NCBI RefSeq assembly: GCF_028657945.1
Contig: NZ_CP059693.1
Location: 2,790,001-2,854,000, forward strand
DNA length: 64,000 nt
Origin: Thalassomonas haliotis
GTDB taxonomy: Bacteria > Pseudomonadota > Gammaproteobacteria > Enterobacterales > Alteromonadaceae
Reading direction: 5' to 3'
Of the stretch, positions 1 through 64,000 are shown in pieces (position 1 is the first letter of the stretch; each line of letters opens with the position of its first letter). Under the pieces are notes generated by a model. The model saw nothing but the letters and a program-made list of their open reading frames with translations, did no database searches and had not been told where the DNA came from. The position numbers were made by a program, and so were the translations under genes.

Positions 1-536
1 CGGATAAAGTGCTTCCAGCCGCCGCCGAGCATAAGGTCGGCTTTGAACTGGCCGTTAACTTTGTTGTCGACATAACTGTCGGCTATTTCATCATAGTTGC
101 GGCGGCTTTCATTATGGCTCAGGTAAGAGGCCGGGGTGGCGTGGTTGATGCGCGAGGTGACAACAACACCGGTTTTTTTACCTTGTTTTTTCGCCCATAC
201 CAGTACGCTTTCCAGCGGTTTTTTGTCAACGTCGACGCCGATGGCGCCGTTATAGGTTTTTGTGCCCGTGGCCAGGGCGGTGGCGCCGGCGGCCGAGTCG
301 GTAACATAACCGGAAACCCGTGCCGGATAGGTGCTGCTCATGCCGACTAAGTGGCGGTCGAATACGGTTTGTTCAACGGCCCGGGTGTCGGGATCATCAT
401 GAAAATAACGATAGGCGCTGGTGTATGCCGGCCCCATGCCGTCGGCGACTATCATGATGACATTTTCCGGGGCGGTTGTTTTGGCATAAGAGACTGAACT
501 TATACAGAGAAAAAGTGTAGATAATACGCGTTTCAT
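1..536 (-). CDS. Alkaline phosphatase (PhoA superfamily), secreted, 3' part beyond window
   Basis: The frame opens at an ATG at 536 and stays open to the window edge, giving the first 178 residues. Residues 1-18 look like a signal peptide (cut after VSYA). The metal-binding stretch IMIVADGMGPAY (about 27-38) is followed by VTDSAAGATALATG with the phosphorylated serine near residue 81, the hallmark of alkaline phosphatases, which release phosphate from phosphomonoesters in the periplasm or outside the cell. It lies 155 bases downstream of the nuclease-fold lipoprotein gene on the same strand, which fits extracellular nucleotide scavenging. The C-terminal metal ligands are not visible, so the subfamily is uncertain. 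Confidence 0.88.
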   Translation of the reverse strand, partial: MKRVLSTLFLCISSVSYAKTTAPENVIMIVADGMGPAYTSAYRYFHDDPDTRAVEQTVFDRHLVGMSSTYPARVSGYVTDSAAGATALATGTKTYNGAIGVDVDKKPLESVLVWAKKQGKKTGVVVTSRINHATPASYLSHNESRRNYDEIADSYVDNKVNGQFKADLMLGGGWKHFI

Positions 537-691
537 ATACTTTCCTGAGGTTATTAAGCGAATATAAGCCGTTATGGCTGTTTGTTATTGTACTGTGCTT
601 GTTTCATTGTTACTTGTAATAAGCACTTGTAATAAGCACTTATAGATTAGCTACTTGTATATTAACGGGCCCTAAGCGGACCCGGTGTTGT

Positions 692-1966
692 TTATTTGTT
701 GGCAGCCGCTGGCAATTCCAGATCAACCCAAACCAGGCGGTGATCCGACGATGCCTGGCGGTCTTTGATCAAACGGTAGGTTTCATCATCTGCCTTGGGC
801 CAGAATACGCCGGAGTCTTTAATTTTCCAGCCGAAAGAAGAAGGCAGCACATAATCGGCGCGCATTCCCCAGTAGGCGGTATGATGTTTGCCGTGGGGAT
901 TGCCTTGGGTATATTCTGCTGCGCCGGCGCTTTCGGGGTGGGGATCTTGCACTTGTTCGCTGCTGAGCAGGGCTTGGATGCCGGAATTGATGGCGTCGCC
1001 TTCGACACTGGAGGCATTTTGATCTCCCATGATCACAAACGGCTCGTGGCTTTGGTATCCGCCTTTAACGGCGTTATCGTCATAGATATAGCCGCCTTTA
1101 CCCGGGGTGATGTAGTCAAGCCAGAAACGGATTTCGTCATGGTTGCGTTTGCCGTTGCGATCTTCCGGGCCGTCAAAGACCGGCGGGGTCGGGTGGCTTG
1201 CCAATACATGTATGGTTTGGCCGTTGACGCTCACCGGTACGTCCCAATGGGATTTGGAAGATAAGCGCATTTGCTGCCAGGCATCAGTATTGTACCAGGG
1301 CTTGCCGGTTTCTGGGTCTACCGGTTGCAGCGCTCCCGGCATATCCTGCCACTTAAAGTGCTGAAAGGTTCTGATCTGCTCATGCGAGATCGGATGTTTG
1401 GATAATAACGCCATGGCAAAATGGCCGGGGAAAAAGCCAAAGCCGTAGGTATCGGCCGGGGATTCGCCGCTTTGACCATTGTTATTTAAATCAAAAGGGG
1501 CGGCTACGCCGGTATTTACCGGTCCCTGGAAAAAGTAAGGGAAGTTTTGCGGTGCTTGCCCCTGCTGGCTTTTGCCCAGGTAGTTTTGTAAAAATGTTTT
1601 CAGGGCCTGGTGCGAGTCATCGCGGCGGTCGAATTCATTGAGCAGGATAATATCCGGGTTGATACGCTGGATAATTTCGGCAATATTGCGGATTTGCTGA
1701 TGATTAGCGGCCAGGGAATGCGCCAGTTCATCACCTTTTACCTGTGGTGCCTGTCCCTTTACGTGAGGCAGATAATTTAATGCTTCCATGCTGACATTAA
1801 AGGTGGCGATACGCACCTTGGTTTTTTGTTTGCTTATGGCGGTTTCTTGGCTCACGGCTGATTGTTTGCTCACGGCTGTTTTTTCGCTCACGGCTGTTGG
1901 CTTATTGATGCTAGTTCCCTCACAGGCAGTTAACAGCATTAAGGGTAACATTAAATAGCGTTTCAT
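692..1966 (-). CDS. Endonuclease/exonuclease/phosphatase-family lipoprotein
   Basis: The 424-residue protein begins with a lipoprotein signal whose lipobox is LLTAC (Cys15), so it should be membrane anchored. A linker of degenerate TAVSxxx repeats (about 24-46) follows. The rest is a DNase I-like EEP domain: IATFNVS at its start, NEFDRRDD, the ASHPTPPVFDGPEDRNG block, FVIMGDQNAS, and a final SSDHRLVW carrying the expected catalytic Asp-His. Such metal-dependent enzymes cut phosphodiester or phosphate bonds; the substrate is not readable from sequence. It follows the TetR gene by 14 bases and precedes the alkaline phosphatase, so nucleic acid or nucleotide cleavage outside the cytoplasm is the inferred role. 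Confidence 0.82.
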   Translation of the reverse strand: MKRYLMLPLMLLTACEGTSINKPTAVSEKTAVSKQSAVSQETAISKQKTKVRIATFNVSMEALNYLPHVKGQAPQVKGDELAHSLAANHQQIRNIAEIIQRINPDIILLNEFDRRDDSHQALKTFLQNYLGKSQQGQAPQNFPYFFQGPVNTGVAAPFDLNNNGQSGESPADTYGFGFFPGHFAMALLSKHPISHEQIRTFQHFKWQDMPGALQPVDPETGKPWYNTDAWQQMRLSSKSHWDVPVSVNGQTIHVLASHPTPPVFDGPEDRNGKRNHDEIRFWLDYITPGKGGYIYDDNAVKGGYQSHEPFVIMGDQNASSVEGDAINSGIQALLSSEQVQDPHPESAGAAEYTQGNPHGKHHTAYWGMRADYVLPSSFGWKIKDSGVFWPKADDETYRLIKDRQASSDHRLVWVDLELPAAANK

Positions 1967-1980
1967 TTTACTTCCTAAAA

Positions 1981-2616
1981 TTAATCGATTAATCCGCAGC
2001 CGCGCAAGATGATGTCGGTAAGAAATTGTGTGACATGGCTAATATCGTCTTCTTCGTAATCGGCGCGGTTCATGATCTGCAGGATCTGGGTTTCAAAGTC
2101 GGCATAGTGCTGGGTGGAAGACCAGATCAGGAAAATCAGGTTAACCGGGTCAACATTTTTCATTTCACCGTTATCTATCCATTGCTGGAACAATTTGGCT
2201 TTTTCCCTGACCCACTGGCGCTGGTAGGTGCGGGTGAACTCTTTTAAGTGTTGTGCCCCCTGGATGATTTCCATGGCGTATATCTTGGAAGCGCCGGGGT
2301 GCTCAAACGAGACTTTTACTTTGGCGGCGATAAACTTCTCAATCGCCACTTTGGGGCCATGCTCGGGATCGATATCGCCAATGGCCTGGTCCCACATATT
2401 CAGGGTTCTTTCCAGTACCGCGTGGTAAATGTTTTCTTTGTTTTTAAAGTAATACAGGATATTGGCTTTGGGCAGGCCGGAGCGGTCGGCAATCGACTGC
2501 ACCGTGGCGCCGCGGTAACCTTGTAAGATAAACTCTTCCTGGGCGGCGGTGATGATTTTCAGCTCACTTTCAGCCCTGATCCTTCCCTGTTTATTAGGCT
2601 TTTTTGTTTCATTCAT
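1981..2616 (-). CDS. TetR-family regulator, RutR-like
   Basis: The 211-residue protein has an N-terminal helix-turn-helix (about residues 18-65, with GATVQSIADRSGLPKANILYYFKNK-like order split as GATVQSIADRSG then LPKANILYYF). Its C-terminal domain shares RutR landmarks, including the ASKIYAMEIIQGA stretch and the IFLIWSSTQHYADF block. E. coli RutR senses uracil or thymine and binds TTGACCA-n2-TGGTCAA. A near match to that palindrome sits 99 bases upstream (2715-2730) over the -35 box, suggesting autoregulation together with the downstream nuclease-fold and phosphatase genes. I infer that it also acts on the matching sites before the receptors and cdd. The ligand is unknown; a nucleobase is likely. 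Confidence 0.85.
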   Translation of the reverse strand: MNETKKPNKQGRIRAESELKIITAAQEEFILQGYRGATVQSIADRSGLPKANILYYFKNKENIYHAVLERTLNMWDQAIGDIDPEHGPKVAIEKFIAAKVKVSFEHPGASKIYAMEIIQGAQHLKEFTRTYQRQWVREKAKLFQQWIDNGEMKNVDPVNLIFLIWSSTQHYADFETQILQIMNRADYEEDDISHVTQFLTDIILRGCGLID

Positions 2617-2714
2617 CAGGTTGATTACTCATGTTGTAAATTTTTGTTTTTATTATGGCTGCTGTGTTTTACCAGCGAAATGTTTCACTGTCACTATCGG
2701 CTATTCTATTTTTA

Positions 2715-2730
2715 TTGACCATCAGGTCAA
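2715..2730. promoter_or_regulatory. RutR-type operator at the TetR operon promoter
   Basis: TTGACCATCAGGTCAA fits the RutR consensus TTGACCA-n2-TGGTCAA apart from one arm base. Read on the minus strand, its TTGACC can act as a -35 box, 16 bases before TAGAAT (2703-2708) as -10, so a bound repressor would block RNA polymerase on the regulator's own operon. Confidence 0.7.
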
Positions 2731-2989
2731 GGCGGCTTTGTTCTTTTATTGTTATTTATGCATTTATACTCGATAAACTTGCATAATTTACTTGATATGG
2801 TTCAAGTATAACAGGGGAAAAGCTCTAGTTTTAATCGAAATAAATTTCAACCTTAGTAAAACAATGGATTTGTTTACTGCCAGATAAAGGTTTTACATTT
2901 TTTTGATTTAGACTATTCACTTGGTTGGTTAATTCATCTATGCATACTTCTTCTTAAAATGGGTCTTTGTGGCTAAATGTAGATATAAG

Positions 2990-3005
2990 CTGACCATATG
3001 GTCAG
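2990..3005. promoter_or_regulatory. RutR-type operator upstream of first Oar-type receptor
   Basis: CTGACCATATGGTCAG is a perfect 16-base palindrome matching the RutR consensus except for the outermost base pair. It lies 363 bases before the receptor ATG and 260 bases beyond the operator of the divergent regulator operon, so it may control either gene. Confidence 0.6.
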
Positions 3006-3367
3006 GAAAATAATGGCTTTTTTTGGACTGGTTGTTTTTTGCTCTTGTGAAAATTAGAAAAAAATTTAAATGAAGAGGGAACTTTGCTTGAACGGTGAGA
3101 TGTAATTTTAAGTATATGATATAAAGTTGTTTTATGTGTTTCACTCTTGCTTGAAACACTTTTTTAATAATTGTTCAAAGTTAATTTTTTGTATGTTTCT
3201 TAAAAAATGTAATGAAATCGTAAAGAAACTCTGGTCTAATTTCACCGGTAAAAAATTATAAGTTAGAAGTAATATTTTTTGTTGATAGGGACGATTCATT
3301 AAAAAATAGAGCTTTTATAGAAAAGTACCAGACAAAAAATATATAACTACACACTAAGGAAAACTAG

Positions 3368-6300
3368 ATGAAACCATATCGTCTTTCGCGTATTACAGGC
3401 GCGTTAGTTATCGCCCTTGGGCTTTCAACATCTGCTATGGCGGCAGAAACCTCGTCGTCGATGCGTGGTAAAATTGTTGGTCCACAAGGTAATGATGCAG
3501 CAAATGTTAAAATCACTGTATTGCACCAACCATCCGGCACAGTAAGTGAATTCATGACCAATGACAGTGGTGTATTCATTGCCAAAGGTTTAAGAGTTGG
3601 TGGTCCGTACACTGTGTATATCGATTCCGATAAGCACCAGGATACTGCATTAGAACAGATTTTCTTAACCTTGGGTGATACCTACCGTTTAAACACTCAA
3701 CTTGAGCCTCAAGTGGAAGTTGAGCGTATTGCCGTAACCGGTCATCGTTTTACGCAAGACGTAGGTGGTTCTAACAGCGTTTTTGGCGCTGATGCTATTA
3801 CCAATACTCCAAGCTTTAACCGCGACGTTAAAGATATTGCCCGTATGAATCCGTTAGTTACCATTAAAGGTGACGGTGAAATGAGTATTGCCGGTGGTAA
3901 CCCGCGTACTAACAGCTTTACCGTAGACGGTATCGGCCAGAGCGATGACTTTGGTGTTGAATTTAGCGGTTATCCAACCGAGCAACCACCGGTTTCATTA
4001 GATGCCCTTGAGCAGATCTCTGTTGATTCTTCTCCGTTTACCGCGAAAAAAGGTAACTTTGGTGGCGGTACCATCAATGCGGTAACCAAGTCTGGTACCA
4101 ATGAATTTAAATTCTCTGGTTTTTTTGAAACCTCGACTCCGAGCATGGCAGGTGATGCCGAGCAAATCGACCAGGTTTTCGAAGTTGTAGAGTATGATGA
4201 TGGTTCAACGAGAACCTTCCCTGTACTTGATGAAAACGGCCACAGAACGTTTGAAAAAAGAAAAATTGAGCCTACTGAAACCGAAAAAAGGTTTGGTTTT
4301 AACGTTGGCGGTCCGGTACTGGAAGATAAGTTATTCTTCTTCGTAAACTATAACAACTGGTCTAAGACCACAGAAATGGATTACGGCTTTAAGGACAGCG
4401 GTGCAACCCACGAATATGAAGTTACCCAAGCCCAATATGACAACTTCACTCGGATTTTAAACGACACTTATGGTCTTCAAGACTCATTAGGTGGCGATCC
4501 GGAAAATACCAGTGAAAGTTTATTGACTAAACTGAGCTGGAACATCAATGATGCTCACCGTGTTGATTTTACTCACCAATGGCAAAATGATGAGTCTGAA
4601 CGTGGCGCGGGTACTGGCGGTAGCACAGTTTCTTTAAACTCTAACCGTTATGACTATATTACCAAGCTCAATAACTTTGCTGCTAAGTTTTATTCTGACT
4701 GGACCGACAATTTTACCACTGAAGTCGGTATCAGCTATAAAGATGTTACTTCAAACAGTAAAACGCGTTCTGATTTCGGTGAAATTTCTGTAGATGCCGA
4801 TAGCGAATCACGTGGTCCTGGCTTTGTCTTTGGTACCGATGTAAAAAGACATGCCAATGCTTCTGAGACACAAACTTTTGTCTTGTCTGTTGATGCTACT
4901 TACCTGTTGGGCGAGCATGAAATTGATTTTGGTGCTCAATATGAACGCTTACGTTTATATAACCTGTTTGCAGAAAACTCTTTAGGTAGCTGGAATTTCG
5001 ATACCATCGATATGTTCGAAGAGCGTAGAATCGGCAGTTATGATTTCTCTTACGCCAATGCCTATACCAATAATTCAGGCGACACCGCTTATGATGCATC
5101 AAGAAAGCAATTTTCACTTTATGTAGAAGATACTTTCTATTTAACTGATGATATTGAAGTGAGTGCCGGTGTACGTTATGAGCGTTTAGCGTCTTCTGAC
5201 AAGCCGACCCTGAATGAAAACTTCAAGGAAACTTACGGTTACGATAACACCGAAAACCTTGATGGTTTAGATATTATCCTGCCTCGCTTAAACCTGACCT
5301 GGTATGCCACCGATGATTTAACGGTACGTGCCGGTGTTGGCCGTTTCCAGGGTGGGGTACCAAATGTTTGGTATAACAACCCGTTCCAGAATGACGGTAT
5401 TACTTTAGTTGCCGCGCAAAATAGCGTGATTAATGATTATTATGCTAACAATACCGTTGATTTCCAGAAAATTCCTGATGAAATTAAAAACTCATTGGTT
5501 GCAGGCGAAGGTAGCGTAACTTATACCGATCCTAACTTTAAGTTGCCATCTAGCTGGCGTGCATCTGTTGGCTTTGACTACACCTTCGATATGCCTTACT
5601 TAGGTGAAGGCTTCAAGTGGACCAACGAATTGATGTACCACAAAAAAGTAGATGAAGCCACTTGGTTGAACACTTCTTTGGTAAAATCTGATGTAGCTGC
5701 CGATGGCGAGCGTATTATCTATGAAAGCAGATATGATAACGATAACTACGATATCATGATGACCAATGCTAAAGAAGATGGCCGTTCCGTTATCTTTAGT
5801 ACCTCTCTTGCAAAAGCCTGGGATAATGGCGTTAACCTGACCATGAGTTATGCCCATCAGGATATTGAAGAAAACCATGTTGGTTCAGCTTCGGTTGCCA
5901 GAAGTAACTACAAGCACAATATCATTAAAAACCGTAACCAGGATATGGCTGCTCGCGGTAGTTATGAAATTGAGCATAGCTTCAAAATTAACTTAGGCTA
6001 TAGCACTGAATTCTTCGAAGGCTATGCTACACGTTTTGATATGTTTTTCGAACGTCGCTCAGGTCGTCCGTATAGCTGGGTAATGGGTATGTTCAGGGAC
6101 GGTGATTTAGGTGACGGTTCTGATTTCTACACGCAATCAGCTTACTTGCCTTATATCCCAACAGGTGCCGATGATCCTAATGTAGACTGGGATGAGTCTG
6201 GTTTAAGCTGGGATGAGTTGGAAGTATTACTTGATCAAGCGGGCATCTCTGCTCGTGGTGAAATCTTAGACCGTAATACCGGCACTCAGCCTTGGGTTAC

Positions 6301-6586
6301 CACTTTAGATATCAGTATCAAGCAGGAAATTCCAGGGTTTGCTGAAGGTCACAAAGGTCAAATTTACTTTATGATCGACAACTTTGCCAACCTGCTTAAC
6401 GACGATTGGGGAATCGATAAAAACATGCGCTACCCTAACCAGGCCATTTATGATTTTGGTGGCTTAGAAGACGGTAAGTATGTGATTGATGCGCGTTATC
6501 AAGGCGCCGATACCCGTAATTACAGTGAAGTTGATGAAAATACTTCCATCTGGCAAGCTAAGGTTGGTATCACCTACAAATTCTAA
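3368..6586 (+). CDS. Oar-type TonB-dependent receptor 1
   Basis: The 1072-residue outer-membrane protein has a signal peptide (1-25), an N-terminal carboxypeptidase-regulatory-like beta domain (about 28-110, including GPQGN and GLRVGGPY), a plug domain (about 130-245, with FTVDGI and INAVTKSGTNEF) and a long beta-barrel ending in phenylalanine (ITYKF), as expected for BAM-assembled proteins. Such Oar/CarboxypepD_reg receptors import large or unusual substrates using TonB energy. It sits between a nuclease/phosphatase operon and nucleoside genes and has a RutR-type operator upstream, so nucleosides or oligonucleotides are the inferred cargo; peptides remain possible. The start follows AAGGAAAA. 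A strong terminator follows at 6631. Confidence 0.9.
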   Translation: MKPYRLSRITGALVIALGLSTSAMAAETSSSMRGKIVGPQGNDAANVKITVLHQPSGTVSEFMTNDSGVFIAKGLRVGGPYTVYIDSDKHQDTALEQIFLTLGDTYRLNTQLEPQVEVERIAVTGHRFTQDVGGSNSVFGADAITNTPSFNRDVKDIARMNPLVTIKGDGEMSIAGGNPRTNSFTVDGIGQSDDFGVEFSGYPTEQPPVSLDALEQISVDSSPFTAKKGNFGGGTINAVTKSGTNEFKFSGFFETSTPSMAGDAEQIDQVFEVVEYDDGSTRTFPVLDENGHRTFEKRKIEPTETEKRFGFNVGGPVLEDKLFFFVNYNNWSKTTEMDYGFKDSGATHEYEVTQAQYDNFTRILNDTYGLQDSLGGDPENTSESLLTKLSWNINDAHRVDFTHQWQNDESERGAGTGGSTVSLNSNRYDYITKLNNFAAKFYSDWTDNFTTEVGISYKDVTSNSKTRSDFGEISVDADSESRGPGFVFGTDVKRHANASETQTFVLSVDATYLLGEHEIDFGAQYERLRLYNLFAENSLGSWNFDTIDMFEERRIGSYDFSYANAYTNNSGDTAYDASRKQFSLYVEDTFYLTDDIEVSAGVRYERLASSDKPTLNENFKETYGYDNTENLDGLDIILPRLNLTWYATDDLTVRAGVGRFQGGVPNVWYNNPFQNDGITLVAAQNSVINDYYANNTVDFQKIPDEIKNSLVAGEGSVTYTDPNFKLPSSWRASVGFDYTFDMPYLGEGFKWTNELMYHKKVDEATWLNTSLVKSDVAADGERIIYESRYDNDNYDIMMTNAKEDGRSVIFSTSLAKAWDNGVNLTMSYAHQDIEENHVGSASVARSNYKHNIIKNRNQDMAARGSYEIEHSFKINLGYSTEFFEGYATRFDMFFERRSGRPYSWVMGMFRDGDLGDGSDFYTQSAYLPYIPTGADDPNVDWDESGLSWDELEVLLDQAGISARGEILDRNTGTQPWVTTLDISIKQEIPGFAEGHKGQIYFMIDNFANLLNDDWGIDKNMRYPNQAIYDFGGLEDGKYVIDARYQGADTRNYSEVDENTSIWQAKVGITYKF

Positions 6587-6630
6587 TGAAAAAATTCTTT
6601 AACTTTAAAGAATGTAATCATTAAGTTAAA

Positions 6631-6666
6631 AAAACCTGTCGGTATTGTACCGACAGGTTTTTTTTT
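6631..6666 (+). terminator. Intrinsic terminator after receptor 1
   Basis: A perfect 14-base-pair stem (6631-6644 with 6648-6661) with a TTG loop is followed by a run of T, a textbook rho-independent terminator 45 bases after the stop codon. Confidence 0.92.
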
Positions 6667-6752
6667 GCCTGCCGTTTAGGTTATTTCTCCCTAGAACAAT
6701 AAATTAACTGCAATATCACTTGTTTGCGAATATTTCTTTGCGATAAAATAAG

Positions 6753-6768
6753 TTGAACACGTGGTCAG
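6753..6768. promoter_or_regulatory. Degenerate RutR-type operator upstream of receptor 2
   Basis: TTGAACACGTGGTCAG differs from the RutR consensus at two fixed positions. It lies 14 bases from a second, different palindrome, so receptor 2 may be under two regulators. Weak match; support comes mainly from its position. Confidence 0.4.
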
Positions 6769-6782
6769 TTTTTAGACGATTG

Positions 6783-6798
6783 TTGACACTTGTGTCAA
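6783..6798. promoter_or_regulatory. TTGACAC-type operator at receptor 2 promoter
   Basis: TTGACACTTGTGTCAA has 7-base perfect inverted arms. Its TTGACA can be a -35 box, with GATAAC 17 bases downstream as -10. The same arm sequence recurs upstream of udk (16584) and between deoB and xdhA (27070), so it is probably the site of a nucleoside-related repressor not identified here. Confidence 0.6.
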
Positions 6799-7105
6799 CA
6801 AATGTGATAACTGGCTATGACGCCAATGCTTTTGTTATTGATATGATAAAAGTGCAGGCCGTTGTTATTAAGGTGTGTCATTAAACAGTAAACTATCTAT
6901 GGTCTATTATTGAGGATTAGACCGTTATCAGGTTGATTGGATTATATACCGGGTAAATATCATTGCCGGGTACGAATACAAGAGATTAATAATACGCTGG
7001 AAAAGCAGGAAAAATGATGGCTGTCAGGGAAAGCAGTTATCAAGAAAACAAAACATAATAGAATAAAATTGCTCAATATAACAAAATAACACTAAGGAAA
7101 ACTAG

Positions 7106-10100
7106 ATGAAAACACATCGTCTCTCTCGTGTTGCCGCCGCGCTTGTACTGGGAATGGGCTTAACCGCCACTGCCCAGGCAAATACGACTTCTTCAGCGAT
7201 CAAAGGTCATATTACCGGGCCACAGGGCAATGCCGCTGCCGGTACTGTGGTTTCAATCACTCACGTGCCATCGGGAACTACCAGACAAGTAACCGTTAAC
7301 GAGGCCGGTATTTTCTCTGCCAAAGGTTTACGTGTTGGCGGACCTTACAGAGTCGTAATTGACTCGGATGCTTATGAAGATCAAGAAGTTAAGGATGTTT
7401 TCCTGCAACTGGGTAAAACCTATGAGTTAGATCGCAGCCTGGAAGTGGAACAAAACATGGAAGTGATCGCGGTAACTGGCCGTATCCTGGATAAAAATGC
7501 CGGCAGCACCAGCCCGGCAAGTAACTTTAATCTCGATGATTTGGTTAATGCGCCCACGGTAAATCGCGATATTAAAGACGTGATCCGAGTTGACCCGCGT
7601 ATTTATATTGACCAAACCAATAACGATGCCATCAACTGTGCCGGCGGTAACCCTAAGTTTAACAGCTTGACGGTTGATGGTACCCGGATGAATGATAACT
7701 TCGGTTTAAACAGTAATGGTTACCCGACGGTTCGTATTCCTTTCTCCTATGATTCAATCGATCAGGTTACGGTTGAACTGGCCCCGTTTGATGTCCAGTA
7801 TGGTGGTTTTACCTCCTGTAACATTAATGCGGTAACGAAATCCGGTACCAATGAAGTTCATGGCGGCTTCTTTTACGATTTTACCAGCGACTCTTTAAAA
7901 GGTGACAGCCTTGAAGGTGATAAGCAAGACGTGGGTGATTACACCGAGAAACGTTATGGCTTCAACCTTGGCCTGCCGTTAATTGAAGACAAGTTATTCT
8001 TTTTTGGTAGTTATGAGAAATTAGACGGTTCACAAATTCTTGATTATATCCCGTTTAATGACAGCCCGCAGCGCATAAGCCAGGAAGAGATCGATCGCAT
8101 CGTACAAATTTCCAAAGATGTTTATGATTACGATCCCGGCTCCATGGAGCCAAGCTTACCGGTTGAAGATGAAAAAATCTTACTGAAACTTGACTGGAAC
8201 ATCAACGATGATCACAGGGCCGTGTTTGTTTATAACTATAACGATGGTTATGAGTGGGGTCAGTCAGATGCCGATCCGGTAGAAATTGCTTTATCTAACC
8301 ATGTTTATGAACGTGGCGCTGAACTGACTTCTTATGTCAGCTCTATCTATTCAAACTGGAGCGATAATTTTTCAACTGAATTTAGAATCGGTTACTTAGA
8401 GATGGACAACCGTCAGATCTCCCGGGATGCCGACAGTGGTTTCAGTGAATTTCGAGTACAGGCGGATGATATCCGTGTTTATATCGGTCCAGATGACTCC
8501 CGTCAGTCAAACAAGTTAAAATACGATACCACCTCATTGAAACTTGCCGGTACCTATTACCTTGACGATCATGAGCTGTATTTTGGTTATGAGCGTGAAG
8601 AATTAGATGTTTTTAACTTGTTTATCCAGCATAGCCAGACAGAAACCCGCTTCAGCTCAGTTGATGATTTTGAAAATGGTTTAGCCTCGCAAATTGAATA
8701 CGGTAATGCCCAATCTCACAACCCTGACGATGCTGCCGGTGAATTCGAATATGCCCTGAACACCCTTTATTTCCAGGATAAGTTTGAACTGTACGATTAT
8801 GATATGACCATTATGGTTGGCGTACGTTATGACTGGTATAAGAGCAGCGATAAGCCAACAGAAAACCCTAACTTTGTTGAAAGATATGGTTATTCCAATT
8901 CACAAAACCTTGACGGCGTTGATTTAATTCAGCCAAGGTTCGGTTTTAACTGGATGGCAAGTGATCAGTTAGAAGTACGTGGCGGCTTTGGTTTATACTC
9001 GGGCGGTAACCCGAACGTATGGATTTCCAACAGTTACTCGAACGATGGCGTACGCAATATTCAAGCCCGTTTGCGTAACGATCGCGATGACACCGGCAGC
9101 AGACCGCCGATTCAAATTACCGGACCTGATGGTATTGCCTATGACGGCAGCGGCCGTGCTGGTTACGATATTCCGGTTGAACTGATTGATGCCGTAACTA
9201 ATGGCTCAGCAGACAGCTCAGTGAATGTTACCGACCCTGACTTTGAAATTCCTTCTGAGTGGAAATACGCCTTAGGCGCCACCTACACCACAGAAGATGA
9301 GTATGTGATCATGGCGGACTTGCTTTATACCGACAAGCAAGACTCGGCTATCATTAAAAACATAGGTAAAGAGTATAAAGAGGAGCTGGCGCCTGACGGA
9401 CGCCCTATTACTACTGGCCGCGATGACTACCTGTTAACGAATGTCAGTGACGGCGGCGATACCACCGTTTTATCACTTTCTGTCAGCAAAACTTATGATA
9501 ACGGCTTTAGCTTTACCGCTTCTTATGCCTACACCGAATCAAACGACGTGCATCCTATGACCAGCTCCGTTGCTTTCACTAATTATCATGATGTTGCGAC
9601 TGCCAGCCCAAATAGCTTGCAAGAAGCTACCTCTAACTATGAGATCCCGCACAGGTTCACCGTTAACTTAAATTATGTGCATGAGTTCTTTGCCGGTTAT
9701 GAAACCACCTTTAGCCTGTTTGGTCAGGCAAACGAAGGGCGTCCATATACCTGGTCGTTTGCAGGCTCTAACAATGGCGGTGGTTTTGACTTTGACTACA
9801 ATGACTTAGATCGCCAGTTATTGTATGTGCCATTAGAAAATGATCCGCTGGTAAATTACGGCGCTGATTTTGATCTGGCAGCATTTAATGACTTTATTGA
9901 ATCAGAAGGTCTCAAACGTGGTGAAATCATGGACCGTAACGAATTAAGCAGTGACTGGTGGGTGAAGTTTGACGTTCGCGTTGAGCAGGAATTTGCCGGT
10001 TTTATGGAAGGTCATAAAGGCAGTGCTTTCTTCGTTATCGAAAATGTCGGTAACCTGATAAATGATGACTGGGGCGTGCTTAAGCAAGGCTCTTACCTGC

Positions 10101-10234
10101 AAGGTGCTGTGACCGCCAGCATTAATGATGACAATACCTATACCTATAATGAATTCCTTGATCCGCCGAAGCAGTCCCGTAACCGTGACTCTTCATTATG
10201 GGAAATCCGTTTAGGGGTTAAATACGACTTCTAA
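7106..10234 (+). CDS. Oar-type TonB-dependent receptor 2
   Basis: The 1042-residue protein has a signal peptide ending at Ala25 (TAQA), a carboxypeptidase-regulatory-like domain (about 28-110), a plug domain (about 125-250, ending NAVTKSGTNE) and an outer-membrane barrel ending KYDF. It is a paralogue of receptor 1 with the same order of motifs and an identical ribosome-binding leader. It differs by two cysteines in the plug, Cys178 and Cys238, at positions that are not cysteine in receptors 1 and 3; they could form a disulfide. Two operator-like palindromes precede it and a terminator follows at 10274. Substrate inferred from context as nucleosides or their oligomers. Confidence 0.9.
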   Translation: MKTHRLSRVAAALVLGMGLTATAQANTTSSAIKGHITGPQGNAAAGTVVSITHVPSGTTRQVTVNEAGIFSAKGLRVGGPYRVVIDSDAYEDQEVKDVFLQLGKTYELDRSLEVEQNMEVIAVTGRILDKNAGSTSPASNFNLDDLVNAPTVNRDIKDVIRVDPRIYIDQTNNDAINCAGGNPKFNSLTVDGTRMNDNFGLNSNGYPTVRIPFSYDSIDQVTVELAPFDVQYGGFTSCNINAVTKSGTNEVHGGFFYDFTSDSLKGDSLEGDKQDVGDYTEKRYGFNLGLPLIEDKLFFFGSYEKLDGSQILDYIPFNDSPQRISQEEIDRIVQISKDVYDYDPGSMEPSLPVEDEKILLKLDWNINDDHRAVFVYNYNDGYEWGQSDADPVEIALSNHVYERGAELTSYVSSIYSNWSDNFSTEFRIGYLEMDNRQISRDADSGFSEFRVQADDIRVYIGPDDSRQSNKLKYDTTSLKLAGTYYLDDHELYFGYEREELDVFNLFIQHSQTETRFSSVDDFENGLASQIEYGNAQSHNPDDAAGEFEYALNTLYFQDKFELYDYDMTIMVGVRYDWYKSSDKPTENPNFVERYGYSNSQNLDGVDLIQPRFGFNWMASDQLEVRGGFGLYSGGNPNVWISNSYSNDGVRNIQARLRNDRDDTGSRPPIQITGPDGIAYDGSGRAGYDIPVELIDAVTNGSADSSVNVTDPDFEIPSEWKYALGATYTTEDEYVIMADLLYTDKQDSAIIKNIGKEYKEELAPDGRPITTGRDDYLLTNVSDGGDTTVLSLSVSKTYDNGFSFTASYAYTESNDVHPMTSSVAFTNYHDVATASPNSLQEATSNYEIPHRFTVNLNYVHEFFAGYETTFSLFGQANEGRPYTWSFAGSNNGGGFDFDYNDLDRQLLYVPLENDPLVNYGADFDLAAFNDFIESEGLKRGEIMDRNELSSDWWVKFDVRVEQEFAGFMEGHKGSAFFVIENVGNLINDDWGVLKQGSYLQGAVTASINDDNTYTYNEFLDPPKQSRNRDSSLWEIRLGVKYDF

Positions 10235-10273
10235 TATAGCGCTTAGCTATTTTTACTAGCTCGTTTTGAGGAT

Positions 10274-10304
10274 AAAAGCCGTACTTAATTAAGTACGGCT
10301 TTTT
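10274..10304 (+). terminator. Intrinsic terminator after receptor 2
   Basis: Perfect inverted arms (10274-10286 with 10291-10303) around AATT form a symmetrical stem ending in TTTT. Because it also starts with AAAA it could work in both directions. Confidence 0.85.
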
Positions 10305-10413
10305 AGTCTCTATTGCTTATGTTTTGTTCGGTGACTTGAGATTAACGAATGAAATCGCCTTTGAGATCACATAAATTGTATTTTAATCTTTCGGTTAGTT
10401 CGATATACTAAAC

Positions 10414-10429
10414 TTGACCATATGGTCAA
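10414..10429. promoter_or_regulatory. RutR-type operator for cdd-deoA
   Basis: TTGACCATATGGTCAA is an exact match to the published RutR consensus and a perfect palindrome. It begins five bases after a TATACT -10 box (10404-10409), so the transcription start should fall inside it, and it ends 17 bases before the cdd ATG. Repression of pyrimidine nucleoside breakdown is the natural reading. Confidence 0.8.
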
Positions 10430-10446
10430 ATTTTAAAGGTTCTTTT

Positions 10447-10866
10447 ATGTCTGTTGAAAAAAACAAAGATTGGCAAAAGCTGATCGCCAGTGCGCAGCAA
10501 GGTTATCACAAGGCCTATGCGCCTTATAGTAAGTTTCATGTCGGCGCGGCCGCCATGACCGAGCAGGGCACTATAGTACAAGGCTGTAATGTTGAAAATG
10601 CCTCTTACGGTTTGACGGTATGCGCCGAGCGAAATTGTATCGCCCAGGCGGTGATCCAGGGGCAACAGACGTTTTCTGCCATGGTGGTTTATACCGAGCA
10701 GGAAAAATTAACCCCGCCTTGTGGCGCTTGCCGCCAGGTCATTGCCGAATTTTTTGCCCCCGAGGCCGAGGTGATGGCGGTGAATCATCTTGATAGCCGA
10801 CAAACCTGGACGGTAGCCGAGCTGCTGCCGGATGCTTTTACTCCTAAGAATTTATTAGAGCAGTAA
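10447..10866 (+). CDS. cdd: Cytidine deaminase
   Basis: This 139-residue cytosolic enzyme deaminates cytidine and deoxycytidine to uridine and deoxyuridine. The zinc site is complete: Cys59-Ala-Glu61 (TVCAERNC) and PPCGACRQV with Cys92 and Cys95. Length matches the short homotetrameric form rather than the longer E. coli form. The ATG at 10447 is chosen because the upstream in-frame TTG at 10414 lies inside the operator and would add 11 unrelated residues. An AGG motif precedes the ATG. deoA starts one base after the stop, so the two form an operon. Confidence 0.95.
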   Translation: MSVEKNKDWQKLIASAQQGYHKAYAPYSKFHVGAAAMTEQGTIVQGCNVENASYGLTVCAERNCIAQAVIQGQQTFSAMVVYTEQEKLTPPCGACRQVIAEFFAPEAEVMAVNHLDSRQTWTVAELLPDAFTPKNLLEQ

Positions 10867-10867
10867 T

Positions 10868-12190
10868 ATGTTACTCCCCCAAGAAATCATACGTCACAAG
10901 CGTGACGGGCTGGTTTTAGCCCAGGAAGAAATTCAGGCCTTTATCGACGGCCTGGTGAGCGGCAGTTTTACCGATGCCCAGGTAGGCGCCATGGCCATGT
11001 GTATTTATCAGCAGGGTATGACGGTGGATGAAACCGTGGCTTTTACCAACGCCATGAAAAATTCCGGTGATGTCCTTAGCTGGCCCGAGCTTGATGGTCC
11101 GATTGTTGATAAACATTCCACCGGTGGTGTCGGCGATAAGGTCAGCTTTATGCTCTCGGCAATTGTTGCGGCATGCGGCGGTTATGTGCCTATGATTTCG
11201 GGCAGGGGGTTAGGCCATACCGGCGGCACGGTTGATAAGTTGGAAAGTATTGCCGGTTTTAATGTCCAGCCGAGTCTGCGAGCATTTAAAAGCCTGGTGG
11301 CCGAGCACGGCCTGGCGATTATTTCCCAAACCAGCAATTTAGCACCCGCGGATAAACGTTTATACGGCGTACGTGATATTACCGCCACGGTGGACTCAAT
11401 TCCGCTGATTACCGCCTCTATTTTATCGAAGAAACTGTCTGCCGGGCTTGATGCCCTGGTGATGGATATTAAGGTCGGTAACGGCGCTATGATGACAGAT
11501 ATCAAGCAGGCCAATGCACTGGCACAAAGCATTGTTAATGTTGCCACCGGCGCCGGGGTAAAAACCGAGGCCATTATTACCGATATGAACCAGGTACTGG
11601 GTAGTAGCGCGGGTAATGCCTTGGAAATCAAGGAAACCGTGGATTATCTTACCGGGGAATATCGCGAGCCGAGATTACATCAGGTCACGGTATCTCTGGC
11701 TTGTGCCATGCTTCAACATGCCGGACTTGCAGTTGATGAAAGCCAGGCCCGGGCTAAAATCGAGCAGGCATTAAGCTCAGGCAAGGCGGCAGAGAAATTT
11801 GCCGATATGATTGCCGCCATGGGCGGACCGGGTGATTTATTAACCAATCCCTGGGCTTCAATGCCAAAAGCCAATGTGGTGCAGGATATTATCGTTAAAC
11901 AGGACGGTTATATCAACGGCATGCAAACCCGGGATATCGGCATGGCGGTGGTGGCGCTAGGCGGCGGCCGTTTAGCCGGTGATCAGCAAATTGATCACAG
12001 TGTCGGTTTTGATGCCATTACCCCGCTGGGCAGCTACCTTAAAGCCGGTGATGTGATTGCCAGGGTACATGCCAAAGACAGCGACAGCGCTGCGCAGGCG
12101 TCGGCCCGTTATTTAACTGCTTTAGAGATAGGTGAAGGGCTGGCAGAATTGCCGTCTGTGATTTATCACAGCGTGAATGCCGATACTTAG
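10868..12190 (+). CDS. deoA: Thymidine phosphorylase
   Basis: The 440-residue enzyme splits thymidine or deoxyuridine with phosphate to give the base and deoxyribose-1-phosphate. It shows DKHSTGGVGDKVS (about residues 82-94), which binds phosphate, and the family signature SGRGLGHTGGTVDKLESI. Length matches E. coli DeoA. It is translated one base after cdd, so cytidine deamination and cleavage are coupled. Its product feeds deoB and deoC elsewhere in the window. A bidirectional-looking terminator separates it from convergent upp. Confidence 0.96.
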   Translation: MLLPQEIIRHKRDGLVLAQEEIQAFIDGLVSGSFTDAQVGAMAMCIYQQGMTVDETVAFTNAMKNSGDVLSWPELDGPIVDKHSTGGVGDKVSFMLSAIVAACGGYVPMISGRGLGHTGGTVDKLESIAGFNVQPSLRAFKSLVAEHGLAIISQTSNLAPADKRLYGVRDITATVDSIPLITASILSKKLSAGLDALVMDIKVGNGAMMTDIKQANALAQSIVNVATGAGVKTEAIITDMNQVLGSSAGNALEIKETVDYLTGEYREPRLHQVTVSLACAMLQHAGLAVDESQARAKIEQALSSGKAAEKFADMIAAMGGPGDLLTNPWASMPKANVVQDIIVKQDGYINGMQTRDIGMAVVALGGGRLAGDQQIDHSVGFDAITPLGSYLKAGDVIARVHAKDSDSAAQASARYLTALEIGEGLAELPSVIYHSVNADT

Positions 12191-12205
12191 TTAAGTTAGC
12201 TTAGC

Positions 12206-12248
12206 AAAAAAGCCGTTGTGGACGACATTCATTTTGTCCACAACGGCT
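12206..12248 (-). terminator. Terminator between deoA and upp
   Basis: A 13-base-pair stem (12211-12223 with 12236-12248) is followed, read on the minus strand, by a T-run (12206-12211), so it terminates upp. It lies between convergent genes and the stem also follows deoA. Confidence 0.88.
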
Positions 12249-12266
12249 GTTGATAACGGTTAAATG

Positions 12267-12893
12267 CTAAAGCGTACCAAAAATCTTATCGCCGGCATCG
12301 CCAAGGCCAGGCAAGATATAACCCTTGTCATTGAGTTTCTCATCAACGCTGCCGATGTACATGTCTACGTCCGGATGGGCTTTTTCTATCAATTCAATGC
12401 CTTCAGGCGCCGCGACCAAGAACAGGGCTTTAATTTGCTTACAGCCACTTTCTTTGAGCAGATCTATGGTGGCCAGGGCGCTGCCGCCGGTTGCCAGCAT
12501 AGGGTCGATGATCAGCGCCGTTCTTTCACTGATATCGGCGACGATATTCTGATAATAACTTTCCGGCTCCAGGGTTTCTTCGTTGCGGGCAATACCCACT
12601 ATGCTGACGGTGGCGCAGGGTAAAATGGCTTGGGCGCCGTTTAACATGCCTAAACCGGCGCGTAAAATCGGCACTAAGGTCGGTTGCTTGTTGGCCAATA
12701 CCGGTGCGGAAATATTACCGGACCAGCAGGTCATCGGCTGCTGTTTCAGCTCAAGATCTGCGGTGGCTTCCATGGTGAGCATAGTGGATACTTCATTGAC
12801 CAGCTCACGGAATTTTTTCAGTGAAATGGTATCTTCTCTGAGCAGACTGACTTTATGTTTAACCATGGGATGGTTACTGGGATAGACGGCCAT
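12267..12893 (-). CDS. upp: Uracil phosphoribosyltransferase
   Basis: The 208-residue enzyme converts uracil and PRPP to UMP. The PRPP loop is ALIIDPMLATGGSALATIDL (about 126-145), and the uracil-binding segment is YILPGLGDAGDK near the C terminus. Full family length. The start follows AAGGAAA. It is a single gene with its own terminator, so it salvages uracil released by nucleoside breakdown; no uracil permease lies next to it. Confidence 0.96.
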   Translation of the reverse strand: MAVYPSNHPMVKHKVSLLREDTISLKKFRELVNEVSTMLTMEATADLELKQQPMTCWSGNISAPVLANKQPTLVPILRAGLGMLNGAQAILPCATVSIVGIARNEETLEPESYYQNIVADISERTALIIDPMLATGGSALATIDLLKESGCKQIKALFLVAAPEGIELIEKAHPDVDMYIGSVDEKLNDKGYILPGLGDAGDKIFGTL

Positions 12894-12928
12894 AGTGTTT
12901 CCTTGAAACGATAATTAAAAGGGGTGAA

Positions 12929-12964
12929 GCTGAGCCTTAACTTTATGCAAAGTTAAGGCTCAGC
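12929..12964 (-). terminator. Hairpin after tdk
   Basis: A perfect 16-base-pair stem (12929-12944 with 12949-12964) lies 10 bases beyond the tdk stop. On the minus strand the following bases are only partly T-rich, so it is a probable but not ideal intrinsic terminator. Confidence 0.65.
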
Positions 12965-12973
12965 ATAAAAGTG

Positions 12974-13552
12974 TTATTGCCAAACGAGCTGTTTAAAGTG
13001 CTCACGGCACAGGGATTCGTATCTTTCATTGCCGCCCACTTCTACCTGGGCGCCTGAGGTGATGGGACGGTTATTTTCATCCAACCGGGTGACAAAGTTA
13101 GCCTTGCGTCCGCAATGGCAAATGGTTTTCAGCTCGACAAGTTTGTCGGCCCAGGCCAGCAGGGCGGCGCTGCCTTCAAAGGTTTCACCGAGAAAGTCGG
13201 TGCGCAGGCCATAGGCAAGCACGGGAATGTGCAATCTATCGACAATATCGGTTAATTGTTTAACCTGTTGTGATGATAAAAACTGGGCTTCGTCAATCAG
13301 GATACAACTGAGTTTTTGTGCCTGGTGCAGTTTCTCTACCTCATCAAAGATATTGCTTTGTTCGCTAAAAACCCGGGCGTCGGCATTGATGCCTAAGCGG
13401 GAAGCAACTTTGCCTTCGGCGAACCTGTCATCGATTTTTGCGGTAAAAATTACCGTATGCATGCCGCGTTCACGGTAGTTATAGGAAGACTGTAATAAAT
13501 GGGTGGACTTACCGGCATTCATTGCGGAGTAATAAAAATACAACTGCGCCAT
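12974..13552 (-). CDS. tdk: Thymidine kinase (type II)
   Basis: The 192-residue enzyme phosphorylates thymidine with ATP. It has the P-loop SAMNAGKST (about 9-17), the DEAQF motif (Asp87-Glu88), the LRTDF segment and a zinc site with Cys145, Cys147 and Cys182. Length matches the cellular type II family. It lies alone between hairpins and balances the catabolic enzymes by salvaging thymidine for DNA synthesis. Confidence 0.95.
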
Positions 13553-13783
13553 AAAAAGTGAATTTCCTGTTTTAATTGGTTTTACTGGCGTGGCTTGTCA
13601 GCGCAAAGAAATACCAGTAGCTTACCCCGAAAATTACTGGTCGGGGGCTATTGGCTGGCTATTCTATTACAAAATACCTCAATGGCTAAGGAAAATAATC
13701 AAAGGATTTGACTTAAACCGGAATATTCCTGGTAAATGCTTATTTTTTAAGGGGAGAGGAGAGAGTTATCAGAAATGATTTTG

Positions 13784-13814
13784 GCAGGATAAGCGCTTTA
13801 TCTGCTTATCCTGC
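13784..13814 (-). terminator. Hairpin after deoC
   Basis: Perfect 11-base inverted arms (13784-13794 with 13804-13814) lie 16 bases beyond the deoC stop. The minus-strand flank lacks a clear T-run, so termination is inferred from position. Confidence 0.5.
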
Positions 13815-13829
13815 TGTTTATAGCAGGGT

Positions 13830-14600
13830 TTAGTAACCGCTGCTTTGGCCTTTATCTGCCTGGTGGCCTAAGGTCGTTAATAAACTGGCTAATAAGCTGC
13901 TGGCGCCGAACCTGAAGGTTTGGCTTTTGCTCCAGCTTTCACCTAAAATTTCGCTGGCCATATCCAGATAAACCGCGGCATCTTCTGCGCTGCGCACACC
14001 GCCGGCGGCTTTAAAGCCAACCTGTGGGTTGTTTGCTTTAATCACGTTCAGCATAACCTTGGCTGCTTCCGGCGTGGCATTTACCGGCACTTTTCCGGTA
14101 GAGGTTTTAATAAAGTCAGCACCGGCGGCAATTGAAAGTTCGCTGGCTTTTTGGATCAGTGCTTGGGTTTTTAATTCACCGGATTCAATGATCACTTTAA
14201 GCATAATATCGCCACAGGCGGCTTTACAGGCTTTAACCAGTTCAAAACCGATGTCTTCATTACCCCCAATCAGGGCGCGGTAAGGGAAGACCACGTCGAC
14301 TTCATCGGCGCCGTAGGCAACCGCGGCTTTGGTTTCGGCAACGGCAATGTCGATGTCATCATTGCCGTGAGGGAAGTTGGTTACCGTGGCGATTTGAACC
14401 TCAGGCGACCCCTGGGCGGCCAGTGTCTTTTTCGCCAGCGGGATAAAACGCGGGAAAATACAAATAGCAGCGGTATTACCGGCAGGCGATTTGGCCTGGC
14501 GGCACAGCTCGATGATGTCCTGTTCGCTTTCACTATCGGTTAAGCTGGTTAAGTCCATTAAACTCAGCGCGGTTAACGCGTAGTCTTGTAATTTACTCAT
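13830..14600 (-). CDS. deoC: Deoxyribose-phosphate aldolase
   Basis: The 256-residue class I aldolase splits 2-deoxyribose-5-phosphate into acetaldehyde and glyceraldehyde-3-phosphate. The Schiff-base lysine is Lys165 in IKTSTGK, and Asp102 ([11 protein letters not shown]) and Lys197 ([11 protein letters not shown]) match the other catalytic residues of E. coli DeoC. The start follows AAGGAACC. It is the last gene of a udk-nupC-deoC operon, nine bases after nupC, and completes deoxyribose use begun by deoA, deoD and deoB. Confidence 0.96.
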
Positions 14601-14609
14601 TCTGGTTCC

Positions 14610-15857
14610 TTATAAGGTGACGAAAACACCGGCAATGGCCGCGCTCATCAAGTTAGCTAAGGTAGCTGCCAGCATCGCACGCATGCCTAAACGGGCAATA
14701 TCATGTCGTCTGCTAGGGGCCATAGAGCCTAAACCACCCAATAAAATGGCAATAGAAGACAGGTTGGCAAAACCACAAAGGGCAAAGGTCACAATGGTTT
14801 GTGTGTGGTGACTTAAGCTGTCTTTGACTTCAACAAAATTGACGTAGGCGAAAAACTCATTCACGGCAATTTTTTGTCCGATAAAGCTGCCCGCCTGTAG
14901 CATTTCATCGACAGGCACGCCGATAATAAAGGCCAGCGGCGCAAATACGTATCCGAGGATTAATTCTATGGTGATGCCTTCAAAACCGAGTAAACCGCCA
15001 ATGCCGCCGATTAACATGTTCAACAAGGCAATCAGGCCGATAAAGGCTAACAGCATAGCGCCGACATTAACCGCCAGTTTTAATCCTGATGCTGCGCCAC
15101 CGGCTGCGGCATCAATGACATTGGCGGGTTTGTCATCGACATTGTCTTCAAATGCTACCGGACCTTCTTTTAGCTTTTCATGTTCGGTTTCCGGCATGAT
15201 AATTTTGGCCATCAATAAGCCGCCGGGGGCGGCCATAAAAGAGGCGGCGATCAGGTATTTAAGTTCTATGCCCAATCCGGCATAACCGGCCAGGATAGAG
15301 CCGGCAACGGAAGCCAGGCCGCCGACCATGATGGCGAATAATTCTGACTGGGTCATCCTGGCAATATAAGGACGCACGACTAATGGCGCTTCGGTTTGAC
15401 CGACAAAGATATTTGCGGTAGCAGATAAAGACTCGGGCTGGCTGGTTTTTAACAGTTTTTGTAAGCCGCCGCCGATCACCTTGATAACCACCTGCATAAT
15501 GCCTAAATAATAAAGCACAGCAATTAACGAGGAGAAAAAGATAATAATAGGCAGTACCCGTACGGCAAAGACAAAGCCTACGCCATTAGAGTACATGGCA
15601 TCTGTGCCCAGGCCGCCGAATAAAAAGTCGATACCGGCCTTGGCGCTGTCAATGACCTGCTGCACACCGCCGGTAATAGATTCTAAAACATCTTTACCAA
15701 AAGGCACATAAAGCACGAAGGCGCCAAATATCACCTGCAGGGTAAAGGCCAGGCCTACGGTGCGCCAGTTAATCGCTTTACGATGCTGTGATAAGAAAAT
15801 GGCAATGGCCAGTAAAAATACTATGCCAAACAAGCCACGTAATGCCGTTAATTCCAT
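14610..15857 (-). CDS. nupC: Concentrative nucleoside transporter (CNT family)
   Basis: The 415-residue inner-membrane symporter carries nucleosides with H+ or Na+. Landmarks are GQTEAPL (substrate-binding loop) and [15 protein letters not shown], both typical of NupC proteins, within about eight to ten hydrophobic segments. It lies between udk and deoC with short gaps (16 and 9 bases). It provides the inner-membrane step after the outer-membrane receptors nearby. Whether the coupling ion is sodium, as is common in marine species, cannot be read directly. Confidence 0.94.
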
Positions 15858-15873
15858 GAAGACCTCATTGTTA

Positions 15874-16536
15874 TTATTTTGTAAGTTGGCGAATTTTTGC
15901 TTTTAATAATTCTATTGCCATACGGTTTTTGCCACCACGGGTGATGACGATATCTGCGTAAGATTTCGAAGGCTCTATGTGCTGGTAATACATAGGACGT
16001 ACGGTATCTAAATATTGGTTGGTAATTGAGTCTATACTGCGTCCGCGTTCCAAGGTATCACGCTGGATGCGGCGGATAAGACAGATGTCCAGCGGGGTGT
16101 CCATATACATCTTAATATCAAAACTGTTGCGTAACTCTTCATTGCAAAACAACAAAATACCTTCCACTAAGATGATAGGCGTGGAATTTATCTCTATGGT
16201 TTCATCGATGCGGGTATGGGTTTTATAGCAGTAGACAGGGCACTGAACCGTATTGCCCTCGGTAAGCTCTCCGATTTGCCGGCACAATAATTCATGCTCA
16301 AAAGCATTGGGATCATCGTAGTTGGTTTTTTCCCGCTCACCCATAGTCATATGGGATTGATCACGATAATAGGCATCTTCCTTAATAATTGAGATGCCGT
16401 CCGCTCCTAATTCCGGCAATAATTCATCATATATGGTCTGTGCAAAGAGGGTTTTTCCTGAGGCTGAGGCGCCTGCAATTGCTATAACTGTCGGTTTTTT
16501 GTGTTGCACAGAGTTTTTTGCCTTAGTTTGATTCAT
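15874..16536 (-). CDS. udk: Uridine/cytidine kinase
   Basis: The 220-residue enzyme phosphorylates uridine and cytidine. It has the P-loop GASASGKT, the [10 protein letters not shown] segment that binds substrate, and full family length. An upstream ATG at 16599 would add 21 unrelated residues, but it falls inside the operator/-35 region; the -10 box (16570-16575) lies downstream of it, so the ATG at 16536 is preferred although its Shine-Dalgarno is weak. First gene of the udk-nupC-deoC operon. Confidence 0.93.
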
Positions 16537-16569
16537 TAAGTTAGCTGTCCGCTTTCTTGGCGCAGCAGT

Positions 16570-16599
16570 AAGATATTCAAAACCTGACACATGTGTCAA
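16570..16599 (-). promoter_or_regulatory. Promoter and TTGACAC-type operator for udk-nupC-deoC
   Basis: Read on the minus strand, TTGACACATGTGTCAG (16584-16599) is a palindromic operator whose TTGACA is the -35 box; TATCTT (16570-16575) follows after 18 bases. The same spacing and nearly the same spacer occur at the deoB promoter, which supports both. The region is itself loosely palindromic, so weak divergent transcription toward receptor 3 is possible. Confidence 0.72.
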
Positions 16600-16809
16600 G
16601 TTTTAAATTGCTTATCTGGCGACGGTTTGTTTCTCGCTCATTTTAGCTCTTTTGATATTTGTCCAATACCAAGCCATCAATTTGTTGCTGCTAAAATGGA
16701 CAATGAGACTGATAAGACTACTATTATACCGAAAACAAATAATTTTATGTATTAAAGAACGGTAGCAATCCGGCGGATAATTTAATTTATTCGGTAAATT
16801 TACCATAAC

Positions 16810-16825
16810 CTGACCAGTTGGTCAT
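16810..16825. promoter_or_regulatory. RutR-type operator upstream of receptor 3
   Basis: CTGACCAGTTGGTCAT keeps the TGACCA-n2-TGGTCA core of the RutR consensus. It lies 92 bases before the ATG of the third Oar-type receptor, a position suited to repression. Confidence 0.65.
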
Positions 16826-16916
16826 GTTTTATGTCGGGATTTATTGCAGAGTTCAACATTAATTGACCCAGATTAATTGATGTTGATTGATTGTTATTCG
16901 AGTGGGAGGTTATTTT

Positions 16917-19900
16917 ATGAGTAAAATAATTGCGGTTATGTTGATGTTTACGGCATTAACAATTCAGAATCCTGTCTTGGCTTCTGATACTTCATCGGCA
17001 ATTCGGGGGCTTGTTGTCGATGCTGGCGGTGTCAATCAGGCGAATGTCACCGTACAAATCATACATGGCCCCACCGGCACGACAAAAACAGTAACCACTA
17101 CGGAAGGCGGGGTTTTTCAGGCCAGAGGGCTAACCATAGGCGGACCTTATACGGTAAAAGTAACCGGGGGCAGTTCATTGACTTTTGAGGAAGTTGACGA
17201 TCTTGTGCTGCAATTGGGCCAAACGTCTAAAGTGGTGCTTAATGAAAAGCAAGCACAGGAAATCGAGCGTATTCAGGTAACCGGTCAGCTGGCAATGGCC
17301 GGTACCTACAGAAAAGGCCCGAGTGAAGAATTTTCAGAGCAGGAAATTGCCAATACTGCCGCCATTAGCCGGGATCTTAAGTCTGTGCTGAAAAGCGACT
17401 CGCGCATGGTGGTGGATACCACCGCCGATGGCGGGCCGGCACTTTCCATTGCCGGGGGCAGCGTCCGCGGCAACAGCCTGACGGTAGACGGGGTTAAGCA
17501 AAATGATGATTTCGGTCTTAATAAAAATGGTTATCCCGGGCGCAGAACGCCGATATCTCTTGATGCCATAGAACAACTGGCGGTGAATGTTGCGCCGTTT
17601 GAAGTCACTTATGGGGATTTCCAGGGGGGCAATGTTAACATCGTGACCAAATCCGGCAGCAATGAATTTCACGGCTCTGCCTTTTTCTTCCGCTCTGATG
17701 AAGGCCTGGCAGGGGAGGAAAACAAAGGAGAAGACCTAAGTATCGGTGATTTTGAAGAAGATACTTACGGGTTTACCCTCGGCGGACCGGTCGTAGAAGA
17801 TACGCTGTTTTTCTTTATCTCCTATGAAAAGTTCGATGCCACCAAACCTTATCAGTTTACCCTGGACAATGAAAATGGCGTAGCAGAAGCCAATGAAAAA
17901 ATGGGCGTGACCCAGGCGGATTTTGATCTTATCTCGCAAATTGCCCAAGATACCTGGAGTTATAATATCGGCGAATATGATACCACCTCGGATGAAGAGG
18001 ATGAAAAGCTCCTGGTAAAATTTGACTGGTATATTTCGGATGATCACCGGGCATCCTTGACTTACCAGGACAATGAAGGCAATACGGTGCGGGATTATTG
18101 GGCGGAAACCTTTCCGAATGCCACTTGGGCTACGGCTGAATCCAACCGTTATAATATGAATGAAACCTTAAAAGCCTATAGCTTACAGGTTTTTTCCGAC
18201 TGGACCGAAGATTTCTCCAGTGAATTTAAATTTGCCCGCAAAGAAGTTGAAACCGAGCAGGTGCCGCTATTAGGCGCCAACTTCGGCCAGTTTTTAATTC
18301 ATACCGGTAACGGCGGGTCTTTATATATAGGGCCGGATCAGTTCCGCCATGCCAATGCCTTAACCAATGACAGGGATATGTTCAAGTTCAAAGGGGATTA
18401 TTACCTTACCGACGAGCACCTGATCACTTTCGGGGTTGAGCATGAGATCCTGAAAATTGAAAATACCTTTGTTTTTGGTTCTTTAGGCATGACCGAATTT
18501 GCCAGCATCCAGGACTTTCAAGACAACAATGGTTTTCATGTTTTTCAAAGCTCAGTTACCGGTGATGTCAATGACGCGATAGATAAATTTGAATACAGCA
18601 CTACTACCTATTACTTGCAGGATGAATGGTCGGTTACCGATGATATTACCTTAACTTATGGTTTTCGTTTTACCAAATATGATAATGATGATAAGCCGGT
18701 ATTTAACCAAAACTTTTTTGACCGTCACGGGTACAGCAATCAAGAAAACTATGATGGCTTGGATTTATTTGAACCCAGGCTTGGGATTAACTGGACCTAT
18801 GACGATGAGACAGTGATCCGCGGCGGTATCGGTTTGTTTGGCGGTGGCGCCCCTAATGTCTGGTTATCTAATTCTTACGGTAATGACGGAGTCAGGAAAA
18901 CCTTTGCCGGCTGTTTCGGTCCTTGTTTTGATGGTAAAACCATGCCACAGGAAATCAAAGATTCGTTAGCGGCAGGTGGCTTTAGCGGAGGGGACAGCGA
19001 TACCAATAGCATAGATCCCGATTTTGAGATCCCCAGCACCTGGAAATTGAATTTCGGTATAGAAAGACGGCAGGATTTAGGCTTTCTCGGTGAGGCCTGG
19101 CTGCTGACTGCGGATGTGATTTTCAGCAAAGTGAAAGATGCGGCCATTTACACTGAGCTTAATATGGCGCAAGCAGATACCGCACCCGATGGCCGGCCTA
19201 TTTATGATTCACCGGCACCTTTTGATCTGAGCTTAACCAATACTGACGAAGGGGAAGGGCAAGTTTGGACATTCGCGGCTGAGAAAAACTTCTATACCGA
19301 TCATGGTACCTATAACTTTGGCATAGGTTATACCTATCAGGATATTACTGAAATTAATCCCGGTAACGCCTTCGTTGCTTTTGAGGGCTATTCCATGCCT
19401 GCCAATGATGACTTCCAGGCAGAAAATGAATATAACTCGGAATACGAGGTACCCCACAGGCTGACAATCAATTTCAGCTGGAGTGATGAGATTTTTGGTA
19501 ATAACCTGACGACAGTTGCTTTGTCTTTCACTGCCCGGGAAGGACGCCATTATAGCCATACCATGAGGTCGAGCGGTACTTTTGGTGGTTTTGCCGACTT
19601 TGCCACTTGGGACGGCTATAACTCACAATTGTTATATGTACCTGAGGGCGTCGACGATCCCCTGGTTACTTATGCCGACGGCTTTGACAGCGATGCCTTT
19701 TTTGCCTATATCGACGGTAATGATTGTTTAAGCCGGGGCAAGATATCAAGAAGGCACTCCTGTTCCAGCCGCTGGATTCAGCGTTTGGACATGCACCTGA
19801 TGCAGGAAATTCGTATCAGTGGTGAGCATAAGCTGGAATTAAGCCTGGACATTGAAAACCTGGGTAATCTAATTAACGACGATTGGGGCAGGGCGGAGTC

Positions 19901-20048
19901 TTTTGTACAGCCGTTTAATGCGCCGGTAGTGGATGTTGCGATTGAAAATGGCCAATATGTCTATAGCAATTTTACTGAGCCGACGCCTACTTTAGCGAAA
20001 ATTCCTTCCGTATGGAAAGCCCAGCTGGGTATACGTTATCGCTTTTAA
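16917..20048 (+). CDS. Oar-type TonB-dependent receptor 3
   Basis: The 1043-residue receptor has a signal peptide ending at Ala22, a carboxypeptidase-regulatory-like domain (about 25-105, with GLTIGGPYTV), a plug (about 120-240, with SLTVDGVKQNDDFG and NIVTKSGSNEFHG) and a barrel ending IRYRF. The ATG at 16917 is preferred over an upstream TTG because GGGAGG stands seven bases before it. Loop cysteines (CFGPC and a DC...HSC pair late in the barrel) may form disulfides outside the cell. Nearby operator and neighbours suggest nucleoside or oligonucleotide uptake, as for receptors 1 and 2. Confidence 0.9.
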   Translation: MSKIIAVMLMFTALTIQNPVLASDTSSAIRGLVVDAGGVNQANVTVQIIHGPTGTTKTVTTTEGGVFQARGLTIGGPYTVKVTGGSSLTFEEVDDLVLQLGQTSKVVLNEKQAQEIERIQVTGQLAMAGTYRKGPSEEFSEQEIANTAAISRDLKSVLKSDSRMVVDTTADGGPALSIAGGSVRGNSLTVDGVKQNDDFGLNKNGYPGRRTPISLDAIEQLAVNVAPFEVTYGDFQGGNVNIVTKSGSNEFHGSAFFFRSDEGLAGEENKGEDLSIGDFEEDTYGFTLGGPVVEDTLFFFISYEKFDATKPYQFTLDNENGVAEANEKMGVTQADFDLISQIAQDTWSYNIGEYDTTSDEEDEKLLVKFDWYISDDHRASLTYQDNEGNTVRDYWAETFPNATWATAESNRYNMNETLKAYSLQVFSDWTEDFSSEFKFARKEVETEQVPLLGANFGQFLIHTGNGGSLYIGPDQFRHANALTNDRDMFKFKGDYYLTDEHLITFGVEHEILKIENTFVFGSLGMTEFASIQDFQDNNGFHVFQSSVTGDVNDAIDKFEYSTTTYYLQDEWSVTDDITLTYGFRFTKYDNDDKPVFNQNFFDRHGYSNQENYDGLDLFEPRLGINWTYDDETVIRGGIGLFGGGAPNVWLSNSYGNDGVRKTFAGCFGPCFDGKTMPQEIKDSLAAGGFSGGDSDTNSIDPDFEIPSTWKLNFGIERRQDLGFLGEAWLLTADVIFSKVKDAAIYTELNMAQADTAPDGRPIYDSPAPFDLSLTNTDEGEGQVWTFAAEKNFYTDHGTYNFGIGYTYQDITEINPGNAFVAFEGYSMPANDDFQAENEYNSEYEVPHRLTINFSWSDEIFGNNLTTVALSFTAREGRHYSHTMRSSGTFGGFADFATWDGYNSQLLYVPEGVDDPLVTYADGFDSDAFFAYIDGNDCLSRGKISRRHSCSSRWIQRLDMHLMQEIRISGEHKLELSLDIENLGNLINDDWGRAESFVQPFNAPVVDVAIENGQYVYSNFTEPTPTLAKIPSVWKAQLGIRYRF

Positions 20049-20070
20049 AGAAAGCTGACATTGAAGGTTA

Positions 20071-20106
20071 AAAAAGGGCTATAAATGTAAATTCATAGCC
20101 CTTGTT
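20071..20106 (+). terminator. Terminator-like hairpin after receptor 3
   Basis: A nine-base-pair GC-rich stem (20074-20082 with 20095-20103) with a 12-base loop lies 25 bases after the stop. The T-run is short, so it is a probable terminator. Confidence 0.6.
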
Positions 20107-20208
20107 ATGTTCAGGACGAACGGTATGTCACGGTTGTATGGATGCAAAAGAGTGACGATGTTCAGGACGAACGGTATGTCACGGTTGCATGGATGCAAAA
20201 GAGTGACG
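20107..20208. repeat. 51-bp tandem repeat, two full copies
   Basis: Units 20107-20157 and 20158-20208 are nearly identical, each starting ATGTTCAGGACGAACGG. A third unit begins at 20209 and is interrupted by the 71-base element at 20237. The array lies between the convergent ends of receptor 3 and deoD. Confidence 0.85.
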
Positions 20209-20236
20209 ATGTTCAGGACGAACGGTCAGCATTTTT

Positions 20237-20307
20237 GCTCCGGACAAATGCTAAGTACTTGCGTTCATGCAAGCAATGTCACGGTTGCATGAACGCAAAA
20301 GAGCGAC
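20237..20307 (+). repeat. 71-bp dispersed repeat, copy 1
   Basis: This segment matches the reverse complement of 23023-23093 at about 63 of 71 positions by eye. It contains a 14-base inverted pair (20259-20272 with 20285-20298), so its RNA or single strand can fold. Confidence 0.8.
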
Positions 20308-20334
20308 TATGTTCAGGGTGACAAAACAACAGCG

Positions 20335-21039
20335 TTATAAAATACTTTCCAGTGTCAGTTCCATCATATCCTTAAAGGTATTTTCCCTTTCGTCGGCAGT
20401 GGTCACTTCACCGGTTTTTATGTGATCGCTTACCGTCAGTACGGTTAAGGCTTTTTTACCGTATTCGGCAGCAACACCGAATAAACCGGCTGCTTCCATT
20501 TCTACTGCCAAAATGCCGTATTTTTCCATTAAGGCAAACATTTCAGGGTTTGGCGTATAGAAAAGATCTGCGGTGAAAACGTTACCAACATGTACCGGCT
20601 TGTTTAATTTTTCTGCGGTATTAACCACTTTTTGCAGCAGGCCGAAATCGGCACAGGCGGCAAAATCGTATTGGTTAAAACGGCTGCGGTTGACATTGGA
20701 GTCTGTGCTGGCGGCCATACCGATCACAACATCGCGAACCTTGATATCGTCGCGTACCGCGCCACAGGAGCCGATACGGATAATGTTTTCTACGCCGTAT
20801 TCTTTATATAGTTCGGTGGCATAGATGGAAATTGAAGGAATACCCATACCTGAGCCCATCACTGAGATTGGCTTGCCTTTGTAGGTACCGGTATATCCGA
20901 ACATATTACGCACCCGGGTAACGCATTTGGCGTCGTCTAGAAAATTTTCGGCAATAAATTTTGCTCTTAGCGGATCGCCTGGCATTAAGACTGTTTCGGC
21001 AAAGTCACCGGGTTTCGCTTCAATATGTGGTGTTGACAT
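20335..21039 (-). CDS. deoD: Purine nucleoside phosphorylase, DeoD type
   Basis: The 234-residue hexameric-type enzyme cleaves purine (deoxy)ribonucleosides with phosphate, releasing the base and (deoxy)ribose-1-phosphate. It shows the PNP/UDP family signature [17 protein letters not shown], the MEMEAAGLF-like ribose site ([10 protein letters not shown]) and the catalytic aspartate in TVSDHI. It is monocistronic. Its sugar product feeds deoB and its bases feed xdhAB, guaD and the adenine deaminase downstream in the window. Confidence 0.95.
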
Positions 21040-21169
21040 GAGAGTTAACCTTTTTAAATGTTAATGTCTCAGTAAGTTTCAAGCCTGTGCTATCAAGGGT
21101 GTTTTACTGAATTCTTGGGTAACCTGCTATTTATCCGGCTATTTGCCAGTAAAGAGCAGACGGACAAGT

Positions 21170-21340
21170 TTAACTGAAAAACCTTTCGATGATCCAGCTA
21201 TATGTGAGACTTCCAAGGTAAATGCCTAAAATCCCGGCAACTCCGGATATCGCCTGGGGCGCCGGTATCGGTAATTTTAACAGCGAAAAAACAATGCCGA
21301 TAATAGTGCCAGCGGTCAGGGCGATCAGTATTTCCGTCAT
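21170..21340 (-). CDS. XapX-domain small membrane protein
   Basis: A 56-residue protein starts at an ATG at 21340 preceded by a strong AGGAGG four bases away. Two hydrophobic helices (about 4-20 and 31-50) are separated by LLKLPIPAPQAISGVAG, the motif typical of XapX-domain proteins, whose function is unknown. It lies upstream of deoD on the same strand, 130 bases apart, so the two may be co-transcribed. Conservation of the central motif and the good ribosome site make it very likely real. Confidence 0.8.
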   Translation of the reverse strand: MTEILIALTAGTIIGIVFSLLKLPIPAPQAISGVAGILGIYLGSLTYSWIIERFFS

Positions 21341-21931
21341 ACATCCTCCTTAAATGAATCACACTTATTTTAGCTGATCCATTTGTTGTTGCCGTTAAAA
21401 TCCCAAAAAAGCCGGGAATGGAAGAGACGGGCATAGATAATATATTTCAGCATAAATAACCTGAACTCGGGATAAGCAGTACTTGCCCAATATTCCCCTT
21501 TTCCGATTTCCCGCGTTAATACCTTGATAAATAGCGAGTTATTTTTAAACGTATTGCCTTGATAATCGAAAAAATTGAAACAGTGATTGAGTCCATAGAG
21601 GGCTCAGAGATGTTAAGCTTGCAGTCTTTTAAAGTAAGCTGTTGATCTTGCTAAAACATCAAGCACTCATTATCCCGAGTTCAGGTTTAAATAGCGTTTT
21701 TCTTTGTTTGCATGAATTTTTTGGCTGGCTAGGTTTGCTCCTCAGCAATTTAAGCTTATGAAGGCCTGATATCAGGTCCGGCAGGTTTTTTGGATATACA
21801 CGGCAGTTTATTTTCTTTTTTACTAATATGTGTTGCTAATAGCGCTTTAACCTTGATAGATTAGCTGCGGGATTAGCATTTAGGTGTCTAGACGTAAATA
21901 ATTTATAGATTAAGTAATAAAGAGAAACAGC
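21341..21931. other. Intergenic region before aroG with a MITE-like element
   Basis: The only structured part is the 230-base element at 21458-21687. The remaining 244 bases before aroG hold the aroG leader; I saw no clear TyrR box and no open frame with a ribosome site. Confidence 0.5.
21458..21687. repeat. MITE-like element, copy 1
   Basis: The element has perfect 18-base terminal inverted repeats, AACCTGAACTCGGGATAA at 21458-21475 and its complement at 21670-21687, and is flanked on both sides by the direct repeat TAAAT, a likely target duplication. It is too short for a transposase. A related copy lies at 47086-47262. Confidence 0.82.
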
Positions 21932-22990
21932 ATGTTTTACCAAACCGACGATATTCGCATCAATAAAATCAAAGAGTTACTACCTCCCGTTGCTTTGCTC
22001 GAACGATTTCCGGCCACAGAGCGGGCTTCAGAGTCGGTTTATGCCGGTCGCGAAGCGATCCACAAGATATTTCAAAACCAGGATGACAGGTTATTAGTGG
22101 TTATCGGGCCATGTTCCATTCATGATCCTAAAGCGGCACTGGAATACGGTCAGCGGCTGGTGAAATTAAGAGCAAAATATCAAGACACGCTGGAAGTGGT
22201 GATGCGGGTGTATTTTGAAAAACCCAGGACCACGGTAGGCTGGAAAGGGCTGATCAATGATCCTTATATGGATAACAGCTTTAAACTTAACGACGGCCTG
22301 CGTTTAGGCCGTAAACTGCTTGTTGACCTGAATGATATCGGTTTGCCTACCGCCGGTGAATTTTTAGATATGATCACCCCGCAATATATGGCAGATTTGA
22401 TGTGCTGGGGGGCAATAGGAGCCCGCACTACTGAGTCCCAGGTACACCGTGAATTAGCCTCAGGTTTATCCTGCCCGGTAGGATTTAAAAATGGTACCGA
22501 CGGTACCATTAAAATTGCCATCGACGCCATAGGGGCTGCCAGTGCGCCGCATCATTTCTTGTCGGTGACTAAATATGGTCATTCGGCGATTGTCGAAACC
22601 ACAGGTAACCAGGATTGTCATATTATTTTACGCGGCGGTAAACAGCCGAACTATGATAAAGACAGCGTAACATTAGTCACAGAGCAGTTAAGTGCGGCCG
22701 GGCTGGTGAACAATATCATGATAGATTTCAGCCATGCCAACAGCTCAAAGAAATTTGAAAACCAGCTGTTGGTTTGCCGGGATGTTTGCCGGCAGATGGC
22801 GCAAGGCAATCAGTCAATATTTGGTGTCATGGTGGAAAGTAACCTTGTTGAAGGTCGCCAGGACTTAGTCGAAGGGCAAGAGCTTACCTATGGCCAAAGT
22901 GTCACCGATGCCTGCATTGGCTGGGGGGATACTGAAACTTTACTTGGTCAATTAAGCGATGCGGTAACAAAGCGCAGGGAAAACAGTTAG
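21932..22990 (+). CDS. aroG: 3-deoxy-7-phosphoheptulonate synthase, AroG type
   Basis: The 352-residue enzyme condenses phosphoenolpyruvate and erythrose-4-phosphate, the first step of the shikimate pathway. It has long runs close to E. coli AroG, such as LLVVIGPCSIHDP, RVYFEKPRTTVGWKGLIND, GARTTESQVHRELASGLSCP and IMIDFSHANSSK, so the class and full length are clear. Which aromatic amino acid inhibits it cannot be settled from these segments alone. It is a single gene among nucleoside genes, bounded by a MITE-like element and a shared terminator. Confidence 0.95.
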   Translation: MFYQTDDIRINKIKELLPPVALLERFPATERASESVYAGREAIHKIFQNQDDRLLVVIGPCSIHDPKAALEYGQRLVKLRAKYQDTLEVVMRVYFEKPRTTVGWKGLINDPYMDNSFKLNDGLRLGRKLLVDLNDIGLPTAGEFLDMITPQYMADLMCWGAIGARTTESQVHRELASGLSCPVGFKNGTDGTIKIAIDAIGAASAPHHFLSVTKYGHSAIVETTGNQDCHIILRGGKQPNYDKDSVTLVTEQLSAAGLVNNIMIDFSHANSSKKFENQLLVCRDVCRQMAQGNQSIFGVMVESNLVEGRQDLVEGQELTYGQSVTDACIGWGDTETLLGQLSDAVTKRRENS

Positions 22991-23022
22991 CTTGTACAAT
23001 CAGCTAAAATAATGCATCTATC

Positions 23023-23093
23023 GTCACTCTTTTACATCCATGCAACCGTGACATTGCTTGCATAAACGCAAGCACTTAGCCTTTGTCCTGAGC
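23023..23093 (-). repeat. 71-bp dispersed repeat, inverted copy 2
   Basis: This is the reverse-complement copy of 20237-20307. It lies just after aroG and leads directly into the shared terminator. The pair of inverted copies encloses deoD, the XapX gene and aroG. Confidence 0.8.
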
Positions 23094-23095
23094 AG

Positions 23096-23127
23096 AAAAA
23101 AACCAGCAACTTGTTGCTGGTTTTTTT
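23096..23127. terminator. Bidirectional terminator between aroG and receptor 4
   Basis: An A-run, a perfect stem CCAGCAAC/GTTGCTGG with a TT loop, and a seven-base T-run form an intrinsic terminator readable from both strands, between converging genes. Confidence 0.9.
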
Positions 23128-23252
23128 GTTCTTATGGCCAATAGATAAAGATTGCTAGATAACAGTGCTAGTTACGTGCTTCTCCTGAAAAGGTCAGCCA
23201 TCTCACTGCTTGTTTTGATGGCTCACACTTATTCTTTTTGGCCGTTAGTTAA

Positions 23253-25490
23253 TTAAAAGAAATTAACCTTGAACTCTGCGCCAACAAAACGACCTTCGTT
23301 AACAATACCGGTATTGTTATTAAAGTCGACACCACCAATGGCTACTTGCTCGTCGGTAATGTTGCGTGCGAAGAGGGCAACTTCATAGTCGTTATCGGCG
23401 CCAGACCAGGTATAACCGGTACGCAGACCACCTTCAAGTAGCGATTCGCCTTCAAATTCAACTGAGCTGTATAAGAAGAAATCGATTTCGCTGCGATATG
23501 ACCAGTCGGTGTAGATGAAGATTTCACCGTCGCCAAGTTCACGGGCATAACGGGCGGTAAAGTTAGCAATCCACTCAGGTGCATGTGGCAGGCTGTTACC
23601 GTCGATCTCGGCGCGTCCGTCACTGTTAATAGGATCGGTAACCGTACATTGGGCACATACCGCAATAGATAGATCGTTATCGTTAATTTCGGTTTTGTTA
23701 TAACTGATGTTACCTGTGACCAGTAAGTTTTCAGTAACAACAAACTCGGCATCAAGTTCAAAACCGTAACCTGTGGTTTCATCGGCATTAACTAAGCGGT
23801 TGAAATTGGCATCGCCCCCAACGGCCGTCAGTTGCTGATCATCCATAGTGTAGTAGAAAACCGAGCCGTTGATGCGGCCACGGCCGTCCATAACATCTGT
23901 TTTCAAACCGGTTTCAAACGAGGTGATGGTTTCTGAGTCGGCAACGGTTACTTCATCACCGAATAAGATACGGCCCTGGATGCTAGGTGCGCGGAAACTG
24001 TTGGCGATACGGCCAAACCAGTTGATATCGTCGCTGACTTTATAGTTGGCGCTGATATCCCAGCTAACATGAGAGTCATCCGGATTGGCTTCACCTTTCA
24101 TATAATCAGGTGAACCGTTCCACGGGGTCGGGTTGGTAAAACGCTCGGCAACGAACTCTTTGTCGTCGGCAGAGTAGCGCAGGCCTGTGGTGACTTTCAG
24201 ATCATCGGATACCTGGTAATCCATAGAGCCAAACAGGGCCCAGGCGCGGGTTTCCTGATCCTGCACGGCATAACCGTTAATGGCACTGTTATCCGCAGTA
24301 TTGTAGCTCAGGCTCTCGATAGTCAAGTCTTCCATGTAATAGAAGAAACCGGCCTGGAAGTTCATAGGACCGTCATAAAGACTGGTGACACGAAACTCCT
24401 GGGTAATTTGCTTATGATCCGGGATAGCATCGGCACTTTCTGCAGAAAACGGAATAAAACCTGGTCCGTCAGGATTACCGCCGTCAACATCGGCGCGGGA
24501 GAAAATTTCCGCACTTTCATAACCTGTGATTGAGGTATAAACGTATTCATCTGAAGTGTATTCCAGCTTCAAGCTGCCGCCGTTGGTTTCCACATCTTGC
24601 GTGGCAAATCGTGCAGCATCCTGATAAACCGTTTCATCGTCAAAACCTTTACGAATGTTATTGGTGCCGGCTTCAATCAGGTTGGCATTAAAAACAATCG
24701 GTTTGGCTTCCAAATCGCGGAAATGGTAATTCAATAATGCGGTGAAATCGCCGTCTTCCCAAAGAAACTGTACGCGACCTGCGGTTTCATCGTAGCCGCC
24801 CAGTACATTGTCGTCTTCATAACCCGGGGCTTCATTATCAATATAATCGTCACGCTTTTGCTTTAAAAAGGAAACGCGGGTTGATAACTTATCGGTTAAG
24901 CCAAAACCGACCGCACCTTTAAAGTCTTGGGTATTGTGGGTACCGTAAGAGTAGGACATGAAACCGTCAAAATCCTGAGTCGGTTTTTTAGAGTCGAACT
25001 TAACAAGACCTGCCGGGGTATTACGGCCGAACAAGGTGCCTTGCGGGCCACGCAGTACTTCAACACGTTCGACATCAAAAACCGGGAAACCTTTTAGGAT
25101 AGGGTTTTCCTGTACAACTTCATCAACTACCAGAGAAACAGGCTGTGAACCGTTCAGATCGAAGTCAGTGTTACCTAAGCCGCGTACATAAAAACGCGGG
25201 AAGGTCCGGCCAAACGAAGACTCAATGGAGAGACTTGGGATTTTAGCACTCATAAAACGGATATCCATACCCGCAGAGCTGTAGACATCAAGCATTTCAC
25301 CCTGCATGGCAGAAACCGATACCGGCACTTCCTGCACGTTCTCTACCCGCTTACGGGCGGTAACTTCGATGACTTCCAGTTTCATGTCTTGTGCTTCTTC
25401 AGCACTGGCGATGGCCGATGTACCTAAACTACCGGCGATTAATGCTGCGTGGACACACAGAAAGACCGGTGACTTCTTTATGGTTTTCAT
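23253..25490 (-). CDS. TonB-dependent receptor 4 (classic type)
   Basis: The 745-residue protein has a signal peptide (about 1-30), a TonB box-like LEVIEVTARKR (about 38-48), a plug with RVEVLRGPQGTLFGRNTPAG, and a barrel ending KVNFF. It lacks the carboxypeptidase-like domain of the three Oar-type receptors and is of a different family, related to general nutrient or siderophore receptors. It lies between aroG and deoB with no operator of the two local types seen before it. The substrate cannot be told. Confidence 0.9.
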   Translation of the reverse strand: MKTIKKSPVFLCVHAALIAGSLGTSAIASAEEAQDMKLEVIEVTARKRVENVQEVPVSVSAMQGEMLDVYSSAGMDIRFMSAKIPSLSIESSFGRTFPRFYVRGLGNTDFDLNGSQPVSLVVDEVVQENPILKGFPVFDVERVEVLRGPQGTLFGRNTPAGLVKFDSKKPTQDFDGFMSYSYGTHNTQDFKGAVGFGLTDKLSTRVSFLKQKRDDYIDNEAPGYEDDNVLGGYDETAGRVQFLWEDGDFTALLNYHFRDLEAKPIVFNANLIEAGTNNIRKGFDDETVYQDAARFATQDVETNGGSLKLEYTSDEYVYTSITGYESAEIFSRADVDGGNPDGPGFIPFSAESADAIPDHKQITQEFRVTSLYDGPMNFQAGFFYYMEDLTIESLSYNTADNSAINGYAVQDQETRAWALFGSMDYQVSDDLKVTTGLRYSADDKEFVAERFTNPTPWNGSPDYMKGEANPDDSHVSWDISANYKVSDDINWFGRIANSFRAPSIQGRILFGDEVTVADSETITSFETGLKTDVMDGRGRINGSVFYYTMDDQQLTAVGGDANFNRLVNADETTGYGFELDAEFVVTENLLVTGNISYNKTEINDNDLSIAVCAQCTVTDPINSDGRAEIDGNSLPHAPEWIANFTARYARELGDGEIFIYTDWSYRSEIDFFLYSSVEFEGESLLEGGLRTGYTWSGADNDYEVALFARNITDEQVAIGGVDFNNNTGIVNEGRFVGAEFKVNFF

Positions 25491-25655
25491 TTTTATCTCC
25501 CTAGATAAACGATGTTGTCATAGTTGTCTAATGTTATTGTTGTTACATCTTTGCCAGGGCGGTCTGTCAACGGCCTTGGCAAAAGCTTTGCTATTCCTTT
25601 TTGCGTTTGTTTACTGATAGGCTAATCAGTTTTGCTTTTTTGATAAAAAAAGCGC

Positions 25656-25692
25656 AAAAAAAAGGTGAAGCCAATAAATGGTTTCACCTTTT
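25656..25692 (-). terminator. Intrinsic terminator after deoB
   Basis: A 13-base stem (25660-25672 with 25680-25692, one wobble pair) is followed on the minus strand by eight T (25656-25663). Confidence 0.88.
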
Positions 25693-25704
25693 AAATTCTT
25701 GTCA

Positions 25705-26913
25705 CTACTGACGAATTTTTGCTAAGAACGAATCGCCGTATGCCATTTTTTCTAAATCAAACATCTCGGCAATGGTTTGACCTAAATCGGCAAAAGTACT
25801 GCGCTCTCCCAGCGGTACCGACGCCATGCCTTTAGCATAAGCAATTACCGGTACATACTCCCGGGTATGGTCATTGCCTGGCCAGGTAGGATCGCAGCCG
25901 TGGTCTGAGGTTAAAAACAGGATGTCGTCATCGCGCAGCTGCTGGTAGATATCTTCTAATCTGACATCCAGATATTCCAATGCTTCGCCATAACCGACGG
26001 GGTCGCGTCTGTGGCCAAAGTCCTGATCGAAATTGACCAGGTTGGTAAAGATGATGCTGTTTTCATCTGCGCTGTCGATATGGCCCAGGGTGGCATCTAT
26101 CAGGGCAGGTAAACCGCTGGCCTTGGTTTTTTCTGTGATGCCCTGGTGGGCGAAGATATCGGCAATTTTACCGACACTGATCACTGAGCCTTTTTTAGCC
26201 ATCTTATCCAATACTGTCGGCGCCGGTGGCAATACCGAGTAATCGCGGCGGTTACCGGTACGCTCAAAATCTTCGCTGTTGGTACCGATAAAGGGTCGGG
26301 CAATCACCCGGCCGATATTCATGTCTTCGAGCACTTCACGGACATCTTCACAATATTTATAGAGGTTATCTAAACCAAAGTGCGCTTCATGGGCGGCGAT
26401 CTGAAAGACGCTGTCCGCCGACGTGTAACAAATCGGAATGCCGGTGCGGATATGCTCTTCGCCTAAATCGGCAATAATGTTGGTGCCGGAGGCATGGCAG
26501 TTACCTAAAATCGCCGGGATACCGGTTTTTTGGTAAATCTTTTCTAATAAACTCTCGGGGAAACTGTTTTCTTTATCGCGGAAATAACCCCAGTCAAATA
26601 ATACCGGCACGCCAGCCATTTCCCAGTGGCCGCTGGGGGTATCTTTACCTGTGCTGATTTCTGCGGCATAACCGTAGGCGCCTTTGCTTGGCGCTTCGCC
26701 TTTATAAGGAAAGCTGCGATCGGAAGCCTGCTCACACGCCTTGACTAAACCAAGGGCGGCAAGGTTGGGGATATTTAACGGTACACCCTTTTCTTGAAAA
26801 TACGCATCGGCGAGGTTGGCAAACGTATTTGCCGATACATCACCAAACTGCTCTGCGTCAGGGGCACTGCCAAGACCAAAACCATCCACAACTAAAATAA
26901 TTGCTCGAGCCAC
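25705..26913 (-). CDS. deoB: Phosphopentomutase
   Basis: The 402-residue manganese enzyme interconverts (deoxy)ribose-1-phosphate and the 5-phosphate. It shows the metal site [13 protein letters not shown], the [10 protein letters not shown] loop with the phosphorylated threonine, [15 protein letters not shown], and [21 protein letters not shown]-type ligands ([10 protein letters not shown] then GNDHTREY). It joins deoA and deoD products to deoC and central metabolism. It is transcribed alone from the left half of the divergent palindromic promoter at 27053. Confidence 0.96.
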
Positions 26914-27316
26914 TCAATTCTCCAAAGATAAAAACACGCCAAATAGCGCGATAAATCAACACGGCGGGCTAAAAAATAGCCAAAGCCTGCTAATTCAGGT
27001 ACTACAGGGCATTATGATAACACTTTTATCGACTTTCGATAAACATTAATCATATAAGATATTTAAAACTTGACACAACTGTCAAGTTTTAAATATCTTA
27101 TAAACACACAAATAATCTCCCAATGATTTTTAGATGGGATTACTTGACAAAAGTTTAAAAAACGGCACAGGGGAATTTTCCCCTGCACTTGCCTTTCGGT
27201 GAAACTTTGCTTTTCTTAAATTAGAGACGGGCAAGCTTGAATATGAGTCAATAAAGCAAAGTGTGTACTGGCACTAATAACTAATTGAACTTTCAAGTAT
27301 TTGATGGAAATCAAGC
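26914..27316. other. Divergent regulatory region between deoB and xdhA
   Basis: Apart from the palindrome at 27053-27102 it holds an xdhA leader of roughly 210 bases with a small GGGG/CCCC hairpin (27068-27085 is operator; the hairpin is at 27168-27185). A lone TTGACA at 27144 has no matching -10. No small gene was seen. Confidence 0.55.
27053..27102. promoter_or_regulatory. 50-bp palindromic divergent promoter and operator, deoB/xdhA
   Basis: Two perfect 23-base inverted arms flank CAAC. Each arm carries a full promoter: on the plus strand TTGACA (27070-27075), 18 bases, TATCTT (27094-27099) toward xdhA; on the minus strand the mirror image, -35 at 27080-27085 and -10 at 27056-27061, toward deoB. 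The centre, TTGACACAACTGTCAA (27070-27085), is a TTGACAC-type operator covering both -35 boxes, so one regulator would control both directions. Confidence 0.75.
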
Positions 27317-28777
27317 ATGACAGACAATACAATCCGCTTTCTCCTCAATGATGAACTCATCATGTTGGAAAATATCGATCCCAATTTAACCGTACTGCAA
27401 TACCTGAGGGATATTCGTTTTCAGTCAGGCACCAAGGAAGGTTGTGCTTCCGGTGACTGCGGCGCCTGTACCGTGGTCCTTGCCGAGTTGGCAGGAGAGG
27501 AATTTAACGAACTTAATTATAAATCCGCCAATGCCTGTATTTTATTTGTCGGCAGTTTACACGGCAAGCAGCTGATCACGGTGGAGCACTTAAAAGAGGG
27601 TCAGGAATTACACCCGGTGCAACAGGCTATTGTCGACTTTCATGGCTCCCAATGCGGTTTTTGTACCCCAGGGTTTGTGATGTCTTCTTTTGCATTGCAT
27701 AAAGCCGTCAGCAGCCCGGACAGGGCACAGGTAGTGGAAGCCCTGGCAGGCAACCTATGCCGTTGTACCGGTTACCGCTCTATCATAGAGGCGGCCATGG
27801 CCTCCAGCGCAGATAGCCCGCCCGACAGTTTTGCCCGCCATTACCATCAAACCGTTGCCGAGCTTAAAAAAATTCATTTACAAGCCGAAGCCCGGCTGAG
27901 TGCCTCCGGGCATCATTTCTATTCACCGACAAACATCGACCAGCTTGCCGACTATCTGTTGGCGCACCCCAAAGCCACTTTGCTTGGTGGCGGTACCGAT
28001 CTGGCGTTAAGTGTCACCCAGCAGCTTAATACTATCGATAAACTGGTATTTCTGGGCAATGTTAAAGAGCTTAACGGCCTCAGGGAAACGCAGGATAGTA
28101 TTATCGTTGGTTCTGCCGTGCCTTATAGTCTGTTTACCCCGTTATTACATCAGCAATATCCGGAACTTGGCGAGATGATCGAGCGTATCGGCTCTACCCA
28201 AATTCGCAATAACGGCACCCTGGGAGGCAATATCGGCAACGCTTCCCCTATCGGTGATATGCCACCGGCGCTGATTGCCTTGGGGGCCACCATGACCCTT
28301 AGACGCGGTGACAGTACCCGGGAAATGCCGGTTGAAGATTATTTTAAAGGTTATAAGGTCACAGACCTGGCCGAATCCGAGTTTATTCAGGATATCACCA
28401 TTCCCAAGGCCAAAACCGGTCAGGAATGTAAAGTCTATAAGATTTCCAAACGTATCGATGATGATATCTCCGCGGTATTGGCGGCGATCTCCATTGAAAT
28501 TGAACAAGATAGTGTGAAAAGTGTGTCTATCGCTTATGGCGGTATGGCCGCTATCCCACAAAGGGCGGTTGCCTGTGAAGCGGCTTTAAAAGGCCAGCCG
28601 TGGACACAAGGCAGCATAGATGCGGCGAAACAGGCGTTAACCCAGGACTTCCAGCCGATGTCCGATGTCCGTGCCTCCGATAAATACCGTATGACAGTAG
28701 CGCAGAATCTTTTACAGAAATGTTTTCTTGAGCTGCAAAACCGCCATGTTGAAACAAGAGTAGTGAATTATGCGTAG
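27317..28777 (+). CDS. xdhA: Xanthine dehydrogenase, small subunit (2Fe-2S and FAD domains)
   Basis: The 486-residue subunit carries electrons from the molybdenum centre to NAD+. Its plant-type ferredoxin domain has Cys43, Cys48, Cys51 and Cys74; the second 2Fe-2S domain has Cys113, Cys116, Cys148 and Cys150 (QCGFCTPGF, GNLCRCTGY). From about residue 200 the FAD domain shows LLGGGTDL and IRNNGTLGGNIGNASPIGD. The gene overlaps xdhB by 8 bases. First gene of the purine breakdown operon, behind the palindromic promoter. Confidence 0.95.
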   Translation: MTDNTIRFLLNDELIMLENIDPNLTVLQYLRDIRFQSGTKEGCASGDCGACTVVLAELAGEEFNELNYKSANACILFVGSLHGKQLITVEHLKEGQELHPVQQAIVDFHGSQCGFCTPGFVMSSFALHKAVSSPDRAQVVEALAGNLCRCTGYRSIIEAAMASSADSPPDSFARHYHQTVAELKKIHLQAEARLSASGHHFYSPTNIDQLADYLLAHPKATLLGGGTDLALSVTQQLNTIDKLVFLGNVKELNGLRETQDSIIVGSAVPYSLFTPLLHQQYPELGEMIERIGSTQIRNNGTLGGNIGNASPIGDMPPALIALGATMTLRRGDSTREMPVEDYFKGYKVTDLAESEFIQDITIPKAKTGQECKVYKISKRIDDDISAVLAAISIEIEQDSVKSVSIAYGGMAAIPQRAVACEAALKGQPWTQGSIDAAKQALTQDFQPMSDVRASDKYRMTVAQNLLQKCFLELQNRHVETRVVNYA

Positions 28778-31151
28778 TCTTAAAAAAGTTGAGCAACAAA
28801 GCGCCCGGGAAAGCATTCAGGACCCGGGCATGGGCGGCGTTGGCCGCAGCAAAAAACATGAAAGCGCCGACAAACATGTTTCCGGCGAAGCGGTTTATAT
28901 AGACGACAGACCCGAATTACGCGGCCAGTTACATGCCGCCGTAGGCCAAAGCCAGTTTGCCCGCGCCCGCATTAAAAGCATGGACTTAAGCGCAGTGAAG
29001 GCTGCCGAAGGGGTTAAAGCGGTGATCACCGTTAAAGATGTGCCCGGCCATGTTGATATCGGCCCTGTTTTCCCAGGCGACCCTGTGCTTGCCATAGACG
29101 AGGTTGAATACCTGGGACAGCCGTTATTTGCAGTGGCAGCCACCAGCCATGATCTGGCGCGTAAAGCGGCCTTGCTTGCCAAAGTCGAATATGAAGAATT
29201 AGCGCCGGTGTTAACGGTAAAAGACGCGCTGGCAAAACAAAACTTTGTCCGTCCGCCTTTTACTATGCAAAGGGGCGATTCGGCAACGGCGATAAATTCG
29301 GCCAAGCATGTGTTAAACGGCGAGATCAGTGTTGGCGGCCAGGAGCATTTCTATCTTGAAGGCCAGGTATCAACAGCAGAGCCGACAGAAGATGGCGGCA
29401 TGACGGTATTTTCCTCTTCCCAGCACCCCAGTGAAGTGCAAAAGCTGGTGGCGGAAGTTTTGGACGTGCCGCTTAATAAAATCACCGTTGATACCCGGCG
29501 CATGGGAGGCGGTTTCGGTGGTAAAGAGACCCAGGCAGCCCCCTGGGCCTGTATCGCCGCCTTATTGGCGAACCAGTGTCAATTGCCGGTGAAAATGAAA
29601 TTAAGCCGCAGCGACGATATGTGTTTAACCGGTAAGCGTCATCCTTTTGAAAACAATTATCAGGTGGGGTTTGATGATGATGGCCGCATCCAGGGCATAG
29701 ACATTACCGTTAACGGTAATTGCGGTTATTCCCCGGATCTTTCCGATGCCATCGTCGACCGGGCCATGTTCCATTCCGATAACGCCTATTATTTAGATAA
29801 TGCCACCGTGACCGGTAACCGCTGTAAAACCAATACTGTTTCCCATACCGCCTACCGCGGTTTTGGCGGGCCGCAGGGCATGATGACCATAGAAATGGTG
29901 ATGGACGATATCGCCCGCCATTTAGGTAAAGATCCGCTGGAAATCCGTAAAATCAACCTTTACGGCCATGGTGAGCGAAACATCACCCATTATCATCAAA
30001 CGGTTGAGCACAATAACCTGGATAGACTGATCGACTCTTTGGAGCAAAGCAGTGACTACCAGGCCCGCCGTAAGCAAATCACTGAGTTTAATAAAGACAA
30101 TACCATACTGAAAAAAGGCATTGCCTTAACGCCGGTGAAATTCGGCATCTCCTTTACCGTGCAGCACCTTAACCAGGCAGGCGCCCTGGTGCATATCTAT
30201 ACCGACGGCACTATCCATTTAAACCATGGCGGCACGGAAATGGGGCAGGGATTGTTTACTAAGGTGGCACAAATTGTTGCCGAAGAATTCCAGGTGGATG
30301 TTGATACCATAGGGGTATCGGCAACCCGTACCGATAAGGTGCCCAATACCTCGCCGACGGCGGCGTCTTCCGGCACCGACTTAAACGGTAAAGCGGCGCA
30401 AAACGCCGCCATTACCTTGAAAAAACGCCTGGTTGATTTTGCCGCCGAACATTTTAATGTCAAACAAGAGCAAGTGCTGTTTGCCGATAACCAGGTACAT
30501 ATCGGGGCAGAAGTTGGCAAGAAGACCATGGCGTTTGCCGAGCTGATCCAATTGGCTTATATGAACCGGGTATCGCTGTCTTCTACCGGGTATTACAAAA
30601 CCCCAAAAATTCATTTTGACCGTGAAACCGCCAAAGGCCGACCGTTTTTCTATTATGCCAACGGCGCCGCGGTCTCTGAGGTATTGATTGATACCCTGAC
30701 CGGTGAATACAAACTGCTGCGTGCTGATATTTTGCATGATGTCGGCAAATCGCTAAATCCCAGCATTGATATCGGTCAAATCGAAGGGGCCTTTATCCAG
30801 GGCATGGGCTGGTTAACCACGGAAGAGTTGATGTGGAACGACAAGGGCCGTTTGCTCAGCAACAACCCGGCAACCTATAAAATCCCTGCCATCAGCGATG
30901 CGCCGGTGGACTTTAATGTCGCGTTATTGCCGGACGATCCTAACAAAGAGCACACGGTTTATAATTCCAAAGCTGTGGGGGAGCCGCCCTTTATGCTCGG
31001 CATCAGTGTCTGGTCGGCCATTAAAGATGCCGTAGCCAGTGTTGCCGGTTACCGTATAAGCCCTAAGCTTGATACTCCGGCAACCCCTGAAAAAGTATTG
31101 TGGGCGGTGCAGGATATGCAAAAAGCAGCAGCTGATAAGAGCGAGGGCTAA
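28770..31151 (+). CDS. xdhB: Xanthine dehydrogenase, molybdopterin subunit
   Basis: The 793-residue subunit oxidises hypoxanthine and xanthine to urate at a molybdenum cofactor. Landmarks are MGGGFGGKE, AYRGFGGPQGM, GTEMGQGLFTKV, DVGKSLNPSIDIGQIEGAF and KAVGEPPFMLG, which holds the catalytic glutamate at about residue 738. The ATG at 28770 overlaps the xdhA stop. Length and domain order are complete. Confidence 0.95.
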   Translation: MRSLKKVEQQSARESIQDPGMGGVGRSKKHESADKHVSGEAVYIDDRPELRGQLHAAVGQSQFARARIKSMDLSAVKAAEGVKAVITVKDVPGHVDIGPVFPGDPVLAIDEVEYLGQPLFAVAATSHDLARKAALLAKVEYEELAPVLTVKDALAKQNFVRPPFTMQRGDSATAINSAKHVLNGEISVGGQEHFYLEGQVSTAEPTEDGGMTVFSSSQHPSEVQKLVAEVLDVPLNKITVDTRRMGGGFGGKETQAAPWACIAALLANQCQLPVKMKLSRSDDMCLTGKRHPFENNYQVGFDDDGRIQGIDITVNGNCGYSPDLSDAIVDRAMFHSDNAYYLDNATVTGNRCKTNTVSHTAYRGFGGPQGMMTIEMVMDDIARHLGKDPLEIRKINLYGHGERNITHYHQTVEHNNLDRLIDSLEQSSDYQARRKQITEFNKDNTILKKGIALTPVKFGISFTVQHLNQAGALVHIYTDGTIHLNHGGTEMGQGLFTKVAQIVAEEFQVDVDTIGVSATRTDKVPNTSPTAASSGTDLNGKAAQNAAITLKKRLVDFAAEHFNVKQEQVLFADNQVHIGAEVGKKTMAFAELIQLAYMNRVSLSSTGYYKTPKIHFDRETAKGRPFFYYANGAAVSEVLIDTLTGEYKLLRADILHDVGKSLNPSIDIGQIEGAFIQGMGWLTTEELMWNDKGRLLSNNPATYKIPAISDAPVDFNVALLPDDPNKEHTVYNSKAVGEPPFMLGISVWSAIKDAVASVAGYRISPKLDTPATPEKVLWAVQDMQKAAADKSEG

Positions 31152-31155
31152 GGCC

Positions 31156-32088
31156 GTGAATACCAACTGGGTGAATGCCCTGCATCAGTTAAATCAGCAG
31201 GGTGAAGCTTATGTGCTGGTCACCCTGGTTGGGGTATCAGGCTCGACGCCGCGTAACAGCGGTACGAAAATGGTGATCACCGCCGATAATATTTACGATA
31301 CTATCGGCGGCGGCCATTTAGAGCATAAAACCATAGCTTATGCCCATCAAATGCTCACCAGCGGCGAGGAAACTCAGCAATTAGAGCATTTTCAACTCGG
31401 CACGCATCTCGGGCAGTGCTGCGGTGGTACTGCCAGTGTTTTGTTTGAGTATTTTGCCGCCAGCACCGTGAATATTATGCTTTTTGGCGCCGGTCATGTC
31501 GGCAAGGCGCTGGTGAAAATACTTTCTGGTTTGCCGTGCAAAGTGCATTGGGTGGACAGCCGCGAACAGGAGTTTCCACCAAGGGGTGAGCTGCAAAACT
31601 ATCATAATGTCAATCAGATCGTCAGTGAATTCCCCTGTGATGAAATTGCTGCCATGCCTGCCAACAGTTATTACATTGTGATGACGCATAACCATCAGCT
31701 GGACTTTGAACTGTGTCAGTCGCTGCTGGCGCGGCAAGATTTTCGTTATCTTGGCCTGATCGCTTCCGATACCAAGTGGCGCAGATTCCAGCAAAGGTTT
31801 AAGCACAGGGAAGTTGACGAACAGCAGGTTGCCCGTATGAATTGCCCGATAGGCTTAAGCGCGGTGCCGGGTAAAACTCCGATGGAAGTGGCGGTATCGA
31901 TCGCGGCTGAGGTGATTGGTCTCTATCATGAGCACCAGCATGAAAGCTGTGCTAAAAGTAGCAAGCAGCAGAATTCAGGCGCTTCAGGCGAAAAAACACA
32001 GCCAGCGAAAAAAGCCTCTTCCCAGCAGGGAGTACACTGGAAAGAACTCAAACAGTTGTTGCTGGTAGATGATAAAGACAACAGCTAA
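31156..32088 (+). CDS. xdhC: XdhC, molybdenum cofactor insertion factor
   Basis: The 310-residue protein follows xdhB by four bases. XdhC proteins bind and sulfurate the molybdenum cofactor before it enters XdhB. It shows the N-terminal YVLVTLVGVSGSTPR, LGQCCGGTASVLFEYF, and a Rossmann-type MLFGAGHVGKALVKIL. I chose the GTG at 31156 because longer versions run back inside xdhB and are unlike the family. The last 45 or so residues form a polar Ser/Lys/Gln-rich tail not typical of XdhC. Confidence 0.9.
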   Translation: MNTNWVNALHQLNQQGEAYVLVTLVGVSGSTPRNSGTKMVITADNIYDTIGGGHLEHKTIAYAHQMLTSGEETQQLEHFQLGTHLGQCCGGTASVLFEYFAASTVNIMLFGAGHVGKALVKILSGLPCKVHWVDSREQEFPPRGELQNYHNVNQIVSEFPCDEIAAMPANSYYIVMTHNHQLDFELCQSLLARQDFRYLGLIASDTKWRRFQQRFKHREVDEQQVARMNCPIGLSAVPGKTPMEVAVSIAAEVIGLYHEHQHESCAKSSKQQNSGASGEKTQPAKKASSQQGVHWKELKQLLLVDDKDNS

Positions 32089-32160
32089 GGCTCAAGGTCC
32101 ACAGAGTCTTAAACCGCGCATATTCAGCGTAAATTCTTAATAGTTAAAGGAGAATGCAAG

Positions 32161-33516
32161 GTGGTTCATTTTGCCCTGCGCAGTAATAAAGTTATCACAA
32201 ACGGCGAAATGATCGCCGCCTGTGTTGAAATCAAAGATCAAATTATTCATGCGGTACATCCCCATGATCAGCAACTTGATTGTCAGGTGGAAGATTTAGG
32301 CGATCTGGTATTAATGCCGGGGCTGGTGGACTCTCATGTTCATATCAATGAACCCGGGCGTACCGAGTGGGAAGGTTTTAATACCGCCACACAAGCGGCA
32401 GCAGCAGGCGGCATCACCACCTTAGTGGATATGCCGTTAAATTGTATCCCGGTCACCGTAAATAAAGCGGCTTTTCAAGAGAAGCTGGATGCCGTTCATG
32501 ATAAACTCTGGGTCGACTGCGGTTTCTGGGGCGGAGTCATCCCGCAAAATATTGGTGAGCTGGATGAATTATTAACGGCTGGGGTACTTGGGGTTAAATC
32601 TTTTTTGATTGATTCCGGCATCAAAGAATTCCCACAGGTTGAAGCAGACGATATCCGCAAAGCCATGCCTATTTTGGCCAAACATGATGTGCCGTATTTG
32701 ATCCATGCCGAACTTGATTGCGCCCACACGCCGCCGGCGACTATCGGCGATAAATACCAGAGCTTTTTAGACTCGCGTCCCAAAAAGTGGGAAAATGATG
32801 CCGTGGCCCTGATGGCGGATTTAGCCAAAGAAGCCAAGGCCAATGGTCATGATACTAAAGTACATATAGTACACTTGTCGTCGGCAGAGGCACTGTCGAG
32901 TATCAGCGATGCCAAGGCTCAAGGCCTGCAGTTTACTGCGGAAACATGTCCCCATTACCTGACCTTACATTCAGAAGCCATTCCAGACGGCAAAACTTTG
33001 TTTAAGTGTTGCCCGCCAATTCGTGAAGACGAAAACCGTCAAACTCTATGGCAGGCAGTGGAAGATGGCCGTATCAGCTTTATCGTTTCCGATCATTCTC
33101 CCTGTACCCCTGAGCTTAAACATATCGACACCGGCGATATCGAAAAAGCCTGGGGGGGAATTTCAGCATTGCAATTTGGTATTTCCCTGATTTGGACCGA
33201 GGCACAAAAGCGCGGGTTTGATCTGGTGGAGATCAACCGCCTGATGTCGGCGGAAACGGCAAAATTTGCCGGACTGGACTCGATAAAAGGACAGATCGCC
33301 CCTGGCTATCATGCCGATTTGTTGGTGTTTGACGATAGGGCAGAATATGAGATCAGCAACGACATGATCAAACATCGCCATAAGATCACCCCTTATGTCG
33401 GTAAAACCGTAAGCGGCAGGGTGGAGAAAACCTATGTCCGTGGTCAATTGGTTTACCGAGACGATGAATTTGTCGCAAGCCCGGTGGGGCGTCCCTTACT
33501 TAAAGGGAAATTATAA
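32161..33516 (+). CDS. allB: Allantoinase
   Basis: The 451-residue cytosolic amidohydrolase opens allantoin to allantoate. The binuclear metal site is visible: His59 and His61 (DSHVHINEPGRTEW), the carboxylated Lys146 (GVKSFL), AETCPHYLTL, and SDHSPC. The start is a GTG with AAGGAG eight bases upstream. It stands between xdhC and the allantoicase gene in pathway order. Confidence 0.94.
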   Translation: MVHFALRSNKVITNGEMIAACVEIKDQIIHAVHPHDQQLDCQVEDLGDLVLMPGLVDSHVHINEPGRTEWEGFNTATQAAAAGGITTLVDMPLNCIPVTVNKAAFQEKLDAVHDKLWVDCGFWGGVIPQNIGELDELLTAGVLGVKSFLIDSGIKEFPQVEADDIRKAMPILAKHDVPYLIHAELDCAHTPPATIGDKYQSFLDSRPKKWENDAVALMADLAKEAKANGHDTKVHIVHLSSAEALSSISDAKAQGLQFTAETCPHYLTLHSEAIPDGKTLFKCCPPIREDENRQTLWQAVEDGRISFIVSDHSPCTPELKHIDTGDIEKAWGGISALQFGISLIWTEAQKRGFDLVEINRLMSAETAKFAGLDSIKGQIAPGYHADLLVFDDRAEYEISNDMIKHRHKITPYVGKTVSGRVEKTYVRGQLVYRDDEFVASPVGRPLLKGKL

Positions 33517-33611
33517 AGGTCAATTATAAGATCATTTATTAAGACACAGAAGCAGCCTTTGGCTTTCGATGCAGGCCGAGGTGGTAATTTAATGAGACAA
33601 CGGAACATTCA

Positions 33612-34643
33612 ATGACTAAAAATGAAGCATTAACCCGGCACTACAATAGCCGGTATATCGATCTCGCCAGTGAGCGTATCGGTGGTGAAACCTTGGCCTG
33701 CAGCGATGACTTTTTTGCTGAAATGGAAAATCTGCTAAAACCCGGACGTGGCATTTTTATTGATGATAAATATACCGAGCGTGGCAAGTGGATGGACGGC
33801 TGGGAATCACGCCGTAGCTACGGCCGCGATGATGGCAGGGAATACGACTGGTGTGTTATCCGTTTAGGTATCCCGGGTATTATTTATGGCCTGGATGTTG
33901 ATACTAACTTTTTTAGGGGTAATGCCCCGCAAACCGTATCGGTGGAAGCCTGTGTCAGTGAAGGCCAGCCGGATGCCTCTACTCAGTGGCAAACTATTTT
34001 ATCCCAAAGTGCGGTGGATGCTCATAGCCAGAACTTTTTTGAAATCGACCCTGTTGCAACCGGCAATACTGCCTGGACCCATGTGCGCTTAAACATTTTC
34101 CCTGACGGCGGTGTCGCCCGTTTCAGGGTTTACGGTGAAGCCCAGGTAAACTGGAACGACTTTGTTGACGGCGAGTTAATCGATTTGGCCTACATTAAAA
34201 ATGGCGGCAAGGCGTTATTGGTCAGCGATATGTTTTTCAGCGATAAAAACAATTTGATCATGCCGGGGCGCGGTAAAGACATGGGCGATGGCTGGGAAAC
34301 CAAACGCCGCCGTGACCCGGGTCCTGACTGGTCAATTATTAAGTTGGCGGCGAAAGGTCATGTGCAAAAGGTGATCATTGATACCCATCACTTTAAAGGC
34401 AATTACCCGGACCATTTTACCCTTGAAGGTACGGTTTCTGACAGTGATGATTTTACCTCAGGTGAAAATATTAACTGGCAGCCGATCATCCCGAAAACCA
34501 AGTTATATGCCCACCGCGAGCACTTGTTTTTAAAAGAAATCGTCGCAGATAAGGCCCAGGCCTTTACCCATGTGCGCTTAAATATTTTCCCCGACGGCGG
34601 TGTTAGCCGGATGCGGGTCTTTGGCCACCGCGAGCAGGAGTAG
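33612..34643 (+). CDS. alc: Allantoicase
   Basis: The 343-residue enzyme converts allantoate to ureidoglycolate and urea. It consists of two homologous allantoicase repeats: residues about 25-180, with GKWMDGWESRRSYG, and about 195-340, with GDGWETKRRRDPGPDW. Both repeats end in the shared HVRLNIFPDGGV. Full family length. Its urea has no urease within this window to use it. Confidence 0.95.
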   Translation: MTKNEALTRHYNSRYIDLASERIGGETLACSDDFFAEMENLLKPGRGIFIDDKYTERGKWMDGWESRRSYGRDDGREYDWCVIRLGIPGIIYGLDVDTNFFRGNAPQTVSVEACVSEGQPDASTQWQTILSQSAVDAHSQNFFEIDPVATGNTAWTHVRLNIFPDGGVARFRVYGEAQVNWNDFVDGELIDLAYIKNGGKALLVSDMFFSDKNNLIMPGRGKDMGDGWETKRRRDPGPDWSIIKLAAKGHVQKVIIDTHHFKGNYPDHFTLEGTVSDSDDFTSGENINWQPIIPKTKLYAHREHLFLKEIVADKAQAFTHVRLNIFPDGGVSRMRVFGHREQE

Positions 34644-34647
34644 TTAA

Positions 34648-35160
34648 GTGACTTTACAAGAATTAAATCAATTATCCGCTAATGATGCCAACCACGCTTT
34701 TATGCAATGTTGCACCGCAAGCACCTGGGTTGAGGCTATGGTTGAAAGCCGACCGTTTGCTGATGAAGCAACGCTATACCGGGCGGCAGATCAGCATTGG
34801 CAAGGTTTAAGCGAAAGCGATTATTTGGAAGCTTTCGAAGGCCACCCCAAAATCGGTGACGTTAACAGTCTCAGGGCCAAATACGCCAATACCAAAGCCT
34901 TGGCCAGCGGTGAGCAAAGTGCGGTTAATGCTGCGTCTGAGCAGGTGTTAAACGACCTTGCCAAAGGCAACAGCGATTATGAAAGCAAATTTGGTTTTAT
35001 TTTTATTGTTTGTGCCACCGGCAAAAGCGCTGAACAAATGCTGGCGTTATTGCAGGCGCGTTTACCCAATGAACGCCCGCAGGAATTGGTTAATGCCGCT
35101 GAAGAGCAGCGGAGAATTTTTCATCTTCGCTTAGATAAATGTTTAGGGAAATCACTATGA
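34648..35160 (+). CDS. uraD: 2-oxo-4-hydroxy-4-carboxy-5-ureidoimidazoline (OHCU) decarboxylase
   Basis: The 170-residue protein decarboxylates OHCU to S-allantoin. The substrate-site signature HPKIGD (in FEGHPKIGDV) and the late NERPQELVNAAEEQRRI block are those of the family. It starts at a GTG with AGGAG seven bases upstream, four bases after alc, and its stop overlaps the uraH start (ATGA), so translation is coupled. Confidence 0.93.
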   Translation: MTLQELNQLSANDANHAFMQCCTASTWVEAMVESRPFADEATLYRAADQHWQGLSESDYLEAFEGHPKIGDVNSLRAKYANTKALASGEQSAVNAASEQVLNDLAKGNSDYESKFGFIFIVCATGKSAEQMLALLQARLPNERPQELVNAAEEQRRIFHLRLDKCLGKSL

Positions 35161-35498
35161 GCCAAATTACCACCCATGTATTAGATACCACCCGCGGCAA
35201 GCCGGGCGCAGAGCTCCCGATCACTTTATATCAGCAAACGGCAGATGGCTGGCAACAGCTGGCCAGCGGCGTAACCAATGAAGACGGCCGCATCGCCGGC
35301 TTATTAGCCGCCGATCGTATCCTGGATGCCGGTATTTACCGTATGCACTTTGATACTAAGGCTTATTTTGAGCGCATGGCTGAGAAAGGCTTTTATCCTT
35401 ATGTGGATATTGTTTTTGAATTAGGTGCTGGCGGCGATCACTACCATATTCCGTTGTTGCTGACGGCGTATGGTTATTCCACCTACCGCGGCAGTTAA
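35157..35498 (+). CDS. uraH: 5-hydroxyisourate hydrolase (transthyretin-like)
   Basis: The 113-residue cytosolic enzyme hydrolyses 5-hydroxyisourate, the PuuD product, to OHCU. It begins SQITTHVLDTTRGKPGAELP, holding the active His, and ends with the diagnostic YGYSTYRGS. The ATG at 35157 is chosen over an in-frame upstream ATG at 35139 because it fits the family start and overlaps the uraD stop by four bases. Confidence 0.95.
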   Translation: MSQITTHVLDTTRGKPGAELPITLYQQTADGWQQLASGVTNEDGRIAGLLAADRILDAGIYRMHFDTKAYFERMAEKGFYPYVDIVFELGAGGDHYHIPLLLTAYGYSTYRGS

Positions 35499-35539
35499 TG
35501 GCAACAGTTAAGTTGAAAGGAACAGTTGAGTTGGAAAAT

Positions 35540-36037
35540 ATGATTGAAAAAATCGTGCCTGAGATTTTAACCCGTGAGGCCTTTGCCCCGTTCGGTGATG
35601 TCATTGAAGTGGATGATAATCGGCAACATTTTACCATTAATGATGGTTTTACCGAACGTTATCATGATTTGGCCAAGGTGGATGTAGAAAAAAACAATGG
35701 CCGGACACTGATTAATATTTTTCGCTCGACGCCTTTAGCGCAGCCGATCGCGATAAAAATGATGGAGCGTCATCCGCTGTCGAGCCAGGCCTTTATTCCT
35801 CTTGGCAATGAACCCTATTTAGTGGTGGTGGCTCCCAAAGGTGAGTTGGACCTGGCCGCTATAGAGGTGTTTATCGCCCAAAGTAACCAGGGGGTCAATT
35901 ATCATGCCGGTACCTGGCATCACTATTGTCTGGCGCTGCACCAGCGAAGTGATTTCCTGGTGGTGGACAGGGGCGGAGAAGGGGACAACTGCGATGTGGT
36001 TGAACTCGACGGCAATAAAATGATAGCAGCGCAGTAA
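35540..36037 (+). CDS. allA: Ureidoglycolate lyase
   Basis: The 165-residue enzyme splits ureidoglycolate into glyoxylate and urea. It closely follows E. coli AllA: FTINDGFTERYHDLA, MERHPLSSQAFIPLG, GVNYHAGTWHHY and DRGGEGDNCDV. An ATG at 35498 overlaps the uraH stop and would add 14 residues made by a short internal DNA duplication; I prefer 35540 because it matches the family start, but the earlier one is possible. The glyoxylate formed is used by GlcB downstream. Confidence 0.9.
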   Translation: MIEKIVPEILTREAFAPFGDVIEVDDNRQHFTINDGFTERYHDLAKVDVEKNNGRTLINIFRSTPLAQPIAIKMMERHPLSSQAFIPLGNEPYLVVVAPKGELDLAAIEVFIAQSNQGVNYHAGTWHHYCLALHQRSDFLVVDRGGEGDNCDVVELDGNKMIAAQ

Positions 36038-36219
36038 TTGCAGCACCCAGTTAAAGTAAAGAATCGCTAAAGTAAAGCGTAAAAAGTTGAGGCGATATAA
36101 TTGCTGCTGTCCAGACTCAGGAAGAGTTGAAACAGCAAGAGGTTATATTGAATAATTTTATCGTTATCCAAAGACTAGGGCGCAGGCCGGGATGACGATC
36201 TTATAGAGAATAACGTGTT

Positions 36220-37530
36220 ATGTTAAAAGTTTATCGTGGTGAAATTTTACACTTCCTGGCGGACCCCGCCAAAGTGGCACTGGAGCAAAGTTACCAGCAC
36301 TTTGCAGACGGTTTGTTGGTGATTGAAGACGGCAAGGTAAAGCAGCTGGGGGAGGCATCAAGCCTGCTAGCCAGTTTAGCCGCTGATGTTGAAGTGACCC
36401 ATTATCAAAACGGCCTGATCATGCCGGGGTTTATTGATACCCATATCCACTATCCGCAAACGGAAATGATCGCCTCATATGGCGAGCAGCTGCTTGAATG
36501 GCTGGAGAACTATACCTTTCCGGCAGAAAGACGTTTTGAAGATGAAGCCTACGCCAAAGATGTGGCCGAATTTTTCCTGGATCAGTTACTTGATGCCGGT
36601 ACTACCACGGCATTAGTTTTTGGGACAGTGCACAAGGCCTCTGTCGATGCCTTTTTCACCGTGGCGCAGCAGAAAAAACTGCGTATGATTTGCGGCAAGG
36701 TATTAATGGACCGGAACTGTCCGGACTTTTTAACCGATACCGCCGAAACCGGTTTTACCGACAGCAAAGCGCTAATCGAGAAATGGCACAATACCGATCG
36801 CCTGCAATACGCGGTCACGCCAAGATTTGCCCCCACCAGTACCCGCGAGCAACTGGATAAAGCCGGGGAATTACTGTCCCTGTATCCGGATGTTTATATG
36901 CACACCCACCTTTGTGAAAACAAAAAAGAAATCGAATGGGTGCAGGCGTTGTTTCCGGAAAATAACGGTTATCTGGATGTTTACGATCAAAGTAATTTAC
37001 TTGGCCGTCGCAGTGTTTTTGCCCATGGCGTGCATTTACATGATGAAGAATGCCAACGTTTAAGCGATACCGGCTCGGCCATTGCTTTTTGTCCGACCTC
37101 CAATTTATTCCTCGGCAGCGGTTTGTTTAACTTAAAACAGGCGGAAGAATATGATGTCAATGTCGGTATGGGCACAGATGTCGGCGCTGGTACCAGTTTT
37201 TCTATCCTGCGCAGCTTGAACGAAGCCTATAAAATTCAGCAGCTTAGGGGCGAGAAATTAACGCCGTTTAAATCTTTTTATCTTTCTACCTTAGGGGGCG
37301 CGGTGGCGCTGGACCTGGAAGATCAAATTGGTAACTTAGCGCCGGGCAAAGAAGCCGACTTTATCGTACTTGACTATAACGCTACACCATTAATGGAGCG
37401 CCGCATCAAGCAATGTAAGACCCTGCATGAGAAGCTTTTTGTCCTGAGTATGTTAGGGGATGAACGTAATGTTTGTGCTACCCATATTTTAGGCGAGAAA
37501 GTAGGTGAGCGGGTTACCGGCAAAGCTTAA
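36220..37530 (+). CDS. guaD: Guanine deaminase
   Basis: The 436-residue amidohydrolase turns guanine into xanthine. The zinc site comprises His75 and His77 (FIDTHIHYPQTEM), HTHLCENKKEIEW, VFAHGVHLHDEE and GTDVGAGTSFS, all characteristic of GuaD. It lies 182 bases after allA in the same direction and delivers guanine into the xdhAB step. Confidence 0.95.
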   Translation: MLKVYRGEILHFLADPAKVALEQSYQHFADGLLVIEDGKVKQLGEASSLLASLAADVEVTHYQNGLIMPGFIDTHIHYPQTEMIASYGEQLLEWLENYTFPAERRFEDEAYAKDVAEFFLDQLLDAGTTTALVFGTVHKASVDAFFTVAQQKKLRMICGKVLMDRNCPDFLTDTAETGFTDSKALIEKWHNTDRLQYAVTPRFAPTSTREQLDKAGELLSLYPDVYMHTHLCENKKEIEWVQALFPENNGYLDVYDQSNLLGRRSVFAHGVHLHDEECQRLSDTGSAIAFCPTSNLFLGSGLFNLKQAEEYDVNVGMGTDVGAGTSFSILRSLNEAYKIQQLRGEKLTPFKSFYLSTLGGAVALDLEDQIGNLAPGKEADFIVLDYNATPLMERRIKQCKTLHEKLFVLSMLGDERNVCATHILGEKVGERVTGKA

Positions 37531-37663
37531 CTGAAAAGCCCGGAGTAAAACCCGGGCAGAAAACCCCAAGTCACAGGCAAAGCGCAGGGCAGACAATATA
37601 ACTATAAGCCCGTATCCGCCCCTGATGACAGTGTTACTTTAAAACTCATTTGATAGGAAGTTT

Positions 37664-38863
37664 ATGGATCCGTATATTACTGAATGGCTCAACCTGATTT
37701 TGCGCTTTGCCCATTTAATCACGGGTATTGCCTGGATCGGCGCATCGTTTTATTTTGTCTGGCTGGATAACCACCTGGAAAAACCACCGGCGTGGAAAGA
37801 AGAAAAAGGCATCAAAGGAGATCTCTGGGCTATTCATGGCGGTGGTTTCTATGAAGTGGCCAAATACAAACTGGCGCCACCGCAAATGCCGCAAACCCTG
37901 CATTGGTTTAAGTGGGAAGCCTATACCACTTGGATCACAGGTTTCTTATTATTGTCTTTAATGTTTTATGTCGGCGCCGAATCCTATCTTATCGACAAAA
38001 GAGTGGCGGATTTAACCCAGATGCAGGCGGTTGCCATCGGCCTTGGTTCGATCATTTTCGGTGTCGGCTGTTATGAAGTGATGGTGCGCACCAAGTTAAG
38101 AGAACATGGCCTGTTACTGGGTATTTTATTATTGGCCCTGGCCACGGCTTTATCTTATGGCCTGACCCAGGTGTTTAGCGCCCGCGGTGCTTATATCCAT
38201 ATGGGGGCCATTATCGGCACTATTATGGCGGGTAACGTTTTTTTCGGCATTATGCCGTCGCAGCGGGCACTGGTAAAAGCGGTAGAAGAGGGCACCAGCC
38301 CGGATCCTGCCTATGGCCTCAATGCCAAGGTACGCTCGACCCATAATACCTATACGACCTTGCCGATCTTATTTATGATGATCAGCAACCATTATCCCAT
38401 CACCTATAACCATGAATATAACTGGCTGATTTTAGTGGCGGTGATAGTGATCACTGCGGTGATCCGCCAGTTCTTTGTCCTGCGCCATTTCGGCAGTAAT
38501 AAACCGGCATTGCTTGTTGGCGCTGTGGCGGCCATAGTGGTACTGGCCTACCTGATCGCTCCGAAAAATCTTGAGCCGAGTGCGCAGCAACTGCAGCAGG
38601 GGGTTGATATCAGTAAGGTAAATACCATTATACAAAGCCGCTGCGTGGCTTGTCATAGTGCCAGCCCCAGTGACGATGTCTTCAAGGCGGCCCCGGGAGG
38701 CGTGATGTTTGATGATCTTAACGCCATCCAGCAATGGGCACCGCGCATCAAAGCCCGGACCATAGATGCCCCGGATATGCCTTTTATGAATAAAACCCAG
38801 ATGACCCAGGACGAGCGCGAGTACCTGGCATTATGGATAGCCAAAGGGGCGCCTATTAACTAA
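37664..38863 (+). CDS. puuD: Urate hydroxylase, membrane-bound, with cytochrome c domain
   Basis: The 399-residue protein has about eight membrane segments in its first 300 residues, starting with LNLILRFAHLITGIAWIG, followed by a cytochrome c domain with the haem motif CVACH (Cys327, Cys330, His331). PuuD proteins oxidise urate to 5-hydroxyisourate and pass electrons toward the respiratory chain, replacing soluble uricase. This supplies the one step between XdhAB and UraH, and no other urate oxidase was seen. The IS5-type element begins 15 bases after its stop. Confidence 0.92.
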   Translation: MDPYITEWLNLILRFAHLITGIAWIGASFYFVWLDNHLEKPPAWKEEKGIKGDLWAIHGGGFYEVAKYKLAPPQMPQTLHWFKWEAYTTWITGFLLLSLMFYVGAESYLIDKRVADLTQMQAVAIGLGSIIFGVGCYEVMVRTKLREHGLLLGILLLALATALSYGLTQVFSARGAYIHMGAIIGTIMAGNVFFGIMPSQRALVKAVEEGTSPDPAYGLNAKVRSTHNTYTTLPILFMMISNHYPITYNHEYNWLILVAVIVITAVIRQFFVLRHFGSNKPALLVGAVAAIVVLAYLIAPKNLEPSAQQLQQGVDISKVNTIIQSRCVACHSASPSDDVFKAAPGGVMFDDLNAIQQWAPRIKARTIDAPDMPFMNKTQMTQDEREYLALWIAKGAPIN

Positions 38864-38878
38864 CAGGCTTTTAGCTAG

Positions 38879-39756
38879 GGCGTGTTGATCTTTTGAGAAG
38901 GAATTTTGAACAGCATGGTGAAACGTTATAATTCATTTCGCCAAAAACCAATTACAACATAATCACCATGCTAAGAACTATGTTAACAGATGCCATATGG
39001 CAGAAGCTATCCCAATTAATGCGACACAGCGGCAGGGTTTACAATAAACCTGAGCATAGAATGACATTTGAAGGCATTCTTTATCGGATGAGGACGGGCT
39101 TACCCTGGCGTGATTTACCTTCGGACTTTGGTCATTGGAATACGGTATTTCGTCGCTTTAACTTATGGTCGAAGAAAGGGATTATAGACTTGTTATTCAA
39201 GTGTTTATCTAAAAACTCCGATGTGGAGTGGTTGTTTCTTGATGGGACTATTGTTCGTGCTCATCAACATAGCAGCGGTGCAGCTTCAAAAGATAACCAA
39301 GCCATTGGAAAAAGCCGAGGCGGTAATTCTACTAAAATTCACCTTGCTGTAGATAGTTGTGGATTACCCGTATATTTTGAGTTGTCCGGAGGGCAAATTA
39401 ATGACGTCAGTCATGCAAATTCCTTGATAACTCATTCGCCACAATCTGAATATGTGGTTGCAGATAAAGGCTATGATAGCGAAGCTGTTAGAAAATGCAG
39501 CGAAAATAACGGTGCAATCTCAGTCATACCGCGCAGGAAAAATAGCAAAAAAGGTAATGAAGAGATGGACTGGTGCCTATATAAGTATCGGCATCTCGTT
39601 GAAAATGCTTTTGCCAGAATAAAACATTTTCGAGCAATAGCAACAAGATACGATAAATTAGAGCAGAACTATGCCAGCATGGTTAATCTGGCATTTGCTA
39701 TGATGTGGTTACCAATGTGGATTGACTAAGTTGTGAACACGAAAGATCAACACACC
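38879..39756 (+). mobile_element. IS5-family insertion sequence, complete
   Basis: The 878-base element starts GGGCGTGTTGATCTTT and ends with the near complement (about 15 of 17 bases). It is flanked by CTAG on both sides (38875-38878 and 39757-39760), the likely target duplication. One intact transposase lies inside. It separates puuD from glcB and may have broken an operon. Confidence 0.9.
38968..39729 (+). CDS. IS5-family transposase
   Basis: The 253-residue DDE transposase is uninterrupted. An N-terminal IS5-type segment has GILYRMRTGLPWRDLP; the catalytic residues lie in FLDGTIVRAHQHSSG (Asp), VVADKGYDSEAVR (Asp) and the YKYRHLVENAFARIKHFR block (Glu). The GKSRGGNSTKIH motif is also typical. 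Length is normal, so the element could be active. Confidence 0.93.
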   Translation: MLRTMLTDAIWQKLSQLMRHSGRVYNKPEHRMTFEGILYRMRTGLPWRDLPSDFGHWNTVFRRFNLWSKKGIIDLLFKCLSKNSDVEWLFLDGTIVRAHQHSSGAASKDNQAIGKSRGGNSTKIHLAVDSCGLPVYFELSGGQINDVSHANSLITHSPQSEYVVADKGYDSEAVRKCSENNGAISVIPRRKNSKKGNEEMDWCLYKYRHLVENAFARIKHFRAIATRYDKLEQNYASMVNLAFAMMWLPMWID

Positions 39757-39847
39757 CTAGGCACAGCTAGGCAATAGCCAAGTTATCAGCCAGCAGGGCC
39801 GTTAATAAAGCGAACCCGGTTAATGAAAAGAATAAGGTACAGTGATT

Positions 39848-42034
39848 ATGCAAAACAATACAGCTAACCGTGTTATCAAACACGGCTATAAAATCCACCC
39901 GGCATTGTTCCAGCTGGTGGAGCAGGAGGTCTTGCCGGGCTTAGGGCTGGACAGTGAAGCTTTTTGGCATTCCTTTAGCGATATTTTGTCGGACTTTATC
40001 CCGCAAAACCAACAGCTATTGGAAAAAAGGGTCCATTTGCAACAGCAAATAGATAATTGGCACCGCAATAACAAAGACTTTGATGCCAACGCCTACCGGA
40101 AGTTTTTAAGCGATATCGGCTATATCGTACCTGAAGGGGAAGATTTTAGCATCACCACCAGCAAGGTTGATGCCGAGGTCGCTACCATCGCAGGGCCTCA
40201 GCTGGTCGTGCCGCTGATGAATGCCAGGTATGCCCTCAACGCCGCCAATGCCCGCTGGGGCAGCTTATACGATGCCCTCTATGGTACAGATGTGATTGAT
40301 GAATCCGGCGGTGCCGGGCGCAGCGGTGGTTATAATGGCCGTCGCGGTGATAAGGTGATCGCTTTTGCCCGGGATTTCCTCGACAAAAGTCTGCCACTGG
40401 TGAGCGGTAGCCATAAGCAAACGCAAAGCTACTTTGTTGAAAATCAAAGGTTAGTGGCGGTGCTTGCCGATGGCGAACATACTCATTTGGCGGATGAAAG
40501 CCAGTTTGTCGGCTTTAACGGTGAACAAGCTAAACCTGTATCTGTGTTATGCCAAAACCATGGTCTGCATATAGAGCTCCAGTTTGACGAGCATCACCTG
40601 ATCGGCAAAACCGATAATGCCGGTATCAAAGATATTGTCCTGGAGTCAGCATTAAGCACTATCCAGGATTGTGAAGACTCGATTGCTGCCGTAGACGGCG
40701 AAGATAAAACCGATGTGTACCGCAACTGGCTTGGCTTAATGCGGGGGGATTTGAGTGAAACCCTGGAAAAAAATGGCCGTGAGCTGACCCGGACCTTAAA
40801 TGCCGACCGCCACTACCTTGATGCCCGCGGTGAAGCATTGGTATTACCGGGGCGCAGTTTGCAGTTTATCCGTAATGTTGGCCATTTGATGACCACGGAT
40901 GCGGTACTTACCAGTGATGACAATGAAGTGCCGGAAGGCCTGGTGGATGGCATGATCACCAGCTTGATTGCCCTGCATGATCTTAAAGGCAACTCGCCCT
41001 TTAAAAATTCACGTCACGGCAGTATTTATATCGTAAAACCTAAAATGCACGGCCCGGAAGAAGTGGACTTTACCTGCCGGTTATTTTCCCGTATCGAACA
41101 GGCGCTTGGCCTTGAGGAAAACACCATCAAAGTGGGTATCATGGATGAGGAGCGCCGTACTTCCGTGAATTTGAAGGAATGTATTCGCGCGGCGAAAGCC
41201 CGGGTAGCCTTTATCAATACCGGCTTTTTAGACAGAACCGGTGATGAAATTCACACCAGCATGCTGGCAGGTCCCATGGCGCGCAAAGAGCTGATGAAGG
41301 ATGAAAAATGGATTTGTGCTTATGAACAGAGAAATGTCCGTATAGGTCTGGCAGCGGGGCTTCAAGGCAAAGGGCAAATCGGTAAAGGCATGTGGGCGGT
41401 ACCGGATCAGATGGCAAACATGCTGACAACTAAAGTCGGTCATCCGTTATCCGGGGCAAACTGTGCCTGGGTACCGTCACCGACGGCGGCGACCTTACAT
41501 GTGATGCATTATCATCAGGTTAATGTCACTAAGGTACAGCAACAGCTGATGCAGCAACCGGCAACAGATGACTTGGCCGACTTGTTAACCTTGCCGTTAT
41601 TGGCAAATCCGCAAGCGTTAACGGCAGAAGAAATTCAGGCGGAGCTGGATAATAATGTCCAGGGCTTACTCGGTTATGTAGTGCGTTGGGTGGATTTAGG
41701 CATAGGTTGTTCTAAAGTGCCGGATATTGATGATATCGGCCGTATGGAAGACAGGGCGACCTTAAGAATTTCCAGCCAGCATATTTGTAACTGGTTAGCG
41801 CACAAAATTTTAACCCAAGAACAGATCATGGCTTCCCTTAAACGCATGGCCAAAGTGGTCGACGGGCAAAATGCCGGTGACGGTGCTTATCGCAATATGG
41901 CGCCGGATTTTGATAACAGCATTGCTTTTCAGGCCGCCTGCGATTTGATCTTTAAAGGCAAAGAACAACCCAGCGGTTATACCGAACCGCTATTGCATCA
42001 AAGCAGACGCCAGGTGAAAGCCGAAAAACACTGA
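39848..42034 (+). CDS. glcB: Malate synthase G
   Basis: The 728-residue enzyme condenses glyoxylate and acetyl-CoA to malate. Family landmarks include [37 protein letters not shown]-type sequence, [16 protein letters not shown]-like ([13 protein letters not shown]) and [13 protein letters not shown]. Length fits isoform G rather than the shorter A form. An in-frame GTG six bases upstream is possible; ATG is preferred. Placed after the purine genes, it consumes the glyoxylate made by AllA, although no isocitrate lyase or glycolate oxidase is beside it. Confidence 0.95.
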
Positions 42035-42095
42035 TGCAGGGAATGGTTATAGCGAAATAGATCAAAAAACCGCCCGATAATTTTTGTATAATAGC

Positions 42096-42126
42096 CACTA
42101 AACTCACCCTGGCGGTGGGTTTAGTG
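42096..42126 (+). terminator. Hairpin after glcB
   Basis: A 13-base-pair stem (42096-42108 with 42114-42126, one G-U pair) and a five-base loop lie 62 bases after the glcB stop. There is no T-run on either side, so it may be a weak terminator or a regulatory structure. Confidence 0.4.
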
Positions 42127-42203
42127 TAATATCGCCTGTCAGAGCAAAAAAACTTTGCCATTTACATGTTTTACCCCTTTAAAAACCGGCGATTGCACTT
42201 ATA

Positions 42204-42383
42204 TATACCCAAGCTACTTGGAAATGCCGGTTCAGAGCTTAGCTCCCTTCGGGCAAGGCGATAAACGGCTATCTCCTGCGTTATTAAATCTTCCACTAGA
42301 ATAACTATTGGTAAAATTTAATGTCTTGAATATAGCCGTTTTTCGACTTGCTGAATCCCGCATTTCCTAGTAGTTTGGGTATA
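42204..42383. repeat. Long-hairpin MITE-like element
   Basis: Ends at 42204-42227 and 42360-42383 are inverted repeats matching at 22 of 24 bases, beginning TATACCCAAGCTACTTGG. A second inverted pair lies inside (AAACGGCTAT at 42263 and its complement at 42332), so the whole 180 bases can fold. No coding frame. It resembles short repeats common in Alteromonadales genomes, but I cannot name the family. Confidence 0.7.
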
Positions 42384-42415
42384 CTAATCAATTGCTATAT
42401 TAAGGAGTTATTGCG

Positions 42416-43042
42416 TTGTCATCAGCCAAGTCACAAGACGGTAATATCAGGCAAAAAAACAAAGCCCTGATTTTAACTGCGGCGAAAAAAGAATTTGTCA
42501 CTTATGGGTTTAAAGGGGCATCGATTAAACGTATTGCCGAACGCGCCAATATTCCCAGAACCAATATTCATTATTACTACAAGAATAAAATCGATCTTTA
42601 CCAGCAACTGCTTAACGATATCCTGGAAACCTGGAACCAGAGGTTTGACACCCTGACGGCAGAAGATAATGCCAAAGAGGCGTTAACCGCTTATATCCGT
42701 GCCAAAGTGATGTACTCAAAAACCGACCCCGATGCCTCACGTATTTTTGCCAGTGAAATTATTCACGGTGCTCCCCATTTAAAACCTTATCTGGCTAAAG
42801 AGTTTAAAGAGTGGGTACAGGGGAAAACCGCGGTGATCCAGTCCTGGATAGATCAGGGACAAATCAATCCGGTAAATCCTTATCACTTGCTGTTTTTGAT
42901 TTGGGGGGCAAGTCAGCACTACGCCGACTTTAATGTCCAGGTATTATCCGCCATGGATAAACAGGAAATGTCTAATGATGACTATGAAGATGTTGTGACC
43001 TCATTGACCTCCATTATCCTGAGCGGATGCGGTATAAAATAG
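42416..43042 (+). CDS. TetR-family regulator, RutR-like, second copy
   Basis: The 208-residue protein is a paralogue of the regulator at 1981: helix-turn-helix in residues about 20-65 (ASIKRIAERANIPRTNIHYY), then the RutR-type C-terminal domain with DASRIFASEIIHGAP and LLFLIWGASQHYADF. The start is a TTG with AAGGAG eight bases before. It lies between the purine operon and adenine deaminase, so it may sense a purine or intermediate; that is inference. No operator of either local type was seen next to it. Confidence 0.83.
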   Translation: MSSAKSQDGNIRQKNKALILTAAKKEFVTYGFKGASIKRIAERANIPRTNIHYYYKNKIDLYQQLLNDILETWNQRFDTLTAEDNAKEALTAYIRAKVMYSKTDPDASRIFASEIIHGAPHLKPYLAKEFKEWVQGKTAVIQSWIDQGQINPVNPYHLLFLIWGASQHYADFNVQVLSAMDKQEMSNDDYEDVVTSLTSIILSGCGIK

Positions 43043-43130
43043 CGGTGATATGACGACAGCTCCTGCGCGATGAAAAAATAACAGCGGCAGCTTGGACTCA
43101 GGTATACTTTAATTACATTGAGCACAATAA

Positions 43131-44174
<1,044 letters not shown>

Positions 44175-44257
44175 GTTTGTTTCTCTGGGGACTTTAAGCC
44201 TTTTAATTTAACTGTGACGCGATAAAAAGCTTAACCTTCAATTGTTTAGGGGGTAAC

Positions 44258-44332
44258 ATGACTTTTTTATCAACAGCTTTAAACAAGGATGCTTATCCCG
44301 GTGTCGTTACGGCGTCAGGAGAACCCGGGTAA
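44258..44332 (+). CDS. Possible 24-residue small protein or leader peptide
   Basis: An ATG at 44258 follows TAGGGGGTAAC, a good ribosome site, and a frame of 24 codons (MTFLSTALNKDAYPGVVTAS then GEPG) ends 30 bases before the thioesterase start. No known family. It might be translated and coupled to the next gene, or be chance. Confidence 0.3.
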   Translation: MTFLSTALNKDAYPGVVTASGEPG

Positions 44333-44362
44333 AACTTGAGTAAAGTGAGCACAGGAAACCTT

Positions 44363-44830
44363 ATGGGCCAAGTCCTACATTACCGCCGCCTGGAAAGCAT
44401 GTATCAGGCGGCCCCCATCAATGAATTTTACCGGCCACAGATGCAAGTAAGCGAAGGAGAAGCGAGTATCACCATAGAGGTCGATGAAAAACATCACCAC
44501 TCCGGCGGGGGCGTGCATGGCTCCGTTTATTTTAAAATGCTCGATGATGCCGCATTCTTTGCCGCCAATTCCCTCGAAGACAAAGTTTTTGTCTTAACCA
44601 CAAGTTTTACGACTTACCTGACCCGTCCGGTAGCTTTTGGAAAACTGATCGCTAAAGGCAAAGTGGTTAACAGCAATAAAAGCCAGTTTATCGCCGAAGC
44701 CGTTGTTTATGATGAAAAGGATAATGAAATCGGACGCGGCAACGGTATTTTTGTCCGGGGGAAATTGCCGTTAACGGACGCCAGGGGATATTTATCGCAT
44801 GACAGGGATCACGGAAAAAACAGCGGCTAG
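44363..44830 (+). CDS. PaaI-type hotdog thioesterase
   Basis: The 155-residue protein has a single hotdog fold: HHHSGGGVHGSVYFKMLDDAA holds the helix and conserved GGxVHG region, followed by FTTYLTRPV and GKVVNSNKSQFIAEA strands. Such enzymes hydrolyse acyl-CoA thioesters; the acyl group is unknown. The ATG at 44363 with AGGAAACC upstream is preferred over a TTG at 44336. Its 3' end overlaps the next gene by 32 bases. Confidence 0.8.
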   Translation: MGQVLHYRRLESMYQAAPINEFYRPQMQVSEGEASITIEVDEKHHHSGGGVHGSVYFKMLDDAAFFAANSLEDKVFVLTTSFTTYLTRPVAFGKLIAKGKVVNSNKSQFIAEAVVYDEKDNEIGRGNGIFVRGKLPLTDARGYLSHDRDHGKNSG

Positions 44831-45413
44831 CGTTGAATTAAGGGCGGCAAGGATCCCGGGAATTGTCGGGATTATTGCCGATCATTACTGGTTTGTGATT
44901 GATAAAGGCGGTGAGGAAAAGGTCAAACAGCGCTGGGAAGTGTGGCAGAACAAAGATGCCGGCGGACAAAGCTGGCATTATCTTCATAAAAACCTTAAAG
45001 ACTGGCAAAGCGGCGTGGGTAACGGACCCAGCAGGCTTGAGTATTGCTGGTACGGGCTTGAAGCACAGAGCTTGATTGAGGCAATAGAAACATCGCCCAG
45101 CCAATACCCATATGTCCCCTGTTACCGCTATTGGCCCGGACCTAACAGTAATACCTATGTTCAGTGGGTTTTAGACCAGGCGCGAATAACCGAAATACCC
45201 GGACCGAGTGCCATAGGTAAAGACTACCTGGGCTTGATCGGAAGTAAAGTGAGCCGTCAGGGACTCTTGTTTTCAACTCCTGTGGTCGGCGCGGCTTTTT
45301 CCCGGGGAAAATATGTTATTTTCCAGTTGATGACCTTGCCCTTTGGCTGGTCGATGAAACCTTTTCGTCTGCTTTATCCCGGGTTAAGATTGCAGCAAAA
45401 CAAAAACAGATAA
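44799..45413 (+). CDS. DUF3750-like protein
   Basis: The 204-residue protein has DHYWFVIDKGG, a central RYWPGPNSNTYVQWVL and IGKDYLGLIGSK, which I recall as typical of DUF3750. Function is unknown. The PGPNSNT segment resembles a Cys/His-free substrate-binding loop, and no signal peptide is evident. It starts inside the thioesterase gene (32-base overlap), so the two are probably translated together. Confidence 0.65.
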   Translation: MTGITEKTAASVELRAARIPGIVGIIADHYWFVIDKGGEEKVKQRWEVWQNKDAGGQSWHYLHKNLKDWQSGVGNGPSRLEYCWYGLEAQSLIEAIETSPSQYPYVPCYRYWPGPNSNTYVQWVLDQARITEIPGPSAIGKDYLGLIGSKVSRQGLLFSTPVVGAAFSRGKYVIFQLMTLPFGWSMKPFRLLYPGLRLQQNKNR

Positions 45414-45485
45414 TAATACAGGGTAATGTCATACTTTTTATGGCAATCTCGGTATTAAGATAATAAGGCTTTAACGGGGATAACT

Positions 45486-46199
45486 ATGGCTTTACCACGC
45501 AGATATCTTAACGCTTGTACACAAGTATGGATGATGATTTTTTCTTTGTTTTGTTTTGCCGTATCGGCGGCGGAAAAATCAACCATACCGCCTGCCTTTG
45601 TGGATCTTGAACAAGTGATGCCAACCCTGGAGGTGGAGTTAAGGTATTTCAGCGAGGATAATTTTGTCGGTGAGCGCATACCCGGATATAACAAACCTAA
45701 AGCGATACTGAGTAAAAAAGCCGCCGCTGCCCTGGCACGGGTTCAGGATGATTTGCTCGAATTCGGGCTGGGGCTTAAGGTGTATGATGCTTACCGGCCG
45801 CAACGGGCGGTGGACTTTTTTGTCCGCTGGGCACAAGATCTCAAGGATACCCGAATGAAACAGCATTATTATCCGCAAGTACAAAAAAAAGACCTGTTCA
45901 GTCATGGTTATATTGCCGCCAAGTCCGGTCATTCACGCGGCAGTACCGTCGATGTGACTTTGGTCTCCTTAATGGGCGGTAAACCAAGTGAACTGGATAT
46001 GGGCACGACCTGGGATTATTTCAGTATTAAGTCCTGGCCCGCGAACCTGGCGCTGACGGCGCAGCAAAGGGCGAACCGTATGTTATTACAGCAAGTGATG
46101 CTCAGGCAGGGCTTTACCTTCCTGGAAGAAGAATGGTGGCATTTCACTTTAAAAGATGAACCTTTCAGCGAACAATACTTTGATTTTGTCATTGAATAA
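45486..46199 (+). CDS. Secreted D-alanyl-D-alanine dipeptidase-like peptidase (M15D)
   Basis: The 237-residue protein has a signal peptide (1-28, FAVSA) and the VanX/DdpX domain: VYDAYRPQRAVDFF with the conserved arginine, SGHSRGSTVDVTLV with zinc-binding His and Asp, and EEWWHFTL with the catalytic Glu and third zinc ligand His. Such enzymes split D-Ala-D-Ala; in the periplasm this serves wall recycling or use of D-Ala as nutrient rather than vancomycin resistance. It stands alone. Confidence 0.88.
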   Translation: MALPRRYLNACTQVWMMIFSLFCFAVSAAEKSTIPPAFVDLEQVMPTLEVELRYFSEDNFVGERIPGYNKPKAILSKKAAAALARVQDDLLEFGLGLKVYDAYRPQRAVDFFVRWAQDLKDTRMKQHYYPQVQKKDLFSHGYIAAKSGHSRGSTVDVTLVSLMGGKPSELDMGTTWDYFSIKSWPANLALTAQQRANRMLLQQVMLRQGFTFLEEEWWHFTLKDEPFSEQYFDFVIE

Positions 46200-46313
46200 G
46201 CTGAGCTGGTGCAGGCCAGAGACCCCGGGGCAAATACTTGCTATGAGACGGATAAAATATGCCGCGATTGGCTATAGTAATGAAAGAGTAATTTACGTGA
46301 AGGTGTATAAGCT

Positions 46314-47066
46314 ATGATCAAATCTTTGCCTGTGGTTTTAGTAAAGGTTTTGCTGGTATTATCGTTTGTTGTTAATAGTGATGATGCCCGGGCGAAACAG
46401 CTTGATGTTACCGTTGGCTGGAGCAAACCCCCTTACGTGATTGAGCAGGGCAATACCGGATTTGAAATAGAACTGGTCCGGGCCATTTTTACAGAAATGG
46501 GCCATCAATTAAATTTTATCTATCTCCCTTTTGGCCGCACCAACGACTTAGTTAAAATGGGTAAGGTGGATGTTGGCATGACCTTGAGCAGTAAGTTTGA
46601 TATTTTTCCGGCCAAATTCAGCGAACCTTATATTATTTACCAAAATGTCGCGATAAGCCTTAAAGGGCGGGGGATACGTATCGGAGAAATTGCCGAACTG
46701 CAAAAATATTCTATTGTCGGTTTTCAAAATGCCAATGTTATTTTAGGCGAGCAATACAGTAAAGCGGTGCAGTCCAGTCCTTTTTATATCGAATTGCCGG
46801 AGCAGAAAAAACAGGTGGAAATGCTGCTCAAGGGCAGAGCCGATGTCGTGGTGATGGATGTCAATATTTTCAATTATTTAAGTAAGGAATTTCTCGGCGA
46901 AAGCCATATGGAAAATGTGGATGTCCACAAGATTTTTCCTAAAAACGCCTATCATTTAGGGGTTTTGGATGATGGCCTCAGGCAGGGCTTTAACAGACAT
47001 CTGCAAAAATTCAGGCATACCGAGCAATACCAAAGGTTACTAAAGCAATATGACTTCCTACAATAG
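46314..47066 (+). CDS. Periplasmic substrate-binding protein, family 3 type, orphan
   Basis: The 250-residue protein has a signal peptide (about 1-27, cut near DARA) and a type II periplasmic-binding fold: VTVGWSKPPYVIE, GFEIELVRAIFTEMG, KVDVGMTLSSKFD and a second lobe with ADVVVMDVNIFNYL. It resembles amino-acid binding proteins, but no permease or ATPase is adjacent, so it may serve a distant transporter or act as a sensor input. Ligand unknown. Confidence 0.78.
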   Translation: MIKSLPVVLVKVLLVLSFVVNSDDARAKQLDVTVGWSKPPYVIEQGNTGFEIELVRAIFTEMGHQLNFIYLPFGRTNDLVKMGKVDVGMTLSSKFDIFPAKFSEPYIIYQNVAISLKGRGIRIGEIAELQKYSIVGFQNANVILGEQYSKAVQSSPFYIELPEQKKQVEMLLKGRADVVVMDVNIFNYLSKEFLGESHMENVDVHKIFPKNAYHLGVLDDGLRQGFNRHLQKFRHTEQYQRLLKQYDFLQ

Positions 47067-47668
47067 GTGAGCAGAACACGGAAGAAGCAGCACGTGCCCA
47101 ATATTCCCCTTTTTCCGCTTTCCCGCGTTAATACCTTGATAATCGAAAAATTGAAACATTGATTGAGCCTATAGAGGATTCAGCGATGTTAAGCTTGCAG
47201 TGTTTTAAAGTAAGCGCTTGATTTTGCCAAACATCAAGCACTCATTATCCCGAATACAGGTTAGGCATTAACTTGTTTATCGCCAATACGAATGCCTTGA
47301 CTGAGCCGTGTCTTTGCATGGCTACTGCCAGTTTTTTAGACCGTACTTTTATAAAGAGTCGGCCAATTTTGCCATTTTCACATGAGCAGGATCGCGAATT
47401 GTTTTAACCTGGATTTGCCCCTTGAAATATCTGGTTGGCGTATCCCCGACCGGATCCCTTAAGTGAATGGGACTGCTGTTGCCTGATTGTCACCGGCGTT
47501 TATTCCTCTAGAGTATAGGCGCATATTATTAATGAAGGTGAGTTGCGGTTATCTTTTTGGGGGGAATCTCCCGGGCTTGCCACAGCCAACTGCTTTGACT
47601 TTTTATTTCGATAAATTCTTGTTATCTTGGGGGCTCAATCAACAAAATAACCGGTTAAAGGATTACAA
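47067..47668. other. Intergenic region with degenerate MITE-like element
   Basis: The repeat at 47086-47262 fills the first third. The remaining 400 bases hold only short frames without starts; one minus-strand open frame of 46 codons (47349-47489) has no initiation codon near its beginning and looks like a remnant at most. Confidence 0.5.
47086..47262. repeat. MITE-like element, degenerate copy 2
   Basis: The stretch matches 21483-21687 over most of its length but lacks an internal 38-base segment. Its right end (47245-47262) keeps 16 of the 18 terminal bases, while the left end is largely lost, so this copy is probably immobile. Confidence 0.75.
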
Positions 47669-49009
47669 ATGTTAGCTTTTTTCTCCCGCCCGACTCAATT
47701 TTTGCGCTTAACAGCCGTTTGTCTGCTGCTCACTCTTTTACCGGCAACCGCCTTGGCCCGGGTGCAGGTGATCCATGCCGGGCAGCTGCTGGCTGTGCCG
47801 GGTGAAGCTCCTTTAAAGCAGCAGACCTTAGTGGTCACGGACGGTAAAATTAGCGGGGTCTTTCCGGGTTACTTATCTATGGATAAATTTGCCGATAATG
47901 CCCGCTTAATCGACTTATCTTCCTCTTTTGTGATGCCGGGCCTAATGGATATGCATGTCCATCTCCAGGGAGAATTGGGGCCGAACAATGACAGCGAAAC
48001 CTTACGCTTATCCGATGCCGATGTTGCCATGAAAAGTGTGTTTTTTGCCGAGAAGACCCTGATGTCCGGATTTACCACGGTACGTGACCTGGGCGCCAAA
48101 CCCGAGCAAATTTATGCCCTCAGGGATGCCATAGATAAAGGCTGGGTACCCGGGCCGAGAATTGTTGCCGCCGGCAGGGTTGCTATTACCGGCGGACATG
48201 CCGATGTTGACGGTATGCGCGCAGACTTATTAGAAAAGTTTACCGCCAAAACCGTTTGCGACGGCCCGTTTGACTGTCGCCGGGCCACGAGGCGGGCGAT
48301 AAAATTTGGTGCTGATTTGATTAAAATCACCTCAACCGGCGGGGTGTTGTCCGATACCAATACCGGCACCGGGGTGCAGATGACAGATGGCGAGCTTAAA
48401 GAGGTGGTGGAAACGGCCCATGGCTTAGGACGAAAAGTTGCCAGCCATGCCCATGCCGCTGCGGGGATCAATGCTGCGCTGCGCGCCGGGGTCGACAGCA
48501 TAGAGCACGGCAGCTATGCCGACGAAGAAAGTATCCGCTTATTCAAAAAAACCGGCGCCTACCTGGTACCGACCTTACTGGCGGGAGATACCGTGGTGGG
48601 CATGGCGAAAACGGCTGACTTTATGTCTGATGACATTAAAGCCAAAGCGGTACGTGTCGGCGGTGATATGTTAAAGAACTTTTCCCGGGCACAGCGTTCG
48701 GGGGTTAACATTGCCTTTGGTACCGACAGCGGCGTTTCCAAACATGGCGAGAATGCCAGAGAAGCGGTGCTGATGTTCGAGGGGGGCATGGGCGCCGCTG
48801 ACATCTTAAAGTCGGCAACAATAAATGCGGCTAAATTGATCGGTTACCAGGATAGCTTAGGCAGCCTGGAAAAAGGCAAGCTGGCGGATATTATTGCCAT
48901 CGATACCAGTCCGCTTGAGGACATTAACGCTTTGCTCAGTGTCGATTTTGTGATGAAAGCGGGCAAGGTGGTAAAAAACCATGAGAAAAGCTCGTTTTTG
49001 CTGCCATGA
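47669..49009 (+). CDS. Secreted amidohydrolase, Xaa-Pro dipeptidase-like
   Basis: The 446-residue protein has a signal peptide (about 1-30, ATALA) and a binuclear amidohydrolase site: MPGLMDMHVHLQGE, LIKITSTGGVLSD (bridging lysine), ASHAHAAAGINAAL, IEHGSYADEES and AFGTDSGVSKHG. Its closest recognised group includes secreted dipeptidases that cut C-terminal Pro, Arg or Lys residues, so a peptide substrate is likely but unproven. Its stop overlaps the next start by four bases. Confidence 0.82.
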   Translation: MLAFFSRPTQFLRLTAVCLLLTLLPATALARVQVIHAGQLLAVPGEAPLKQQTLVVTDGKISGVFPGYLSMDKFADNARLIDLSSSFVMPGLMDMHVHLQGELGPNNDSETLRLSDADVAMKSVFFAEKTLMSGFTTVRDLGAKPEQIYALRDAIDKGWVPGPRIVAAGRVAITGGHADVDGMRADLLEKFTAKTVCDGPFDCRRATRRAIKFGADLIKITSTGGVLSDTNTGTGVQMTDGELKEVVETAHGLGRKVASHAHAAAGINAALRAGVDSIEHGSYADEESIRLFKKTGAYLVPTLLAGDTVVGMAKTADFMSDDIKAKAVRVGGDMLKNFSRAQRSGVNIAFGTDSGVSKHGENAREAVLMFEGGMGAADILKSATINAAKLIGYQDSLGSLEKGKLADIIAIDTSPLEDINALLSVDFVMKAGKVVKNHEKSSFLLP

Positions 49010-50184
49010 CTTTTGACAAAAGTATTGATTTTGATGTTTTTTATCTCGATGCTACTTCCCGGGTAAGCGCTGATATCTGGGATAGACTTTTTCAGCGCCG
49101 GGATCCCTTTGTGCGCCACGCCTATTTATCGGCGTTGGAGCAGTCAAACTGTGTCGGCGGAAACAGTGGCTGGCAGGTTTCTCACCTGATGGTGAAAAAT
49201 CGCCAAAACGGCGCCGTTGTCGCCTTGATGCCGCTTTATATCAAATCTCACTCTTTTGGCGAATATCTGTTTGACTGGTCCTGGGCCCAGGCCTATCAAA
49301 AATACGGCTTTGAATATTATCCCAAGCTGGTCAGCGCCATCCCTTTTACCCCGGTGGCGGGGGAACGCCTGGCAATCGCCGGTGATTATCAGCTTTACCG
49401 CCAGCAAATTGCCGGGTTGGTGACCCGGGCGCTGTTGGACAAAGCCCGGGAACTTAACGTGCAAACCGTGCAATGTTTCTTTTACCCTGACCGGGCCAAT
49501 ACCGGCACCTTGCTACAGGCGAATGACTGGTTATCCCGGCGGGATGTCCAGTTTTATTGGCTGAATGAGGGCTATGTTGATTTTAGTGATTACCTTGGGG
49601 CAATGAGCGCACGTAAACGTAAAAACATCAAAAAAGAAAGAGACAGGGTGTTTGCCTCGGGTATCCGTTTTCACTGGCTCAGCGGCGCAGACATGAATAG
49701 TGAGTTATGGCAGCAATTTTTACGTTTTTACCAGGCAACCTATGCCAAACGCTCCGGCCACTATGGTTATTTAAATAAGCACTTTTTCACAACGCTGAGT
49801 GAAACCATGGCGGACAATTTATTGCTGCTTTTTGCCAAACAGCAAGGCAAGACAGTCGCCGCCGCGTTGTTTTTTCGCGATCAGCAAACACTTTATGGAC
49901 GTTATTGGGGCTGCGAGCAGGAATTTGATTTTCTGCATTTTGAAACCTGCTATTACCAGGGCATAGATTATTGCATCAGGCATAAGCTAAAACACTTTAA
50001 TGCCGGGGTTCAGGGGGAGCATAAGGTTGCCCGTGGATTTACGCCGGTGTTTACTTATGGCGCTTATCAGATATTAAGGCCGGATTTTACTGCCGCTATC
50101 GGCGATTTTCTTAAACAGGAAGATGCCTATCTCCAGCAATACTTTCAACAGATGCACACCAGGTTACCTTTTAAAGCAAAATAA
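49006..50184 (+). CDS. FemAB-like N-acyltransferase (COG3146)
   Basis: The 392-residue protein is of the DUF482/FemAB-like acetyltransferase family: GGNSGWQVSHLMVKN, SWAQAYQKYGFEYYPKL, MSARKRKNIKKERDRV and FETCYYQGIDYCI are typical. The family is predicted to transfer acyl groups, possibly to peptidoglycan-like peptides; no function is proven. It overlaps the secreted amidohydrolase gene by ATGA, so both are made together. Confidence 0.8.
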   Translation: MTFDKSIDFDVFYLDATSRVSADIWDRLFQRRDPFVRHAYLSALEQSNCVGGNSGWQVSHLMVKNRQNGAVVALMPLYIKSHSFGEYLFDWSWAQAYQKYGFEYYPKLVSAIPFTPVAGERLAIAGDYQLYRQQIAGLVTRALLDKARELNVQTVQCFFYPDRANTGTLLQANDWLSRRDVQFYWLNEGYVDFSDYLGAMSARKRKNIKKERDRVFASGIRFHWLSGADMNSELWQQFLRFYQATYAKRSGHYGYLNKHFFTTLSETMADNLLLLFAKQQGKTVAAALFFRDQQTLYGRYWGCEQEFDFLHFETCYYQGIDYCIRHKLKHFNAGVQGEHKVARGFTPVFTYGAYQILRPDFTAAIGDFLKQEDAYLQQYFQQMHTRLPFKAK

Positions 50185-50225
50185 CCCGGTGTTATCTCGG
50201 ACAGGGCAAAGGGAGGGTTAAAGGA

Positions 50226-51149
50226 TCAAACCTTGGCTACCGCTTTTTTCTTGTTAAGCCCGATTACGCCGGTGATCAGTGCGACCCCGGTTAAAATACA
50301 ACCGCCGCCGACTAGCATCGAAGTGCTGACAACTTCATTAAGAAATAAAGCGCCCCAAAAGACACCAAAGACAGGGATCAGGTAAGTCACCGACATGGCT
50401 GTGGCCGGCCCCAATGCGGCGATCAGACGGAAAAAGATAATATAGGCGATGCCGGTACAAACAGTGCCCAGTAAGACTACAGATGTGATGGCCAAAGACG
50501 AAGGCATGGTTGATGGCAGAAAAAACAAACTGATCGGCGTCAATAAAACCGTTGCCGCCAACTGGCTGCCGCTAGCCTGCGCCAGGGGCTTGATATGGCC
50601 TAAATATCTTTTGGTAAAGTTGGCCGACAGGGCATAACATAAGGCCGCCCCCATCACAGCCAGTACCGGCAACAGGATATTGCTTTCTTCGCCGGAACTT
50701 GGCGTGACCGCAATTTTGTCGTACATAAGCAAGTAGACACCAAGGCAGCCGAGCACAATGCCGAAAACGGCATTGAGACTGAGTTTGTCTTTAAACCACA
50801 GATAGGCGACCAGTACGCCGAACATAGGAGTGGTGGTATTTAAAATAGAGGTCAGGCCCGCCGAGAGGGTAAGGGTGGCATAACCGAATAGCACAAAAGG
50901 GATCGCGGTATTAAGGGTCCCGACTATAAAAAGTTTAGGCCATTGTCCCGCCAGTGCGCTTTGCTGGCGGTAGAGAAATAATAACGGCACTAACAGCAAA
51001 CTGGCGATCAGGGTGCGCATTGCCATAAACAGTACTGGGCCAAACTCCGGGCTGCCGATACGCATAAACATAAAGGACGCGCCCCATATAGAGGCGAGCA
51101 GGATTAATTCTAAGCCTTGCCTGGCTTGTATGCCTTGGGTCGTTTTCAT
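50226..51149 (-). CDS. EamA-family (DMT) inner-membrane transporter
   Basis: The 307-residue protein has ten hydrophobic segments in two EamA halves: residues about 10-140, with ASIWGASFMFMRIG, and about 155-295, with a repeated pattern ending FLNEVVSTSMLVGGGCILTG. Members export amino acids or metabolites; the substrate is not predictable here. It precedes trmO on the same strand by position but is downstream of it, 25 bases away. Confidence 0.87.
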   Translation of the reverse strand: MKTTQGIQARQGLELILLASIWGASFMFMRIGSPEFGPVLFMAMRTLIASLLLVPLLFLYRQQSALAGQWPKLFIVGTLNTAIPFVLFGYATLTLSAGLTSILNTTTPMFGVLVAYLWFKDKLSLNAVFGIVLGCLGVYLLMYDKIAVTPSSGEESNILLPVLAVMGAALCYALSANFTKRYLGHIKPLAQASGSQLAATVLLTPISLFFLPSTMPSSLAITSVVLLGTVCTGIAYIIFFRLIAALGPATAMSVTYLIPVFGVFWGALFLNEVVSTSMLVGGGCILTGVALITGVIGLNKKKAVAKV

Positions 51150-51174
51150 GGTTTGATTCTTTTTAACGGCCCGC

Positions 51175-51894
51175 TTAACAGGCGATCTTTTCTATGGAAA
51201 GGACTTGTGCCCCGGTCAAAGCTGTCATTTGCCACAGGATATTAAACTGGTGTAAATGCATGCCATAACATTTGTCGTCTGCCTGGCCGCTTTTATAGGC
51301 CGGACGTGGATCCTGGGCCAGCACCTGGCTGATCAGCTGTTCAAGTTCGGGATAGGAGCCGTGAAACTTAAGCAGATCTCGTTTTGCCTGGCTTGAGAAG
51401 CTGATGCTTAAACTGTCGGCGGGGCAGTCCTGGGCAAAACCGGCGCTGGCATCATACAGGGCATCGGAATAAGGTATATAAGGTTTGATATCGATGATAG
51501 GTGTCTGATCCAGCAGATCCAGGCCCGAAATATCGAGTTTAACGCTTTTGTTTTCCAGGCGGATATCGTCGAGTTTTACCACAGACATGCCGACAGGGTT
51601 AGGCCTGAAGGTCGAGCGGGTGGCAAGTACGCCGAGTTTTTTATTGCCCCCCAACCGAGGCGGCCGCACCAGGGGTTTCCAGCCCTGCGCCGCAGTGCCG
51701 TGAAAAATAAACATCAGCCAAAGGTGGCTGAATTGCTCCAGCCCGCGCACCAGTTCGAGATTGTTGGCCTGGCCCGTCAATTCGATATGGCCCTTGGCGG
51801 CACTGACAATGCCCGGCTGGCGCGGGATGGCAAATTTTTCTTTATAGGGGGAGCTGACGTAACCTATGATATCCAGGGTAATTTGCTGACTCAT
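51175..51894 (-). CDS. trmO: tRNA N6-threonylcarbamoyladenosine(37) N6-methyltransferase
   Basis: The 239-residue protein is of the TrmO (YaeB) family, which methylates t6A37 of threonine tRNAs using S-adenosylmethionine. It shows IGYVSSPYKEKFAIPRQPG, GVLATRSTFRPNPVGMSVVK and LDLLDQTPIIDIKPYIPYSD, covering the beta-barrel SAM site. A C-terminal domain of about 80 residues follows. It starts directly after rcsF with no gap. Confidence 0.92.
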   Translation of the reverse strand: MSQQITLDIIGYVSSPYKEKFAIPRQPGIVSAAKGHIELTGQANNLELVRGLEQFSHLWLMFIFHGTAAQGWKPLVRPPRLGGNKKLGVLATRSTFRPNPVGMSVVKLDDIRLENKSVKLDISGLDLLDQTPIIDIKPYIPYSDALYDASAGFAQDCPADSLSISFSSQAKRDLLKFHGSYPELEQLISQVLAQDPRPAYKSGQADDKCYGMHLHQFNILWQMTALTGAQVLSIEKIAC

Positions 51895-52281
51895 TTATTG
51901 TTCCAGCACCTGGTAAGCCTTGGCATAACAGACACGTAAGCTGACGCATCTTGCCGATTCTATATCGGCGCAGCCGGTAAAGATCACCGCATTGGCATTT
52001 TTTTGAACGGCCTGGCGTCTGGCCCCACTGCGGGCGTTGATCTCATCAGGGACCGCATGATGGGCCTTTAGCTGGCAATCCTGGCCTTCCACCAGACCTA
52101 TGTACCTGTAATCTCCGGGAAACTCCTGCTCATTTTGGTAAATTTTAACCCGGGTAGGGGAAAAGTAATCCCGGAAGTTTTCTTCATCCAGGTTGGTGGA
52201 GACTTTATATTGGCTGCTGCACCCGGCAAGCAAGGCTGCGGCAAGGAAACTCAAGGCCGCGCCGACATTTTTAAATAGCAT
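51895..52281 (-). CDS. rcsF: Outer-membrane stress sensor lipoprotein RcsF
   Basis: From the ATG at 52281 the protein has 128 residues with a lipobox ending LLAGC (Cys21). An upstream ATG at 52326 would add 15 lysine-rich residues; the shorter start gives a normal lipoprotein signal and has AGGA close before it. The globular part has VKIYQNEQEFPGDYRYIGLVEG and four cysteines (DC, GC, RC, VC), matching the two disulfides of E. coli RcsF, which reports envelope damage to the Rcs system. No rcs kinase gene is near. Confidence 0.85.
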   Translation of the reverse strand: MLFKNVGAALSFLAAALLAGCSSQYKVSTNLDEENFRDYFSPTRVKIYQNEQEFPGDYRYIGLVEGQDCQLKAHHAVPDEINARSGARRQAVQKNANAVIFTGCADIESARCVSLRVCYAKAYQVLEQ

Positions 52282-52431
52282 TTTCCTGGATAATACTTTT
52301 TTATATAACTCTTTTTTATATAACATGGTTAGCCCATTAACTCACAGAGGGGCCTAGTTTACCGTTTTTTTTGCCGTGAAAAAACCTGCGCTGTCTTTTG
52401 TTATTGCGGGATAACCTTCCTGACGGCGATA

Positions 52432-54558
52432 TCAGTTGGGGGATTTGCCGCCGATCCAGTAATCGAATAACCTTGTCAGGCTGTTATTTTTTTGCTTCAT
52501 GGCGATCCAGTTGCGCATAAAAAGCTCAAATTCCTGATCGTTTTTATTGATGGGGAAAGCCATTGCCAAAGGCGGCAGCACAGGTTTGGGGGCTATCACG
52601 GTATAATCCGGGTAGAGTAAAGTCCAGGCCGATGCGGCGGCGGCGCCGTATAACATGGCGTCGATATGCTGATATTCATCGCGGAAAAATAACCTCGGGC
52701 TGGCGATTTTCCAGGCTTCGCCCCGGGTAAAATGTCTTTGTACGGCATTTTGGTAAAAGAAGGTTTCCGGTATGCCTATGGTGAGATCTTCCCTTGTGGT
52801 AATGTCCTGCCAGCGGACAAATTCACTGCGGCGCTGGTCTTTAACCAAAAAAGCCAGGGATTGCTGGCTATAAGGTGCCGTCAGGGTAAATTCCCTGAGA
52901 TTGTCGGGGATCACCGGGATCCCCGAGGTGATATCCAGGTAACCCGAAGCCAGCAGCGGCGCTGCCTGATGATGGTAAATTTTAACAAATTCAATCTCGA
53001 CCTGGAGATCGGTTGCCAGCAGATGCATGATTTCAATATCAAACCCCACCAACTTTCCTTCGCCATTATGAAAGGCATAGGGCAGGTCGTCACGGAAATA
53101 ACCGACGCGGATAAAACCTCTTTGTTTGATCCGGGTTAACACGCTGGTGAAAGGGCGGGCATCTAATGGCTGCTCCTGTGCTTGCTTGAGGTTGCGGCTG
53201 TTGACTGCCGGATACAAAAAGTCGCGCTCGATAAAGGTGTGATAACCCTGGTACTGGTGGCCTATTTCATTAAAACCAAAGCGTAAGCTTAAAAATAACA
53301 CGATTGAAACGGCGGGGATAATCACCAGGTTTCGGCCCAAATAGCGCCATTTTACCTTGATGGTTTTGCTCATGGCACAGGCCAGCAGCAGTGGCAGGCA
53401 AGTGGCGAAGCTGACGGATAATACCGCGGACAACCGGCCAATGATCAAGTTCTCGGCAACAATAAAAAAGTCAAACATGCTGGCGGAGACATTAAATAAT
53501 TCCAACAGTTTAGGCATGGCTAAACTGCTGGTGCCAAATAATTGCGGCAAACCGGCGAGCAGCAACACCAGGTAATCCCCGGATGAGATATAAGCACCGG
53601 AAAACCAGGCGGCAAACAGGGTAAAGAGTATCGCCAGTAATTTTCCCCCGACCGGCAAGCTAAAAGAAATTGGGATCAAAATGCCGGGCACTTTTTCAAT
53701 ATTGGCGTTATTGCCGCCCGGGGGCGAATTTTCCTGGCCTTGTACCAGCAGGGCTTTGGTTTTTTCTATTAATACCGGGATAACAATAAAGAAGCTGCCG
53801 GTGGCAAATGCGGTGACCATGGCTTCCCTAAATGCCTTGACCAGCTGGCGATAGCTAAAAGGGGTCAGCAGGGCAACCGTGGCGGGCAGCACGGCAAATG
53901 ACAACAGGACAACAACCAGGGCAGAACTGATGATATAAACAAACAAACCGTCAATTTGTGCCGCCTCTATGGTTGCTGCCGCACGATAGGCGATACAAAA
54001 GACCCCGAGCGGGGCAAAGCGCATCACCATATTGCTGATGTTGGCGACAGCCGCCTGTAAGCTGGTTAAAACCGACAAGGTATGTCTCTTACCTTTTACC
54101 GACATCAAGCCGATACCGACAAAAATACTGAACAGCACAACCGCAGGAATAATGGTATGGGCAAGGGCATAAAAAGGATTGGCGGGGATCAATAAGGCGA
54201 TCAGCTCCAGCTCGTCCGGGGCTTTTATCGCGCCTGGGCTGTAAAAGTCGGCATTGGGCCAGTTTGGAAAGGCAAGGGGGGTTAAAAAGATAAACACCAG
54301 GGCGATAAAGAGCAGCAGGGCCAAGATCAACAGGCTTTGTTTAAAAGCTTTACCCGCCTGCAACGGAGAAAGTCCGCCGATGCCAACGATCAGCGACAAG
54401 GCAATATAGGGTAAGGCGGTCATTTGTAATAAGGTAACAAAGGTATCGGCCAGGGCGCCGATGGCCGGGATTTCGGCTTGACTAACGGCGCCGATCACCA
54501 GACCTAATGCCATAGTGAAAAGAATTTTTACTGACAGGGGCAGAGAGCTTAAGGACAT
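52432..54558 (-). CDS. Fused DAACS-type symporter and periplasmic solute-binding domain
   Basis: The 708-residue protein joins two domains. Residues about 1-430 form a sodium/dicarboxylate (or amino acid) symporter with eight or more membrane segments, including LLQMTALPYIALSLIVGIGGLSP and the hairpin-like GTSSLAMPKLLELF. After a last segment (about 425-445) residues about 470-705 are a type II binding-protein domain (RVGYFRDDLPYAFHNGEGKL, VGFDIEIMHLLATDL, LTIGIPETFFYQ). The fusion suggests substrate capture linked to transport, or sensing. A TTG two codons earlier is an alternative start. No Shine-Dalgarno is clear. Confidence 0.83.
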   Translation of the reverse strand: MSLSSLPLSVKILFTMALGLVIGAVSQAEIPAIGALADTFVTLLQMTALPYIALSLIVGIGGLSPLQAGKAFKQSLLILALLLFIALVFIFLTPLAFPNWPNADFYSPGAIKAPDELELIALLIPANPFYALAHTIIPAVVLFSIFVGIGLMSVKGKRHTLSVLTSLQAAVANISNMVMRFAPLGVFCIAYRAAATIEAAQIDGLFVYIISSALVVVLLSFAVLPATVALLTPFSYRQLVKAFREAMVTAFATGSFFIVIPVLIEKTKALLVQGQENSPPGGNNANIEKVPGILIPISFSLPVGGKLLAILFTLFAAWFSGAYISSGDYLVLLLAGLPQLFGTSSLAMPKLLELFNVSASMFDFFIVAENLIIGRLSAVLSVSFATCLPLLLACAMSKTIKVKWRYLGRNLVIIPAVSIVLFLSLRFGFNEIGHQYQGYHTFIERDFLYPAVNSRNLKQAQEQPLDARPFTSVLTRIKQRGFIRVGYFRDDLPYAFHNGEGKLVGFDIEIMHLLATDLQVEIEFVKIYHHQAAPLLASGYLDITSGIPVIPDNLREFTLTAPYSQQSLAFLVKDQRRSEFVRWQDITTREDLTIGIPETFFYQNAVQRHFTRGEAWKIASPRLFFRDEYQHIDAMLYGAAAASAWTLLYPDYTVIAPKPVLPPLAMAFPINKNDQEFELFMRNWIAMKQKNNSLTRLFDYWIGGKSPN

Positions 54559-54720
54559 AACCAAGTTGGAATAATGTAAGATTTACAGTGAACATTAAAA
54601 GAAAAAAGCGAAATACACCAGTAAATTAGCTTATGGCCGGCGCAAATAAAAACGGCAAGGGTTAAAGTTGTCAATCCCCGGGCAAGCATGGCAGCCCTGT
54701 TTGGCAGAGCAAGTTGAGTG

Positions 54721-54753
54721 AAAAAGGGTATATGTGCTTTACGGCATATACCC
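54721..54753 (-). terminator. Terminator after precursor-like peptide 1
   Basis: Nine-base inverted arms GGGTATATG/CATATACCC (54726-54734 with 54745-54753) are followed on the minus strand by five T, 16 bases beyond the stop codon. Confidence 0.78.
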
Positions 54754-54768
54754 GAGAGTGCTGACTAA

Positions 54769-54975
54769 TTAGCACATGTTTGAAGTCGCACAGGTAGCGC
54801 CACGGCTAATCGAGCAGGTATCGGTACATTGGTCAGTGAATTGGCCTTCACAGCCGCCGTCAAGGGTCCAAACGGGTACACCTGCACCGCCGATTTGCCT
54901 GGTGGCTTCGGCAGGTAAAACACTGTTATCCTTAGAAAGGGTTTTTAATTTTTTTTTATTTAAGGTTAATTTCAT
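54769..54975 (-). CDS. RiPP-precursor-like peptide 1
   Basis: The 68-residue peptide has a Lys/Leu-rich leader (1-30) ending QIGGA, like a double-glycine cleavage site, and a core of about 38 residues with five cysteines (42, 50, 54, 62, 68) among many Thr and Ser. This layout is that of ribosomal natural-product precursors, perhaps lanthipeptide-like; no LanB, LanC, LanM or radical-SAM gene is visible in the window. GGAGTTAACA precedes the ATG. It is a twin of the peptide at 55218, with the same cysteine spacing and promoter layout. Confidence 0.72.
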   Translation of the reverse strand: MKLTLNKKKLKTLSKDNSVLPAEATRQIGGAGVPVWTLDGGCEGQFTDQCTDTCSISRGATCATSNMC

Positions 54976-55000
54976 TGTTAACTCCGTTTAATGTTAAATA

Positions 55001-55015
55001 GTGCAAAAAATGCAC
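55001..55015 (-). promoter_or_regulatory. 5' leader hairpin of peptide 1
   Basis: GTGCA/TGCAC arms with a five-base loop lie just after the predicted transcription start. The corresponding hairpin before peptide 2 keeps pairing through a C-G to T-A change. Confidence 0.5.
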
Positions 55016-55021
55016 CTTAGC

Positions 55022-55049
55022 ATCATAGCAGATATTAATTAGATGTAAA
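55022..55049 (-). promoter_or_regulatory. Promoter of peptide 1
   Basis: On the minus strand TTTACA (55044-55049), 16 bases, TATGAT (55022-55027). The same boxes and spacing recur before peptide 2. Confidence 0.7.
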
Positions 55050-55140
55050 CTGTATGTTATTGTCTTTTGTTGGGAGAGACTTTCGAGGCTGAAAAACCGT
55101 GAAGTGGCGGGCTTGCTGTTTATTGTTGATAAAAGGGCAT

Positions 55141-55201
55141 AATAACTTCAGCGATAGCTGAAGGGGAGTTATAAGATCTAAACGGAAAAACCGTTTAGAT
55201 C
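55141..55201 (-). terminator. Tandem hairpins after peptide 2
   Basis: A perfect 11-base-pair stem (55175-55185 with 55191-55201) is followed on the minus strand by a second stem, CTTCAGC/GCTGAAG (55146-55163). Both are within 80 bases of the stop. T-runs are short, so termination is probable, not certain. Confidence 0.5.
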
Positions 55202-55217
55202 CGAAAACATTATGCTA

Positions 55218-55424
55218 TTAACACTGGTTAGACGTGGCACAAGTGGCGCCGACACTGCCTTGACAAGTATCAGTACATTGCCCGGTGAAAGGGCCTTCAC
55301 AACCGCCGTCACGGGTCCAAACGGTTCTCGCTGCACCGCCTATTTGCATGGTCGCTTCGGCGGGTAAGATGTTTCTATCCTGGGAAAGGGTTTTTAATTT
55401 ATTTTTATTTAATGATAGCTTCAT
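55218..55424 (-). CDS. RiPP-precursor-like peptide 2
   Basis: The 68-residue twin of peptide 1 shares leader residues KLKTLS, LPAEAT and QIGGA and the core pattern DGGCEG-FT-QCTDTC-GATCATSN-C. The five cysteines are at 42, 50, 54, 62 and 68, exactly as in peptide 1, while intervening residues differ, as expected for selected core positions. A start four codons upstream (55436) is less likely because GGAGTTAACA sits before the ATG at 55424. Function unknown; a toxin or signal peptide matured elsewhere is the inference. Confidence 0.72.
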   Translation of the reverse strand: MKLSLNKNKLKTLSQDRNILPAEATMQIGGAARTVWTRDGGCEGPFTGQCTDTCQGSVGATCATSNQC

Positions 55425-55449
55425 TGTTAACTCCATTTTTTATTAAAGC

Positions 55450-55464
55450 GTGTAAATCATACAC
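55450..55464 (-). promoter_or_regulatory. 5' leader hairpin of peptide 2
   Basis: GTGTA/TACAC arms with a five-base loop at the predicted transcript start, aligned with the hairpin at 55001 and showing a compensatory base-pair change. Confidence 0.5.
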
Positions 55465-55471
55465 CTCTGGC

Positions 55472-55499
55472 ATCATAACAGGTATTAATTTAATGTAAA
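55472..55499 (-). promoter_or_regulatory. Promoter of peptide 2
   Basis: On the minus strand TTTACA (55494-55499), 16 bases, TATGAT (55472-55477), equal to the promoter of peptide 1. Confidence 0.7.
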
Positions 55500-55614
55500 C
55501 ACTGTATTTTTATTGTGTATTATTTGTTTTTATTATGTTTTTAGCGCTGAGTTTCTTTGCAGTAGGGCTGTGAAGAGCTTTAACCGCAGAGTAAAGAGGC
55601 TGTTTGCCCGAAAG

Positions 55615-55641
55615 AAAAAAGCCGGACTGCTAGGTCCGGCT
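55615..55641 (-). terminator. Intrinsic terminator after the metalloprotease
   Basis: The stem AGCCGGAC/GTCCGGCT with a six-base loop is followed on the minus strand by six T. Confidence 0.9.
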
Positions 55642-55687
55642 CGCTTTAACTTAAGTTTTGTTTAACATAAAAACGATGTTAACAAGC

Positions 55688-57208
55688 TTATTTGTACTTC
55701 CAGGTAATGTTGTTACCGCTAAAGGCTGAATAGGCATGAATGCCGATATGCCAGCTACCCGCACTTGGGTTATTGATAGTACAGGTTTCGGTATTACCAT
55801 AGTTCCATGAGCGACAAGTATAAGAACTTGTCGTTGGCGCGCTGCCGCTGCGCAGGTACAGATCGGCATCACCGCTGCCGCCGGTAATATCAACGACCAG
55901 CTGGGTAGTGCCTGCCGGGATTTCTTGCTCATAACGTACCCAGTTTTTACTGCTGGCAGATAAGTTGCTGTGGCTTACCGTGGTCCACTCACTTGGTGCG
56001 CCGGCAGTTCTAAAGGCTGCCATGGTCGCTGCAGTTTCGTTTAATACCCGGGTATTGTCACTGCGGGAACTGGTGCCTGTGGCTGTGCCGCCGTAAGTTT
56101 TGTTCGGGTTAGACCAGAATAACTGACGGGTACAACCTGAACTACAGTTATAGGCCATTACCGTACGCCAGTTGCTGCTTGGATCCTGGTAGCCGTGACC
56201 GTAGGAGAACGGAGAGTTAGTCGGATCATTTTCCGGGTTATGACGGGCACCCTGCAAGTGACCTAATTCATGGCCGAAAGAGTAATAACCGGTAGCACAA
56301 TCGTAATCGACGATGGCAAATGCGCTTGAAGCATTGGCATAAATAGCATCCGCCTGGCCACAGTAGCCGTTGGTATCATGCACTAATACCACCATATCGG
56401 CGCCATAGGTGTCACGCATAGTGTGTACTTCATCCATATAGCCGTCGTTGGTAGCAGCTAAACGGTTCAAGTCGGTTTCCGAATTGCTGTGCTCGGTATA
56501 GCTGACTTGCGCGGTATGAACAACATTTACGCTGGCGTTAACGCCACTGGTGCTGTAACCGTTGTTGGTTTCTGTTTCTGCCAGATCGATCAAGGCAGAG
56601 ATATTTCCCGACAGGCTGGCAGCTTTTGAGGTATATACAACCAAAACGTCGATAACCGGGTTGGCAGCGGTTGTCGCTTGTGCTGAAGCATCAAAAGCAG
56701 CACTTGCCGGCTCAACATAATCATCGGCGTGATCTTTAAATACGTCTTCGTTTACTTGCTCAACCGAGTGGTTGCCCTGACCCACAGAGCGGATGCGGTA
56801 TAATTTACCTTCGTAACGTACGGTACCTGTTACTGTGCCGTCACGCTCAACTAAAATAGCGGAGTTTTGCTGTTTGGTTAATGCATCGCTATTGCTGTTC
56901 AGGCTTAAAAATTCTGAAGAAACTTCACCCTGCCAAATCATGGAGCCGGATTTGCTCATGCTGGCCTTAGTTCTGCCAAACTCAATATTGAGCTGGTCAT
57001 CAAGCTGGATATTTAAGCTTTTAGTGCTTTGTTTTAAAGCACCTTTATTAATGTGAAACAGGCTGCGCTTGTTAACATCTGCTTTTAATGATTGCACGCT
57101 ATTCATTTCGGCATTGCTTGCTTGAGAGAATAAATCGGTTGCTGCCTGGGCTTGCATGCCCATGGTCAGTAACGCTGCTGAAATCACACTAAGTTTAAAT
57201 TTGTTCAT
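55688..57208 (-). CDS. Secreted zinc metalloprotease (reprolysin-like metzincin) with PPC domain
   Basis: The 506-residue protein has a signal peptide (about 1-23, QAQA), a propeptide-like region (to about 190), a metzincin catalytic domain with GHELGHLQGARH (zinc ligands His313, His317, His323; Glu314) and a Met-turn VMAYNCSSGC, and a C-terminal pre-peptidase (PPC) domain (about 410-506; DADLYLRSG). It digests extracellular protein. The ATG at 57208 follows AAGGAAGAT; the longer frame to 57292 lacks a ribosome site. It lies upstream of the two peptides on the same strand, with its own terminator. Confidence 0.92.
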   Translation of the reverse strand: MNKFKLSVISAALLTMGMQAQAATDLFSQASNAEMNSVQSLKADVNKRSLFHINKGALKQSTKSLNIQLDDQLNIEFGRTKASMSKSGSMIWQGEVSSEFLSLNSNSDALTKQQNSAILVERDGTVTGTVRYEGKLYRIRSVGQGNHSVEQVNEDVFKDHADDYVEPASAAFDASAQATTAANPVIDVLVVYTSKAASLSGNISALIDLAETETNNGYSTSGVNASVNVVHTAQVSYTEHSNSETDLNRLAATNDGYMDEVHTMRDTYGADMVVLVHDTNGYCGQADAIYANASSAFAIVDYDCATGYYSFGHELGHLQGARHNPENDPTNSPFSYGHGYQDPSSNWRTVMAYNCSSGCTRQLFWSNPNKTYGGTATGTSSRSDNTRVLNETAATMAAFRTAGAPSEWTTVSHSNLSASSKNWVRYEQEIPAGTTQLVVDITGGSGDADLYLRSGSAPTTSSYTCRSWNYGNTETCTINNPSAGSWHIGIHAYSAFSGNNITWKYK

Positions 57209-57615
57209 TTTATCTTCCTTTGTATAACAACTATCCTGAGTTTTTATTTTTTTGGATATTCTTATCGCCACCGTTAAGCGGTGGCTTCTCAACCTGCCGT
57301 CGAATATTCACGTTAACTTAATCAAAGTGTAATAAAAATGACTTAGCCTGTTAACATCCGGCAGCTTCTATACGATAAGTTGTTGATTATTTATGACTAG
57401 CAAAAAGGCGACAAAATTTCGCGATAAAGCGACACGGAAGTGAGGGGGCAGGCTGTAAGCCGCTGTTTATAAGGAATATCTCCCGGTGAATGTTTTTTTA
57501 TTTTCAGGATTATCTCTGAATAAAATACCGGAATTTGGCGTTATTTATGCTGTTTGTCTGAAATCTATCACTAAAGAGTTTGAGCACTATCTGAAAGTAA
57601 TTGGCCTGTGAACAG
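57209..57615. other. Intergenic region, no feature recognised
   Basis: This stretch of about 400 bases between the metalloprotease start and the TfoX-domain gene holds the protease promoter region. I saw no strong hairpin, repeat or credible frame. Confidence 0.4.
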
Positions 57616-57885
57616 CTATTTGGGCGCCAGGCCCATGTCTTCGAGACGGAGTAAAATGGCAACTTTTTGCTCTTTGGCTACCGTTTGCCTGTGGCGGTTT
57701 TCCTGAGCTCCGATGATGGCATAGAGGGAGTTTACTCCCGTTCCTTTGACGGTCTGCTTTAACCGTTTATAAAGTTCAAAAGGGTCGACAGCCATAAAGT
57801 CATCCACATTGTCGATAGCAACTTGCGCCAGGATTTCTTCACTTTTAGGACCAAAGCCTTTGAGATCTCTTATTCTTTTAGTCAT
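57616..57885 (-). CDS. TfoX C-terminal-domain protein (helix-hairpin-helix-like)
   Basis: The 89-residue protein has only the TfoX C-terminal domain: IRDLKGFGPKSEEILAQVAI (helix-hairpin-helix-like) followed by GTGVNSLYAIIGA. Full TfoX (Sxy) regulates competence in relatives; the N-terminal domain is absent here, so that role is not implied. The ATG at 57885 is preferred because the 14 extra residues of the longer frame are not part of the domain. It lies downstream of trhO by 92 bases. Confidence 0.75.
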   Translation of the reverse strand: MTKRIRDLKGFGPKSEEILAQVAIDNVDDFMAVDPFELYKRLKQTVKGTGVNSLYAIIGAQENRHRQTVAKEQKVAILLRLEDMGLAPK

Positions 57886-57977
57886 AAAAATTTTTGACAG
57901 GCAGGATGAAAACTTAGTTGCAGGCAATAAAACAGGTAAGGTAACAGCAAAGTGTTTACCTTACCCGGGAGCCGTTG

Positions 57978-58973
57978 TTAGCTGGCTTTGCTTTGTTGCT
58001 GGGCCTGCTGCTCGGCTATTTTCGCTTTTTTCGCCTGCTTTCTTAACTCCAGGCTTTTCTTGGCATCGCTGCCGATATGGGCTTCACCGCGCTGTTTGGC
58101 CAGTTCCATTTGCTTTTCGCGCTCGGCGTAACGGGCACGCTGCTCGTCGCTGACCTTATCGAGACAATGGTGACAACTAACGCCTTTTTGGTAGGCCTCA
58201 AGGGTTTTGTCTGCTTCGGTGATCGGCATACGACAGGCGTGACATTGGTCGTACTGGCCTTTGTTCAGCTGGTGGTCAACGGCAACCCTGTCGTCAAACA
58301 CAAAACATTCCCCTTGCCACATAGTGTTTTCTTCCGGCACTTCTTCCAGATATTTCAAAATACCGCCTTCAAGGTGATAAACCTCTTCAAAACCTTGCTC
58401 TTTCATATAAGCCGTTGATTTTTCACAGCGGATGCCACCGGTACAGAACATGGCCACTTTCTTGTGTTTGGCGGGATCCATGTTGTCTTTAACATATTGC
58501 GGAAACTCGCGGAAGGTTTCGGTATTGGGGTTGACGGCATTTTCAAAGGTACCGATTTCGATTTCATAATCGTTGCGGGTATCCACCAGGAAAACTTTGG
58601 GATCTGAAATTAATGCGTTCCAGTCTTTAGGTTTGACATAGGTGCCGACAACCTGTTTCGGATCTATGCCTTCAACACCCATAGTGACGATTTCTTTTTT
58701 CAGTTTGACCTTGCTGCGCTTAAACGGGCAAACTTCATTGTAAGATTCTTTATGTACCAGGTTGGCCAGGCGCTCATCGCTTTTTAACCAGTTAAGTACA
58801 GTGTCAATACCGGCCTGTGTTCCGGCGACCGTGCCGTTGATGCCTTCAAGGGCAAGTAATAAAGTACCGCGGACTTCATTGTCTTCCATTACTTTTAATA
58901 ACGGCTGACGCATTTGCTCGAAGTTTTCCAGGGTAACGAACTTGTATAAGGCGGATACTACAAATTGAGACAT
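57978..58973 (-). CDS. trhO: tRNA uridine(34) hydroxylase, rhodanese type
   Basis: The 331-residue protein matches the TrhO (YceA) family, which makes 5-hydroxyuridine at tRNA position 34 using oxygen. Residues about 1-95 form the N-terminal acylphosphatase-like domain; about 115-215 the rhodanese domain with the active loop [11 protein letters not shown] (Cys177); then a cysteine-rich segment ([16 protein letters not shown]) and a Lys/Ala/Gln-rich tail. Length is normal. Confidence 0.93.
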
Positions 58974-59347
58974 ATTTTTTCCTACGGCTGTTCGGATCGT
59001 AAATCCGGTGCTAAAAATTCGGCGCGCATTATAGCCCAGGCACTATTAAGTGTACAGGCCGAAAAAATCTTTGCTAGTAGCGGCTTTTTAGTGGTTTTTT
59101 GCTGTAGTGGCTAAAATAGCTGTTATAGGGTAGGCGGATAGGCCTGTTCAGGGACAGACCGCAGCTTTGAGCTGCTTTTTAGGATGTGAGTGGCTTAGCC
59201 AAGGGGGAGCGGAAATGTTTCGCCGGTTTTTGCGTATCCCGGTGGTCTTTTACAGACACAGGTTTTCAGACACAGATTGTTGCTGAAAAACCTGTGCCTG
59301 ATTGAATAAAGGCGCAGCCTTAGTTAGCTGCTTAGCGCCGGGATAGC
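58974..59347. other. Intergenic region, hairpins only
   Basis: It contains an imperfect stem with arms CACAGGTTTTCAG near 59258 and its complement near 59284 (one bulge) and a small GGCGC/GCGCC stem near the stop of the next gene, possible terminators of the unknown exported protein. No gene recognised. Confidence 0.4.
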
Positions 59348-60145
59348 CTAATCCAGCAGCTTGGGGGTCTTGCCGGTAAAATCTATCCAGGCGTTACTGC
59401 CTAAAAGCGCGGCACCTTCAACACCGGGCTCTTGATAACGCATGACAAAGTTTTTTGGTCCATGGGCATAGGCAACGACTAAACCATAGTCGGCATCCAG
59501 ATAACCGCCGTGCGGCACCAACCCGGGGTAACTGATACGCCATGCCTGCCCGGCAATGCCGACATGGCCTAAGGTTAGTTTGCCGATAACATTATCTTTT
59601 AGTAAGAAAAACCAGGTCCAGGGACCGCCGGAGACTATAGTCATGACTTCGTCGATGCCGACCCCGTTTTCGGCGCTGTTGACGTGAAGTTTGCCGAATT
59701 TCTCCTGCAGAAAATACTTAACTTCCGGTGTCATGGCTTTCATATCATAAACTTTAGGATACGGCGCAACACCAACTTCAGAGGTGGAAAGAAAGCCGCC
59801 TCTGTGCGCTTCAGGCTGTCGGCCGGCCTTGTCGATTTCTTCCAATAACTGTCCCCTGTGTAAAGAAAAAAGAGACAGTAACCTGTTACTTTCATCCGGT
59901 GTGATTGCTCTTGTTTTAGCAGATTCAAGTATCGGTTTTGCTGCTTGGGGCAGAGGCAGGGTGCTGACGCGTACCCCAACGGTTCGTAATACTGCATTCA
60001 CTTTATCTACGCCGGTTGTCGGCGCTCTGCCGTCACTATATGACAGGGTGAGTTGACCCTGAGTAGCCGTTGAACCGGCAAAGCTCTGGGTGGCGGGCAG
60101 CGCAGCAAGCACTGTATATAATGCTAAATTTAACCATTTTTTCAT
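59348..60145 (-). CDS. Exported protein of unknown function
   Basis: The 265-residue protein has a signal peptide (about 1-23, QSFA). I do not recognise a family. Visible features: a helical middle (about 45-110), EVMTIVSGGPWTWFFLLKD and a C-terminal region rich in Gly and aromatic residues (GHVGIAGQAWRISYPGLVPH, GGYLDADYGLVVAYAHGP). No cysteine. The ATG at 60145 has AGGAAAC before it, better than the ATG five codons upstream. It stands alone between trhO and a LysR gene. Confidence 0.75.
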   Translation of the reverse strand: MKKWLNLALYTVLAALPATQSFAGSTATQGQLTLSYSDGRAPTTGVDKVNAVLRTVGVRVSTLPLPQAAKPILESAKTRAITPDESNRLLSLFSLHRGQLLEEIDKAGRQPEAHRGGFLSTSEVGVAPYPKVYDMKAMTPEVKYFLQEKFGKLHVNSAENGVGIDEVMTIVSGGPWTWFFLLKDNVIGKLTLGHVGIAGQAWRISYPGLVPHGGYLDADYGLVVAYAHGPKNFVMRYQEPGVEGAALLGSNAWIDFTGKTPKLLD

Positions 60146-60355
60146 GACTTGTTTCCTCATGTCGCTTTTTAAGGTTGAAAAAGTTTATGGAGCCAAGTCT
60201 AGGTGAGTTTGTCTTTTAGAAAAACATCATCCTGGTGAAGTTATTGTCTACTGCTGGTAAACAATTGTGCTTGTTTTATATAAAAATAACAAAAAAAGAA
60301 ACATAAGCTTACCCAGCTAAGGCAACGGAGCGCGCTACTGAACAGGCCCAAATGC

Positions 60356-61246
60356 TTACCGGTCAAAGTAACCGACAAGAAAATCAATAAAAGTACGTAC
60401 TTTGTGGGACTGCTCCTTGTGGTAAGGATAGATAGCATAGAGGGCGTGTTGATCCGCCTGCCATCGCGGTAATAACCGGGTGAGTTCGCCGGATTTCAGT
60501 TCTTTTTCAACAAACAGCTCTGGGATCAGGCAGATGCCAAGCCCGGCTAACGTTGCCTGTTTAAGGGCTAAACCGTTATTAACCACATAAGAACCCGGCG
60601 GCAAATCTATGGCCTGGGTTTCTCCCTGACGGTGAAAGACCCAGTGCCTGGGAGATGACGACAAACTATAGACAAGACAATTATGCTCACCAAGATCATC
60701 CGGACCCGTTAAGTGAGTCGCGCGCTCAAGATAATCCGGTGCTGCACAAAGCACCCGTTTCATGCCCAGAATTTTCCGGGATCTGAGACTGGAATTTTTA
60801 AGCGCGCCGCCGCCGCGAATGGCAATATCCAGCCCCTGATCCACCAAGTCAACATAATGATCGCTCATCATCACTTCAACCGATATTTCAGGGTGTTGTT
60901 GCATAAACTCGCATACCGCAGGATTTATCTGTAGCAGTCCCACTGACATAGGTACGCTGATTTTGAGCAAACCGCTGAGCTGATGTGACGATGCTAATAT
61001 CGATAAATCCGCATGGTTTAATTCATCCAATATATGACGGACATGATTGTAATAGCGTTGACCGTTTTCGGTAATGTGCATCTTTCTGGTGGTGCGGTTA
61101 ATTAACGGACTCTTAAGGTCGTCTTCCAGTTCACTGATGTTTTTGCTGATGGCCGCTTTGGACAAACCCATATCCTCGGCGGCAGCTTTAAAGCTGCCTA
61201 ATTCAATAACGCGGCGAAATACGGTGATCGCTCTTAACTTATCCAT
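60356..61246 (-). CDS. LysR-family transcriptional regulator
   Basis: The 296-residue protein has the LysR winged helix (residues 1-60, with SFKAAAEDMGLSKAAISKNI) and a substrate-binding domain typical of the CrgA-like group (LKISVPMSVGLLQINPAV, GLDIAIRGGGALKNSSL). It is divergent from the flavin reductase gene across 155 bases, the usual layout for a regulator and its target. The effector is unknown. Confidence 0.9.
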   Translation of the reverse strand: MDKLRAITVFRRVIELGSFKAAAEDMGLSKAAISKNISELEDDLKSPLINRTTRKMHITENGQRYYNHVRHILDELNHADLSILASSHQLSGLLKISVPMSVGLLQINPAVCEFMQQHPEISVEVMMSDHYVDLVDQGLDIAIRGGGALKNSSLRSRKILGMKRVLCAAPDYLERATHLTGPDDLGEHNCLVYSLSSSPRHWVFHRQGETQAIDLPPGSYVVNNGLALKQATLAGLGICLIPELFVEKELKSGELTRLLPRWQADQHALYAIYPYHKEQSHKVRTFIDFLVGYFDR

Positions 61247-61401
61247 TGTTGCTGAAATCTTACTTTTGTTTACTAGTAGTAAATTATCATACCACTGAAT
61301 GGCAGTTTATCCACTATATGGCGAGCGTTATAGTGAAACTCAATGAACAGTTGTGGTCAAGGCTGCGGCTCAAGCCACTGGTAATTCACTAAGGAATACG
61401 C

Positions 61402-61944
61402 ATGAAAAAGATACTTGCATTCTCCGGCAGTAATCACAGCCAATCCATTCATCAGCACTTGATTGATTTTGCTGCAAGCAAAGTGGCCAATAATGCGGTC
61501 AGCGTTATTGACCTCAAGCAATTCCCTTTGCCTGTCTATAGCCAGGATATTGAAGCCCGGGGATTGCCTGATGCGGCGAAAGATTTAAGGCAGCTAATGG
61601 CTGAATATGACGCGCTGATGATCGCCTCGCCCGAGCATAACGGCTCAATGCCGGCGTTTTTAAAAAATATAATTGACTGGTTATCCCGTGTTGCCGAGCC
61701 GGGTCAACCGTTTTTCGGCGACATCAGCAAACCTGTGTTACTGCTGAGCACCTCGCCAGGGCAAAGCGGCGGGGCCACTAATCTCAAGCACATGGCCGAA
61801 TTAATGCCCTGGTGGGGAGGCGAAGTAAAAGGCTGTTATAGCCTGGGAAATTATCATGAAAAATGCATTGATGGCGTATTTAATCAATCAACGGACCAGG
61901 CATTAACAGAGACAGTACATTCATTTGAAACAACATTGCGATAA
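61402..61944 (+). CDS. NADPH-dependent FMN reductase family protein
   Basis: The 180-residue flavodoxin-like protein has the FMN phosphate loop FSGSNHSQSIH (about 8-18), SPEHNGSMPAFLKNIIDWLS and STSPGQSGGATNLKHM. Such enzymes reduce flavins, quinones or azo groups with NAD(P)H. AAGGAA precedes the ATG. It lies 18 bases before dps, so both may answer to the divergent LysR regulator, suggesting oxidative or redox stress. Confidence 0.88.
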   Translation: MKKILAFSGSNHSQSIHQHLIDFAASKVANNAVSVIDLKQFPLPVYSQDIEARGLPDAAKDLRQLMAEYDALMIASPEHNGSMPAFLKNIIDWLSRVAEPGQPFFGDISKPVLLLSTSPGQSGGATNLKHMAELMPWWGGEVKGCYSLGNYHEKCIDGVFNQSTDQALTETVHSFETTLR

Positions 61945-61962
61945 CTAGCAGGGGAGTTCACC

Positions 61963-62430
61963 ATGACAACGATTGATATAGGAATAAACGAGCAGGACAG
62001 AATAAAGATCAGCGCGGCATTAAAACATTTGCTTGCTGATACCTACACCCTTTATTTGCAAAGTCATCATTTTCACTGGAATGTGACCGGCATGCAGTTT
62101 AGAGAGCTGCACCTGATGTTTGAAGAACAATACGAGCAGTTGGCGGTGGCCGTCGACGATATTGCCGAACGGATCCGGACTTTAGGTGAAGCGGCGCCGG
62201 GCACTTATACGGCTTTTTCAGAACTCAGTGCCATTGAGGAAGTGGCTGGCGTGCCGCCGGCAAATGAAATGGTGGCGATACTGGCCCGCAGCCATGAACA
62301 AGTGATCAAAACCTGCCGTGATGTTTTACGCCTGGCGCAGCAAGGGGAGGATGAATCGTCGGCATCCCTGGTATCTGATCGGATGCGCGAACATGAAAAG
62401 TCCGCCTGGATGTTACGTGCCATGCTTTGA
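61963..62430 (+). CDS. dps: Dps-family ferroxidase
   Basis: The 155-residue protein is of the Dps family, which forms 12-subunit shells that oxidise and store iron with peroxide and protect DNA. Ligands are visible: His38 in HFHWNVTG, His50, and Asp65 with Glu69 (VDDIAERI). The N-terminal tail is short with few lysines, so DNA binding is doubtful. It follows the FMN reductase by 18 bases. Confidence 0.93.
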
Positions 62431-62586
62431 CGGCTATTTCTTTGGGCAAGCTTGAATGGATACGCTCTGTTCAGGCTGGTCTTTAAGTTTTGCAGGTACT
62501 GTTTGCATATATTAATACCCACCGGGCCGGATATCCCCTGGTAAGCATCAACAAAGTTGTTGTGCTCGCTAAAATTTACTGGGCAT

Positions 62587-62611
62587 AAAAAAGGCGAGCC
62601 TTAGCTCGCCT
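62587..62611 (-). terminator. Intrinsic terminator after metG
   Basis: The eight-base-pair stem AGGCGAGC/GCTCGCCT with a four-base loop is followed on the minus strand by six T, 22 bases after the metG stop. Confidence 0.9.
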
Positions 62612-62633
62612 GAAATATTCAAGGAGGGGGGAG

Positions 62634-64000
62634 TTATTTCACCCGCATACCCGGCTGTGCGCCTTCTTCCGGGTTTAAGATCCATAAATCTTTGCCGCCG
62701 GGACCGGCTGCCAAGACCATGCCTTCTGACATGCCAAAGCGCATCTTACGCGGCGCCAGGTTGGCAACCATGACCGTCATTTTACCTTCCAGATCTTCCG
62801 GCTGATAGGCGGATTTAATACCGGCAAAGACCTGGCGGGTTTCGCCGCCTAAGTCCAGCTCAAGACGCAGTAATTTGTCGGCTTTTTCCACATGTTCGGC
62901 TTTAACGATTTTCGCGACCCGCAAATCGATTTTGGCAAAATCGTCAAACTGGATTTCTTCTGAAATCGGATCGTCGGCTAACGGGCCAGTTACCGGCGCT
63001 TTAGTCTCAACGGCTAAACTTTCTTTTGAAGCTTCTGTCATGGCGTTCACTTTATCCATATCAACACGTTGCAATAAGGCTTTGAACTTGTTGATTTTAT
63101 GATCTGTTAATAGGGTTTTATGGCCTTCCCAGACAAGTGTGTCGTTCAGGAAAGCTTCTGTGCTTTCGGCAAGCTTAGGCAGCACCGGCTTAAGGTAAGT
63201 CATTAAGGTACGGAACATATTGATGCCCAGTGAGCAGATATCCTGTACTTGCTGCTGCTTGGTTTCATCTTTGACCAGCTGCCAGGGTTCTTTCACGGCA
63301 ATATATTCGTTAACCTTATCGGCAAGCGCCATGATTTCACGCATTGCACGGCCAAAATCGCGCGCTTCATAATGGGCGGCGATACTGTCGCCTGCGGCCA
63401 TGACTTCATCTGCCAGTGCCTGATTGTCAATGTTGGTTGATAACATGCCGTCAAAGCGCTTGGTAATAAAGCTGGCGCAACGTGAAGCGATATTGACCAC
63501 TTTACCAACCAAGTCAGAATTTACCCGCTGGGCAAAGTCTTCCAGGTTTAAATCCAGGTCATCAATGCGGCTGGTGAGCTTGGCGGCATAATAATAACGC
63601 AGGTATTCCGGGTTTAAATGTTCTAAGTAGGTACGGCCTTTAATAAAGGTGCCTTTGGACTTGGACATTTTCGCGCCGTTAACGGTCACGAAACCGTGGG
63701 CGTAAACCGACGTTGGCTTGCGGTATCCGGCGCCTTCTAACATGGCTGGCCAGAACAGGCTGTGGAAATAGATGATGTCTTTACCGATAAAGTGGTAAAG
63801 CTCGGCATCCGAGTCTTTTTTCCAGAAGGCATCAAAGTCGATACCGGCCTTGTCGCATAAGTTTTTAAAGCTGCCCATATAACCGATAGGGGCGTCTAAC
63901 CAGACATAGAAATATTTGCCCGGGGCATTGGGGATTTCAAAGCCGAAATAAGGGGCGTCACGGCTGATATCCCATTGCTGCAGGCCTTGCTCGAACCATT
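62634..64000 (-). CDS. metG: Methionine-tRNA ligase, C-terminal 455 residues
   Basis: The frame is open to the window edge, so the 5' end lies outside. The visible part starts [16 protein letters not shown] and includes [13 protein letters not shown], the KMSKS loop ([11 protein letters not shown]), the anticodon-binding helical region and, after a linker, the C-terminal tRNA-binding OB domain ([18 protein letters not shown] to the end). It charges methionine onto tRNA. An internal ATG at 63878 is not the start because the conserved sequence continues upstream of it. Confidence 0.96.

Follow-up and report, generated by a model that had tools for sequence, protein, structure and literature searches.

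A probable nucleic-acid utilisation locus with RutR-type operators and Oar-type receptors in Thalassomonas haliotis

The window analysed here is a 64-kb stretch of the Thalassomonas haliotis genome. At its left edge lie, all on the minus strand, a phoA-like alkaline phosphatase gene truncated at the stretch edge (1..536; PF00245, E = 3.5e-49), a gene for an EEP-family enzyme, a putative envelope nuclease (692..1966; PF03372, E = 3.4e-34), and tetR1 (1981..2616), whose RutR-family product (PF08362) is, from domain and residue evidence, the proposed repressor of the locus. By eye, the phosphatase carries a signal peptide and the nuclease a lipoprotein-like signal (LTAC); the latter matched ExeM/NucH weakly, under the cut-off. 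Three genes for Oar-type TonB-dependent receptors are found on the plus strand: TBDR1 (3368..6586; PF13620, PF25183, PF00593), TBDR2 (7106..10234; PF13620, PF25183) and TBDR3 (16917..20048, likely ATG start 16917; PF13620, PF25183, Plug). CarboxypepD_reg and OMP_b-brl_4 domains were above cut-off in all three, and the Plug domain in TBDR3 only, being just under in TBDR1 and not reported for TBDR2. Between TBDR2 and TBDR3 are cdd (cytidine deaminase, 10447..10866; TIGR01354 above cut-off) and deoA (thymidine phosphorylase, 10868..12190; TIGR02643, 612 bits vs a cut-off of 571) on the plus strand, followed on the minus strand by upp (uracil phosphoribosyltransferase, 12267..12893; TIGR01091 above cut-off), tdk (thymidine kinase, 12974..13552; NF003300 above cut-off), deoC (deoxyribose-phosphate aldolase, 13830..14600; TIGR00126 above cut-off), nupC (concentrative nucleoside transporter, 14610..15857; TIGR00804, 474.7 bits vs 442) and udk (uridine kinase, 15874..16536, likely ATG start 16536; TIGR00235, 252.6 bits vs 220.3). 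Further along, also on the minus strand, are deoD (purine-nucleoside phosphorylase, 20335..21039; TIGR00107 above cut-off) and deoB (phosphopentomutase, 25705..26913; TIGR01696 above cut-off). A second RutR-family gene, encoding TetR2 (42416..43042, plus strand), adjoins adenosine deaminase. Profile searches bore out the genes named in an earlier note on this DNA, namely the phosphatase, the EEP nuclease, a TetR with a YcdC/RutR domain, the three receptors, Cdd and DeoA. An Rfam scan for RNA elements returned no family at gathering score.

All five TGACCA-type palindromes that the earlier note had claimed are present. They lie about 106 bp upstream of tetR1 (2715..2730), in the tetR1-TBDR1 gap (2990..3005), upstream of TBDR2 (6753..6768, weaker), immediately 5' of cdd (10414..10429, perfect, TTGACCATATGGTCAA) and between udk and TBDR3 (16810..16825), with 1, 2, 2, 0 and 2 mismatches to the 16-mer, respectively. 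The 14-base core is exact at 2990, 10414 and 16810 and has one mismatch at 2715 and 6753. The site at 16810 also faces the udk-nupC-deoC genes, beyond TBDR3. These five are the only matches with at most two mismatches in the 64 kb; at up to three mismatches there are 15, against a mean of 2.75 in 100 shuffles (sd 1.58, max 6). In the whole genome (6.45 Mb) there are four exact copies of the core TGACCANNTGGTCA, three within this 20 kb and one upstream of a chemoreceptor gene. The one-mismatch cores listed beyond the window number 12, and 10 of these are inside reading frames. The 2715 operator shares bases with the -35 of a promoter-like match; such matches occur at chance level.

A motif search of the genome and its relatives, as proposed in the earlier note, found the sites conserved in related genomes; a lack of such conservation would, by that note, have refuted the idea. 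Across 31 homologous regions (1.14 Mb) there are 41 exact cores, 15 of them upstream of udk, compared with an average of 0.16 over 179 permuted half-sites; the highest count for any permutation was 10, and that permutation is the second operator described below. A position matrix was trained on 34 cdd, udk, deoB and deoD sites, i.e. on promoters other than the tetR1-receptor gap. In the gap between tetR1 and the divergent receptor, it detected a site in 30/31 regions at p<=0.05 and in 28/31 at p<=0.01, the region that missed (G071) giving p = 0.095. Control stretches, which are partly coding, gave 1/29 for phoA, 3/20 for tdk, 1/14 for deoD and 0/11 for TBDR4 (p<=0.05). A chance motif is rejected by the shuffles, the permuted palindromes and the matrix test alike. 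Many of the sites in the tetR1-receptor gap are degenerate: 15/31 regions have one that differs from the core at no more than one position, and 7/31 an exact one. Upstream of cdd, a site within one mismatch of the core is present in 21 of the 25 cdd-bearing regions, and an exact one in 15. The 6753 site was also found in G013 and G061 and is absent from the G095 listing. A stricter table of matches no more than 400 bp from the called start (tetR1 10/68, TBDR1 6/31, TBDR2 5/33, deoA 1/51, at most one mismatch) is less favourable than the whole-gap counts and was set aside, its 180-aa minimum having dropped cdd. Exact cores averaged 2.31 per genome in 32 TetR1-positive genomes, 1.21 in 24 paralog-only genomes and 0.60 in 42 with neither, and a reversed-pattern control totalled 10, 8 and 18 in these groups.

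Sites were also found outside the locus. In the T. haliotis genome, a site with one core mismatch lies upstream of a gene for a giant secreted Endonuclease I + LTD + EEP protein; it is kept in 4/4 genus genomes, as is the site upstream of the chemoreceptor gene. Elsewhere, sites precede a secreted Endonuclease I + LTD protein (G007), a second deoA-deoB (L138) and a dihydropyrimidine dehydrogenase-like gene (L142). Exact sites without an obvious nucleic-acid link lie upstream of pgi, of an ABC exporter beside another TetR and of an alginate lyase-like gene, and that of L141 falls inside a gene.

The TetR1 protein belongs to the RutR-like (YcdC) TetR family, scoring 151.1 bits to PF08362 (cut-off 25) and 46.2 to TetR_N (cut-off 24). 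That it is RutR itself is rejected. It falls far under the curated equivalog cut-offs (TIGR03613, 154.4 vs 368; NF011584, 141.4 vs 230) and is therefore a RutR-family paralog. No rutABCDEFG operon was recognised by eye among the translated genes of the window. Compared with the E. coli RutR regulon (rut operon, carAB), the protein family, the DNA-contact lysine and the type of palindromic operator are common to both, but TetR1 is under the equivalog cut-off and the predicted target genes are for receptors, nucleases and nucleoside functions. Of the RutR-type control proposed in the earlier note, the motif type and the protein family stand; the regulator is a paralog. Residue counts were made on 82 orthologs and supersede a 101-row set that held duplicates and rows selected by a Q171-containing motif. 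K52 and K62 are present in 82/82. Among the uracil contacts W77, Y97, W167, Q171 and Q179 (taken from PMC10891134), TetR1 retains four of five: W77, Q171 and Q179 in 82/82 orthologs and W167 in 80/82, with Y97 in 1/82 and replaced by F (73), I (7) or M (1) in the other 81. Because the purine-linked paralogs keep Y97 and most of the other contacts, a pyrimidine signal cannot be told from the pocket. Plasmid-borne relatives of TetR1 (413 records) are all <60% identical to it.

A second palindrome type, TGACACNNGTGTCA, is found in the TBDR2 and udk/TBDR3 promoters. The copy at 6783..6798 (TTGACACTTGTGTCAA) is exact and lies 30 bases from the weak 6753 site upstream of TBDR2, and that at 16584..16599 (CTGACACATGTGTCAA) is upstream of both udk and TBDR3; each is kept in 4/4 genus genomes. 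The 16584 operator overlaps a -35-like TTGACA, a kind of match that occurs at chance level. A third copy, with one mismatch, lies in the deoB-xdhA gap (27070..27085), and exact second-type sites occur upstream of xdhA in relatives. Recognition helix and operator covary: K52/L56 paralogs accompany 8 TGACCA and 0 TGACAC sites, and R52/H56 paralogs 1 and 6 (p = 0.0014). The second operator accompanies R52 paralogs, e.g. the purine-side TetR2 of the window, which has the R52/H56 helix and is probably the reader of this operator, a prediction from sequence. The single regulator of the earlier note holds in part: the sites do join hydrolases, receptors and nucleoside enzymes, but it is likely that two regulators act here, through two types of operator.

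The receptor family extends beyond TetR1. Matches to TBDR2 are present in 88/98 family genomes, by which a tie of the family to TetR1 alone is rejected; in T. haliotis itself, the matches at E<=1e-10 are the three locus receptors only. In the 28 TetR1-negative loci examined, the receptor adjoins udk-nupC (25) or an S1/P1 nuclease (3), a link to nucleic acids that is independent of the motif. At these loci, TGACCA-type sites carrying no more than one mismatch were found in 7 of the 12 genomes that have a K52/L56 regulator and in 0 of the 16 that lack one. For the first 20 loci the counts were 6/9 vs 0/11 (p = 0.002; leaving out G024 and G037, p = 0.011); these loci were chosen by us, mostly as best scores, G024 and G037 being taken in the knowledge of a nearby exact site, and nine further TetR1-negative genomes that scored similarly were passed over (G090, G072, G028, G026, G058, G015, G017, G023, G075). 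A PDB sequence search with TBDR2 gave no match. Free nucleosides pass the outer membrane via porins and Tsx, and are for that reason an unlikely TonB-dependent substrate for these receptors, to which the earlier note had tentatively linked them; oligonucleotides or nucleotides are the likelier cargo.

Several other explanations of these data were considered. The regulon could be real while the Oar-type receptors export or anchor the nuclease and phosphatase and import no fragments. In Myxococcus, Oar is reportedly required to secrete the protease PopC, an EEP nuclease gene adjoins the receptor in 10/20 TetR1-negative loci and the S1/P1 nuclease does so in 3/28. We nonetheless consider export or anchoring unlikely, as the most constant neighbours are a cytoplasmic kinase, udk, and an inner-membrane importer, nupC (25/28), which fits uptake, and the window's nuclease and phosphatase have, by eye, ordinary-looking signal sequences. 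Phosphate scavenging or plain nucleoside salvage, with receptors for phosphorus-rich or metal ligands, would agree with the alkaline phosphatase gene, which with the nuclease gene adjoins tetR1 in 29/31 regions and lies within the tetR1 gene run, and with the siderophore-type receptor TBDR4 (23253-25490) that adjoins deoB. This is improbable given the RutR-type operators and the catabolic enzymes; TBDR4 itself was rejected as a regulon member, with no matrix match in 11/11. Finally, the window encodes both regulators, and K52/L56 relatives of TetR2 accompany TGACCA sites upstream of xdhA, from which TetR2 rather than TetR1 might be the main TGACCA reader. We regard this as very improbable, since TetR2 is of the R52/H56 class that accompanies TGACAC sites and the TetR1-positive genomes G030, G074 and G012, without a listed strong paralog, keep TGACCA sites.

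We therefore prefer nucleic-acid utilisation, a reading based on computed operator sites, their conservation, regulator-operator covariation and gene linkage. Polysaccharide utilisation loci (SusCD) bring together a secreted hydrolase, a TonB-dependent importer, an inner transporter and catabolism; the substrate here would be nucleic acid and not glycan, the receptor is Oar-type, and no SusD was seen among the annotated genes. With respect to this set of functions, shared operators and synteny were found, and co-expression and import are predicted. Shewanella reportedly grows on DNA as a nutrient via extracellular nucleases, nucleotidases and nucleoside catabolism (Pinchuk 2008, as cited in PMC8289736 and PMC6555301), a likeness that covers the hydrolases and the catabolism. 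To our knowledge, the passage of nucleic-acid pieces through the outer membrane of Gram-negatives is largely unassigned. Our literature search found no paper linking a TonB-dependent receptor and nucleosides under a RutR-type regulator, nor one assigning import of nucleic-acid fragments to Oar-type receptors. RutR regulons with lineage-specific motif changes were predicted in 68 Proteobacteria genomes (Leyn 2016, PMC5343134); the passages of that study drawn on here mention neither receptors nor nucleases among the RutR targets, and overlap is possible in its full target lists or RegPrecise. The same passages describe the HypR regulon of Alteromonadales, in which one regulator governs secreted collagenases, a TonB-dependent transporter and catabolic genes, a shared logic with a different regulator and with proline/hydroxyproline as substrate.

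Taken together, these data point to a Thalassomonas/Colwellia-type locus that probably serves nucleic-acid utilisation by a logic comparable to that of a polysaccharide utilisation locus, with receptors that would import fragments. TetR1 binding, its ligand and transport by the receptors are predicted from sequence. TetR1, a predicted repressor, would occupy TTGACCANNTGGTCAA sites in its own promoter as well as in the promoters of the Oar-type receptors, cdd-deoA and udk-nupC-deoC, and in Thalassomonas probably also acts on the giant secreted nuclease gene and the chemoreceptor gene. From pocket conservation, a pyrimidine base or similar breakdown product may release it. DNA or RNA would be cleaved outside the cell by secreted nucleases. 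The receptors would take up the pieces, oligonucleotides or nucleotides being the likeliest form. Envelope nuclease and phosphatase would then produce nucleosides, to be handled by NupC and finally by the Cdd/Deo/Udk/Tdk/Upp enzymes. TetR2, the paralog with the altered recognition helix, would govern purine breakdown and provide a second input at the TBDR2 and udk/TBDR3 promoters.

The wider reading has two joined parts: that the Oar-type family, widespread in these marine bacteria, is the route by which fragments of nucleic acid (oligonucleotides or nucleotides) cross the outer membrane, and that in Thalassomonas the specificity of two RutR paralogs was split by K52-to-R, with pyrimidine-side and purine-side signals meeting at receptor promoters. 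As a whole, we judge it evenly balanced between true and false. In the sea, extracellular DNA and RNA are described as important sources of phosphorus, nitrogen and carbon (PMC8289736). What results is a defined set of receptor genes, together with a regulator and operators, as targets for knockout and testing. If true, the K52/R52 paralogs with their two operator types would be a natural example of retargeting in the TetR family after duplication.

The genome holding the window is a single contig of 6.45 Mb, in which the window occupies positions 2790001-2854000. Its first 27 kb encode an alkaline phosphatase, an EEP-family nuclease, the regulator TetR1 (1981..2616, minus strand), three Oar-type TonB-dependent receptors (TBDR1, 3368..6586; TBDR2, 7106..10234; TBDR3, 16917..20048), cdd, deoA, upp, tdk, deoC, nupC, udk, deoD, aroG, a receptor of another type and deoB. 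The following 18 kb encode purine breakdown (xdhAB, allB, allantoicase, UraD-like, ureidoglycolate lyase, guanine deaminase and adenosine deaminase) and a second RutR-family regulator, TetR2 (42416..43042, plus strand). The names PuuD-like, xdhC, glcB and transposase are our own assignments from the sequence; the transposase-like gene, recognised by eye at 38968-39729, lies within the run of purine genes, flanked by the PuuD-like gene and glcB. TBDR4 (23253-25490) is a siderophore-type receptor whose relatives adjoin deoB in many regions, and no TGACCA-type operator was found upstream of it in any of the 11 regions searched.

TetR1 passes the PF08362 and TetR_N cut-offs, and among solved structures it matches E. 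coli RutR entries best. The RutR-type regulator of the earlier note is thus borne out as a member of the RutR-like family; that TetR1 is RutR itself is ruled out, as the RutR equivalog cut-off was not reached. Passages of PMC10891134 describe uracil contacts of RutR through W77, W167, Q171, Y97 (via water) and, from the partner chain, Q179; K52 contacts a base in a model. Among 82 TetR1 orthologues, K52, W77, Q171 and Q179 are invariant and W167 is W in 80. Position 97 is F in 73 orthologues, I in seven, and M and Y in one each; Y97 is kept in all 46 rows of purine-side and other paralogues. From these residues we infer some base-like ligand.

Orthologues of TetR1 (at least 61% identity) were found in 32 of 98 Alteromonadaceae genomes, that of G061, from the same genus, being 99% identical. 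Thirty one regions were compared, namely the window and 30 relatives (G080, a 4-kb contig, was omitted); same-genus regions are near copies, so counts over the 31 are not all independent. The gene order phosphatase-nuclease-tetR1-receptor-cdd-deoA is widely kept, with partial loss in some genomes, and upp-tdk-deoC-nupC-udk is often also in kept order. The five TGACCA-type sites named in the earlier note (2715, 2990, 6753, 10414 and 16810) are all present, and their conservation in relatives, loss of which it held would refute the proposal, was upheld: the 31 regions (1.14 Mb) contain 41 exact cores, 39 of them intergenic; the average over 179 permuted half-sites is 0.16. Of the 25 regions having cdd, 21 carry a site with no more than one core mismatch upstream of that gene (exact in 15); for the tetR1-receptor gap the figures are 15/31 and 7/31. 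A position-weight search of the kind suggested in the earlier note, with a matrix built from 34 sites that precede cdd, udk, deoB or deoD (excluding the three other genus genomes), recovers a site in this gap in 30/31 regions at p<=0.05 and 28/31 at p<=0.01, few control stretches being positive. Some operators coincide in part with promoter-like boxes, as would be expected of repression, but such promoter matches are no more numerous than by chance.

Genome-wide, the exact core has four copies, three within the locus; the fourth lies upstream of a gene for a dCache chemoreceptor and is conserved in 4/4 genus genomes. Twelve one-mismatch cores were listed outside the window, 10 within reading frames. 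One of the two intergenic ones lies 382 bp upstream of a polA-like gene; the other, at 826562, is 223 bp upstream of a gene whose secreted product has Endonuclease I, LTD and EEP domains, with a weaker match 156 bp away. The 826562 site and this weaker match are conserved in the other three genomes of the genus, which is supportive, not decisive, since the stretch is 87-92% identical there. Elsewhere in the family, exact TGACCA sites precede an alginate lyase-like gene and, in three genomes of another genus (L136, L137, L140), pgi (glucose-6-phosphate isomerase by Pfam); one falls inside a gene. In three genomes (L126, L153, L313) exact cores lie at an ABC-exporter gene that points away from a different TetR gene, and are perhaps operators of that neighbouring TetR itself. 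As the 42 genomes with neither TetR1 nor a listed paralogue hold 25 exact cores versus 18 for a control pattern, a lone off-locus site means little.

The best permuted palindrome of the 31-region control, TGACACNNGTGTCA, has 10 exact copies, all intergenic, and represents a second, TGACAC-type operator. It occurs upstream of TBDR2 (6783) and of udk/TBDR3 (16584) and, with one mismatch, between deoB and xdhA (27070). In relatives it is found upstream of xdhA, in the deoD-tetR2 gap and upstream of a class-V aminotransferase gene; it also lies upstream of pgi in the four genus genomes (L299, L300, L310, L312). It was counted in 31/98 genomes. Part of the second-operator copies belongs to something else, as the form TGACACCGGTGTCA repeats three to five times in each of G017, G018, G045, G063 and G064, all without a listed TetR2 paralogue; this hints at some other, unrelated regulator whose operator is similar. 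Examination of 46 of the 49 paralogue loci listed with strong scores (those of the three other genus genomes were left out) gave eight TGACCA and no TGACAC sites for K52/L56 regulators (26 rows), and six TGACAC sites and one TGACCA site for R52/H56 regulators (18 rows), the class of TetR2; most of the 46 loci lack an exact site of either type. The helix-operator association is significant (p=0.0014; p=0.0003 without that one TGACCA site, which is upstream of cdd in a TetR1-positive genome). One K52/H56 paralogue is accompanied by a TGACCG site; in G029 and G073, TetR1 combines K52 with H56, yet exact TGACCA sites are present. This points to residue 52 for operator preference, as judged from sequence comparison.

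The TBDR2 family matches in 88/98 genomes, comprising all 32 TetR1-positive and 56 TetR1-negative ones. Loci from 28 of the 56 TetR1-negative genomes were examined (20 mostly best-scoring, eight lower-scoring): udk and nupC adjoin the receptor or lie no more than three genes from it in 25, and an S1/P1 nuclease gene adjoins it in the remaining three, one with a 5′-nucleotidase-like gene three genes further on. In a tree built by a quick method and rooted at the midpoint, with some long branches, loci with and without TetR1 are intermingled in the clade that contains TBDR2. This neighbourhood, independent of the motif, is the strongest evidence that TBDR2-family receptors would serve nucleic-acid use. 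In one such locus, L239, udk and the receptor are separated by a gene pair (6357-8163; about 290 and 320 aa), with a like pair in many TetR1-negative loci; the first gene has a PF12974 match (phosphonate-type periplasmic binding protein), the second none in Pfam, and the two are possibly a sensor pair. After nupC in L239 comes a 2OG-Fe(II) oxygenase gene by Pfam (3460-4299; about 279 aa), with genes of similar size and N-terminus at the same place in other TetR1-negative loci; its product may have a nucleobase as substrate.

Both regulation by the RutR family and a PUL-like logic have precedents. In Alteromonadales, passages of PMC5343134 predict a TonB-dependent transporter and collagenases under HypR; those of PMC12694930 place PA1504, a RutR-type TetR, near purine genes of Pseudomonas aeruginosa, its role there untested. 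A search outside subscription papers and RegPrecise turned up no publication that assigns Oar-type receptors to nucleic acids under the control of a RutR-type regulator.

Taken together, we consider it probable that RutR-type control unites hydrolases, receptors and nucleoside breakdown, as the earlier note proposed, in a nucleic-acid utilisation locus under TetR1 and TetR2; that the receptor-gap site is exact in only 7/31 regions slightly weakens this reading. Secreted nucleases would cut nucleic acids outside, the Oar-type receptors would import fragments, envelope nuclease and phosphatase would free nucleosides, NupC would import these, and Cdd, DeoA, DeoC, DeoB, DeoD, Udk, Tdk and Upp would process them. 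A base or related product would lift TetR1, and TetR2 would answer on the purine side. Porins or Tsx usually let free nucleosides through, and fragments or nucleotides are therefore the likelier substrates of the receptors.
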